From NCBI GenBank assembly GCA_027972325.1, contig JAPMOS010000017.1, positions 62,001 through 126,000 on the forward strand: a DNA stretch of 64,000 bases. The letters run 5' to 3'. Each line of letters starts with the position of its first letter. The stretch's first letter is position 1. This DNA is from Paratrimastix pyriformis. Taxonomy: Eukaryota; Preaxostyla; Paratrimastigidae. The translations under genes and the position numbers were made by a program. This document shows positions 1 to 64,000 of the stretch, piece after piece. The notes under the pieces were generated by a model. That model was not told the origin of the DNA and ran no database searches. It worked only from the letters and a program-made list of their open reading frames with translations.

Positions 1-1231
1 TATGGATCAGGTGGGAAGACAGGGACGGGAGCGAGCAGCTTTTTAATGGCGGCCGCCCAGGGGGCAGGGAGGGAGCGGACCCTGGAAGAGGCATTTGGTC
101 CCACTGCTGTTGGCGCCGATGATGGGGGTCAGCACCCCGTCCAGGCTCATGCAGCGGGGGACCCGCACCTCGGCCGTGGGTGTGTCGGTCCGTCCCTCGA
201 GGAGGTGCAGTCGGATGTGGATCTTGGGGTACACCACGGGCGGCCCACGGGGAGGAGCTCCGCCGGCCCTGGCGAGCTCCAGCGAGGTCCGAACGACCAT
301 GCTCAGGGCCGTCCAGTCCTCCTCCAGCGAGCGCAACGTGTTGACTGCAGCAGGCCGGGCGACATCAAAGCCAAGACATGACCCTCCTCGGGCGGACCTG
401 TAGTCGTGAGTCTGGCCTGCCAGGTGGGGCGGTGGAGGGACCACACGCTCGCGACCTCCCCAGTTCCTGCACCACCGGGGAAGAGGGCCGCCTCCATGGC
501 CACCAGGGCGGCCGCCAGATCGGAGGGTTGGTCAACCCCCTCCAGCCGCGCCCTCAGCATGGCCACGGCCACCTCTGGCAGCCAGCCTACCAAACCAATT
601 CGCCGTGCGCGCATGGCTCCTGGCCCCACCGACCTGGGACGTGGACTGCCTGGCCGAGGGTGTCCAGCACCGAGTCCCGAAGATCGGGGGCCGTTATGAG
701 TGCCCTGGGAAGACCAATGTGGAGTCTCAAATGGACGTGGGCGCACACAGACTCGGGCTTGAGTGCATCCTCGAGCTCCCTGAGGGCCTCGGCCAGATCG
801 CTCAGATCACCTATTCCCAACAGTCGAAGGATCATATCTTGCTTGGCCGAGGACGGCTTAAATGCGCCCTGGGTGAATGCCTGGACCAGCTTGACGAACG
901 AAGTCCTTACATCAGAGAGCTCCAAAAAAATCACACTCACAAAATGCCATGCATTGTCTGGCAGACATCTTCACTTTTCAATAAGGATTCGAGCCAATTA
1001 TTCAGGTTATCATCATCCCAATGGATATATTGTTCAATGGTCCTCGATTCCAGGGCACATATTTGTTCGCAAAAGGAATAGAGCCGCACTAATGAGAGAT
1101 TCGCCGTGAGCTGGCCAGTTTTGGGGCGGACTGGTGGTGGGCATCTCACTCTGCCTCTTGAGGATGTCCATAATCCACATCATTTCGCGCCGCTCGCGCA
1201 TTATAAGATAATTGGCTAGGAGGTTCCCCAT
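1..1231 (-). CDS. Partial tandem paralogue of the U-box gene, no U-box seen (runs off left edge)
   Basis: Several minus-strand exons match the downstream half of the neighbouring gene at 1417-7201. The segment around 95-340 ([12 protein letters not shown], then VVYPKIHIRLHLLEG) is a close copy of 4566-4824 ([27 protein letters not shown]). The segment around 470-600 (GWLPEVAVAMLRARLEG, MEAALFPG) copies the one near 5100-5215. Upstream exons, about 600-1231, include IEQYIHWDDDNLNNWLE and a possible start MGNLLANYLIMRERREM at 1231. No U-box is visible before the neighbour's stop at 1417, so this paralogue seems to lack the E3 module. Exon joins were not all resolved. The function is unknown, and the 3' end lies outside the window. 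Confidence 0.6.
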
Positions 1232-1416
1232 TTGTCGCCGCGAGCAACCAGGCCCAGGGTTTGGCAGGCCTCTCGGCCATTTTTTCTACAGTCGAGCCCG
1301 CTCTCTTGTAATCGGCCCCCATCACGCGCTTTCGTGACCTCAGGAGAGAAAGGTTCCTCGGTCCAAAAAATGGTCTCTTTCAACGCAGCATGTACATATT
1401 TCTTCGCAATGAGTTC

Positions 1417-4400
1417 TCACATGGCGGGTCCCCCGCCGCGCATCTGGGCCAGGATGGCCGCCAGCATGGCTTCGTCGGGCCCGCTGCTCGGCTCCTCGGG
1501 AGTCTCGGGGGCCGGGGTCAGATCCACGATATTTTCCGCCTCGCTGTTCGGTCCGAAGGGCAGCGTCGTCACGAGACGGCTCGGGGGGACAGGGCGCTCT
1601 AGATGAACCACGGCAGGCGACACAAGGCACGTGGTGAGTCCGCATTCAGTGCAAGAAGGCGGGTAGTGGGGTGCGGACCGTGGTAGTAGACGCGGATCGA
1701 TGGCTTGTCGAAAGCCGGCAGCATGGGCATGACGACGTCCTTCATGGCCGCGTGGGGGGGCAGCTCCAGGGTGCAGAAGGGCGCCTGAGGGTCGGCCGCG
1801 CGGGCCGGAGGGAGGGGCCCCACACGGAAGCGGACCCCGTGCAGGGCCGGGAAGGCCGGCTCCACGGGGCGCTCGGGGGCCTGGATCTGGATGGTCACCG
1901 CCGGTGCCCGGGCCATCGAGTCGGCATCTGGGGGCCCGGCGGCAGACCCGGCAGACCCGACAGGGGCAGAACGGAAATGCACTGAGTGGGCGACTGACCC
2001 AGGCGCCCGGGCGGCCCGGGGCGGGAAGGGTGATGGAGGGGGGCTTCCGGCAGACCCTGGGGCAGCTGATCGGCAGCGGGCGGCGGGGGGAGCACGTTGA
2101 GGGCGGCCAGGGGGACGTCCGTCAGCAGGGTCCGCCCTGCGCCCCCAAAGCAGAAGGATGACCATCAGAGGCCCCGACCACGGCCCAACCCGCCCAACCC
2201 ACACCCTCCTCCTCCTCCTCCTCCTCCTCCTCCTCCCCATCCGGGCACGGGGCCGACCCTCGTGGTGGGCCTCGAAGGACTCGGTCCAGAAGTCAGACTG
2301 GAAGACGGGGAAGAGCTGCTCCAGGGAGGCCGCCTGGGCCACGAAGAGCCGGGCCATCCGGTCGCCCGTCCGCCCGTTGACGAAGGTCACCGCCGCCATC
2401 CGCGTGGGGTCGGGGGCGCTCAACAGGGCGCCCTCCTGCAGGCGGGGACGGGGCGTGGGGGGGTGCGAGGCGGTGAGCGGTCCGTCATCGTTCAGCGTGC
2501 TGTGTGGCTGTCGGGCGGGGGCGGGGCGGACCTGGGGCTGGGCCACTGCTGCCAGGGCGGCGCCCTCGGCCTCGTCAAGGGAGAGCAGCTGCTGCCGGGC
2601 GGCGGCCCCCTTGGCCAGCACGGCCGCCAGGGCCCGGACAGCCTCGGGGTGGGTGCCCGAGGGGTGCATGGGGGCGCCCTGGAGGACAATGGCGATGGGA
2701 TCCCGGGGGCCGGCGCCCTCGCTCAGGGTCCGGATGGGGTCCCGCACGTCGACCCGGCTCCCTGCCCGGCACCCCCAGGGCCCGGCACCCCCATGGTCGG
2801 TGCAGCGGCCGCCCAGCAGGGTGAATACGAGGAGGGGAGGGAGGGGAGGGAGGGTGGGAGGGGTGGCCGGCGGGGCGGGGGCGGCTGGGGGCGGACCGTG
2901 GCCGCAGACGACCAGCACGAGGTCGGCCCAGCTGGTGCTCGCCGGGGGTCTTGCCTCCGTCCACGCAGTCGCCGCACAGGTCCACCGTCTCTGCGCCGGC
3001 CACGGGGCACAGGCCACGGGGCGTGAGGCGGGTGGGGGTGAGATGCAAGCGAGGAAGGGAGGAGGAGGAGGAGGGAGGGAGGAGGGGAGGAGGGAGGAGG
3101 GAGGAGGGAGGAGGGAGGAGGGAGGAGGGAGGGAGGGAGGGAGGGGAGGGAGGGAGGGAGGAGGGAGGGAGGGAGGGAGGGGAGGGAGGGAGGGAGGGGG
3201 CGCGGACTGCAGGTGTTGCAGTGGAACCAGTGCGGCGGGTCGGTCCGGCGGCAGCTGGGGCCGAGGGGAGCACACGGGCCGGGGACGGGCCATGAGCCGG
3301 AATCCATGAGGGGGGGGCGCAAGGGGAAGGTGCAATGTGAGGCAAGGGGATGCGTCGAGGCAGGGGTGTAGGGGTGTGTGTGTGTGTGTGTGTGGGGACC
3401 TGTCGATGTACGAGCCGCTGGCGTAGGGCGAGCCGGAGCGTGGGCACTCGGGGTGGTAGCTGGCCAGCTCAGGGACCGCTGCGCCCGCAGGAGAGCAGCC
3501 AGGCCATGATGAAGGGCAGTGCCGGTGCCGATGCCGGTGCCAGGGGCGAGGGGCGAGGGGCGAGGGGGCGGGGGGGGGGGGGTGCAGGAGAGCAGGGCGG
3601 GAAGAAGTACTGGGAGCGGGGCGGGCGGGCGGGCGGGCGGGGCGGGCGGGGCGGGCGGGCGGGGCGGGCGGGCGGGCGGGCGGGGCGGGGCGGGGCGGGG
3701 CGGGGCGGGGCGGGGCGGGGCGGGGCGGGGCGGGGCGGGGCGGGGCGGGGCGGGGCGGGCGGGGCGGGGGGGCGAGACGGGCACCAGCCTGACGAAGGGG
3801 ATCGAGCCGGTGAAGGGGCGATGAAATCCAGCAGCCGCAGCGAGTTGGCCACCACCAGCTCGGCAGTCGGCTGCCCCCCCCCCCCCCCCCCCAACCCCCG
3901 GCACCCCACCGCCAACGGCAGACGGCAGGCCATGAGGCCCATTGAGTGAGCACAGGCGACGAGGGTGTGGCATGTGAGGGGGCGCGTGAGGGCATGTGAG
4001 GGGGCATGTGAGGGGCCACGTGGGGGCGGACCTCCTCGAGGCCCTCGTACCTGAGGACGATCGAGACCAGCCCCGTTTCGGGCTTCTCGGGGACGGGGCC
4101 CGTCCAGACACCTGCCCCGCCCGTCCCACCGGATGCCGCCCACCATCATGACGAGGAGGCCGTCAGGCCATGTTGCCCCAGCGGCGATCGACGGGCGCGG
4201 GGCGGCGGGGGTGCGTGCAGGCGCAGGGGATGCGGGGCGGGGCGGGGCGGGGCGGTGGGGTGCGGACCAGCCAGGTCGATGTCGACCCCCTCGGGGAGCC
4301 GCAGGTCGGCGATGGCGATCTCGCCGGGCAGGTTCCGCCCTGCAGGGGCCCCACAAGGGGCAGCGGACAGGACAGCGGGGCAGCAAGAGCAGCGCCTGAG

Positions 4401-7201
4401 TCGCGCGCCCATCAACTGCAGCCGCGGCGGCCCGACCCTCCCCATCTCCATCTCCATCTCCCCGGCCGTTCCCCCGGCCCGTACCACATGCTTCCCCCCG
4501 GACGGGCCCACCTCGGGCAGGTGGCGGACCCTGGTAGCGGGCGGAGCATGAGGCCACCTCGGGGTAGTTGGCGATGAGGGGCCGGAGGACGTCGCTGAGG
4601 GTCATGTTGACCGGGACCCGCACCTCGGCCAGCGGGGCCGACCCGGGGGTGCGCCGCTCGAGGAGGTGCAGCCGCATGTGGATCTTGGGGTACACAACGG
4701 GCGGCCCGCGGGGCGCCGCCCCGCCCGCGCGGAGGAGCTCCAGCGATGCCTGCACGACCGTGCTCAGGGCAGCCCAGTCCTCCTCCAGCGAGCGCAGGGT
4801 CACGTCTGCAGAGGGCGGGCACACACGTCACCCCCACATCCCCGATGGGTGAGCCCTCGATCGGTCGGGGGCGGCGCGCAGGCGGCGCGCAGGGGCGCAC
4901 GAGGAGGCGGAGGGGCGGACCGGATGCGGTGAGGTTCTCGAGCCACGAGGGGCGCCGGTGGGTCCACAGGCTCGGGGCGGGCGACTCGGCCATCCCTGCG
5001 GCCCCATCCGCACGCGCGCCCCGCGGGCGCCCCAAAGGTCAGCCGGCCCAGATGGCGGCGGGGGGCCGGGTGGCGGCGGGGGGCCGGGTGGCGGACCGGG
5101 GAAGAGGGCCGCCTCGAGGGCCATCATGACCGCCGCGAAGTCGGCCGGCTTGGTGGCCGCCTCCAGCCGCGTCCGCAGGCCCGCGGCCACGTCAGCAGGC
5201 AGCCAATCTGGGCACCCCCAAGGCAGCAGCCAAAGCGGCGATGATGAGCCCAGCCCCAGCCCCAGCCCCAGCCCCAGCCCCAGCCCCAGCCCCAGCCCCA
5301 GCCCCAGCCCCAGCCCCAGCCCCAGCCCCAGCCCCAGCCAGGGGGCGGGAGCGGCATGCGGACCCGATGTGCGTGCGAGCTCGTTGAGGGTCTGCATGAT
5401 GGGCTCGCTCAGGCTCTGGGGCTTGGCCCGCGCCCTGCGAGACGTGCCATGGACCGTTTGGGCTGGGCAGCAAGCCGAGAAGGGCAGTGGGGCAGGGTGG
5501 CATGGCATGGTGTTGTGTGGCATGGGGTTGCATGGCATGTGGTTGTATGGCATGGGGTGGGGTTGCGTGGGGGCAGGAGCGGCGGACGGGGGCAGGATGG
5601 CCTTCTCGAGCTCGTCCATGGCGGCCTGCAGGTGGCCGAACGTCTGGGCGGTGGCCACCTGGCGGCGGAACTGGTGGTGCCCTGGAGGGTTGGAGAAGAG
5701 GATGGAGCAGAGGAGGGTTATGGAGGCCCGGACAGTGCTCGGAGGACGGGTGCCCGGTCGGCTGGGAGGGCGGATGGATGGATGGATGGATGGACGGACG
5801 GATGGATGGATGGATGGATGGATGGATGGATGGATGGATGGATGGATGGACGGATGGGAGCTTGGCAGCGGGGCGGGGGCGGACCGACGAGGACGAAGAT
5901 CTGCTGGAAGGCCTCCGGGGCGAAGGCGTCCAGCAAGTGCATCAGCAGCGCCTTGAACTGGTCCACCTGCACCGCCACCGCCACCACCAGCCCCCCGCAT
6001 GGCGACCCATCGGCCCACCGTTCGATGGGAACGACCAACCACCGGCCGGCCGGGCAGCCCCACCATGGCGGATGGAGGGGAAAAAGGGGGATGGCGGATG
6101 GAGGGGAAAAAGGAGGATGGCGGATGGAGGGGGAAAAGGAGGATGGCGGATGGAGGGGGAAAAGGAGGATGGCGGGGCGCGGGCCTGGGTGGCCTGGGCG
6201 AGGAGGATCACCCACCGGTCGCGGTCCATGCGCCAGCCGCGGTTGAAGGCGGGCCACTTGATGGCCATCTCGAGGCCCAGCATCCGCTCGGCCAGGTTGG
6301 CCGCTTGGTCTGCGTGCCCGCCCCCGCCCCCGGCCCCGGCCCGCCGTCAGGTCCGACCGCACACACACACACGCACACACATGAAGCCGCAGCGCAGGGG
6401 TGGGGGTGGCGACAGACAGCCGGGCGGGAGGGCGTCCGAGTGGGCCGGGGCGGCCGGGGCCGGGGCCGGGGCCGGGGCCGGGGGTGCCGGGTGCTCCTCG
6501 GGGCGGGGCTGCTGCCCCTGGGGCTGCGCCTCCTCGGGCTCCTCGGGGGTCGGAGCGCACTGGGGGTGGCTCTCGAGCCACTCGCGGATGAGCCGCCGCA
6601 GGGCGAAATTCTCCGTCAGCGTCTGCGAGTCGAGCGGCTGGTTGGTCAGCGGCGACTTGGGGGCGCCCGTCGAGTGGGCCATCCACTCGGTAATGGCGAC
6701 TCTGTCGTAGCTATGGCCCTACAAGAAAGACAATTCTCATACAAAGGGGAGGAAAGCCGGAAGACGGACATCGGCCGCCACGACGGGGTCGCGCATGAGC
6801 TCCCTCGTAATGGGGCACAGGAAGTCGGGTGGTGGATCGTTGGGGTTCCCGGCAACCGGTGGCACCGCCGACTGCGTTGCGACGGTGGTGGCCGGCGTGC
6901 CACTCGGTGAAGGATTGGCCGAAAGGGGGCTGCCCACAATTTCCATCAAAGCAGCTTGAAGGAAGGGAGGAAGACGCCATTGCTCCCAAGCATCCTTGGG
7001 AGACTCTCGCAGGAGTTTGGCGGTCGTCGCTGTACGAATCATTTGTCGGAAATGTCCCACTTGACGCTCATCGGGCGTGAGACCCGCGTGTCGGGCCGCA
7101 GCCATCATAAGATAGTAGATTTCATCTTTTTCTGCCGCCGTCAGGGGAGTATCAGGGACCTGAGCGCTGGACTGTCCCTGGCCACCAACAAAATTACCCA
7201 T
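1417..7201 (-). CDS. U-box domain protein with repeated C-terminal modules (probable E3 ubiquitin ligase)
   Basis: The N-terminus (ATG at 7201, [14 protein letters not shown]) leads into a U-box: [19 protein letters not shown], then after an intron (6719-6769, GTCCGT...AG) [13 protein letters not shown] and PLTNQPL. U-boxes recruit E2 enzymes to ubiquitinate substrates. Downstream exons carry alpha-helical-looking segments (about 5900-6300, 5590-5680, 5110-5215). They are followed by modules with an 'xIRxHLLE...VRVPxxMSLxDVLxPLI' pattern that could be ubiquitin-like beta-grasp folds (inference). The last intron (1599-1678, GTCCGC...AG) joins IRVYYH to [16 protein letters not shown], and the protein ends GGGPAM-TGA at 1417-1419. 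Middle exon borders are approximate; many 5' sites read GTCCGC (near 5890, 5095, 4915, 4264, 4028). Splitting into two genes cannot be excluded. The family beyond the U-box is not recognised. Confidence 0.65.
2206..2239 (+). repeat. (CTC)n microsatellite in intron
   Basis: A run of CTC triplets within a probable intron of the U-box gene; it reads as a GAG run on the transcribed strand. Confidence 0.8.
3056..3200 (+). repeat. GGAGG/GGGA purine-strand tract
   Basis: About 145 bp of almost pure purine made of GGAGG and GGGA units, inside a U-box gene intron. The complementary pyrimidine strand is the transcribed sense and could act as a very long polypyrimidine tract (inference). Confidence 0.85.
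3620..3765 (+). repeat. (GGGGC)n / GGGCGGGC G-rich tandem repeat
   Basis: GGGCG units grade into about 20 perfect GGGGC pentamers. It lies in a U-box gene intron and would form G-quadruplexes on the plus strand. Confidence 0.9.
5249..5340 (+). repeat. (CCCAGC)n hexamer repeat
   Basis: About 15 copies of CCCAGC in a probable U-box gene intron between the [10 protein letters not shown] exon and the [11 protein letters not shown] exon. Confidence 0.9.
5770..5850 (+). repeat. (GGAT)n tetranucleotide repeat
   Basis: About 20 GGAT units, a few reading GGAC, in the intron after the exon ending IFVLVG (5' splice site GTCCGC near 5888, minus strand). Confidence 0.9.
6064..6172 (+). repeat. ~27-bp minisatellite, 4 copies
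   Basis: Four near-identical copies of a unit containing GGCGGATGGAGG and a short A-run, inside a U-box gene intron. Confidence 0.85.
6452..6484 (+). repeat. (GGGGCC)n hexanucleotide repeat
   Basis: About five GGGGCC units. On the minus, coding strand the tract reads as Ala-Pro just after the U-box exon, so it may be translated or lie at an exon/intron edge. Confidence 0.8.
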
Positions 7202-7517
7202 GCCTCGGAGAGAAAGGGAGTGGTCCCAGAGGGTGAGTCCATAAACCCTCTGAGGGGGACAATTCGATTTTCGGAAGAAAAGGCCGTTTTTCTTCGTCCC
7301 CCGGCTTCCGAAGCCTGCCCAGGCCCACCCAGGGGTCATTGGAAACCCGCTTTTTTTTTCCCGGAAAGCCCACAACAGCCCGCAGCAGTTGCCCAAACTT
7401 TTATGGGGCTGACGAAGAGCACCAACGATGTGTGATGCCCGCGATATCGCCGAGCTGGTTCGCCACAATTGACCGGTTTTTCTCACCGCTTTTCAAAACA
7501 CATACCCCTCTAGTTAC

Positions 7518-7697
7518 CTTGGAAGGCGTCTCCATGTTCTGCAAGTCCACAGGCTGGGCATCGACCCGGCATAGGATGTCGTCAGCTGGTCGGTAAGTTC
7601 TCTTCGGGCCCTCGAATCTCCCCAATATTTTTATTACAATAGACGACCCTTGAACATCCCCCCCTTCGTGGGACCCCCCACACTTTTTTTCCGACAT
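7518..7697 (-). CDS. Unassigned exon, 60 codons
   Basis: An ATG at 7697 opens MSEKKCGGSHEGG and runs through KRTYRPADDILCRVD to a possible 5' splice site (AAG|GTAACT at 7517). AT-richer flanks resemble intergenic DNA on both sides. It could be a first exon of the U-box gene or a small gene of its own. I do not recognise it and found no certain partner exon. Confidence 0.3.
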
Positions 7698-7798
7698 CAC
7701 ATTCCGCGATCTGCGGGGTCTGCGGCAGTTTTCTCTCTCCACATTCTTTTGACTCAAAAAAATCTTTTCGCGCAGGCAGGCGAAGCTATTTATAAAGG

Positions 7799-10700
7799 TC
7801 AGTGCCTGGTGAGCATGACAGGGCGGAGCCCAGGGGGGGGAGGGACCCCTCCAACGGCCCTTGGGGGCATCCCAGGAAGGGGGAGTGGTGATGGAAGGTT
7901 GAAGTACTCTGGTGGTGGCTGGGGAATGTGGGGCGCGAAGGGTGCACATGCGAATGGGGCGTACGGGGCGTACGGGGTGCATGCGAACGGGGTGCATGCG
8001 TACGGGATGCATGCGCACGGGGCGCACGGGGCGTACGGGGCGTATGCGTACGGGGCGTACGGGGCGCATGGGGCGCATGGGGCGCATGGGTCGAAGGCGC
8101 CGGTCACCCCGGGAAGGCATGGAGGTGCGCCTGCGCCTGGGAGGGGTGCGCCTGGGAGGGGTGCGCCTGGGAGGGGTGCGCCTGGGAAGGGTGCGCCTGG
8201 GGGGGGTGCGCCTGGGGGTGCGCCTGGGGGTGCGCCTGGGAGGGGTGCGCCTGGGGGGGGTGCGCCTGGGGGGGGTGCGCTTGGTGGATGCACTTCGTGA
8301 GCGATGGGTGCGGAGTGGTTTGCTTGGGGGTCTGGGTTGGGGGGTGTGTCTGCCGGTGGCTGGGGCGACGGTGCAGCGCGCACCACGGGTGTACCCGGTG
8401 GAGTGGGCGAGGCTTCATCGTCATCCTTCTCCGGACTTGCGCGGCTTTTTTTTCGACCCCCAGACGACTTCGAAGCCTCTGCTCGGCGTTTCCGGGACAG
8501 GGCCCGTTCTTGCCGGGCCTTCTCCTCGTATTGCTGCCTGGCGGCGCGCCATTGCCACTGCTTCACTGGCAAGTCCTGGTTCAACTTGAAGCGGAACAAG
8601 ATATTCGGAGTGGACCCGCGCAGTTGTCGTGCGTCCAGCGATTTGACTGTCTGTACGGCACGTTCAGACTGCACATTGCTGACCGGCATGGCATCGTAAA
8701 TTGAATGCAGGATCACCTCGAGGGCCGGATACTCCTCGATGGGCTTCCCACCGGCCAGCCCCTGGAGCTAAGCCAGCCAACAGGCCCAACAGCGGAGTGA
8801 GCCCACCATGGAGGTGGCGAACAGACCACGACCTGCCACCAGGGCGAGCGCAACAAGCTGTGCACGGGGTGCGCGAGCGACGCGTCGTCGGAGCAAGGCC
8901 TGCGTCCCCCAACACCTTCGCTGCTTGGCCCTGCCAAATGTTCTCCCTTGTTTCCACCAGCAGCTCCCGGGCCACCTGTTGGGTTTCCCTCTTGTCGCAG
9001 AGGGCCGCAGGGGAGAATGGTACATGCAAGTACCGCTCGAACCGGGAGATGTGGGAGCGCAGCACAGTTTCCGCTGCCTGCCGACAGAGTTGCGGGATGA
9101 ACTGCGAGTCGCCGATGTGAATCCCGGAGGTGAGCTTGAAGGTGGCTTCGGGATGGATGGTAGCCTCCTCCAGGAGGCGTCGGGTCTCCTTGAGCCTGTG
9201 GTATAACAGCATCGACCTGGAGGGCGGTGAAGGGCCATGAGAAATGTGACCAACCCCCACACACACACACAGGGTGACCGACCGGTTGCTGCTGCTCATT
9301 GACCAAACGAGGTCCTCTCTCAGCCGGCGGGCCGCCTCGAGATATGCAAACATCCGGGCAACGACAGTTTCATCGCTGAGGATGGCCAGCACCGTCGAAA
9401 GGTCCTTGCCCAGGGGGTCTCTCCGCCGGGCGGTGAGCAGGGGGGCTCTCTCGTCTTCCTCGGGCTCATCTTCGATCTCCTCGGGTTCTTCGGGCGGCGC
9501 TGGTGCAGGTCTTTTTCGGAGACTGTATCTGGCTGTCGGCTTGGCGGCTGGCGCTGGTGCCTTGCTGGCGGCCTCCCGCTTGCGCCGCCTCTGCTCCCGG
9601 ATCTTGTGATCTTCCAATTTGGCGCTCTCATGGAGGTAGGAGCGCAACACAGGAAGCAGGTCCGCGAGCCGGTTGTTGTGCAGGTCGAATGTTGGGTGCG
9701 ATGCTGGGCCTTGGGAAAGCAAGTAGATGATGACGTCTAAAAAATAGTTGAACCTAATTTTCCCATAATTTTTTTTTGTCCCATAATTTTCGGTGTCGGA
9801 CCTGCTGTCCACCCCATTGGGCATCTCGGATGGGCACACCTCGTGGATCTTTCGGTAGAGGTCGGGGTCACGGCGCACCAGATTGGAAAGGGTCTCGAGC
9901 ACGAGGGGGATAATGCCCTTCTTGGCCCCGGGGAAGAACGCCGCGGCGAGGATGATGTCCCCGGGGCTATTGAGTAGATCCCTACCAAGGTGTCAGAGCA
10001 CAGAGTTGAAAGGTGCACAGACTTCGCCGCGTTGTCGATGGTATGTGAAATGCAGATGATCGGGTAGATTGTCATGTTGGTCCGCCGCCTCATGAGGGCC
10101 CAAAGCCCATTCACGGCACCAGTATTTGTGGAAGCCCCATCACCCATCCCCAAATCACCTTCTTCGCGCCCGCACGCCCCAGCACTTCCTCCAGCCGGTC
10201 GGCGATGGTCGTTGCATCTTCTTTGCCGAGGAAGGCCATGTCCGCCGCGTAGGTCTGTGGCTTCGCCAGCGCGTTGAAGGCGGATGAATTGTGGATGTTT
10301 CTGCTCACCTCGTCGTCTTCCTTGTTTTTGGCGTCCGATCCCTGCTGCTCCTCAGGGGGGACGTCCGGCATCTTCCACTGGTCGGGGACTCGGTGCTCGT
10401 CCAAGGCCGTCAAGAGACTCGTTGCCTCCCCCGTGATGCTTCCCGAGACCGAGGTGATGAGGACCACCAAGAACCCCTTTCCTACGCCGCGGAAGGAAGG
10501 GAAGATGGGGTCAGTATACGATGTTCCGGTGGGTGGTGGGCTCGCCGCCACGTCCTCGGCCACCAGTTGTCTCCTCCCCCTCCCGTCGTCTTTCACACCA
10601 GTGTGCATCGTTCTCCACTCATCCATGACCCGCAGACCTGTGCGCATGGCCTGCCGGGACGTGAAGGTTCCATTGTCCGTGAGAAGGGTGCAGAAGCAGG

Positions 10701-11552
10701 CCGGTCCTTCGGCGTGGAGCTGCAGTTGGAGCCCATCCATTACGATGTCACTTTCTCGAAGAGTTGTGGCACGAGGAAACCGAGGTACTTGTTCCCGGCC
10801 CTGCTCGATGAACAGGACCTTGGCCGCATCGATGACGCGGGGTGTGCTGCCCCAGGACAAGGTTGAGTCCCGCCGGAAGGTGCGGAGGGCAAGGATGGCC
10901 CCAACCGCGTACTCGACGGGCCCACTCCCGGAAAGAATGGTCCGTCTCCAGCGGAACTTGGGGGTGGTGGCCTTGGCCTTTTTGGCCGCATCCTTCCACT
11001 CCTTCCAGGACCGGAGTGCGTAGATTGGTATTTTTAGCGTCCGGATCACACGGAGGCGCTGGCGATCATACCTGGTCAGCTGTGCGGCTGCCGTGCGCTG
11101 TGGGGCCTGCTGCTTGGGGGGCCGCGAGCTTGCTGCTGCTTGGGGGATCGCTGTGCGCAAGGCGAAGGCGACCAAGGTCTCACCGGCCCTCATCCCTTGA
11201 CTCTTGAGCTCCTCAGCCTTCTACGCAGGGACGAAACGGTGAGAGAAGGCCGGCTGAAGGATGAGTCCCTTCCCCCCCCCCCCCCCCCCCCCCCCCAACC
11301 CCCACCCCTCTCCCTGAGCCCAGATCCGTCTCACCATCAAAAGCTGACCTGGTTGATTTTCTTGGTGGCACTCGAGCGAATAGATTTATTTTTGTGTAAC
11401 TGAGAGAAATTTTTCCCGATTGTGTCGTCCTCGTAGGTGATCAACGGCCGAAAACTCTCGTGGTATCGTCTGATGACATCAGCCCGTGGCGTCTTGCAAG
11501 GAAGAGCCAGTAAAAACTCGTTGACCGCCTCCCGAATGAAGGAACAAGCCAT
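7799..11552 (-). CDS. hAT-type DNA transposase gene with introns and Pro-rich tail
   Basis: The start is probably ATG 11552 (MACSFIREAVNEF). An intron beginning GTCAGC joins KKINQ to KAEELKSQG. A DDE-like core follows: TDNGTFTSR near 10660, then MGDGASTNTGAVNG and CISHTIDNAAK near 10040-10150, as in hAT transposases. Introns starting GTCTGT (after NAAK), GTCCGA (after GVDS) and GTCAAT (after REDLV) reconnect the frame. A C-terminal hAT dimerisation-like region (EEYPALEVILHSIYD, VSNVQSERA, STPNILFR) lies near 8585-8735. The protein ends in a tail with PGAP and YAPYAP repeats, TGA at 7799-7801. One step just before MGDGAS (about 10140) needs a 1-nt frame change, so the copy is either slightly damaged or has a base error there. 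No terminal inverted repeats were found. A domesticated gene is possible. Confidence 0.65.
7950..8095 (-). repeat. Codon-level repeat encoding YAPYAP/CAPCAP
   Basis: Short units such as GGGGCGTAC are tandemly repeated inside the transposase-gene tail and give Tyr/Cys-Ala-Pro repeats on the minus strand. Confidence 0.85.
8122..8290 (-). repeat. 15-bp repeat encoding PGAPL/PGAPP
   Basis: About 11 copies of GTGCGCCTGGGAGGG-type units, some shortened to 12 bp, always in multiples of 3. This agrees with translation of the tail. Confidence 0.9.
11276..11297 (+). repeat. Poly-C run
   Basis: About 20 C residues in the first intron of the hAT gene (a G run on the coding strand). Confidence 0.9.
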
Positions 11553-12059
11553 TCCAAAAAAATGTCCCGGCAGAACTCCTCCCACCGTGGGGAACGTACC
11601 CCGCAAAAGGGCCGCCGTGCTTGGGAGGCGGCCTAAGACACGAAGAACCCGATTCGAGCTAGTTTCGAAGGACCCTACTATTCCTCCATGAGTTTTTTTT
11701 TCAGAACTGTCGTCCGTTTCGACGCGAGCCCGTTGGCTGGCGCAGCCCGAGGGCCACAAGAAAAAGGGTCCCTTCGAAAAAGCGTGTTTTCCTTCCACCC
11801 GGATCCCGTGTCTGTTTTTGCACAGAACGGACGCCTGTTTTGAAAAGCACACACATCACCCAACACGCGAATGCGCGCAAAAAGTCTGTGTGACGAAGCA
11901 CCGTGTCTCCTGGCCGGCATTTCGATATCCACTGACTCGACCAACGGCCGCGGACCCCACTTCGGCCCCCGACCCCCTGTGGGCCACTCATTGTTTGCAC
12001 AGGGATTCTTCGGCCGCGGCACTTTGCCGGTTGCGCTGGGGCAGCAGAAAGAAAAATGA
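11553..12059. other. Spacer between hAT gene and LINE fragment
   Basis: This stretch is less GC-rich than its neighbours. Minus-strand frames upstream of MACSF continue open for some way, so the hAT gene may start further up. Nothing else is recognisable. Confidence 0.5.
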
Positions 12060-13437
12060 TAGGGGTAAAATCCACACGTTGCTTCCGAAAATCGAAGGAC
12101 AATGGGGCAATTGCCTCTGGTCCTTGGGCCGCTTCGATGCCTCCCTTCGCCTGCTCGTCAAGGAGAAGCTTGGCCTCCCGCTCCTGCCTGCGGGGCAGCC
12201 CCCCTCCTTGTTCGATGATGTGATCTCATTGCCTCCTTCGGGTGGGCTGGGCCTCCCCCCTCTGTGTGACTCACAGGAGGCCATGCAGGTCGGGGGCCTC
12301 ATCTCGATCTTCAACGCCGTCGAGGACCTTTCACCTCGGCTGTCGACGCTTCTTGCCGGGATCGCCAAGCTGGACGGACCCAGTTTCGTGGGGGACTCCC
12401 TCCGCACCGCTGCCAAGAGTTTCTCGATTCGTCGGGAGGCTCCGGCCAAACCTTGCGCGGCTCTGCCGCGTTTTTGTGGTGCAGATGGGAAGACCCTGCG
12501 AGGCCAGGTTCAGCACAGCCTTCTGGCGGATCGGCACAAGGCTGCGGCCGCCAAGGCTCTCGCGCGCCTCCCCCCCGGGCCGGCTCGCAACATGAGGCTC
12601 TCTTCGGTGAACCCCGCTACCACTGCCCTCCTCGCCGCCTTTCCATCGAATCTCCTCAGGCTCTCGGATGCAGACTTCACAGCCCTGGTCATGCGCCTGG
12701 CCGGAGCCGCCTGCGCTCCCTCCATCCACGCCATCTTCTCGGGCCCCTTCGGACCTGAGAAGTGCCCCGTCTGCAAGAAGGACATCGCCCAGGGCCACGA
12801 GCGCCTCTGCAAGTGTGCTCGCAACCTCTACTACAAGCGCCACAACAACGTGCGATCCATCCTGGTGTCCCTTCTGCACACCACGCCCGGCTGCATCGTC
12901 CGGGCCGAGCAATCCTTGGACTACGGCCCCAAGCTGGCGCCGTGGGACCCGTCCCGCGCGTGCCCCAAGGCGAAGGTGCGCCGCCCCGACATCTCCTTCA
13001 CCTTCGTCTCCGGAGGGGTGCACTACCTCGACCTGGTAGTGGCCGAGCCCCTGGCCGTCTCCCACTCCGCCGCCGCCGCCCGAGGGGACGTGCCGAGCCA
13101 GGCCGAGGCACAGAAGGAGACCGAGTACAAGGAATGGTGCGCGAAGAACCCGGGCAACCTCTGGCCCTTCGGCATCACGGTGGTCGCCCAGCTTGGCCCC
13201 AAGGCCGAGAAGTTCTTCCACCTGGTGGGCGAGGCGCACCGCAAGGCCGAGCGGACCTTCAACCGCTCCTTCTGGCTGGCTCGCATTGCCGCCACGCTGG
13301 CCCGCTGGGGTGCGGCGCTCGAGGAGACCTGGGCCCAGGACGTCACCGCCCACCACAAGAGCACGGGCCTGGCATGCTTCAACGTGGCTCTCGACCAGCA
13401 CAAGATGGAGAGCGACCCCAACGCCAAGATGGGCTAA
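12060..13437 (+). mobile_element. 5'-truncated LINE (R2/CRE/NeSL-like) with restriction-like endonuclease
   Basis: One open frame ends at TAA 13435-13437. It holds the post-RT part of a non-LTR ORF: LGRFDASLRLLVKEKLGL, a GGLGLPPL turn (about 12240), a CCHC knuckle CPVCKKDIAQGHERLC (C-x2-C-x7-H-x3-C, about 12755-12810), then RRPDISFTF...YLDLVV. The last fits the PD-x(13)-D signature of restriction-like endonucleases carried by early-branching LINEs. The reverse transcriptase domain itself is missing upstream, as expected for a 5'-truncated insertion. The surviving frame of roughly 450 codons is uninterrupted, so insertion may be recent. No poly-A tail or target duplication was identified. Confidence 0.75.
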
Positions 13438-13713
13438 AACGGTGAGTGGGGTAGAACCTTTCTTTTTGTCCCTTTTCTCGAAATGAATCCTCTTCTTTTC
13501 CTTTTGTATCGTTCTCCTCTTCCCTCTCTTTCTTTCTTTCTTTCTTCCCTTCCCTCACCCCTTTCATCGTTCTTCTCCGGCAATTGCCCCAAAAGCGGGC
13601 AGAGGACACTGGGCGATTGCGGCTATTTTTGTGTTTCCCGCCACCGATTTGAGAGGTGCCCGGACACATTGAGCTCCAGAAAAAGAAGGAAAAACACAAA
13701 GAAGTCAAAGACG
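13438..13713. other. Spacer between LINE 3' end and YIPF3 stop
   Basis: AT-richer DNA with a pyrimidine-rich stretch containing TTTC repeats (about 13530-13550). It may hold the LINE 3' UTR and the convergent YIPF3 3' UTR. No gene is seen. Confidence 0.5.
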
Positions 13714-14834
13714 TTATGCAGCGGAGGCGAATCCCAAATAAAGAAGATAAAGTAGATGAACTGGCATCCCCACCAGGAATGGAATGGCGCCATCGCGTAC
13801 GCGTGGCGTCCGCTTGAAGAAAATGAGTCCCTATAATCACAAGATTGAATATGAACGGCGAGCCGTGGAAAAGTTTCCAGACCAAATGACCCGATGAGAG
13901 ACACCCGAAAAGGATGCACCAAAAAAGCATGGCAGGAGGGATGAGTAGAGAAAGGAGCATCATAGCAACATAACCGAAGAGAGAGTATCCCTATTGGAGA
14001 TGAAGATTGGTGTGGTGTGAGGAACAGTGTGGCAAGCGGCGAACCGTGGCCGAGACGATTTCAATCAAGCTCAATTGGGTCTTGCAGAGAGCCGCAATCC
14101 CCCACATTAGGATGGTATACAACATGAAATAGGGCAGCACAAGTGCAAAGCTGCTTCCGAGGAGAGCTGCGCCACCCTGCTCGCAAAGAGGGTCAGCTGA
14201 ATGCTTTGAAAGAGCTTCCCGGACCCCAGTGATGCCGGTGGTCTTCATCCGGATGTTAATCAGGGCGATCAGGGTGAAAAGACACATGAGGGGCCCATAA
14301 AAGTCCGGAGGGCCCTCGACCAAATGCATGGGAGACGGGATAATGGAGTACGCGAGCCTGTGAGCAAAAAGAGTTACCTGAATAATGAGGAACACGAGCA
14401 GACCGCTTCAGAAGATCGTACGCGGGGAGGTCAAAAAATGGGCGGAAGCTCTCATAATCAGTGAGCCTCTGGAACACCCCGTTGGCTTTCGTTTTCGTCG
14501 TGAGGAAAATCTGGGGGGAAACACGTTGTTATACTCGTCGATCGAGCAGAGAAATGCGGACGGTCTGAGCAAGTTGGTTGGCGACCTGGCTTTGAATCCC
14601 TCCTAATACCGAAGGTCCAGTAACTCCCAAGATTGGAGCAATCACCGCCGGAAGCGAGTTCGCAGCGGCGGGAGACGGAGTGGAATTCAATTCAAGGACC
14701 ACAGTCCCGTTCCTGTCCGAAGAGGAGGTGGCAACATCAGCAGTTTGAAACCATACATCGCCCTTTCCTGGTGCCGGCCCAGAGGCATCAGGGGCCACAG
14801 CAGCCGGCCCGGTTTCGGCAGCCTTAATCTCCAT
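13714..14834 (-). CDS. YIPF3: YIPF3-like Yip1-domain Golgi membrane protein
   Basis: Five exons: 14834-14562, 14510-14404, 14357-14045, 13990-13883, 13830-13714 (918 nt, 305 residues, TAA). Introns begin GTCCGC, GTCTGC, GTTCGC and GTCTGG and are 46-54 nt. The N-terminal ~95 residues are cytosolic and Ala/Pro-rich. SFRPFFDLPAYDLLKR-LAYSIIP precedes the membrane domain. FYGPLMCLFTLIALINIRMKT matches the YIPF3 motif containing YGPL, VFTL and MKT. Further membrane helices include YFMLYTILMWGIAAL, GYSLFGYVAMMLLSLLI, PAMLFWCILFGCL and a last helix FLVGMPVHLLYLLYLGF, giving about five TM segments. YIPF3 works with YIPF4 at the cis-Golgi. Human YIPF3 is longer (350 residues). The exon chain keeps frame throughout, which makes this one of the firmest gene models here. 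Confidence 0.9.
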
Positions 14835-15031
14835 AACTTTGGGTGATGTAAACAATCGCTGCAGGCAGCCTGTCTGAAAAACAAACAAGAGGGTTTCAAA
14901 AGGGTTTACCCCTTTCCCTTTCCCACCCCACCTCAGCACCTTCGGAAACGATCACGCCTCAACAGCATCAGTCACTCTTCAGCGTGGGCCAGGTGGCGCA
15001 ACCATTCGACTCACACGCACAAAAAAAAAAC
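14835..15031. promoter_or_regulatory. Spacer between WDR11 stop and YIPF3 start
   Basis: About 200 bp between two genes on the same strand. It must contain the YIPF3 promoter and WDR11 3' end. No clear motif was recognised. Confidence 0.4.
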
Positions 15032-22998
<7,967 letters not shown>

Positions 22999-23216
22999 CC
23001 GAAGGGGTTTCGCAGAGATAGCTTCAAGAACACTAGTTTATTCAGGCTGATCTCCGGCCGTTTGGCTTTTTTCAAATCTCCCTCTGTACAGCACAGCAGC
23101 CACTCCCAGCAGCTCGCAGTCTCTAAGCCCAACTGTCTCAGAAACGCTGGTGAAGGTCAATTTTTGCTCGCGCCACCTTTTTTTTTCACATTTCTTAAAC
23201 CCTTTCTTAAAAGGTC
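22999..23216. promoter_or_regulatory. Divergent promoter region WDR11 / Pro-rich gene
   Basis: This 218-bp spacer, AT-richer than the flanks, separates two head-to-head start codons. A T-run lies about 30 bp before the plus-strand ATG. No named motif was recognised. Confidence 0.5.
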
Positions 23217-26200
23217 ATGGCCGCGAGGATCTCCTCGCCCCATTTTGAGCGAAAATTGTCGGCATTGAGGCCAATTATAGATCCTACGTCAGCACTCAAT
23301 CCCACAATGTTTCCCCAAGAATCGACCCCTCCGGTGCGAGCACCACCCGCCCTTCTCGACCCACCCGGCCCGACTTTCGGACCGCACCCCTCTGCCACCT
23401 CGCCACCTCCGTCTCAGCCACCCCGACCCCAGGAAGTGGTCACCCCGCCCCGCGTCCCCCCTCAAGAGGCCGCCCCCGCCCCGTGCACGCCGCCCCACGG
23501 GTGCCTCGACGGGGGCGGACTCTCGCTGGATGACCTCAACGGCGGTGCCGGGGGCCACGCCAAGACGCCTTTTGCTGGGTCTGCTTGCCCTGCCACCCTC
23601 TGCCCTCCTGACCGGGTTTCCGTGCCCACCACCGCGCCACCCCTCCGCTCCCCTTCTGGGCCTCGGCGGCCAGGTGGCGGGAGGCCATCCGGGCCACCCC
23701 CGTGGAGATCTCCCCACTTCTGCGCAGCTTCCGCCTCTCCGCGGGGACACCTTCGCCGGGGGGCGTTCCCAGCCCGCCCGACGTGCGCCCCCCGGCCGGG
23801 GCGAGCCCCCCCGAGGGGCCGGCCATGGGGGTCCTCGACCCGATCGCATCCCCGCCCGACCTCAATGTCAATGCCGGCGAGCGCTCCCGGTCGCGTCGGG
23901 TCAGCCCTCGGGGGCCCCCTCTGCCCGGGCTGCCCGGGCTGCCGTCCCTGCCGTCCCTGCCGTCCCTGCCGTCCCTGCCGTCCCTGCCGTCCCTGCCCAT
24001 CATCGGGGCCGCAGTCTCCTCGGCATCGGGCCGCCGGCCGGCCGTCGATGGCACCCCGGCCGATGGCCCCCCGGTCGATGGCCCCCCGGTCGATGCCCCG
24101 TTCGGCACGCCCCGCGGCGGTGCTGGCCGCGCCCCACCGGGCAGCCTCATCCACCTTGCTGCCGGAGGGGCGGGGGGACCCTCCCAGGACAGCACGGCCA
24201 CCCCCCGCGACTGGCCCCAGCCTGTCAGCCGGCCCCCGACCCCCACCGGACTGCCCCCGACGGCTCTTGGCGGTTTTGCCTCCCCCGCGGTCCCCTCGCC
24301 GGGCACCCCGGCCCCTGCTTCCCCCGGTGCCGCGGCCTCGGCGTTGCCGCCCGCAGCACTGGGCCCTCGGGGCCCGTCGTCGCAGGTGGAGATGCCCCTG
24401 CGCGGCCCCCCGGTGCCCATCGCCATCCAGCTGGCCAACGGCGGCGGCGGCGGCGGCGGCGGCGGCCTGACCAGCAGCCGGCGGGCCCTCGGGTCGCCCT
24501 TACTGGGGCCAACGCCCTGGGCGCACGGCCATCATCGCGCCGTTTCGTCTCCGGGGGGCCATCCCGGGGCGCCCCCACCATCCCCGGGCGCGCCTCCCAG
24601 CCCGGCCGGGGGCGCTGGCCGGGTGGTTGGGCCCTCTTCGCCCCTGCTGCCCGCGGCTGGGCCCCGGGAGGAGGCGCCCTCGGCCCACTGGTCCTCCCTC
24701 TTCCCCCTGGGCGGCGCGGGAGCCCCCGGGCCGCTCTCGGCTTCGACGACCCCGCCCCAGCGCCCCCCGTCCGCCTCGCCCCCCCCGCCCCGGCCGGTCC
24801 CGGCCCCTTCCCCGCCCATCCCCGCCCGCTCCCCCCGGCCCGCGCTCCATCGACCCGCCACCGGCGCTGCGGCGCCGCCCATCCCACCCCCGGTTGGGCC
24901 TCCGCCAAGCAGGGCGCCCCCGCCGCCACCGCGCAGCCCCCAAGCCCCAGCCCCAGCCCCAACCCGCTGGGCAGATGGCAGACGCCCGATCGCTCGAGCC
25001 CACCCCAGCCCCCACCACCGACCCCACCGCCCCAGCCCCCACCACCGACCCCACCGCCCCAGCCCCAGCCCCAGGCCCAGCCCAGGCCCAGGCCTGCCCC
25101 TCCGCCCCTGGGCCCCACCACGATGGCCCCAGCAAATCAACTCCAGGGGCCGCGGGCCTCACCAGCGCCGACCACCGATTGCGCCAGCAGCGACAGCGGT
25201 GGTGGTGGTGGTGGCGGCAGCGGCAGCGGCGAGGGGAGTTGGGGCGGGGCGGCCTCAGAGAGCGCCGCCCGTCTGGGGGTCATCACCACCACAGAGGCGG
25301 CCCCCGTCTCGGCCCCAGCCCCGGCCCCGGCCCCGGCCCCTGCTGCCCCCGCGCCGCCTTCACCGCCCAACCCGGCGTCGTCGCCCCCACCCGGCCGCTC
25401 CGGCACGCCCCCCGGGTCCCCCGGCAGTGCGGCAGGCGGGGTCAGCATCGCCACCCAGACCACCCCGCGGCCCACCAGCCGGCCCCCGGCCATCCCCCCG
25501 GCCGGCCCGATGGCTGCCGTCGGGCCCGCCGCTCCTCCCCCACCGAGCGCCCGCCATGGAGACCAAGCGGCCCCCCTGGCCGCGACCCTCGGGTTCCCGC
25601 TGGGCGCCCCCGCCCTCGCCCTTGTCCTCGGGCCGCCCACAGCACCCGCCCCCGCCGGCGTCCCATCGCCCTCCAGCGCCCATCGCCACAGGGCCACCGC
25701 GCCCTCGCCCCTGCCGCTGCCCTCGCCGCCCCCGCCGCCCCCGCCGCCCCCGCCGCCCCCAGCCACCTCGGGCCTCCCAACCTCGCCCTACACACCCTAC
25801 GCGCCCTACGCGCCCTACACCCCATACCCCCCATACCTGCCCTCCTACACGCCGTCCCCGGCCTACCCATCGTACCCGGGGTACCCCCGCTACCCGGTGG
25901 TCGCCATCCCCCCGCCCTTCCTTCCCGCCCCCGGCCCCGCGCCCGAGTGGAGCCCCACCGCCTCCGCCAGCACCGCCGCCGCCGCCGCCGCCGCGAGCAG
26001 CAGCAGCAGCAGCCGCTCCCTCGGCTCGTCGCCGCTGGGGCGCCGGTCGCTGTCGCCCTTCCCCCTGTCGCCCCTGCTCTACGGGACCCCGGCCCGGTCC
26101 CCCTGGGGCGGCGGCCAGGCGCCGACGGCCCATCAGCAGGCCGCCCAGCCCCGGGTGGCGGCGCCCTCCTCGGGGGGGTTCCTCGCCGCGCCCCTCTCGG

Positions 26201-26706
26201 GCTGGCAGCAGCAGCCGTCGGTCCTCCCCCAGCCCCCCGGCGGCGGACGGGCGGCCGGGGGCAGCAGCCAGGGCACTGTCGGCCTCTTCGGGCCGGCCCC
26301 CTCGCCCCCTCGCTGCCTGGGGGGGCCCTCGCCGCCCGCCGCCACCTCGCCAGCCCGTGGGATGGGCCCCTCCCCGCCTTCCTCGGCAGGCCTGGGGGCG
26401 GCCCGCAGCAGCCCCTCCTCAGCAAGCCCGCCGTCTCCGTGGGGGGGCGTCCCCTTCCGGGCGCCCCCGGGCCCCTCGCTGCTGGCCGAGCCACTCAGCG
26501 CGGGGGCTGCCCCGGGCCTCCCGGTGGGGGAGGCAGTGGGGTGGGGGGCCCCGGGGCGGCCGCGGGTGGTGCTGTCGGCCCATGTGCGGGCCCTGGTCGA
26601 GCGCTTCTCGCCGCCCTGCCCCAGGCTGTCCCGGGCCCCCCAGGCCGCCGCCCCGCCGAGCCCGCTGGGCGCCCCGGCCCCACCGCCCGGTTGGCCCGCT
26701 GAATAA
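23217..26706 (+). CDS. Pro/Ser/Ala-rich low-complexity protein
   Basis: ATG at 23217 (MAARISSPHFERKLSALRPI) follows directly on the AT-rich spacer. The frame continues about 100 codons to LSLDDLNGG, then must shift through at least one intron into frames that stay open to the stop after GWPAE at 26704-26706. The protein is dominated by Pro, Ser, Ala and Gly. Recognisable stretches are [10 protein letters not shown] repeats (about 23930-23990), a Gly run (24440), a Pro run (25730), Tyr-Pro repeats such as YTPYAPYAPYTPY (25790-25905) and a Ser/Ala run (25970). No catalytic domain is visible, so it is probably largely disordered. Exact exons were not resolved because all frames are long at this GC content. 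Confidence 0.55.
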
Positions 26707-26972
26707 CAAGACCCTCTCCTCCCCTCCCCCACCCTCTTCTTCTCTCACCATCCCGATCGAGAGGCGGCAAGGAAGGGCGGGCCGTCGGTCGCGTCTTGGA
26801 GCGCAGGCAGACGGGCGGTGGGGTGGCGACGCACAAAAAAGCCAGCCAGCTGAGGGGGAGGGCGAGGGGGAGGAGAGGCGACACCAGGCAAATAAGAGCG
26901 GAGAGGCGGAGGGGAGAGCGAGCAGACGGGGAGAAAGCAGCGCACACAGACACGCATGGGGCCGCCCCGTGG
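26707..26972. other. 3' flank of Pro-rich gene
   Basis: Contains a pyrimidine stretch and mixed sequence between the two convergent gene ends. No gene was recognised. Confidence 0.5.
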
Positions 26973-27358
26973 GGGATGGGAAGCTGGGGATGGGAAGCTG
27001 GGGGTGGGAAGCTGGGGATGGGAAGCTGGGGATGGGAAGCTGGGGATGGGAAGCTGGGGATGGGAAGCTGGGGATGGGAAGCTGGGGATGGGAAGCTGGG
27101 GATGGGAAGCTGGGGATGGGAAGCTGGGGATGGGAAGCTGGGGATGGGAAGCTGGGGATGGGAAGCTGGGGATGGGAAGCTGGGGATGGGAAGCTGGGGA
27201 TGGGAAGCTGGGGATGGGAAGCTGGGGATGGGAAGCTGGGGATGGGAAGCTGGGGATGGGAAGCTGGGGATGGGAAGCTGGGGATGGGAAGCTGGGGATG
27301 GGAAGCTGGGGATGGGAAGCTGGGGATGGGAAGCTGGGGATGGGAAGCTGGGGGTGGG
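26973..27358 (+). repeat. 14-bp minisatellite (GGGATGGGAAGCTG), ~27 copies
   Basis: Nearly perfect 14-bp units; one early unit has GGGG in place of GGGA. All frames stay open on both strands only because the unit has no stop. It lies between the convergent Pro-rich and WNK genes. Confidence 0.97.
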
Positions 27359-27730
27359 AGGGCGAGGAGGCGCACACACAGAAAGATGCGGGACGAGCCG
27401 GCCGCGGCACCCGAACAAACAGAGGGGGACCCGCAGCCGGCAAGGAGGAGGGAGGGCAGGGGAGGGGGGAGCGGCAGGGGAGGGCAGGGGAGGGGGAGCG
27501 GCAGGGGGAGGGCAGGGGCGGCGACTCGACTCGAGGGCGGCCCGGCTCAGAGAAAACGTCCCGACCAGGGACCGAGAGGAGAGGCGGATGATGGCTCAGG
27601 ACGGCTCGCGAGGGCGGTGAGGGCGGTGAGGGCGGTGAGGGCGGTGAGGGCGGCGATGAGGAGGAGGAGGAGGACGAGGGGGGGGGGGGGAGGGGGGGGG
27701 GGGGGGGGGGAGGAGCGGCAGCCGGGGCGC
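27359..27730. other. Spacer beside WNK 3' end with GGGCGGTGA repeats and G-runs
   Basis: Holds five GGGCGGTGA-like nonamers (27612-27655) and interrupted poly-G (27679-27710). No gene is seen. Confidence 0.6.
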
Positions 27731-30700
27731 TCAGCGGGTGGCGGTGGTGGAGGAAAAAGACCCGTGCAGGACGGGCGGGGGCGAGATGGGCTGCGAGCCG
27801 GCGGTGGGCGGGGGGGAGGGGGCGTGCGGGGCCAGCCCGCCCAGGAGCGAGTCCAGGTTGAGGCCCAGCATGAGGCCCGCCGCAGAGGAGAGCGGAGCCG
27901 CCCCGGCCGGCCCGGCCTGGCCGGGGGTGGTGGGTGGCGGGGAGGTCACCATGGGGGAGCTCTTGGGCGTCGAGGCGACGGGCGCGGGGAGCACCGCGGG
28001 CGAGGGCAGGGCCGAGTGGAGCGACCCCGTGCCGGCGGGGGACGAGGCCACGATCCGACCGGCCGAGCTGACGCTCTTGATGGAGGAGGTGGTCGAGCAG
28101 GGGCCCGCCGTGGCCGCCGGGCCGGGGGGCTGCCTGGGGAAGATGCAGAAGCCGGTGGTGGTGTGGCCCGCGGTGAAGTCGATCAGCTGCCGGTCGGCGA
28201 AGTCGCTGAAGTCGACCCCCCCGGGCGACTGGGCCGTCAGGCCCGCCAGCGACTGCGGCTGCTGGGGGCGCTGCGGGGTGCAGGGCGCAGCTGGGGCGGC
28301 GCCGCCGGCCCCCAGTCCGGGGGCGACGACGGAGAGGACGGAGGACGTGGAGCCCGAGTGGGAGACGGCCGTCCGGACGGGGATCAGCTGGGGCGCCGAT
28401 GTGGAGGCCATCATGGGCATCCCGGGGCCCGTCGCCATGCCCGCGGGCGGGGCGCTCATCGATGCCGGCCGGGGCTTGGGGGCCCCCGAGCCGGACGAGC
28501 TCACGCTCATGGCCGGCGAGCAGGCCGCCCCCACCGAAACCGGGGCTGCCGGGGCCGGGGCGGCAGAGGGCTTGCCGAAGAGGCCCGTCACGTGGGCGAT
28601 GGTCCGCTGCAGGGCGCCCGCCAGAAGGCCGCCTTGGACCGGGGCGCCGGGCGAGGGTGCCGGCGAAGCTTGGCTGGTGAGCGAGGTGGCCGTGCTGGCC
28701 GTGCTGGCCGGGACGGGCGTGGTGCTGGGGGTGGGCGAGGTGACGGCTGGTGGGGGGGTCGCGGTCGGGGCCGGGGCCGGGGCCGGGGCCGGGGCCGAAG
28801 AGACGGGGGCCGCAGAGGCGGGGGGAGAGGCGATTGCGGCCGGGTGGTCGGTCTGAGGGGCGGGCGACTGGGCCTGAGGGGCTAAGCTGCCAGCGCCGGC
28901 GGAGGGGAACAGCGTGGGCGGGGGCGAGACAGTGCCCGTGGGGACCTGGGAGGGGAAGAAGGCCGTCGAGAGGCAGGACGTCATCCCGGGCCCGGGGGGC
29001 TGGCCCGGAGTTGAGAGAGGAGCCGACGCGCCACGGGCTGCTGGCGCAGCGACGGTCGCGACCCCAGGAGCACCAGGGGCAGGCACCACGGTCGATGGCA
29101 ACGCAGGGGCCGCAGAGGGGGCCACAGAGGATCGGCTGGCACCCGTCGTGGCGGGGCCGCGTGCCGTCATGCTGGGGACGGCAGGCTGGGCGGTCTGAGC
29201 GACGCCGGGCTGCGGAAGCGGGGCCGGGGCCGGGATCGGGGTCGCGGGGGCCGTGGGAGGAAGAGAGGGCAGGAGGCCGTCGGTCAGGGGGAGGGGAAGG
29301 GCCGATGGCGTCCTGCTGGGGGCCCGGGCGATGCTCGGGGAAGAGGGCGGGCTGGGGACAAGTTGCTGCCCTTGGCCCGAGCGGGTCGCCCGGGCGGGAG
29401 GGGAGAGGCCGGCGCGGGGCGCCGTAGGGGAGGAGGATCCCGAAGGCAGCGAGGAGAGGGGAGGGGAGGGCGAGTCCGGCGGGGGGGACGGGATCACGGG
29501 CGGCACCCCATCGGCCGCCCCGTGGAGCTTCAGCTGGGTCAGGATGGCCGCCTGCGAGTAGAGAAGCTCCCGCATATTGCAGGCAAGCTCCTGCCCGGGC
29601 CAAGACCAACGGCAGAGAGGGGGAGGCAGGCGTGAGGGCGCGGCAGTGGCGAGCAGAGTAAAGAGCCGAAGGCAAAGTCAAAGAAGAACAATTCGTCAAA
29701 AGAATCTCCGATCCGCTAAAATCGCGATGCCACACCGCCAACGGGGACGAGCCCCACGGCCGCGAGGAACTGGGATCGTGTGAGGGCCCTGCCGACTGGC
29801 AGCCAGGCAAGGGAGGCAAGATGGCAGGGCAAGGGATGAGGGGAGCATCCAGACCTCGAGCTGCTGCTCGAGCCGGTGCCGGATGGTGTTGCCAGCCGGG
29901 CCGGGCTCGGAGTGGTGCCGGATGGGGATGTGCTCGGTGATGGAGGGGTCCTCGGCCAGCCGCTCCATGGCCAGCACCAAGTCGCCCAGGGCCGGCGGGA
30001 GGGGCTCCTCGAAGAGCAGGTAGTGCAGGATGCACTCGTAGATCTGGGCGAACGACTGCACAATCCGGTCGGTGCGGGTCTTCTCCCGGCCCGCCTCGGC
30101 CGTGTCGCCCGTCATGGTCGTCACCACCGAGAGCGCCACGTGGGTCCCCCAGACGGCCTCCGAGGCGGGCGCCCGGAGGGCAGGCGACGGAGGCATGCTG
30201 ATGCTGGGCTCATCGACGGGGGGCTGGGCCGCAGTGGGCGGTGGCATCGAAGTCGCGCCGGCGGGCTGGGTGGCGGGCTGGGTGGCGGGCTGGGTGGCGG
30301 GCTGGTTGGCGGGCTGGTTGGCGGGCTGGGTGGCGGGCTGGGTGGCGGGCTGGCCGGCCGAGACTGCGCCCTCGCGCTGGGTGATGGAGGAGGCTGTGGA
30401 CGAGGTGGACGAGGTGGTGGTCAGCGAGCTGAGGCTCTGGGCGCTCGAGGATGGCGGGATGTGTGCCTCCTGCGGCTGGAGGCTGCCCGTGGGCGGCGAG
30501 GGCGGGAGTGGCTTCTCCTTGGTGGTCGCGGGGAGCGGCGCGGGGACCGCGGGGCCGGCGTCCGGGGCGGGCTGGGCGACAAGGTCGGGGTGGGCGTCCT
30601 CGGCCGCGGGGGGCGAGGTGCCCGTGGCGACGAGGTCATCCGAGTCGGCGGGCGTCAGGAAATCGAAGGCCCCCTGCGAGATGGGCTCGGGGGGCACCAC

Positions 30701-33700
30701 GTGGACCGTGGGCGGGGGCACGGCCGTCGTGGGGACGAGGGTGATCCCCTGCGGGGCGGGCTCCTCGTCCTCCTCGTCGGCCTCCTCGGGGGTGCCCTCC
30801 ATGATGCCCTGGCGCCGCCGGATCTGGATGAGCGCCGCCTGGACCTCCTCGTCGGGCGTGGCCGTCTCCCGTTCCGGCTCGGCATCGGGGGCCACCGCGG
30901 GGGCCGCCGCGGGGACCTTCGGCTGGGCTGCGGGGGCTGTCGCTGGGGCCGCCGTTGGGGCCGCCGCGGGGGCCTGGTTGGGCGCGGCGGGGGTCAGCAG
31001 GTGGCGCGGGGGCAGCGGGGCGGATGACGGGTGGGCGGGCGCGAGGACGGGCGAAGTAACCGTCGGGGTCGCCGTCGGGGCGGCGGGGGCAGCCACGGGG
31101 CCGGCAGCAAGAGAGGGCGGCTCCATGGAGGGCGAGAGGCCCATCGGTGGGAGGGCGGCGGGGAGCTCAACCGATCCGGACAGGGGCGGGGTGGTCCCCG
31201 TGGGGGGCGTCAACCCCGTGGGGAGGAAGGCAGCAAACGAAGGGGGACTGGCCGCAGGGGTGGGGTGGGCTTCTTGCACTGTCCGAAAGAGGGGGGGCGG
31301 TGGGGCAGATATACGACATGAGAGAGGCGAGAGGCGAGGGTGGGGCGGGACAGACGCAGCTGCTCGATCTTGGAGACGATCAGGGGCCCGAAGATGGTCG
31401 GGTCCAGGTGGAACTCCGAGACCAGCTCGCTGGCCACCTGCAGGGGCGTGTCGCTGTTCAGCTTGAAGGGGAACTTGAAGTCGGCCGGCCCGGAGGGCAG
31501 GGGCAGGGTCAGTTTGAGCTGCAGCATCTGGAAGGTGTTCCCGCGGCGCAGCTTGTCGGGCGAGTCGGGCTCGCCCAGGGCCGGGCTCGCCTCGGCCGTC
31601 TCCGGCTCGGCCGGCTCGGTGGAGCTCGAGTAGGGCGTGCCCGGGGCCGCCTCGGGCGGCGAGTACATCTCGGGCCGGTGGGGCTCCACCAGGATCGGAG
31701 TGGGGGCCAGGAACTGCTCCTCGTCGTGTGGGCTGGCGATGGGAAGGTCGGGGCTGGCGGTGGGCGACGGAGAGATGGGGTGGTGGAAGGTCTCCACCAG
31801 TTCCGGGGGCCGGGGCGGGGCCACCATGGGGCCGGTGGCCTTCTCGGGTAATGCCGGGGCGGTCCGCAGGGCCGGCTCCTCGGTGGGGGTGCCCGCGGAG
31901 CGCGAGAAGGGCGGCATGGGGGTCGGGGCCAAGGGCTCGGGCGTCTCCCCTTGGGCCGGGGCGGGCTCCTCGTCGGGGGAGCTGCTGTGGGGCGACGGGA
32001 TGGGGATGGGGGCCGTCCCTGGGTGGGGCGACCGAGAGGGCGGGGGTGGGGCGAGGAGGGGGGCGGGGGCGGGGGGGTGCCCAGGGGCTCGTCCGGGCTC
32101 CACTTGGCCGGGTACCGGGGCGGCGACCCCGAGGGCGGATGCATCGTCAGGGGCGACGGGGTCGGCATGGGGGTCTGCTTCATGGGGGTGGGCGGAAGGG
32201 GCGACCCGACGGCCGGCATGTTGGGCGAGTAGGCGCCGTGGGGGTGGTGGTGGTGGTGATGGTGCCGATGCGAGGGGGCGGGCTCGGTGGTGTCATCGGG
32301 GGGCTGGGCCGTGAGGACGGTCATCGTGGAGTGGTGGTGGCGGGCGGGCGGCTCCTGGTCGATGTCGGAGCGGTACGAGTGGGTGGAACGCAGGGCGGGT
32401 TCCTCCGGGGACGGAGAGGAGGGGCCCTCGAAGGACGAGGGCGGGTGGGCCACAAAGTGGGCCGTGCTCCCGCTGGCCCCCATCCCATCCAATGAGGTGT
32501 GGGCGCGGTGGTGGTGGTGCCGCTCGGCGGGCTCGTTTCGGTTGGGGATGCTGATGGGGGCGGGCACGTTGGCCAACCGGGGCGAGGGAGGCGAGCGCTG
32601 CGGCTGCAGCCCCCGGCCCGACCCATTGGGGGACGTCTCGTTGGGGCCGTGGGTGGCGGCCATGGCGGCTTGCATGGCGGGAGTGGGGGTGGCACACTTC
32701 CGGGGCACCTCTTCGGTGGACTCCTCGGGGGCCGAAGAGCTGTCGGTACTGCTGCTGCCCACCAGGGCCACGGGAGGCTCGATCGTGGCGGTCTCACTTC
32801 GGCTCGCAGCCATGGCCCGCCCGACCAGGCTCTCGGGCTGCTGCTGCTGCATCGAGGTGGCCTCGGCGACGGGTTGCGAGGCCGATTCGTTTGGCGGGGC
32901 TTCGCGTGGGGCATTGAGGTGGTTCGCGGGGGAACGGGGAAGAGGGGGCTGCATCGAGGTGGCAGCCGGGCTGTGGCCGCCCTCCTCATCGTGCCCCATG
33001 TGGCGGCTCGCTTCGACCTCCTCGGCCGTCAGCCCAAAGTACGACGACGTGAGCAGCTCCTGTAGCGGGGCGAAGAAGGAAAGCGGTCTCAGACGGGTCG
33101 CCCAGATGCCACCACACCGAACCACCACGAGGAACGGAGAGGGGGGGGGGGGGGGGGGGGGGGGGGTGACAGACAGCAGCCGAGGGACGGAGGGCGGAAT
33201 CGTGCTGGAGGCAGAGCTCGATGAAGTGGAGCTGGTCCGGATCGGTGACCTTCGACAGGCTCGTGGGGAAGATGTTCTGCGCACACACCGAAGAATGGGG
33301 CGGTCGGGAACTGTCGCAGCAGACGACCTCCCCACGTTCCCGCCCACGTTCCCATTCGCCCCCCGAAGCCGAAGGAGCAACGAACGGATGAAATTTTGCG
33401 GTAGATCTGGGCGGCCGAGGTGCACTCCCCGTAGGGGTACTCTTGGGTGATCATCTCCAGCACGCACATGCCGAACGCGTAGATGTCCACCTTCTCGTTG
33501 TAGGACTCCTCGAACAGCTCGGGGGCCATGAATTCGGGGGTGCCGATGATGCTGCGGGAGCGGGACTCGCGCAGCTGGGTCGAGAGACCCAGGTCGCCAA
33601 TCTTGACCTCTCCGTTGTTGCCGTTGATGAAAATGTTGTCGCACTTCAGGTCCCGGTGGATGACCTTGGGTTTCACTGTCGCCGGTGCGCAAGTGAGGCG

Positions 33701-34510
33701 AAAAGAGAGAAGAGTCAGAGGAGGTCGCCATTGTTGAGCGAAGAGTGAGGAGGGCACTGTGAGGATGGACGGATGTAGATTGGGGGAAGGGGAGGGGGAG
33801 TGGAGTGGAGTGGAGGGAGTGGAGTGGAGGGGGAGTGGAGTGGAGGGAGGAGGGGAAGCCGGGAGGGGAGGGGAGTGGAAGAGGAAGAGGAAGGGGAAGT
33901 GGAAGTGGTGAAGAGACAGACGGGAATGGAGATAGTGGAGGCCTTCCAAGATTTGGATGCACCAACGCTTGAGGACGGCTGGCATGGGGGAGCCAAATTT
34001 GGAAATGTATCTGTGTGCCAGAGGAAGAGGGCGCTCAGGAGAAAGGTGAACGTGTTGCAGACTGTTTAAGAGTGCCAGAGCTCATCAGCTCCGAAATAAA
34101 GATGATCTGATTATTGACGCTATCGACCCAGCTGTCGTAGAACTTGATAATGTGCGGGTGCTGAACAGCTTTCAGTGTGTCCACCTGCGGACAGTTGTGG
34201 GTGGTGAGGTGATACGAATGACAATCACAGCACAAACCTCAGCTTGGAGCTGTTTGCGCTCTTTTGCAGAGAGCCGGAAAATAGGGATTTGGTTCCAGGC
34301 CACTTCAATCCCATGGTGTCGGTCAAACGCTTTGTAAACTTCCTTGAAGCTTCCCCGGCCCAGAAATTCGCGCGGGAGCTTCACAAACCGACCGGCCGGA
34401 TCAGTGATCTTTTCTTCCGGCTGTTCGTTTGCAGATTCAGAGACAACTGGGGGCTCATCGTTAGGAGCATGATTAAGAGACAAGCTGGAAGCCGCGTTCA
34501 GAGTCTCCAT
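27731..34510 (-). CDS. WNK-family protein kinase with very long C-terminal tail
   Basis: Start ATG at 34510 ([13 protein letters not shown]). The kinase domain spans about 34370-33090. The Gly-loop strand [13 protein letters not shown] carries Lys, and the normal beta-3 Lys site reads GIEVAWN (Asn), the hallmark WNK arrangement, closest to plant WNKs. It also has [42 protein letters not shown] and [10 protein letters not shown]. Introns start GTTTGT, GTCTGC, GTCTGT. A conserved patch near 31390-31510 ([20 protein letters not shown]) matches the OSR1_C/PF2-like domain of WNKs, which binds RFxV-type peptides. The rest is Ser/Pro-rich, with a QPAN/QPAT repeat (30265-30355) and a helical block ([15 protein letters not shown], about 30000-30060). 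The last exon starts after an intron (GTCTGG site near 29853) with [13 protein letters not shown] and ends TGA at 27731-27733. WNKs regulate ion transport and osmotic responses. Confidence 0.85.
30265..30355 (-). repeat. 12-bp coding repeat (QPAT/QPAN) in WNK tail
   Basis: Tandem GGGCTGGGTGGC-type units on the plus strand translate to Gln-Pro-Ala-Thr/Asn on the coding strand. Multiples of 3 fit translation. Confidence 0.85.
33139..33168 (+). repeat. Poly-G run in WNK intron
   Basis: Near-unbroken run of about 28 G (C on the coding strand) upstream of a 3' splice site. Confidence 0.9.
33795..33905 (+). repeat. GGAGT/GGAGG purine-rich repeat in WNK intron
   Basis: Imperfect GGAGTGGAGT and GGGGAG units lie in the intron that follows GLHYLHS and begins GTCTGT. 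Confidence 0.85.
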
Positions 34511-34868
34511 GCAGGAGCATTCACGACTCTCCGCGGAACAACACAGAGCTGTCCAATAGGACGGGGTAAAAAAGACTAATCTATCCGCTTCCTCCTGAAT
34601 TCGCAGGCCTCCAGGCCTGTTCACCTCCAATCACCGCCGCTAAATCTTTGCCGATAGTTTTTCACGGACCATTAGCTACCGGTTGCGGAACAATCCCCTC
34701 GCCCAACACGTTGTCCCTCCTGCCCGTCATACCCCCAGGTTTGGCTTGCTGGGCTCACCTCAGCATTCACTTTCAACCCCTTCTCAACCCTTCTCAAGGG
34801 CATTCTCTTCTTCTCCGCACCGGGCCGCACATTCTGGTGGCAACTCCCCACGCCATTTCCCCTCAGAC
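34511..34868. promoter_or_regulatory. Divergent promoter region WNK / coiled-coil gene
   Basis: A 358-bp AT-richer spacer between the WNK ATG (minus) and the next plus-strand ATG. It may include 5' UTRs. No motif was recognised. Confidence 0.45.
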
Positions 34869-36969
34869 ATGGCTCAGCCGAGGTTTGGACAACTTACCAC
34901 CGCTCTTTTCGCCAATTTTCGCGGCTTAGCACGCAAGCGGCCATTCCGCCTCTGCCGCTTTCGGCCCGGGCTCTCGGGAATGCATCCCTTGAGGGGCCTT
35001 TCTCCTCGGCATGCTCGGACCGCCCCGCCACCTCTGGGGGGATGGGTTTCGCCCTGCCTCCGGTTTCGGCCTCCCGGCCCCCGGGGCTCCCTCCACACAT
35101 ACCCCGGCCCACCCGGTCGCGGCAGGAGGCCCGACCACCCCGCCCCCAGCAACCTGCCGGATCGGCCTCCCCGCCCGCCCTGGCCTTCTCACTCACCCCG
35201 CGGATGGGCGAGTCCCCGTTGGGGGTTGCGGATGCGTGGCGCCCGGCCACCTCGGAGGGGAGCAGCCGGTCGGCGGGGCCGCGGTCCTTCTCGGCCTCGA
35301 TGGCCGGGGCCCCCCCTGCCGATGGCCAGCCCGAGGGCTGGCCCCCGCCGAGCGCACGCGGGTCCCGCAACGAGGGCGACAGCCAGATGGGGACGCCGCG
35401 TTCCCCAAGGCGGCAGCCCGTAGACGAAAAGTCTGAGCCAGGGGAGAGGATGGCGGAGGATGAGGAGGAGGGTGACGGCATGGTGCCCCTTGGGACCGTC
35501 GTGCCCTCGTCCGAAACAAGGTGCCGCCTGCTTTCCCTGACACCCGCTTCTGCTTGTCTGTGTGTGCAGCCTCGCCAAGATCTTAGACTCGTCCCGGGCC
35601 TACCTCCGCCAGTCCCAGCGGCTCACTTTGGCCAGGCGCTCCCTCGACCTGGAGCGCGAGCAGGTCGCCACCCCCTCCCCGCCACCCGCCACTCCACCAC
35701 CCGCGCCCACGCCCCTCAACTCACGTGGCCCGCCTTCCCCCGCACGCCCCAGGCGCGGGCCCTGCTGGAGATGCAGAAGATGCGCACCCACCAGCAGTGG
35801 CGCCGCAAGCTGGAGCGGTCGCCCTTCCTGGTGAACCTGGTGGCCCAGACCCAGCGCCAGGAGGAGGAGCTCAGGCTCCGGTCCGCCCGCCCTCCGCCCT
35901 GCCCTCTCAGCCCCCGCCTGCTCCGCCCCGGCGGCGCCTCCTGCCACACGACACCGGTGGGTCTGGTCGGGTCCGTGCAGCCAACTGGAGGAGGAGCGCC
36001 GCGCGCAGCTGGTCCAGAGCCGGAAGAGCAAGGTCCGTGCTCGCCATCCCGCACACTGGCCGGCCTCATCCACCGCTCGGCCCTCGTCCACCGCTCGGCC
36101 CTCATCCACCGTTTGTGTCTGGTCGGGGTGGGGCGGGGATGCGCGCAGGTCAAGCAGGAGATCATTCTGCGGGCCCTGGCCGAGCGGGAACCCCTCGAGG
36201 ACCACAAGCAGCGCCGCGCCGAACTCGAATGTCCGCCCAGCCCGCCCCGCCGGTGTGCCCCTCCATCCCCCTCCGCTCCCCTTCCGCCCCTGGTGCCGTT
36301 GCCGGTGCCGGTGCCGGTGCCGTTGCTGATCTTTTTGCGTTATCCGCTCGACCAGCCGAACGGCAGCTGCGCATCCAGAAGGCCATCGAGGCAGTCTGCC
36401 CGCCCGCCCGCCCGCCCGCCCGCCCTGCCCCGCCCGCCCCGCCCCGCCCCGCCCCGCCCCGCTCCTCCTCGCCCCGCCTGCTCGTTCCCGCATCCCCCTC
36501 CCCCTTCTCTCGTCCCTGCCCCCACAGTCTTCTTCTGTCCGCCCTCCCTGCTGTCCCCCGCCAGGAGCAGCGCCACTCGCCCCGGTCGCCACGGTCACCC
36601 CGGTCACCCCACCACCTGCCGCTGCCCGTCGCTCTCTACGCCTACGCGGCCGAGTCGGAGGGGACGGCCCCGGCCATCTTCCCCTCGATCGACGGGGCCG
36701 GCCTCGAGGACGGCGGCCTCGAGGACGTGGAGGGGCTGGCCGGCCCCGATGGCGAGGAGGACGCCCCCGCGGCGGCCCGCCCACCCCCGCCGGACCAGCT
36801 GACCCTGCAGGAGGAGCTCCGCCAGCAGCGGCTGGCCCTCAGCGAGGCCGCCCTGGCCAAGCGGCGCGAGGAGCTCATCAGCCGCGTCGCCGCCACCCCG
36901 CCCCTGCCCCCGCCCTCGCGGGGCTCCCGGAGAGGCGAGGCCGAGGGGTGGACCGCACCCCGAAGGTGA
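34869..36969 (+). CDS. Coiled-coil protein with Pro-rich N-terminus, family unknown
   Basis: Candidate start ATG 34869 (MAQPRFGQLTTALFANF). After a Pro/Arg/Ser-rich region and introns come helical exons: SLAKILDSSRAYLRQSQRL (about 35568-35660), ARALLEMQKMRTHQQWRRKL with SPFLVNLVAQTQRQEEEL (35755-35880), QLEEERRAQLVQSRKSK (35980-36032), VKQEIILRALAEREPLEDHK (36150-36230) and RQLRIQKAIEA (36360-36390). The last exon (about 36562-36969) is acidic then helical (LRQQRLALSEAALAKRREEL), ending TGA. An intron after RLR begins GTCCGC near 35880, supporting the splice model. Charged heptads suggest a cytoskeletal or scaffold role, but no family is recognised. Confidence 0.6.
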
Positions 36970-37178
36970 CCTCCCCCCAGCCCTCCATCTCCCCTTTTCT
37001 TCCTTTGTATTATTCCCCGCCGCCCGGATCTTATTTGGTGAGCCGAAGCTGATGATGCGTTTTTTTTTCAGGGTTTTGTTTTGGGGGAGAGGCGGGAGGC
37101 GGAGGCGGATAAAAACAGAAAGCGTGCAGGGGAGGAGGAAACGCCAAGCACGAGGGGAGGCGTCACGGGGAAGGGAAC
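36970..37178. other. Convergent spacer, coiled-coil gene / SmG
   Basis: About 210 bp between two convergent stop codons, containing short T- and G-rich stretches. No gene is seen. Confidence 0.6.
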
Positions 37179-37682
37179 TCACGAAAGGCGATCGAGACAT
37201 TCCATATAGACAACAGAAGCACCCCGAATCACCTGGAAGAAAGATGTGCAATTGGATCCAAATGAACTGCCCTTTGGGAAAAAAACAGACCACCATCCCA
37301 AGAGGGTTTTGGTGCTCGGGAGAAATATCTTCGATGGTCTCATCGAGGACAATGTTCATAAACTGGTCGAACCCCCGCATGGTCCCAATCACCTTACGGT
37401 TGCCATTGAGCTTCACTGTTGGGGAAACAGCGGAAATTGAGGAGAGAAAAAACAGTCATGGCCCCATAAAAACCTGAGTGAATCGGAGAAACAGACAAGC
37501 AAGACGCTTATCCAAATACCTTCAACAAGAAAAAGAAGAAAAGCACCGTGTGAGCCGCCTGTGAGAACGGGTGGTGCAAAATTCAAACAGACTTCTTAAG
37601 ATCGGGGGCAGCGCCTGCCGGAAATTAGAGGCGCCCGAAGAATCGAGAACATAAAACGCAAGAGCGGACCAAAATATATCAT
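37179..37682 (-). CDS. SNRPG: Small nuclear ribonucleoprotein G (SmG)
   Basis: Five exons: 37682-37670, 37614-37593, 37519-37497, 37415-37291, 37232-37179 (237 nt, 78 residues, TGA). Introns of 55, 73, 81 and 58 nt begin GTCCGC, GTCTGT, GTCTGT and GTCTGT and end in AG. The spliced protein aligns along its length with human SmG (76 residues): PDLKKYLDKRLALKLNG, the Sm1 motif GTMRGFDQFMNIVLDE, and the Sm2 motif GMVVIRGASVVYMECLDR. SmG is one of seven proteins in the Sm ring around U1, U2, U4 and U5 snRNAs. The tiny first exon (MIYF plus one base) is less certain than the rest. The 5' end lies 87 bp from the divergent cathepsin-like gene. Confidence 0.93.
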
Positions 37683-37769
37683 GAGCAACACAAACAGGAG
37701 GAAAGACCTTTTGCAGCGGACATCTTTGGAACCTTGGCAGTCGCAGCTATCTTTTTCTTATGCCGCACA
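37683..37769. promoter_or_regulatory. 87-bp bidirectional promoter region SmG / cathepsin-like gene
   Basis: Two start codons face away from each other across 87 bp. Any promoter and both 5' UTRs must fit here or overlap the genes. No TATA box is clear. Confidence 0.6.
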
Positions 37770-40700
37770 ATGGCTTCTGCTTGGCTTTTCTTGACATTTG
37801 GAATTGCTTTCGCCACGCTTTCGCCGTATGACCTTTCTCTTCAGCAAGGCGAGACTGAAGAGCTCAACTTTTTTCAGTTTCACACAGTTTCACAAAATAA
37901 CATCACCTCTTCGCGACTTTTGCGTGAGGAGGCCAATAGATGGTTGAAAATCGATGAACATCTTCAACTTCCCGAGTCATTCAATTTTTTCGATGCTTTC
38001 CCGGAATGTTCCACCAAACCTCGGGACCAGGGCACGTCTGTTTTCGTTTTCGCACGCTTTTGATTTCTGGTTGGGTAGTTGTGGAAGCGGCTATGCCCAT
38101 GCTATGGCGGGAGCATTCGGTGCTCGACTGTGTAAGGCCATGGGCGGCTCCACTGGGGAGTACTCGACCCAACGCATCATGGACTGCCCTACCTCTGTAT
38201 TTGAGAACGCGGCGGGGAAGCATATGCAAGACAGCGGTCTGGTTGGGATCTTCTGGTCTTGTTTCGATCGATGACATACCCCAATAGACGGCTGCAGCAG
38301 CGGCCTGACCTGGCTCGTGGCCTTAGGCCGGACCCCAGGCGGCGGGGAGGCCTTTGTTCGGGAGGAATGTTCGCCTTACCAATCGGCCTTGTACGCCAAG
38401 GGGAGTGGGAGACCCCGGCCTTCGTGTCCTGCCGTATGCCCCGGTCTGCGCCTAGCCCCTGAGTTTCTTTTCGGGGTTTCGGTTCGCCCGGCGTCCATCC
38501 GTCGTGCACCTAAAACTGAGGTCATGGCTCAGATTCCGCTCTGTCGGCCGCCTCGTGCGCCAATGGGTGGCTACAGGGACAGGCGCGCCTCCGCTGCGCC
38601 TATATATCGAGCCACAACCGGCCGATCTGGGTGCCATCGGGCAGGTCGAGGCCTACAAGCGGGCCCTGCTCGAGCGAGGCCCCATGCCCGCCAACTTCTA
38701 CGTGTACTGGGAGGCCCTCCTCAGGGTGGCCGCTCCTGATTGGACCTACCGCCCCACGGTCCGTGCTTTCTGCTGATCGTCGCGCTCACCAGACTTTCTC
38801 TCCGCCGGCAGGCCAACGACACTCTGGTCGGTGGCCACTCGGCCCTGCTTGTGGGCTGGACGGCCAACACATGGATCCTCCAAAACAGGTCTGTCTGTCG
38901 CGCGCCCCGGCCGAGCTGCCCGTTTTCCGCTTCGGCCCACCGATCACGTGACGGGTGTGCATCTTTCTCATGCTCTTTGGGTCACCCGGCCGGATCTAGT
39001 TGGGGACCCGACTGGGGCCTGGCCGGCCAGGGCCTTTTCCACGTGGGTATGCGGGACCCGCTGGCCCTGCTGGAGGGCTTTCTCTACGCGGCGCCGGATC
39101 TGGTGCCGCAGCTGCCTGACTTCCTCTTTACCGAGCCGCCCCCAGGGGCGCTCCTGCTGCCCGGCCAGCGCGTCCGTCTGCGGTGGCTCACCCGGCCCGC
39201 CCTTCGGGCGGATGCGCCCCTGGTGAATATCACCTTGGACGCAGCTGGGGTCAACCTGGGCATCGTGGCCGCCTCCCTCCCGAACTCGGTCTGCACCACC
39301 CCACGCCCCCTGCCTGTGTGGCTGATGGGGTGCCACCGCGGGGGGTACCGGCAGGGCGTCTACGAGTGGACCGTCCCGGCCACCCTGCCCGAGGCCCCGC
39401 TCTACAGGCTCACGATCGCAGCGGGCGTGGCGGCAGCCCACTCGGAGTACTTCGGTCCGGCTGCTGCACTGCCGCTCGCCCCCCCACCCCCCGCGTCGGG
39501 GTGATGCCCCATCAACCCCCCGAATTGCTGTTCATCCGCTTTGGGGACTCGCCTCCGACCTGGAGCAGCCCTGTCCCGCTGGGGCGTCACCGTCGTGGCG
39601 AGCCCGGCCTACTCGGAGCCGGGCGACGCGGGCCGTGTCGGACCTTCGGCCAGCCGTGAGACGGCGCTAGCTGTCGGGCAGGCGGTCAGCATCGTGTGGG
39701 GCCTGGTGGTGGGGTCAGGCCCCGGGGGGCTGGTCGACGTGGACTTGGTCAACATCACCCAGCCGGAGGTCCTGCTGTCCATTGCCTCCAGGCACAACAC
39801 CACGAGCTCCCAGGTCCGCTCTGCCACGCCGCCCCAGATGCGCAGGCGCCAACGGCGATGGCGGAGCGCTCACGTCGGGCCGCGTGGGTATGGGCGGTCA
39901 TGCTTGCCGCAGGGCCGCCTCGTGTGGACGGTCCCCCCGGGGCTTCCCCTAAACGTCCCCCTCTTCGTCCGGGTCCGCCCCTCCGAGGCCACCGCCGGCA
40001 TGCCGGGTGCCGCGGGTGTCCTCTCCTATCCGATCCGGCTCCGCGCGCTGCCCCCGGTGGCTCTGGGGGGGCTCGAGGGGGCCGCCTACGAGTACGGGCA
40101 GACTCTGACCCGGCCCTGGCAGCTGGGGCCGGGCCTCGCATCGGCCGCTGTGACGGGCCTGGTCTGCACCCTTCAGAGAAGGCGCCCCGACTGACGGCTC
40201 CGTTGTTGGTGGCTCGGCTGTCCTTTGGGGGGGTGGCAGGTTGTACGCGGGGCGCAGGTTCCCCTGGCCTCCCAATGCAACTCCACGGTCGGTCCTGCTG
40301 GTCGTGTCCTGCCTCGCCTTCCTCCTCCTTCCCTTCGGCCGGCCAGCCAATAGTCACTCCGTGTTCCGACTGGCTGTGCAGACGGCCCCCCAGTGCGGTC
40401 CGCTTGTCCTGCCCACACTCGAGGCGCCCACTCGCTACGCGGCCTTGAGCCTGGAGACCCCCGCGGGCCGAGTCCTCTCGCGACCATTCGTCCTCTCGCC
40501 TGGCCTCCGTCTGTCCGGCCGTCCTGAGCGCGACGACCGGATGGTTTTCATCTCCCCGGCTCGCTGGGGGCATGTCGTCGCAGACCTGGACAACCTCACG
40601 GCCACCCCGGCGGCGAGCCCCGCGGGCACCCAGCTCGCCATCGGCTGGTCTACGGCCGGCCTGTGGGACTACGTCGACCTGACCCTGGCTCCTCACCCGG

Positions 40701-43091
40701 CCGGCGCCCCCGCGGTGATGCTGGCCACCCGCCTGGCGGCCGCTCGTGGCGTGGCCGGCTTCAGCTGGCCCGTGCCGGCGGGCATGGCCCCAGGCGCGTA
40801 TGAGCTCACGGTCGCAAACAGTTTCGCGCCCCACGCCAACGCATCCGTCGCCGTCACCATCCCGCCCGGTCTGCCCTGCCGCCTTGTCTCTCCCACCTCG
40901 GTGCCAACTCCGAGTTCGGGCGGGGGGGCGGGCTCTAGTGAACTGCACGGCCTTGGTCAGCTGCGCCGGCTGCGCGCTGCACGACGGCTGCGGCTGGTGC
41001 GCCGACACGGGCCGCTGCATGAGCGCCGCCGAGGAGACAAGCTGCCCCGCGGCGTCCTGGCGCCACGGGTCCTGCTGCGCCCACCTGGCAACCTGCCAGA
41101 CCTGCGGGGACGCGGGCGCCGCTGGCTTGGGGTGCGGCTGGTGCGGCCCGGCCGGCAACGGGAGCTGCCTCGACGGATGGGCGTCGGGACCTTCCAGGGC
41201 CACGTGCCCCCCGGCGGGGTGGAGCTGGGCTCACTGCCCCAGTCTGTCCTGGACCCCGGCAATCCTGCTCCACGTTCACACCCCACGCCCTCCGGCCAAC
41301 CAACCCCCCACAGGCGCCTGCACGGCCCGGGCCAACTGCAGCTCCTGCCTCGCGGCCCCGGGCTGCGGCTGGTGCAGCGGGGGCGCCTCGGAGGGCGCGG
41401 GAGCGGGCTGCTTCGATCGGGCCCAGGCAACCTGCCCCCTCTGGTCGGCTCAGTGCCCCGGTCTGCTTGCTAACATCCGCGCTCCCCCGCAGGTCCTCAT
41501 GGCGTGCGCGCCGCGTGTGTATGTGCGTGCGTGTATGTGCGTGCGTGTATGTGCGTGCGTGTATGTGCGTGCGTGTATGTGCGTGCGTGTATGTGCGTGC
41601 GTGTATGTGCGTGTGTATGGGGGGGGGGGGGGTGCGGACAGTCTTCGCGTCGGGGCCCCACGAGCTGACGGGCCTCGCGGGGACGCTGTCCGATAAGGAG
41701 GCGGGCCAGGGCTGGTACCCGGCCGGCCAGCGGGCCAGCTGGCGGATCGCCCCCCAGCCGGCCCCGTGGGGCCCCGGCAACACGGTCGTTGAGGTGACCT
41801 TCGGGACCCCTTTGGACACGGGCCGCCTCGACGCCGTCACGGTCTGCTGCTCCGCCCCATCGCCCGCGCACCGTAACCATGCCCTGGCGATGCCCTGGCG
41901 CCGAACAGCTCTATGACGGGCCCAACGGGCTGGCGCCCGTCTTGGCATCGTTCAGCGGGGCGGCGGCCCCGAGCGGGGCGGTCCGGTCGACGGGGCCCGT
42001 GATGTACGTCGAGTGGGCCGCGACGGGCCCCACCTCGGGCCGCGGCTGGCGGGCGAACTACACCGCCGTCTCGGCGTGCCTCTCCGAGGACTGCCGCGGC
42101 TGCGCGGCCCAGGCTGGGTGCGGCTGGTGCCAGGCCAGCATGGCCTGCCTGACCGCCTTCCCGAGCGCCCCCGGCCCTGCCCAGGGCAGCTGCTCGGCTT
42201 GGTGGGGCGCAACGTGCAGTCTGTCCCCGCCTCCGCTCCGCCCTCCTGTCCTGACTGGGGCGGCCCGTGCTTCTGCCACCGTCCAGCGGAGCCCTGCGCC
42301 GATCACGGCGATTGCCTCGCCTGCGCGGCCGACGCGGCCCACGGGTGCGGCTGGTGCCCCGGCCCCGGCACGGCCCGCTGCATGCCGGGCGGCCCGCAAG
42401 GCCCCCGGGGGGCGGCCGAGTGCCCCGGGTGGGCATGGGGCGCCACCGACCGGTGCCCTCTGGCGGCCCCCACCGTGCGGGGGGTCGACCCGTCCCACGG
42501 CTTGGCCACGGTCTCCACGACGGTGACCATCACCGGCACGGGGTTCGCCCCGGGCTGCGAGGTGTTCTTCTGCGGGGTCGACGCGGGCCTGATGAGCGGC
42601 AGCTCGCGGACCCTCAAGGTGGCCACCCCCATGCTCGGCCCCGGCCGGTGCGACGTGCTGGTCGTCAACCCCGACCGGCAGAACGGCACCCTCGTGCGCG
42701 CATACACCTTCGACCAGCGTCCGCACACCCCCGCCCCCCTGCCATCTTGCCCCCTCCCCTCCCCCCTGCCCTTCGGTGGTGGCTCAGGTCAGTCCCTTCC
42801 CCCCTTTTTCGAATCCGGCGGGGCGCAGTGCCGCGCTCGCCTGTGGCGCTTGTGGTGGGGCTGGCGGTGGGTCTCTCGTGCGTGGCCTTCGGCGGGGCGG
42901 GGCTAGCCCTGTGGTGCATCTGCAGGCGGCGCTCGGGGGCCCAGACGGATGTGCTCCTCCTGCCCACGGGCCTCAGACGCAGGCGGCCCGCACCCACCCG
43001 TGGCGGGCGCCGCAGGGGCCCAGGGGCGCGACGGCCCAAGAAGGAGCTGCTCGACCCCCTTGTGCCCGACCCCCTGGGCGACCCCTACTGA
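37770..43091 (+). CDS. Cathepsin B-like pseudo-peptidase fused to Kre9-like, PSI, CUB and IPT domains; type I membrane protein
   Basis: ATG 37770 opens a signal peptide (MASAWLFLTFGIAFATLS). The C1A domain shows LPESFNFFDAFPEC, then after an intron (38036-38078, GTCTGT) RDQGTCGSGYAHAMAG, where catalytic Cys is Gly. It continues with DGCSSGLTWL, ECSPY, GPMPANFYVYW, then (introns 38759-38811, GTCCGT, and 38889-38999, GTCTGT) GGHSALLVGW with His and ILQNSWGPDWG with Asn. Three Kre9/Knh1-like modules follow (about 39150-39470, 39670-39990, 40620-40870; pattern GxxLxIxW...WxVP...YxLxI). Then come Cys-rich PSI-like repeats with the CGWC motif (40940-41460), a CUB-like domain (41640-42060; LYDGPNG, GWRANYT), two more PSI repeats (42070-42470), an IPT/TIG domain (42475-42715), a TM helix (VALVVGLAVGLSCVAFGGAG, 42850-42910) and an Arg-rich tail to TGA. 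No ATG starts a separate second gene near 40240, which favours one gene, but two remain possible. Confidence 0.7.
41516..41615 (+). repeat. (GTGTATGTGCGTGC)-type repeat in intron
   Basis: A dozen-base GTGCGTGTATGT unit is repeated about 8 times, followed by poly-G. It lies in an intron that starts GTCTGC (about 41461) and ends near 41640, before the CUB-like exon. Confidence 0.9.
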
Positions 43092-43461
43092 CCGGCGGCT
43101 GACCGACCGACCCGCCCCACCCCTGCCCTCGACCCGACGGACACACAACACGGCGACGGTCATGGGGCGGAGTCGTCCTGTTAAAAGAACCGATGCATCA
43201 CATTAGCCCCACAGAGGCGGGGTGGGGCAGCGAGGGGGGTGGGGAGATGGACGGCGCGGGCCGTGCGGGTGGGGGAGGGAGAGGGAGGCATGAACAATGC
43301 GGTCGGCGCGGGCTGTGGGCGCGTGCCAGGCGGAGACGAAGGGGGGAGGGAGGGAGGGAGGGAGGAGGGGACGCGTGCGCGGAGATGGAGTGGCGCAGCA
43401 GCCCGGGGGAGGACCGAGAGGAGGGGTCGATGACAGGGGCCCCGAGAAGAGGACCGAAGCC
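43092..43461. other. Convergent spacer, membrane-protein gene / BRR2
   Basis: 370 bp between convergent stops, with GGGA repeats (43347-43370). It probably holds both 3' UTRs. No gene is seen. Confidence 0.6.
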
Positions 43462-46400
43462 TCACACCGTGGGGGCGGGGGCGGGGGCCGAGGCGGGGGT
43501 GGGGGCCGAGGCGGGTGCCGGCTCCTCGGACTCCTTCTGCATGGCGTCGGCAAGGGCCGCCGCATCCTCGGCCGCAGTCTGAGGTGGCAGCCGCAGAGCC
43601 CACCAGACCCAGCCCAGCCCAGCCCCAGACGAACGGTGAGCGGCCTGGCCAGAGGAGCAGAGGAGCAGAGGAGCAGAGGAGCAGGGGGGGTGGCAGCACA
43701 GCGTGGGGCAGCACAGCGTGGGGCGGGGCGTGGGGCGGACCTCCTGGGGGGGCGGGGCGGTGACGAGGGGCACCTCGTACTCCTGGTCGCAGCCCATGTA
43801 CGAGTCGCACATGGCGTACAGCTGCAGCTTGTGCTCGCCCGCGGGGGGTGCCGTGAACTCGAGGCTGGTCTTGCCGCGCCGCTGGAAGGAGATCCGCTTG
43901 ATGGCCGTCACGGCCCCCGAGGCCGGGTCCCCCAGCACCACCCACCAGGCCTCCTCCTTGGGCACCGGGTACCGGGGCGCGTAGGCCACGGCCGGGCCGG
44001 CGGGGGCGCCGGTCTGGTCGCGCTCCAGGACCACCTCCACCCGGACGGGCTCGCCCACCGTCAGCGGGGCCTCCCCGGCCACCTTGAACTCCACGTCCAC
44101 GTTGGGGTACCTGCGCCGCACCGCACCGCACCGCACGGCCACACACCCCCGACCACACAAACCACACACGGGCGGGCCGGGTGAGCAGCAGCCGGGGGCG
44201 ATCGGAGGGGCGGCCGTGGGCACTGGGAGGCAGCGGGTGCCGGAGCGGTGCCGGAGCGAGTGCGGGTGCGTGACGGACCGGTTGCAGACGTCGGCCAGGT
44301 CGCGCAGCTGGGGGGCGCCCAGGCCGGCCTCGGCCAGGAGCTGCTTCCGCTCGGCCTCCTCCATGTCCATGAACTCGTACACGTTGCTCACGCTCTGCGG
44401 CCCCAGCCCCAGCCACGCCACAGCACCCACAGCAACCACAACAAGTCAGCAAAACCGAGCCGCGAGAGGCCGGGGATTGGCTGGCTCCAGGGGGGGGCAG
44501 GTGCGGGACGGGCCTTCTCGGCGAAGCGCTTGACGGTTTCGGGGTCGAGGTGGGGCAGCTGGCGCAGGGCCGAGTCGCGGCTCCACAGGCCCTGGACGAG
44601 CATCTGGGAGAGCTCCATCGCGGCCAGGGTGGGGGCCAGCCAGCCGTTGGACGAGAGCACGTCGACCATGGCCTGCACCAGCCGGGGGGCCGGCCGGAGG
44701 ACATCGGCCAGGTCGCGCTGGTGGTCGGGCGAGAGGGCGGCCCGGCTGAAGTGGGACTGGAGCAGGATGTTGGCCTTGGTGTGGGGGTCGTAGTACTTGG
44801 GCTTCTCCAGGCCCACGGGCAGGTGGGCCGCCATCCGCTCGAGGAGGGCCTCCTCCTGGTGGCGGATGAGGAGCCCGTCGTACTCCGAGGCGGCCGCCAG
44901 GATCTCGAGGAGGCCCTTGAGCTTGGTGTTGGCCTTCAGCGAGTGGGCGAACAGCTCGATGGTCGTGTAGCGGATCCCGTAGAAGGCCGCGATCATGCCC
45001 AGGTTCTGCGCCACCCCCGACCGACCGACCGCCCGACCGACCGACCGACAACCGACCGACCGACCGACCGACAACCGACCGACCGACCGACCGACCGAGG
45101 GAGAGAGCGCAGAGGACCAGATGAGGACATGATGCACGATGGGGCCCGTGGATGGTGGGAGGGTCGCCGTGGGGGGGGGGGGGGTGGGTGGGTGGGCGGG
45201 TCGGACCTGTGCGGTGAGGTCCTTGCCGTCGAGGTCGACGCAGCGGGAGGTGACCAGGTCGTCGACGGTCGCCTCGACGAGGCCCGAGAGGTGGTCGACG
45301 AGGTGCTTGTGGGTGACCCCAGGTTGTAGTAGTTGGGGTTCTGGGTCAGCCGGCGGTACATGAAGGTCCACGTCAGGTAGTTGACGGCGTCGTCCAGGTC
45401 GCGGATGGTGCCGGCCACGATCTCGGCGTTGAAGTGGTCCGCCAGGAAGTGCGAAAGATGCGACTGGCCGGCCCGAGGGCAGGGGAGGCGAAGGGGGAGG
45501 AGAAGGGGCGCCGCTGAGCTCGCCATAGCCATGACCGTGAGGGTGGTGGTGCTTTGTGGGTGGTGGTGCTTTGTGGGAGGTGGTGCTTTGTGGGAGGTGG
45601 TGCTTTGTGGGAGGTGCTTTGTGGGAGGTGGGGCGGGCGAGGTGGGGCGGGCGAGGTGGGGCGGGCGAGGTGGGGCGGGCGGCGGACCTCGACGGGGAAG
45701 GGCTCGTCGAGGAACCTGCGGTAGTAGTCCTTCTTGGCGGCGTGGGTCATGAGCAGGGCCACCGAGCCGTCGTCCTCCATCCGCATGGGGCGCCCCGCCC
45801 GGCCGATCATCTGCAGCACGTCCGTGATGGGGTAGTCCACGTAGCGGTGCTCGCGGCCGTCGTAGGCAGCCGTGCCCATGATGACGGTCATGTAGGCGCA
45901 CTGGGGCATGCCCCAGGCCATCTCGTGGGGCGCCACCAGGACCTGGGCCACCCCCCGGTCGAAGAGGCCCCGCAGAGCCTCCTGCTCGGGGGCCGCCAGG
46001 CCCTCGTGGAGGCAGACCACCCCCAGGGAGGCCCACTCGCGGATGGCCCGGTCCCGGACGGGGGCCAGGGCCGCGGCCATGTCGAACTCGACGGCCATGT
46101 CCCCCTTGGGCTCGTCGGCGCCCTCGGGGGCGCTGGTGGGCAGGTGCAGGAACATGTTGGGCCGCCCGTCCACCGCCGCGTACATCAGCAGGTCGAACAC
46201 GGTCGACCGGGCCTGCGCGCCGCCACAGCCACAGCCACAGCCACACAGCCACACAGCCATACAGCCACACAGCCATACAGCCATACAGCCATACAGCCAT
46301 ACAGCCACACAGCCACACAGCCACACAGCCACACAGCCACACAGCCATACAGCCACACAGCCACACAGCCACACAGCCACACAGCCACACAGCCACACAG

Positions 46401-49400
46401 CCACACAGCCACACAGCCACACAGCCACACAGCCACACAGCCACACAGCCACACAGCCACACAGCCATACAGCCACACAGCCACACAGCCATACAGCCAC
46501 ACAGCCACACAGCCACACAGCCATACAGCCACACAGCCACACAGCCACACAGCCACACAGCCACACAGCCACACAGCCACACAGCCACAGCCACACAGCC
46601 ACACAGCCATACAGCCATACAGCCACACAGCCACAGCCATACAGCCACACAGCCACACAGCCACACAGCCACACAGCCACACAGCCACACAGCCACACAG
46701 CCACACAGCCACACAGCCACACAGCCATACAGCCACACAGCCACACAGCCACACAGCCATACAGCCACACAGCCACACAGCCATACAGCCACACAGCCAC
46801 ACAGCCACACAGCCACAGCCACACAGCCACACAGCCACACAGCCACACAGCCACACAGCCACACAGCCATACAGCCACACAGCCACACAGCCATACAGCC
46901 ATACAGCCATACAGCCACACAGCCACACAGCCACACAGCCACACAGCCACACAGCCACACAGCCACACAGCCACACAGCCACACAGCCACACAGCCACAC
47001 AGCCATACAGCCATACAGCCATACAGCCATACAGCCACACAGCCACACAGCCACACAGCCACACAGCCATACAGCCACACAGCCATACAGCCACACAGCC
47101 ACACAGCCACACAGCCATACAGCCATACAGCCATACAGCCACACAGCCACACAGCCATACAGCCACACAGCCACACAGCCATACAGCCACACAGCCACAC
47201 AGCCATACAGCCACACAGCCACACAGCCATACAGCCATACAGCCACACAGCCATACAGCCACACAGCCATACAGACACACAGCCATACAGCCATACAGCC
47301 ACACAGCCACACAGCCACACAGCCATACAGCCACACAGCCATACAGCCACACAGCCACACAGCCACACAGCCATACAGCCATACAGCCATACAGCCATAC
47401 AGCCACACAGCCATACAGCCATACAGCCATACAGCCATACAGCCATACAGCCATACAGCCATACAGCCATACAGCCATACAGCCATACAGCCATACAGCC
47501 ATACAGCCATACAGCCATACAGCCATACAGCCACACAGCCACACAGCCATACAGCCATACAGCCACACAGCCACACAGCCATACAGCCACACAGCCACAC
47601 AGCCACACAGCCACACAGCCATACAGACACACAGCCCCACAGCCATACAGCCACACAGCCATACAGCCATACAGCCATACAGCCACACAGCCACACAGCC
47701 ACACAGCCACACAGCCATACAGACACACAGCCCCACAGCCATACAGCCACACAGCCACACAGCCATACAGCCATACAGCCACACAGCCATACAGCCATAC
47801 AGCCATACAGCCATACAGCCATACAGCCATACAGCCATACAGCCATACAGCCATACAGCCATACAGCCATACAGCCACACAGCCACACAGCCACACAGCC
47901 ACACAGCCATACAGCCCCACAGCCATACAGCCACACAGCCACACAGCCACACAGCCACACAGCCACACAGCCATACAGACACACAGCCCCACAGCCATAC
48001 AGCCATACAGCCATACAGCCATACAGCCATACAGCCACACAGCCACACAGCCACACAGCCATACAGCCATACAGCCACACAGCCACACAGCCACACAGCC
48101 ATACAGCCATACAGCCATACAGCCACACAGCCACACAGCCACACAGCCACACAGCCATACAGCCATACAGCCATACAGCCACACAGCCCCACAGCCATAC
48201 AGCCACACAGACACACAGCCATACAGCCACACAGCCACACAGCCACACAGCCACACAGCCACACAGACACACAGCCCCACAGCCATACAGCCATACAGCC
48301 ACACAGCCACACAGCCACACAGCCATACAGCCATACAGCCACACAGCCACACAGCCATACAGCCACACAGCCACACAGCCATACAGCCATACAGCCACAC
48401 AGCCACACAGCCACACAGCCATACAGCCACACAGCCACACAGCCATACAGCCACACAGCCACACAGCCACACAGCCACACAGCCATACAGCCACACAGCC
48501 ATACAGCCATACAGCCACACAGCCACACAGCCACACAGCCACACAGCCATACAGCCATACAGCCATACAGCCATACAGCCACACAGCCACACAGCCACAC
48601 AGCCATACAGCCATACAGCCATACAGCCACACAGCCATACAGCCACACAGCCACACAGCCATACAGCCATACAGCCACACAGCCATACAGCCATACAGCC
48701 ATACAGCCATACAGCCATACAGCCACACAGCCACGATGTCCGAGTGAGCAATGGGCGGGGCGGGGGCAAGGGAGCGGGCGAAAAGCAACAACGAGGAGGA
48801 GCGAACAACAACAACGAGGAGGAGGAGGAGGAGGAGGAGGAGGGGCGGCCAGAGGGGCGGCCAGACAAACGGACGTATTTCGGGGAAGGCACGAAGACGA
48901 TGACCGGCTTGGCGGGGCTGTGGGTCTTGATGGCCGTGAAGGCGGGCTTGGTCATGGCCAGCATGCGGGCCGCGAAGGAGGGCACGTCGAACGACTGGAT
49001 GTGCAGCGTCAGCGGGACGGGCCGGTTGCTGGGGTGGAAGTTGAAGAAGCCCGACATGCCCGCCCCCAGCCACTCGGCCAGGTCCTTGGCGTTGGCGACG
49101 GGGCTGGCCAGGGCCACCAGCCGGATCTTGGGCTCGCCGGGGCCCCGCTGGGTGCTGATGTTGCGCATGCGGGAGGCGATGATCTCCATGGCGGGCCCGG
49201 GCTCGCCCCCGATGAGGTGGCTCTCGTCCATGACGAACAGGCTCACCCGGCCGATGGCGCGCCGCTGCTGCCACCGGCGGGAGAGGTTATCCCACTGGTC
49301 GGGGGTGCCCAGCACCAGGTCGGCCCGCTCGAGGAGCCGCAGGTCGGGCGTGGTGTCGCCCGTCAGGGCGGCCACCGTCAGGCCCAGCATCTCGCCCAGG

Positions 49401-52400
49401 CGCACCTTCCAGTCGGCGTACCGCTCCCGCACCAGGGCCGCCTGGGGGGCGATGTACACCAGCAGGGGCCGCTCGCCCTCGGCCCGGGGGGCGCTCAGGG
49501 CCCGGAAGATGGCCAGCTCGGCGCAGACGGTCTTGCCCGACCCGGTGGGGGCCCCCAGGAAGACCGGCTCGTCGGTCCGGTAGAGGGTCTGGAAGACCTG
49601 GGTCTGGATGGGGTTGAACAGCTTGAAGTGGACCGGCGAGGGGGCCCGGTAGAGGGCCTCGTACTGGGGGTTCTCGAGGGCCCCGACGGGCAGCGGCTGC
49701 AGGTCGAGCAGCTCGGTGACGGGCTGGTAGCGGGTGGGCAGGATGAGGTTGCGGAAGGAGATGGGCAGCACGGCCTCGCTGTGCAGCCACCGGTCCGAGA
49801 TGACCCGCACGAAGTACTGCGGGGGCAGCGGCTCGCTGATGGGCACGGTGAAGCTGACGGCCTGCTCCTCGGCCGCGTACTGGCGCTTGAGGACGAAGTA
49901 CTCGTGGTGCAGCAGCACCTCCCCGTCGACGTCCTCGACGAAGATCCAGAAGGGCTCGCTGGCCCCGTGGACCCGCTCGTCCCACTGGAAGTCGGGCGTG
50001 ATGACCATGTCCACCCGCAGCAGGGACCGGGTGATGGGCTGGATGTGGGCCTCCAGCGCGAGGCGGGGCACCTGGTGGACGTACTTGTGGGCCTGCTTGC
50101 CCAGCTTCTGGTTGTGCATCAGCTCGCCCAGCTGCTGGGCCGACAGGTCCAGGTAGCGGTCCCACTCGAGGTCCTTCTGCTCCATCTTGGCCAGGATCTC
50201 CGGGTCGCAGCCTGGGAACTGGTGCAGCGGGGTCTGGGTCGGCCAGAGCTGCTTGTCGACGCACTTGCACAGCTCGAGCACCCGGCGGGAGAGGGTGGCC
50301 CACTGCTGCTTGAGGACCAGCTCGAAGATGGCCCGCAGCAGCCGGCCGGCGTTCTGGGTGACGTAGACCATGTCCGACAGCAGGGCGAACCCGTCCAGGG
50401 GCAGCCGGCTGATGAAGCACTGCAGCAGGACGTTGACCTTGGCCGTGGGGTCCTCGGGGGTCTCCTTGATGGGCAGCGGGACCGTTTCCAGCCAGCGGGC
50501 CAGCTCGGGCTTCTCCTCCTCGCGGACCACCATGTACTTGAACTCCTCCGACAGGGCGAAGATGTGCAGCACCTCTGGGTCGCCCAGGTAGGGCTTCAGG
50601 TGCTGCTGGTAGGCGGCCATCGTGCCGTGGGTGATGTAGTAGTGCGACGCGATCCGGCCCAGGTCCGTGCTTTGCAGGACGCCTGCTCAGGTCAGGTCAG
50701 GTCAGGTCAGGTCAGGTCAGGTCAGGTCAGGTCAGGTCAGGTCCGGGTGTGCGGAAGGGGAAGGGGGATGGGAAGGGGGATGGGGCTGCATGAGCGAGGC
50801 GGCGTGGAGGCTCCGGGCACATGACGGCTGGGCGGGGGGGGAGGGGGGGGTCCAGATGGCGGGCGGGGCATGGCCGGGGCAGGGCGGCGGCGTGGGGCGG
50901 GCCGGACCGGTCTTGCGGTCGTACTTGAGGAGGCCTGCCTTCTCGAGGATGCAGGCCGAGGTGTGGGCCAGGTCGAGGCGCCGCTGGAGGAGGGCCTGGT
51001 CGGCCTGGGCCTGGTCGATGGAGACCCCGTACGTCTGGGGGCTCTGCAGCATGCGCAGGTAGAGGTACGTGTAGGCCAGCCAGTCGGCCGCCTCGGCGAC
51101 GGAGGTGACGTTGCCCATGACCACCTCGGCGTTCATGTGGTCGGGCAGCCGGCCCACCATCTGCGACTCGATGGGCAGCCGGGCGTTCATGACGAACAGG
51201 TAGTACTGCAGCTCCGACCGGGAGGTGATGATGATGCCCTCGCCCATCGTGTCGTACTGGGGCCGCCCCGCACGGCCGACCATCTGCATGATGTCCAGGT
51301 GGGACAGCTCCACCCACTGGCCCTTCTCGGGGCTGTAGATCTGGGTGCCCTTGACGATGACCGTGTGCGCGGGCAGGTTGACACCCCAGGCCAGGGTGGC
51401 CGTCGAGACCAGCAGCTGCGCAGCGGGGGCCGCCGGGGAACAAGGAGGGAGGGAGGGAGGGCGGGGAGATGAGCCGTGGGGCGCGAGAATGGTGCGGGGG
51501 AATGGTGCGGGGAATGGTGCGGGGAATGGTGCGGGGAATGGTGCGGGGAATGGTGCGGGGAATGGTGCGGGGAATGGTGCGGGGGGAATGGTGCGGGGCG
51601 GTGGCGTGTGCGTGATGGGCGTGTGGCAGGCGGGCGGGCGGGCGGGCGGCGGGTGGGGGCGGCGGGTGGGGCGGGACCTGGATGTGGCCCGCAGCGAAGA
51701 GCTCCTCGACGAGGGTGCGGTCGGCGCGGCGCATGCCGGCGTGGTGGATGGCGATGCCGTAGGGGAGCAGGTCCTTGAGGTCCTCGTCGATGGCCGACTC
51801 GGCCTCGGTGGCCAGGATCTCCCGGCTGGACTCGGCCTTGATGAACCGCACGATGGTGTCGTTGGCAATGGCCAGCTCGCGCACCGCCCGGGCCGTCTTG
51901 GCGGTCTCCTTGCGGCTGTGCACGAAGATCAGCACCTGCTCGTGGGTCCGCGAGGCGTTGTCGACCACCTTGTTGTAGCAGATCTCGTTCATCAGCGCGT
52001 ACCGCTTCATGCCCTTCTTCTCCCTGCCCCCCAACCAACAGCCACAGCCACAGCCACAGCCACAGCCACAGCCACAGCCACAGGCACACACAGACACACG
52101 CAACCACACGCACACCAGTGGTGAGTTGGGGCAGAACAACAAGAAGGGCGCAAGGTGCGGGAGCGCAGAGGCAGAGGCAAGGGCGGGCGTGGAGACAGAG
52201 CAAGGAAGGGAGTATGTGGGCATGGGCATGGGGATGGGGCCTGGGCATGGCGGACGTGATGCCGCAGTATGTCTGCTGGAGCGGCACGGGCCGGAACTCG
52301 TTGGGGAAGTGGAAGAGGCCCTCCTTCTTGACCCGCAGGAAGCGGGCCACGTCCTCGTAGTTGGGCAGGGTGGCCGAGAGGCCCACCAGGCGGATGTTCT

Positions 52401-52939
52401 CCTGGGTGGTCTCGATCTGCCGCATCAGCCGGGCCACGACGGCCTCCAGGACGGGGCCCCGGGTGTCGTGCAACATGTGCACCTCGTCGATGATCACCAG
52501 CCGCACCAGCTGGGTGTACGTCCGGTCGCCGCTCTTCCGGGTGATGATGTCCCACTTCTCGGGCACCGTCACAATGACCTGCAGGGCCCCCCCACCGCCC
52601 CCCATCCACCACCCGCCAGTCAGCTGCCGGCCTCGGGGCAAGGAGGGCGGGCCGGGCGGGCCGGGCGGGGCTGGGGGCCGACCTGGGTGTCGTTGATCTC
52701 AGCCTTGGTCATCTGCATGTCGCCCGTCAGCTCGCGGACGACGATCCCGTAGGGCTTCAGCCGGTTGCCGAAGTTCTGCACCATCTCGGCCACGAGGGAC
52801 TTCATGGGGGCGATGTAGACGATCTTGAAGGCCGACAGGTCCACCTGCGAGGTGGCCGGGTCGATGTGCAGCCCCACCTCGTGCAGCACGCACAGCATGG
52901 CAACGTTGGTCTTACCCGCACCTGCCGGGCGGGGCGTAT

Positions 52940-52977
<38 letters not shown>

Positions 52978-55682
52978 CGAGATGAGGAACGGGCACGACC
53001 CCGCAGCGCACCACCGTATGCGGGCCCGGGGCGAGGATGCGGGCCCCGTGCGGCCTGGGGGGGTGCGGGCGGACCGGTGGGGGCGCAGAGGAGCAGGTTC
53101 TCGTGGCCCTCGAAGGCGGCCTTGTAGAGGCACGACTGGACCTTGTTCAGCGCCAGGACCCCCTTGAAGGCCTCCCGGGACCACTGCGGCATCTCGTCGA
53201 TGCGGATCGTGGGCAGGTCGGCCCCCTTGACCTCCGGGGCCGGGATCTTGATCTCCTCCCAGCCCTGCGCCCCGCCATGCGCCAGTGAAGCCCCCCGACC
53301 AGACGGCAAACCCCACCCCACCCCACCCCACCCAGCTACGGATGAGCAACAGGGCACCGAGGGAGGGAGGAAAGGAGGGGATGGAGGAAAGGAGGGGAGG
53401 AGGAAAGGAGGGGAGGGAGGGGGCTGCAAGGCGAGCGGGGACCTTGTGGGCGATGTTCTCGGCGCCGGGGGGCAGCTGCCACTTCTTGACGGTGAGCTTG
53501 TGGGAGCCCTCCTCGAAGGTGAGCTCCTGCAGGTTGAGGGTGGCGTGGCCCGTGGCGACCTCCTCCTTGTCCACCGCCGCGGCGGCCTTGTGGTGCAGCT
53601 TGCGGCGCTCGAGGGCCTGGGCCTTGGCCAGCTTGGAGACGGCCGACGCGCCCGCGGTGGGGTTCAGCAGCTGCTCGAGCAGGGCCGCGTCCTCGGGGCT
53701 CCCGCTGGCCCGCATCTGCTCCTCCACCCCGCGCCGCTCCTCGTCCGTCTGCGCCTGCCGGTACCGGACGCAGTTCCACACTGCAGCCACCCGCCACCCC
53801 GCCACCGCCACCGCCACCGCCGCCACCACCCACCCCGACCGGGCAAACCATCAGCACAGCTGGACCTCAGCCCCCCGTTGCAGGACCCCGGTAGAGCGGC
53901 CCACGGGGGGGAGAGGGGGGCATTGGTCGCGTCGCGTCGCGGGGCTGTGGGCGTGGCGGGGGGGGCGGGGGCGGGGGCGGGGGCGGGGGGCGGGGGCGGG
54001 GGGGGCGGGGGCGGGGGGGCGGGGGCGGGGGCGGGGGCGGGGGGCGGGGGCGGGGGCGGGGCTGGCGGACCGGTGCGGCGGTTGCGGAGGAGGATCTTGA
54101 CCATGTCGAGGATCTCCCGCTCGAAGCCGCCCAGCATCTGCAGCAGCTGGCTCTCGAGCTCCTTGGGGCCGGCCGGGGAGCCCAGGGCCTGGAGGATGTC
54201 GTCGGCCAGCTTGAGGGTGGCCTGGGGGTCGAGCTTGGTCAGCTTGGCCACCTCGCGCTGGATCCAGAAGGCGTCCAGGGCCAGCGGGTCCAGCCGGTCG
54301 CTGTCCTCCTCCTCATCCAGCCCCTGCGTCCCCCAGGGGCAGGGCAAACAAGTGGCCGATGGATGGGCGGTTGGGAGCACACGCGGGTGGGCGGTGAGTG
54401 GGTGGGGGCACGCACGCACGCGCGCATCTCCCCCAACCCCCCCCCCCCCCTCGCCCCCCGGCCGCCCGGCGGTGCGGCAGACCTGCTGGACGTGGACCTC
54501 CTCGCCCTGGTCGGCGTCGACGCCCTCGTCCTCGTCCTCCTGGTCGGCGGCCTCGTCGTGGACGTCCCGGGTGAAGCCCTCCGCATCGGGGTCCGCGTCG
54601 TCCAGCTCCACCGCCACGCCCTCGTCCTCCAGGACTGCACCCCCACCCCCAACCCCCCCAGGTCCGGCCGGACGCAACCCCCATCCCCCAGCCATCAGCG
54701 CATGCTCCACCCACCAAGGAGAACCACCCGCGGGACCCCGGTGGCGGCGGTGGCGGTGGCGGTGGCGGTGGCGGCGGTGGCGGCGGTGGCGGCGGTGGCG
54801 GCGGTGGCGGTGGCGGCGGTGGCGGTGGCGGCGGGGGGCATGCGGACCGGTCTCGATGCCGCTGGGGCCGGCCGAGGAGGCCGACGGGGCCGCAGCATCG
54901 GCGGAGAAGTCCACGATCTGGCGGCCGAGTGCCGAGAGCCTGTTGAACTTGTCCCCGTCCATCCAGCCGGGGGTCAGCTCGCCGACCATCTTCTGCCGCT
55001 CGGTCTCCTTGAGCTTGTCGTCCTTCAGGATCCGCAGCACCTCCGTCACGGCGTCGCTCAGGGTGTAGTCGTCCACGTCCGTGAAGTGGCTCTGCAGGAA
55101 GTGCCGCAGCTCTTCGTAGGCCTTCTGGGTGGCCGTGGACTTGGGCCTGGGGTCGGGTCGAGGGTGCGACATGAGACCCGTGCGGACATGCCGAGTGGTG
55201 TGGTGAAGGCAAATTCACAGGAGGTGCAAACCTGTAGAAACGATCCCCTTCAACTGCTGTGATCACAGATTCGCCCTTCCTGTGCGAACGGCGAGCCGCA
55301 ACGGGAGCGGCATCCTCATCGACCCTCCTCCGCTGGCGCTTGGCGTCCTCATCTTCAGCTCGGCTGAAGTGATCACAAAAGAGACAATCCGACATGAGTG
55401 GGCGAACTGTGCGCAATCAGCTCGCACGCAAACCGTTTCTGCCGAAGCAATTCTTCGGGCTTTGAGAATGAAACCCGATCACCCATCTTACCGACGCCAT
55501 ACTTGGCGAGGGATTCTGCCTCACCGTTGGCCTCCTGTGTGCGAGAGCGAGCCTCCGGGGCCAGCACCATGTTCTATTCAACGAGCCGGCCGAAGCTCGG
55601 AACAAAAATGATAACATCCCTAACAGACAGGCTGGAAACGGGTCACATTCACGGTCTTATCAAGTCCTCCTTTCGAAGCCAT
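43462..55682 (-). CDS. SNRNP200: Spliceosomal RNA helicase BRR2 (SNRNP200)
   Basis: Exon 1 (55682-55629, [18 protein letters not shown]) joins through an intron (55574-55628, GTCTGT) to [18 protein letters not shown], matching the BRR2 N-terminus. N-cassette: [14 protein letters not shown] split by an intron, [18 protein letters not shown] (about 52490), [45 protein letters not shown], then a Sec63 region. C-cassette (about 49560-45700): [29 protein letters not shown]-terminal Sec63 ends [12 protein letters not shown] and an acidic tail, TGA 43462-43464. BRR2 unwinds U4/U6 to activate the spliceosome. Introns usually start GTCCGC/GTCTGT; one (46213-48874) is 2,662 nt of satellite. At 45317-45320 a run of four C, where five would keep frame between NPNYYNL and GVTHKHL, implies a 1-nt frameshift (base error or real lesion). 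Confidence 0.93.
45010..45100 (+). repeat. (CCGA)n tetranucleotide repeat in BRR2 intron
   Basis: Runs of CCGA/ACCG units lie between the [10 protein letters not shown] exon and the upstream DLTAQ exon. Confidence 0.9.
45540..45680 (+). repeat. GTGGTGCTTTGTGGGAG and GGGCGAGGTG tandem repeats
   Basis: Two adjacent minisatellites, each of 4-6 copies, in one BRR2 intron that starts with minus-strand GTCCGC at about 45688. Confidence 0.85.
46222..48733 (-). repeat. 8-bp satellite (GGCTGTGT/GGCTGTAT), ~310 copies
   Basis: Units read ACAGCCAC or ACAGCCAT on the plus strand, with C/T variants intermixed. A few 6-bp ACAGCC units occur near 46230, 46590, 46630 and 46815. Rare marker units (ACAGACAC, ACAGCCCC) recur together near 47630, 47720, 47980, 48190 and 48265, showing higher-order segmental duplications. 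Because 8 is not a multiple of 3 and no unit makes a stop, all six frames stay open. The long apparent proteins rich in MAVWLYGC or QPHSHTAT are artefacts. Confidence 0.97.
48795..48845 (+). repeat. GAGGAG-rich microsatellite
   Basis: AACAACGAGGAGG and GGA triplets near the 5' splice site of the large BRR2 intron. Confidence 0.8.
50686..50741 (+). repeat. (TCAGG)n pentamer repeat, 11 copies
   Basis: Perfect pentamers in the BRR2 intron before the exon beginning [14 protein letters not shown]. Confidence 0.95.
51489..51598 (+). repeat. GGGAATGGTGCG minisatellite, ~8 copies
   Basis: Short GGGAATGGTGCGG units in the BRR2 intron between FAAGHIQ and [11 protein letters not shown]. Confidence 0.9.
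52033..52083 (+). repeat. (CCACAG)n hexamer repeat
   Basis: About eight CCACAG units in a BRR2 intron. It resembles the 6-bp start of the large 8-bp satellite. Confidence 0.9.
52940..52977 (+). repeat. 38-nt poly-G run in BRR2 intron
   Basis: An unbroken run of 38 G (C on the coding strand) just upstream of the 3' splice site of the intron that splits the Walker A motif APTG/AGKT. Confidence 0.95.
53960..54062 (+). repeat. (GGGGGC)n G-rich hexamer repeat
   Basis: About 100 bp of GGGGGC/GGGGGG units in the BRR2 intron whose 5' site is minus-strand GTCCGC near 54067. Strong G-quadruplex potential on the non-coding strand. Confidence 0.9.
54736..54836 (+). repeat. (GGTGGC/GGC)n repeat
   Basis: GGTGGCGGC units in a BRR2 intron, in the region after the exon ending GPSGIET. 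Confidence 0.9.
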
Positions 55683-56018
55683 GATTGGAGGGAGAGCAAG
55701 CTGAGTTTCTCCTCTCTGGCCCTGGGGATGCTGACCCGAGAGCGAAAAACGATGACAGCTTTGTTCTCCTCACGGAAAGTGCGTTCAACGTTACTCCACT
55801 GCGTACATGTCACCCCACATATTTGCATACTGATTTTGTGGGAGATGGTTCTGTTTTTCGGTTGGCAATCTCTTCGAATTGGAACGCATGGGAGCCGGAT
55901 CGCAAAAGTGGGGTGGGATGGGATGGATGGATGATGGGAGACTTTTACCCTCTACGAAAGAGAAGGAAAACGATAGGTACAAAAGAAAAACACAAAAACC
56001 AAGACAGAAGCCCGCCAC
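55683..56018. promoter_or_regulatory. Spacer between PHD gene stop and BRR2 start
   Basis: 336 bp, AT-richer, between two minus-strand genes. It must include the BRR2 promoter. No motif or RNA gene was recognised. Confidence 0.5.
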
Positions 56019-56379
56019 TCACCGGCCCTGGGGCGGTTGTGGGGTCGTGGGGGTTGGCTGAAGGGTGGCGGAGGGGGTCGGTAGGCCGCCAAAGACGAAC
56101 CGTCCCCGGGTGGGGAACCCCTGGGCGGTGGGGAAGCCCACCATGCGCCGGTCGCCCATGGTGAAGGTCATGTAGGCCATGGCCGGGGGCGACGAGGCCG
56201 AAGGCAGCTGCATGAGCATGTTGCCCTGGCCCCCCTGCATCAAGAAGGGGGTGCCCATCATCACCGGGACCGCAGCCATGCGGGTGCCGGGGAGCATCCC
56301 TACTCGACCCATGACGTTGCTTGGGCTAGGCGAGAAGGCCGGTGTGAATTTGGACTGCTGGGTCTGTTGTTGTTGCTGC

Positions 56380-56411
<32 letters not shown>

Positions 56412-57560
56412 TTGTTGTTGCTGCTGCTGCTGCTGCTGCTGTTGCTGTTGTTGCTGTTGTTGCTGTTGCTGCTGCTGTTGCTGCAGGACCTGCTGCTGCT
56501 GAAGGTAGGACCGGGTGGGAGCGAGGGGAGGGGCAGCGAGGGCAGTGGAGGTTGGGGCGGGGGCCAGGGTGGTCTGAGGGAGAGGAGAAGGTGCGGGAGC
56601 GGGGACAGATGCAGATGCAGAGGCAGGGATCGGGGCAGAGGCAGGGGCGGAAAGGGCAGGAAGAAGAGTGCCAGCAGTTGGGTTCCTGAGATGAGGTGGG
56701 GGCGGCGGTGGAGCCGCAGAGGGTGGTGGGGCGGTTGCGGCCGGTGCTGTGGACAGGAGGGATGGTTGCTGTGGGGAGCCAGCGGGAGGTGGCGCGGAGA
56801 CTGCGGACACTCGCTGGTAGAGGGCGGCCAGCAGGAGGCTGCCGAGATCGTTCTGGGTCTGGGTCTGGGCCTGGCCGGGTGGCGGAAACTGCAGCGACGG
56901 GAATTGGGGCAGCTGGAGGGTGGCCGGCTGCGCCGACGGAGGGGGTGTGGCTATGATGGTGGCAGCAGGCGTGGATGCTTGTGGTTGCGCCTGCTCTGGT
57001 GCCTGTGCTGGCAAAGGGGACGGTGCCCCAGGGGCAGCTTGCTGTGGGGTTGTGGGATTGGCCTGCCGTTGGCCGGTGACTCCCAATAAAATGGCTGCAA
57101 TGGAACAAGATGTTTTGAAAACAAGCTCCGCATCAATACTGGGCACCGCCGGGACGCTGGGAGGGGGGGCTTCAGAATGGTGATGATGTCGTCGACGGGC
57201 TCGTTTTGCTTTGTGGTTGTCACCGTCCTCGCCGTCTCCATTTTGGCGAGTTGTGGATCCATCCTCAAATTCTTTTTCGAGTTCTTCCTCCTCCTCTTCG
57301 CAGCGTGGGCAGACGAAGCTCTTCGCGACTTTGGCTAATTTGACACTGACTCCGACACATTTGCAATGATACCTATGCATAGTAGCGGAAACAATGATCG
57401 AGAGGTTGGTAAATGGAAAGGCCGGAGGTGACCATTGATTGCACCGATCACAACAGATCATTGTCCCTTTCTCTGGGCCACCGCAGATACAATAAGATTT
57501 AGGATCGAATTCCTTTGCATCCTCCTGGGTCTGCACAGAATTCGTATTTGTTTCGTCCAC
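56019..57560 (-). CDS. PHD-finger protein with polyglutamine tract (5' end unresolved)
   Basis: A PHD zinc finger lies near the start: YCICGG...MICCDRCNQW, joined through an intron (57373-57432, GTCACC...AG) to YHCKCVGV and FVCPRC, giving C-x-C, C-x2-C, H-x2-C and C-x2-C. PHD fingers commonly read histone H3 tails. A Glu-rich segment, a His run (RRRHHHHS) and a long Pro/Ala/Gln-rich region follow. A polyQ tract of about 40 residues with mixed CAG/CAA codons sits at about 56364-56484. The tail ends TPQPPQGR-TGA. No in-frame ATG precedes the finger inside this exon; position 57560 is a GTG with an in-frame stop just upstream. The true start therefore lies in an upstream exon, perhaps inside or beyond the adjacent pogo-like element. 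Confidence 0.75.
56364..56484 (-). repeat. PolyQ-encoding CAG/CAA tract
   Basis: About 40 consecutive Gln codons with CAA interruptions, which usually slow expansion. The tract is coding. Confidence 0.95.
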
Positions 57561-57619
57561 TTTTCAAAGCCTCTGAAAAAATGTGCAACTCAACCCTGGT
57601 TGATGAAGGGTTGCAAGAA

Positions 57620-57666
57620 AGCTGGTGTCCAAAACCCGGCAAGGTACCCAAAACCCGGCATATGGC
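57620..57666 (+). repeat. Left terminal inverted repeat of pogo-like element
   Basis: Starts AGCTGGTGTCCAAAACCC and ends TATGGC. The ATG within this last motif (57662) is the likely transposase start codon. Confidence 0.85.
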
Positions 57667-59873
57667 AGCGCAGGCAGATGAAAACCCGCGGCATCTCACT
57701 GGTGCGAAGCTTCTGGACCTTATGAAAAGCGAGGAGTTCGTGGGGAAGCCTCCCGCCTACGTTGCCGTCAAAATTTTCCCTCGGTATGACATCTCCCAAC
57801 ATGCGCTATGCGATCTGGTGTGTTTCCTCCTTTATTGCTCCTCTGATTCCTTTAGTTCGACATTACGCATCAGCAATTTAACCGAGCCAAGGAAGCTATT
57901 GACAATGGACGACCCGTGGGGAAGAATGGCCGGCCAGAATCAGTGGTTCCCGAAGATGTCGGATTTGCCATCGATGTCGTTCAAAAAGCTACGAAGAAGG
58001 GCTCGACCACCGGTCAGCCGCATCCCAGTGTACGGCCGTCACCAGATCAAAAAACTCCTACAGCGGATCAAAGCACAGCACGCCTACGGACGCCGAATCG
58101 AACCAGTCCGTGGGTATGGGGGGAGGGGGGGGGAGGAGGGAGGGGGAGGAGGGAGGAGGAGGAGGGGGGAGGGAGGGAGGGGGAGGAGCGGAGGAGGCGA
58201 GTCTTGTCCACAGTCGCCATCTGTCACACGCACACACATTCCCCCTGCCGCCTCTCCATCTCCGCCCATAGGTGCGGAGGATTGATCGAACCGTGGTCCA
58301 GGCGTTTTTCAAGTTGCTCCGCGACAACAAGATCGAGGAGATCGATCGCCGCCTTTTGTTCAACTTTGACGAAACGATGTTATCACCCAAGCAGATGAAC
58401 CGATACAAAGTCATCTCTTTCGGCAACAAACGTCGCCCGACAAGCGACGATTTAGCCAAAACTCCGCACTGTACCGTGATCGCGGTAACCTCAGCCGCAG
58501 GGGGGATGCTGCGACCCCACCTCACATTTTCGAACATCATTTACCTGCCCGAAAAACTTCCCGAGCCTGTGGCGGAGCTGTTCGATTTTTCCAGTCCGTA
58601 CCCTCGATCGAATCCTTCATCTTTGACGTCGTAGGCACGGCGAGTGGGTGGACCGACACGGCCCTCTTGCACGAATACTTTGAGAGAACGTTTATCCCTC
58701 ACGTCCAAGCCGTGCGCGCCAAGATCGGCACAGACAAGCGCGCGATGTTGATTTGTGACGGTGCATCTACTCACCGGGTCGGTCCCTGCCTTGCCGACTC
58801 CATTCACCCCAAGTTTCTAGGGACTCAAGGAATTGCTGGCGCCCGCTGGTATCGACGTTATCTGTCTGCCGCCCCATTCTTCAACTGTGTTGCAGCCACT
58901 GGACTTGGCTGTATTCGGAGCCTTCAAGGTCTGCCAACTCCCCCACGCACAACCCACAAAACCCGCCCCACCCACCACCCCACCCCACTCCCACCCCTAC
59001 ACGCGCACACAAACACGCACATGCACGCACGGCAGGGGAAGGCGCTACACCTCCTGAAGACCATGAAACTCGCGGAGTGCAAAACGGTGACGGAGCGGGA
59101 TAACTTGCTTTTGGTTTGCCATGATGCCTGGCTCGCAGCAAAGGGCACACTGACCAATTTGAATGGCTGGGCCAAGTCTGTGCACCTCCTTTTCTTTTTG
59201 TTCTGATTATTCTCCCAGGAGTGGAATTTCGCCTTTCGACCCCGAGGCACCGCTCCGGAACCCATGCGTTGTGTCGCGCTCGCTCCCTTCCCCACCTGTT
59301 GTCGTTTCGAAAAGGGGGCCTCAAACCCGCATTCGCGGGAAGGTGCTCACGCCCACCCCGGAGGTTGTGACCCTGCCGGACTCTTCGAACTCGGACTCCC
59401 CCGACTCCAATCCGCCATGGGACGCGTCCTGGTGTCCACCACCGTCTTGGATGCCGCCACCCTCATGGGTGCCACCCAAGGAGTGGTGCCCGCCCCCCAG
59501 CTGGATTCCTCCGGCCGACTGGCTACCACCAGTGGGCTGGACGCATCCGCACTTTCGTTGCCCCCCCACACCTGTCTTCTCGTCCACCCCGACCGGCTAT
59601 CCGTTGGCGTTTCAGGCGACACCTATGCGCGCACCAGCCCCCCGCGCACCGCCAACCCCTTTCATCATGGTCCCCTCCCCTGCCCAGGCCCACTTAATGT
59701 GGCGGCAGTTCCCCACTCCGGCCACTCCCCGGCCGATGCCCGGGCCCGCCCCGTGGATGGACCCACTTCAGTCGCCGCCACCCTCTCCCAGTGTCAGAAT
59801 CACACCTTTGGGAATGGCGCCTCAATTGCTGGGTGGACAGGGTTTTGCTGGGCAAAAACATGCGAGAGGGTAA
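57662..59873 (+). CDS. pogo-like DDE_1 transposase with host-type introns and Trp/Pro-rich tail
   Basis: ATG at 57662 (MAAQADENPRHLTGAKLLDL) begins inside the left inverted repeat. N-terminal helices continue across an intron (57818-57855) to FDITHQQFNRAKEAIDNGR. After an intron starting GTCCGT (about 58108) comes VRRIDRTVVQAFFKLLRDN. The catalytic triad reads LFNFDETM (D1), LICDGASTH (D2) and LPPHSSTVLQPLDLAVFG (D3), the classic pogo/Tigger DDE_1 layout. Introns at GTCCGT (after FDFSS), GTCGGT (after ASTHR), GTCTGC (after FGAFK) and GTCTGT (after NGWAK) restore one frame to the TAA at 59871-59873. The C-terminal tail repeats W-C-P-P-P-S-W-like motifs near 59410-59560. Host-like introns in a transposase are unusual and could mean domestication. 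The exact joins in the N-terminal third are uncertain. Confidence 0.8.
58118..58200 (+). repeat. GGAGG purine tract in transposase intron
   Basis: About 80 bp of GGAGG/GGGA units within the intron that begins GTCCGTGGG. Confidence 0.85.
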
Positions 59874-60052
59874 ATTGAGCGTTTTCGTTGTTCTTTTGGT
59901 GTTTTCTTTGGGAGAGCCTTCTCAATGCATGAATGCCGCCTCATCGATCGCTTCCGGGCCGGAAAAAAACAACAGCACACTCAAAGGTTGTCAAGTGGGC
60001 CATAATATGGTGCGAAAACGCTCGAAAACTCGAAAAACTCCGCACGAGTTTC
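59874..60052. other. 3' part of pogo-like element
   Basis: AT-richer sequence between the transposase stop and the right inverted repeat; likely a 3' UTR. Confidence 0.6.
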
Positions 60053-60099
60053 GCCATACGCCGGGTTTTGGGTACCCTGCCGGGTTTTGGACACCAGCT
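60053..60099 (-). repeat. Right terminal inverted repeat of pogo-like element
   Basis: Reverse complement matches 57620-57666 at 45 of 47 positions. Confidence 0.85.
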
Positions 60100-60178
60100 C
60101 GATGACGCCGCGTCCCACTCTCTTGGATCTCCCCGATTTGACGAGCGAACAATGTATAGAAGAGAAACGCTGTTTTTC

Positions 60179-60194
60179 GGGGGGGGGGGGGGGG
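60179..60194 (+). repeat. Poly-G run
   Basis: About 16 G just beyond the phosphatase stop codon. Confidence 0.9.
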
Positions 60195-60198
60195 ATGC

Positions 60199-61257
60199 CT
60201 ACCAGGCCTTGGAGACGACACCAACCTGGGGGAAGTGAAAAATTGCCGCGAAGCACAAGAAAAAGTGACGAACCTTGTCCCACATATCGGGGGTCCAGTT
60301 CATGATCTTAACTGAGAACTTGCCGTCGTGATACTCAATCACATTGACGCTAAAGGTGACAGACGAGTGTAGCACATGGGTTGACGGAAACGCTCGAAGG
60401 CTCACAGACCATCCAGGTTCCTGGCCCAGCTGCCAGTAGAAGGACTTCGGGGCTCCCATGAGGTCGCACAGGACGGCCCGGGTGCAGATTTGATGGGTAA
60501 CTACCGGACCAGAGGGGGCATGGTGATGGGAATGTGACGAAGGGACACACATGGGAACAGACTCACTGCAACCTGCTGCCCGGGGAACTGCTCCACCAGC
60601 CGGAGGAGCGACGCCCGGAAGCGCTGAGAAAGACCGTCCAGAGTTTCGCCATCGAACTGGGCCTGGTCGATGTGCTCGCGGAACATCTATTCATGGCGAG
60701 ATGGGTCAGGTGGGCGAGGCGGAGAGCTGACCTTGTATCCCTGAGGGTCGGAAATAGCAATCTCTTCGGTCGTGTGGCCTTCCCACTGGAAAAGAGAAAA
60801 TAAAAAGCGGCGAAAGACGGTAAGAAAAATGGCTCGAAGAAAGACACAGACAGGGCCATAGTTCGCGCTCGTGTAGCCATCGTCGATTGTGACGTAGGGG
60901 GCAGCGGGGTGATACATATCAGCGGGCGCAGGAACTGGGGGACTCTGCTTGGCCAGGTGGGGAGCGGCGATAATGTTCGCTGTTTCCACAGCGCGAGGGA
61001 GGGGGGAACAAGCAACATGGGCAATGGGTTTTGCAGCGAGCAAATCAGCAACGCTCTGGGCCTGCCGACGGCCCAGATCAGAAAGGGGAACAGTGCTCTT
61101 CCCGCGGAAGCGCGAGCCCTCGTTAAAAGCAGTCGATCCATGTCTGAACAACGAGTGAATGAGTCGGTGCTGAAGTTGTTTACAATATCCAGTCGGACCG
61201 AATCAGATAGATGACGGTGGGCCCACGAGAAACAGGAGCAGGAGCAGGGGCGGACAT
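60199..61257 (-). CDS. Histidine phosphatase superfamily protein (phosphoglycerate mutase-like)
   Basis: Seven exons: 61257-61199, 61143-60852, 60785-60732, 60686-60563, 60500-60410, 60349-60274, 60225-60199 (723 nt, 240 residues, TAG). Introns of 45-66 nt begin GTCCGA, GTCTGT, GTCAGC, GTCTGT, GTCTGT and GTTCGT. The first intron splits the catalytic motif, giving TVIYLIRHGSTAFNEG. The phospho-accepting His is followed by PLSDLGRRQAQ, VACSPLPRAVETANII and NYGPWEGHTTEEI. The second catalytic His is in VAVITHQICTRAVLCDLMG. The fold fits cofactor-dependent PGM-like phosphatases of branch 1 (fructose-2,6-bisphosphatase or broad-specificity types). The substrate cannot be told from the sequence. 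Its ATG is 114 bp from the divergent RING gene. Confidence 0.9.
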
Positions 61258-61371
61258 CTGTGCAAACGATGAACGGAAGTCGGCTTTGTGCCTATCACCG
61301 GTTCGGGATGCATCGCGTCAAGTCAAGATTCACGTCGTTAGGGGCCCCCTGGTCCACAAGAACTTCTTTTC
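61258..61371. promoter_or_regulatory. 114-bp divergent promoter region, phosphatase / RING gene
   Basis: A short spacer between two head-to-head start codons. No motif was recognised. Confidence 0.5.
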
Positions 61372-64000
61372 ATGACTGCTGCTCTCCAACAGTTCCAACT
61401 TGAGTCGGACGCTTTTTGCGATCTTTTCCCCGACTTCCGTTGTGGTTTGTCTTTTCCGTTTGAACACTTTCCTCACAACTCAATGGTGATTCTTGCCAGC
61501 GATTTGTCTTGCCATGTTTCACGAACCGATTGTCGTTTGTCCCAACGGACACACGTTTTGCAAGAGTTGCATCGCAGCCCTCAGGCAAGCTGACGGCCTT
61601 GCTCGTCGTTCTTCGCACTGCCCTGCATGTCGGGTCGATATTTCTCTTATGCAAGATTATTCAAATCGTCTGCATCAGATTTTTTTCCCCTCATATCTTC
61701 ATCATCCGGCTGTAGTCGTTGCCCAGCAGGTGATTGACGGGATTTTTCTCCCACGCAATGACTCGGAGCGCCCTCCGTCGATTGATGGAATCTATGGGGC
61801 ATATTCTTTCCCCCTTCTCCAAACGATCGCAACCATTTCCCACCGACTGGTAACCTCCGGCGGTATCCAACTCGTCACTGCCTTCAGCCAAACCGGCGAG
61901 GTGCTTCATGTCAGATTGGAACTTTCCGCCGCCCAGAACATTCTGCCCAGACTGCAGCAATATCGGGTGCTCTGGCGGCTGGCGGTTCCCAGCCCGGACG
62001 GGTCCGAGGCTCCCGCTGTCCACGGTCTGCCCTTGGGAGCAGCGGGCGGCCTTCACCACCTCTGCGGTAGCCTTCACCCACGACCTCGCCATCAACGGGT
62101 GCCTGCTGGCTGGTCTGCAACGATCCGCGTCGGTCTCTGTCCCCGGTCCGCCCCAGCCGCCCTGCCCCGGTCGCTTCACCTCCACGTTCGTCTAGTCCCG
62201 CTGCGGCCCGGCCAGCAGGGCTCCCTCGATGGGTACCTGGTGCCGCTGCTGCCGGACCACCAGCCGCCCACATGGGCCCACGGTCTGGCTCGCCTCTGGC
62301 CCCTCGTCTGCCCCCGCCGGTCGGTGCCCGTTCGTCTGACACTTAGCTGTGCTGCGCTGCGCTGTGCTGTGCTGGTCTCTCCTGGGGCGTGACGTGCCGA
62401 TCTGCAGTGGGCCTGCTGGAGCGCATCTGGGGCCTGGTCGACCACCGGCCATCCCCCCAAGCCACGGCGGGCGACGGTGGCGTCCCGTTGCCGCGAGGCT
62501 GCCCGCTGCCCGGCCCCCCGGCCCCCACGGCCTGTCCCCGGGCGGACCAGCTGGGCGAGGCCCTCCGAGCGGCCCTGCCCCTGCTGACCTGCCCGCCCCT
62601 GCGGGCCGCCCTCCTCGGTCCGCGCCGCCCTATCCATTCCCCTTCCTCGCTCCCTCCGTCCCCACCCATGACATTGTGCCGCCCTCCCTCCTCCCGCGTC
62701 TCGCTCCTCATCGCCCGTCTGTCCCGCCCGCCTGCTTTTCCATCCAGGCATCCTCTCGGCCGCCGTGGCACGTCCGTGCCTCTTCCTGGCGGCCTGCCCC
62801 CCCGCCAGCCCCCCGAGGGCCCTGGCCAGCAGCGCCAGCCGGGTCCCCGCCGCCGCCGCCGCGGCCAGCGAGCCCTCCATCGACCTGCCGGCCCTGCTGC
62901 TGCCCCCGCCGCCCCGCTTTGGGCGGCCCCCGCTCAGCCTGCAGAGCGTGGCCGTGGCCGCGCAGCCCCCGCCCAGCCGGGCGGCGCCAACCCTGCGATG
63001 GGTCTCACTCGGCCAGCTGCTGGCCACCCTGCCCGTGGGCAGCCATCACGGGGCCCGGCCCCTGGCGGCCACCCTGGTGGAGGCCCACCTCGCCGAGGCC
63101 CTGCGGGGGCTCCCAGTGGGCGGCCGGCTGACGGCTCCCGAGCGGGCCGCCCTCGAGCGCATCACGGGCCTGCCTGGACTGGCCCTGGTCCGTCAGGCCC
63201 GCCCCGGCCTTGGCCGCGAGCATCACGTCCCCTCCCCGCCCCCGCCCCCGCCCTTCGCAGACCCTCCAAGGGCTGGAGGCCGCCATGCCGGTGCTGCCCG
63301 ACGCTCCGTCGCTCCCCCCGGTCGCACCGGGCGGCCCATGCAGCGCCCTCTTCCCCGGCCCGCCCAGTGCCCCGCCTGCCCGCCTGCCGCCGCGGGCGGC
63401 TCCCAAGAGCGCCGCCCCGCCCCCCGACGACCTCACCGCCCCGCTGCGCCTGGAGCGCGACCGGGCCCGTGACGAGGTCTGCCTTCGCCACCCCTCCCCG
63501 TTGCGGGGGGCGCCAGTGGGCCGGGCTCGGCCACCCCTCACGGCCTGCTTGCCTGGGCTTGGGCCTCGCTGACAGGCTGCCGCGAGCGCCCGTGCCCTGC
63601 GCCAGCTGCGGGGCGACCTTGACGACGCCCGGGAGGAGCTCCGGCGCCACCGCCAGGCCGCGGCGGCCCACCGGAGCGAGTTGGACCAGGCCCGCACACA
63701 GGGGGCCGCCCTGGTGACCCAGCTGGCGGACCTCCGCCAGGCGGGCCGCGACCAGGAGGCCCAGCTGGACCAATGGCGCGCCCTGGTGGAGGAAGCCCGC
63801 CGCCAGCTGGAGGAGGTCCGGCTGCAGGTCCTCGCCGAGAGCCGCCAGGCCCGCGACCACCGCGCCCGGCTCGAGGGGGCCCTGGGCCAGGCACGCGCCC
63901 AGGCCGAGCAGGCACGCATGGCCGCCGAGGACGCCCGGGTCCAGGGGGCCCGCGCCGTGGAGGCCGCCCTGGCCGCGGCCCGGCAGGTGCTCGCCGAGGA
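61372..64000 (+). CDS. RING-finger / coiled-coil protein (continues past right edge)
   Basis: ATG 61372 (MTAALQQFQLESDAFCDLF) is joined through an intron (61445-61499, GTTTGT...AG) to complete a RING: RCAICLAMFHEPIVVCPNG, HTFCKSCIAAL, HCPACRV (C3HC4). RINGs of this type bind E2 enzymes, so an E3 ubiquitin ligase role is likely. The frame continues through QVIDGIFLPRND and LSAAQNILPRLQQYR. Several GC-rich exons follow (a TAVAFTHDLAINGCLLAGLQ block about 62060-62120, and an Ala/Pro/Leu-rich region to about 63475). An intron starting GTCTGC (about 63478) and ending CTGACAG (63575) leads into a long coiled coil (LRQLRGDLDDAREELRRH and onward) that runs off the window. RING plus coiled coil recalls TRIM-like proteins, but no B-box is visible. 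Middle exon borders are uncertain. Confidence 0.65.

Follow-up and report, generated by a model that had tools for sequence, protein, structure and literature searches.

The U1 RNA finds the starts of introns, and its usual 5′ end reads AUACUUACC. In the canonical system the U1 sequence ACUUACC goes together with GURAGU donors. In human and yeast, nucleotides 5 and 6 of U1 are described as two pseudouridines (PMC3510501). The U1 5′ end was reported to be invariant across the surveyed Saccharomycotina (Parker et al., PMC10581693), and it is described as kept in Giardia, nucleomorphs and Fritillaria borealis. The +4 switches of Saccharomycotina, in which A is replaced by a pyrimidine, are described as occurring with invariant U1 and U6 and with loss of METTL16 and SNRNP27K, while a change of U1 position 5 to A is named there as a possible compensation (Parker et al., PMC10581693). 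The introns of Entamoeba histolytica begin with GUUUGU, and no U1 was recognised according to the published account (PMC6018208). In the diplonemid S. specki, an alternative U1 carrying a stretch of C is described beside normal U1 (PMC12621601), while the non-GT/AG introns of F. borealis are reported together with a strictly preserved U1 5′ end and with change in U2AF and m6A (PMC13326754).

The 64-kb stretch of DNA analysed here (the window) comes from Paratrimastix pyriformis (Preaxostyla), a free-living protist. Its U1 is like the canonical one in its full-length alignment to RF00003, though with a score under the gathering score, in the presence of U1-C, and in being the antiparallel complement of its own donors, but it has AG instead of UU at nucleotides 5 and 6, and the donors are GTCYGY instead of GTRAGT. 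A pyrimidine at +4 is shared with the yeasts; however, in P. pyriformis U1 is changed, +3 is changed as well, and METTL16-type and SNRNP27 genes are both present, hence its shift differs from the yeast +4 switches. The pyrimidines at +3 and +4 and the G at +5 resemble E. histolytica, while eight U1 genes of P. pyriformis match the donors. As in S. specki, a natural U1 gene has a changed 5′ end, but here 8/8 genes found are changed and the consensus has moved too. The genome-wide departure from usual splice sites is shared with F. borealis, although the preserved U1 end of that species is unlike P. pyriformis. No earlier report of GTCYGY donors with a matching U1 was found in the open-licence literature searched.

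Donor sites in the window and in other genes

The first-pass annotation had listed 23 donors in the window, and the letters at all 23 coordinates proved to be GT with the hexamer kind given for them (19 on the minus strand and four on the plus strand). Independent donor tests covered 14 of these, the sites outside them being 1678, 6769, 38036, 38759, 38889, 48874, 55628, 57432 and 61445. The tests agreed with 13 of the 14 sites and contradicted one, 37669. All six donors proposed for the phosphatase gene are required by the deposited P. pyriformis protein P0241, and splicing at them gives this histidine phosphatase exactly (240/240 amino acids). Its introns, all on the minus strand, are 61144..61198 (donor GTCCGACT), 60786..60851 (GTCTGTGT), 60687..60731 (GTCAGCTC), 60501..60562 (GTCTGTTC), 60350..60409 (GTCTGTGA) and 60226..60273 (GTTCGTCA); the third of them was also found by coding potential alone.

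In the SmG gene, also on the minus strand, three of the proposed donors are required by the deposited protein P0001 and agree with human SmG; these belong to the introns 37520..37592, 37416..37496 and 37233..37290, each with the donor GTCTGTTT. The fourth, 37669, was wrong, as the deposited model needs the donor at 37707 (GTCTTT), and the intron 37615..37707 (donor GTCTTTCC) supersedes it. A further junction at 37787, an extra one given by the aligner from human SmG with the donor free, was spurious. For the YIPF3 gene the listed donors had been claimed to give a complete frame, and the four of them indeed jointly open a complete 305-aa frame, compared to 101 aa without splicing. The introns, on the minus strand, are 14511..14561 (donor GTCCGCAT), 14358..14403 (GTCTGCTC), 13991..14044 (GTTCGCCG) and 13831..13882 (GTCTGGAA), and the YIPF3-like product matches Yip1 weakly, with 21.1 bits against a Pfam cut-off of 28.6.

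The same donor signal was observed outside the window in PRP8 and eight CCT genes. Among 88 junctions of 12 genes, for which GT was required at the donor during alignment in the case of CCT, 74 were GTYYG, 65 GTCYG, 58 GTCYGY and none GTRAG, which bears out the changed consensus proposed from the window. Of the ordinary U2-type features, G at +5 (81/88) and at −1 (73/88) was retained, while a purine at +3 (3/88) and A at +4 (2/88) were rare. Position +4 was U in 46 and C in 36 sites, and +6 was C in 31. The AG was preceded by C or T in 81 of 84 introns, so the ends were GT..YAG as in U2-type introns. When the donor was left free, GT was picked in 17/17 junctions of PRP8, in 10/10 of SmG and phosphatase aligned to deposited proteins, and in 58/69 of CCT. 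The remaining 11 CCT junctions were non-GT, unlike their GT-required versions. The aligned stretch of PRP8 alone had 17 junctions, and there were many introns per gene in the examined genes.

These alignments bear on the explanation that fitting the frames by hand produced spurious sites, or else that the sites belong to U12-type introns. One of the 14 testable sites was wrong, and the genome contains a U12 snRNA candidate; however, deposited proteins and a foreign PRP8 yield the same donors with the donor free. The U12-type sequence RTATCCTT was absent from all 88 junctions, and none of its six loose occurrences in 301,128 bases was followed within 600 bases by a word resembling a branch site. 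This makes such an explanation extremely improbable.

The signal was also sought without homology. Among 33 coding-flanked GT..YAG introns from 20 other 10-kb stretches, obtained by a coding-potential scan requiring GT and YAG that was usable yet noisy, with many false positives, 15 were GTYYG, whereas this word accounts for 7.5% of GT overall (p = 4e-9); one was GTRAG, which accounts for 3.2% overall. As a measure of these false positives, AC yielded as many predictions as GT per 10,000 occurrences, and five other dinucleotides yielded 45–67% of the GT number. With a free donor the scan did not place the boundaries: among 122 predictions six had GT, five of them GTYYG. Counts of raw hexamers over 264 kb gave no useful donor signal, because simple repeats dominate them; GTGAGT was the first among GT words and GTCTGT the fifth, and the excess of GTGAGT goes with the simple repeat GAGTGAGT (178 copies vs. 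4.7 expected). No dependence of +4 on other positions was found in six tables (smallest p = 0.13). Near the 3′ ends of 84 introns the branch site CTRAY was not enriched (11 introns vs. 9.0 expected), while CTCAC was (18 vs. 7.3 expected).

U1, U6 and other parts of the spliceosome

Eight U1 genes were found in the genome, and all of them read AUACAGACC. They have AG rather than UU at nucleotides 5 and 6, which makes this end the complement of GUCUGU; all eight contain AUACAGACCUUG, with ACAGACC where ACUUACC is usual. AUAC and ACCUU are kept, and the change is confined to the pair of letters corresponding to the new donor. That the 5′ end of U1 would be changed had been predicted from the donors, and in these genes the nucleotides facing +3 and +4 are altered so that pairing is restored. 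The U1-less state of the Cyanidioschyzon and Entamoeba type is not what was found here. The Rfam model RF00003 aligns one locus, L001, over model positions 1–166, with AG beneath UU at nucleotides 5 and 6 (E 8.5e-15); its score of 60.2 bits is under the gathering score of 69.5, and all eight loci score 60.2 or less. Two landmarks are present as well: the first loop contains GAUCA, and the last stem contains GCGUUCGCGC. The element TCCCATAA lies 60 or 61 bases upstream of each U1 gene, and since the same element occurs at 4/4 U6 and 5/5 U5 loci read, the U1 loci look like living snRNA genes. U1 is probably transcribed with the changed 5′ end. The identity among the eight copies starts five bases ahead of the Rfam start, hence the putative start position of U1 is the one given by the Rfam alignment.

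The U6 RNA, on the other hand, keeps AUACAGAGA unchanged, and four identical U6 genes read GATACAGAGAAG. Its ACAGA box is the complement of UCUGU at donor positions +2 to +6. With this box unchanged and AG in U1, the first seven letters of U1 equal those of the site-binding box of U6 (AUACAGA). As the U6 box also complements the new site, the other suggestion of the first-pass annotation, recognition leaning on U6/PRP8, may be partly right too. In its stronger form, the donor would be recognised mainly by U6 (and PRP8) as the best complement of the ACAGA box, with the U1 change secondary or neutral. Besides this complementarity and the unchanged U6 genes, it is consistent with reviews that place commitment to the donor at the hand-over to U6 (PMC11732430, as stated there). 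However, if U1 were neutral, one would expect decay of its 5′ end, while only two donor-matching letters differ, identically in 8/8 genes, with AUAC and ACCUU kept; U1-C is retained, and the G at −1 in 73/88 sites fits C9 of U1. A U6-led recognition of this kind is therefore rather unlikely.

The genome also contains U2, U5 loop 1 and U1-C, the latter with its zinc finger. A METTL16-type domain is encoded (PF05971, 64.5 bits), with the U6 A43 methyltransferase as the best PDB match (E 2e-11), as is SNRNP27 (34.7 bits, with RYRQYMNR read); both are putative orthologues, assigned by profile or sequence match. A43 is the U6 base that faces +4. These genes argue against a change at +4 that followed the loss of METTL16 and SNRNP27K, as in Saccharomycotina, with no role for U1. 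The new +4 is a pyrimidine, U in 46/88 sites, as in those yeasts, but neither gene loss nor an unchanged U1 ACUUACC was found, whereas this U1 sequence is described as invariant in the yeasts, and a +3 change is not part of their switch as described (PMC10581693). Such an origin is very unlikely.

Predicted pairing of U1 with the donors

The pairing was compared between the actual U1 5′ end and the canonical one. Donor +3 pairs with G6 of U1 in 85/88 sites (73 G-C and 12 G-U), while the canonical U would pair in three; +4 pairs with A5 in 46/88, while the canonical U would in two, plus four by wobble. The mean energy of the U1–donor duplex over the 88 sites was −8.47 kcal/mol, compared to −3.74 kcal/mol with the canonical end, and 83 sites paired better with the actual U1, while four paired worse. 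The AG at nucleotides 5 and 6 ranked second of the 16 possible pairs over the same sites, and for nucleotides 3–6 the actual letters ranked 10 of 256 and the canonical core 157 (77 sites).

On paper, a U1 with GG at nucleotides 5 and 6 would pair better still (−10.56), and the frequent C at +4 and +6 makes no pair with the facing A of U1. This could be explained if C were read by a modified adenosine of U1 or U6, for example inosine at A5 and A3 of U1, the functional U1 then resembling GCGGACC, as such G-like letters would pair better. On the other hand, relative to the intron interior, U is favoured over C at +4 (p = 0.0095) and +6 (p = 0.0008), as a plain A predicts, and ordinary U1 also has A facing +6. 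Hence, a modification is highly doubtful.

A probably rewritten recognition code

Since the changed letters of U1 match those of the donors, both sides of the code appear rewritten together, and it is very probable that in this one species the recognition code of the major spliceosome has been rewritten in both donor and U1. The ordinary donor would have become GTCYGY, or more broadly GTYYG. The U1 5′ end AUACAGACCUU, with AG at nucleotides 5 and 6, would pair with AAG/GUCUGUAU, so that +3 (C, or U by wobble) would face G, +5 (G) would face C, and +4 and +6 would face A, with U preferred and C tolerated. What the sequence establishes is the junction matrix, the genes of U1 (eight) and of U6, and the complementarity, and we infer from these that the pairing and the U1-to-U6 hand-over take place. 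U1 would bind the donor first and then pass it on to U6, each of the two using the letters AUACAGA to read positions +2 to +6; U6 would have had no need to change, because its box also complements UCUGU. The change probably arose in the P. pyriformis lineage, its polarity being based on published donor sites of the oxymonad Streblomastix (PMC1501061). As to the order of events, we think that the donors may have drifted to better U6 pairing, and that U1 followed. There is about an even chance that donors genome-wide have come to complement the ACAGA box of U6 and that the first seven letters of U1 became a copy of this box, so that one word is read twice by two RNAs which in other organisms use different letters for the same donor.

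If this is true, U1 and U6 reading one word twice would mean that the hand-over needs no change of letters, and it would point to U6 rather than U1 as the RNA that sets the code. The two pseudouridines of human and yeast U1 would have no uridine to sit on. For practical purposes, gene finders expecting GTRAGT and the Rfam U1 cut-off both miss such a genome. In the yeasts the donor preference is described as having moved without U1 (PMC10581693), while here U1 and donor would have undergone compensatory change jointly, in a natural lineage. P. pyriformis thus appears to be a natural version of the textbook suppressor experiment, in which donor and U1 are changed together, and it allows tests of the respective shares of U1 and U6 in determining the donor, of the purpose of the two U1 pseudouridines, and of the ways in which a genome-wide code can be rewritten.

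Donor sites in the window and across the genome

The window corresponds to bases 62001–126000 of contig C79 (680,034 bases), in an assembly of 56.06 Mb and 495 contigs. Its splice junctions were mapped with a spliced protein-to-DNA aligner of our own, which accepted any dinucleotide as donor, assumed no donor motif, and fixed the acceptor as AG. At all 23 donors proposed by the first-pass annotation, GT and the kind of hexamer that it described were present. The window histidine phosphatase matched a P. pyriformis protein at 100%, and alignment to the deposited protein (P0241) returned donors 61198, 60851, 60731, 60562, 60409, and 60273, all six of which are among the annotated sites. The best match of the window SmG was likewise from P. 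pyriformis, and alignment to the deposited protein (P0001) returned donors 37707, 37592, 37496, and 37290. The last three agree with the annotation, but the first SmG site annotated, 37669, is not the one that the deposited model needs, which is 37707 (GTCTTT). Leaving the donor free or requiring GT made no difference to the junctions from either deposited protein. Human SmG also gave donors 37592, 37496, and 37290, while a junction at 37787, obtained near the N-terminus with this reference and a free donor, was rejected as spurious. The four sites annotated in YIPF3 gave a complete 305-aa frame, while the unspliced frame ended after 101; the match of the product to Yip1 was weak and under the cut-off.

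The first SmG intron (37615–37707), which starts with GTCTTT in the deposited model, lacks the otherwise common G at +5. The octamer TCGTTAGG was present in 75 copies versus about 1 expected in the window and loci L013–L032, where simple repeats were also dense. The paper on the P. pyriformis genome, whose main text has the word intron twice and never mentions snRNA, describes gene calling by a retrained Augustus with RNA-seq intron hints and PASA (PMC10703272). Both deposited models checked, SmG and phosphatase, contain the unusual donors, which indicates that the authors' pipeline had learned them.

Beyond the window, PRP8 was aligned against Arabidopsis PRP8 (79% identity) with a free donor; all 17 introns nevertheless started with GT (16 GTC and 1 GTT), and all had G at +5. 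Eight CCT genes, each assigned to the best-scoring of eight references, gave 67 junctions with GT required and 69 with a free donor, of which 58 were unchanged and 11 differed, with a non-GT start. The 57 of 67 CCT junctions in which both flanks scored at least 10 were combined with 17 PRP8 and 3 SmG junctions, both unfiltered, into a set of 77, to which 11 window junctions (6 phosphatase, 4 YIPF3, and SmG 37707) were added. In the resulting 88 junctions, from 12 genes on 10 contigs, G occupied −1 in 73 and +5 in 81, while +3 was C in 73, T in 12, and A in 3, +4 was T in 46, C in 36, G in 4, and A in 2, and +6 was T in 48, C in 31, G in 6, and A in 3. The proposed consensus GTCYGY was found in 58 of 88, GTCYG in 65, and GTYYG in 74, while GTRAG, which would be the main class if the usual signal prevailed, was absent from all 88, and also from all 87 junctions before flank filtering. 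Coding potential alone, using a codon model trained on aligned exons and no donor motif, was also applied to the window and to 20 further 10-kb stretches. The scan was noisy: per occurrence, AC yielded as many predictions as GT, and five other dinucleotides yielded between about one half and two thirds of that number. In the 20 stretches GTYYG began 15 of 33 predicted GT..YAG introns, against a background of 7.5% of GT (p = 4e-9), and GTRAG began 1 of 33, against 3.2%; in the window the counts were 7/11 and 0/11. The annotation was right in substance about the unusual 5′ splice sites.

Genes for U1 and other snRNAs

Of 41 candidates scored in an Rfam search of the genome for U1, 8 were full-length loci, and a search with one copy returned the same 8 loci and one 31-base fragment. 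The predicted change of the U1 5′ end was found in every locus as ATACAGACCTTGCTTGG. The perfect identity among copies starts five bases further upstream, with AATTC, so the exact U1 start rests on the Rfam alignment. In that alignment L001, one of these U1 loci, covers positions 1 to 166; AG takes the place of the consensus UU at 5–6, the first loop contains GAUCA, and the last stem contains GCGUUCGCGC. The score of L001, 60.2 bits, is below the gathering score of 69.5. TCCCATAA lies 60 or 61 bases upstream of all eight loci. CCCATAA is also found at −66 or −67 in all four U6 loci, with TATA or TATC at −31, and at a fixed place in all five U5 loci read of seven found. As this element is common to U6 and U5 loci, the eight U1 loci look like living snRNA genes. 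The gene sequences confirm a changed U1, and from them we infer how it would work.

A single promoter word, (T)CCCATAA, located between roughly −60 and −68, is common to the loci of U1 (L001–L008), U6 (L009–L012), U5 (L040–L044), U2 (L050, L051), and a U12 candidate (L049); we take it to resemble the plant upstream sequence element. The U12 candidate, for the minor spliceosome (C432:103343-103517, minus strand), is full-length (1–151), has AUGAGUAAGGAAAAUA intact, and carries TCCCATAA 62 bases upstream; its score of 44.9 bits is under the gathering score of 53. No U12-type introns were seen in the 301,128 bases searched. The U5 loop CGCCUUUUACU and the U2 branch-binding GUAGUA (two of nine full-length U2 loci read) are ordinary. 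Although U2 keeps GUAGUA, the branch-site word CTRAY was not enriched near 3′ ends (11/84 introns versus 9.0 expected; L033–L038, L045–L047), while CTCAC was (18/84 versus 7.3; same loci).

Pairing of the sites with U1 and U6

The U1 5′ end, AUACAGACCUU, is complementary to AAG|GUCUGUAU. Position +3 pairs with the actual U1 in 85 of 88 sites (73 G-C, 12 G-U) versus 3 with the canonical letter, and +4 in 46 versus 2 plus 4 wobble pairs, while pairing at +5 and +6 is the same for both. The mean duplex energy was −8.47 kcal/mol for the actual U1 and −3.74 kcal/mol for the canonical core, the actual sequence being better at 83 sites and worse at 4. Among the 16 possibilities for nucleotides 5–6, the actual AG ranked second to GG (−10.56), and among 256 for nucleotides 3–6, evaluated on 77 sites, the actual U1 ranked tenth, as against 157th for the canonical core. 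The frequent C at +4 and +6, opposite A of U1, is beyond what simple pairing explains. Relative to intron-interior pyrimidines U is favored at both positions (p = 0.0095 and 0.0008), as facing A would produce, yet C is still well tolerated.

The four U6 genes are identical and retain GATACAGAGAAG. UCUGU, the complement of ACAGA, occupies +2 to +6 in the new site, so the first seven letters of U1, AUACAGA, are the same as those of U6. U1 probably selects the site through the helix that it usually forms, spanning −3 to +6, with A5 and G6 replacing the two Us. The hand-over from U1 to U6 is carried out by PRP28 in known systems. The site would then pass to U6, whose ACAGA box would read the same letters in a helix extendable to +3, and the letters needed would be the same at both steps.

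Comparison with known systems and possible origin

In a survey that identified U1 candidates for 227 of the 230 Saccharomycotina genomes and for 9 of the 10 outgroups, ACUUACC was invariant, +4 switches accompany loss of METTL16 and SNRNP27K, and U1 position 5 changed to A is named as a possible compensation for +4 U (PMC10581693). In contrast, P. pyriformis has a changed U1 and encodes, besides a U1-C zinc finger, a METTL16-type methyltransferase candidate and an SNRNP27 candidate with an RYRQYMNR end, both assigned by sequence match. ACUUAC is described as kept in Giardia, with UAUGUU sites (PMC3510501), and the U1 5′ end as kept in nucleomorphs, even with introns lacking any 5′ motif (PMC6461891), and in F. 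borealis (PMC13326754). A diplonemid has an additional U1 with a C stretch alongside a normal one (PMC12621601), and in Entamoeba, with GUUUGU sites, U1 was not recognized (PMC6018208). Among openly licensed PubMed Central papers, supplementary files aside, we found neither an earlier report of the P. pyriformis case nor a second genome with a joint change of the consensus and every U1 copy.

Preaxostyla, to which P. pyriformis belongs, includes the oxymonads. GTATG-like 5′ splice sites are described for the oxymonad Streblomastix (PMC1501061). We think that the sites changed first and U1 second, other orders being possible: the sites would have drifted from a GTATG-like form toward better pairing with a U6 box that stayed fixed, with C at +3 as the new element, and two substitutions in U1 would have come afterward.
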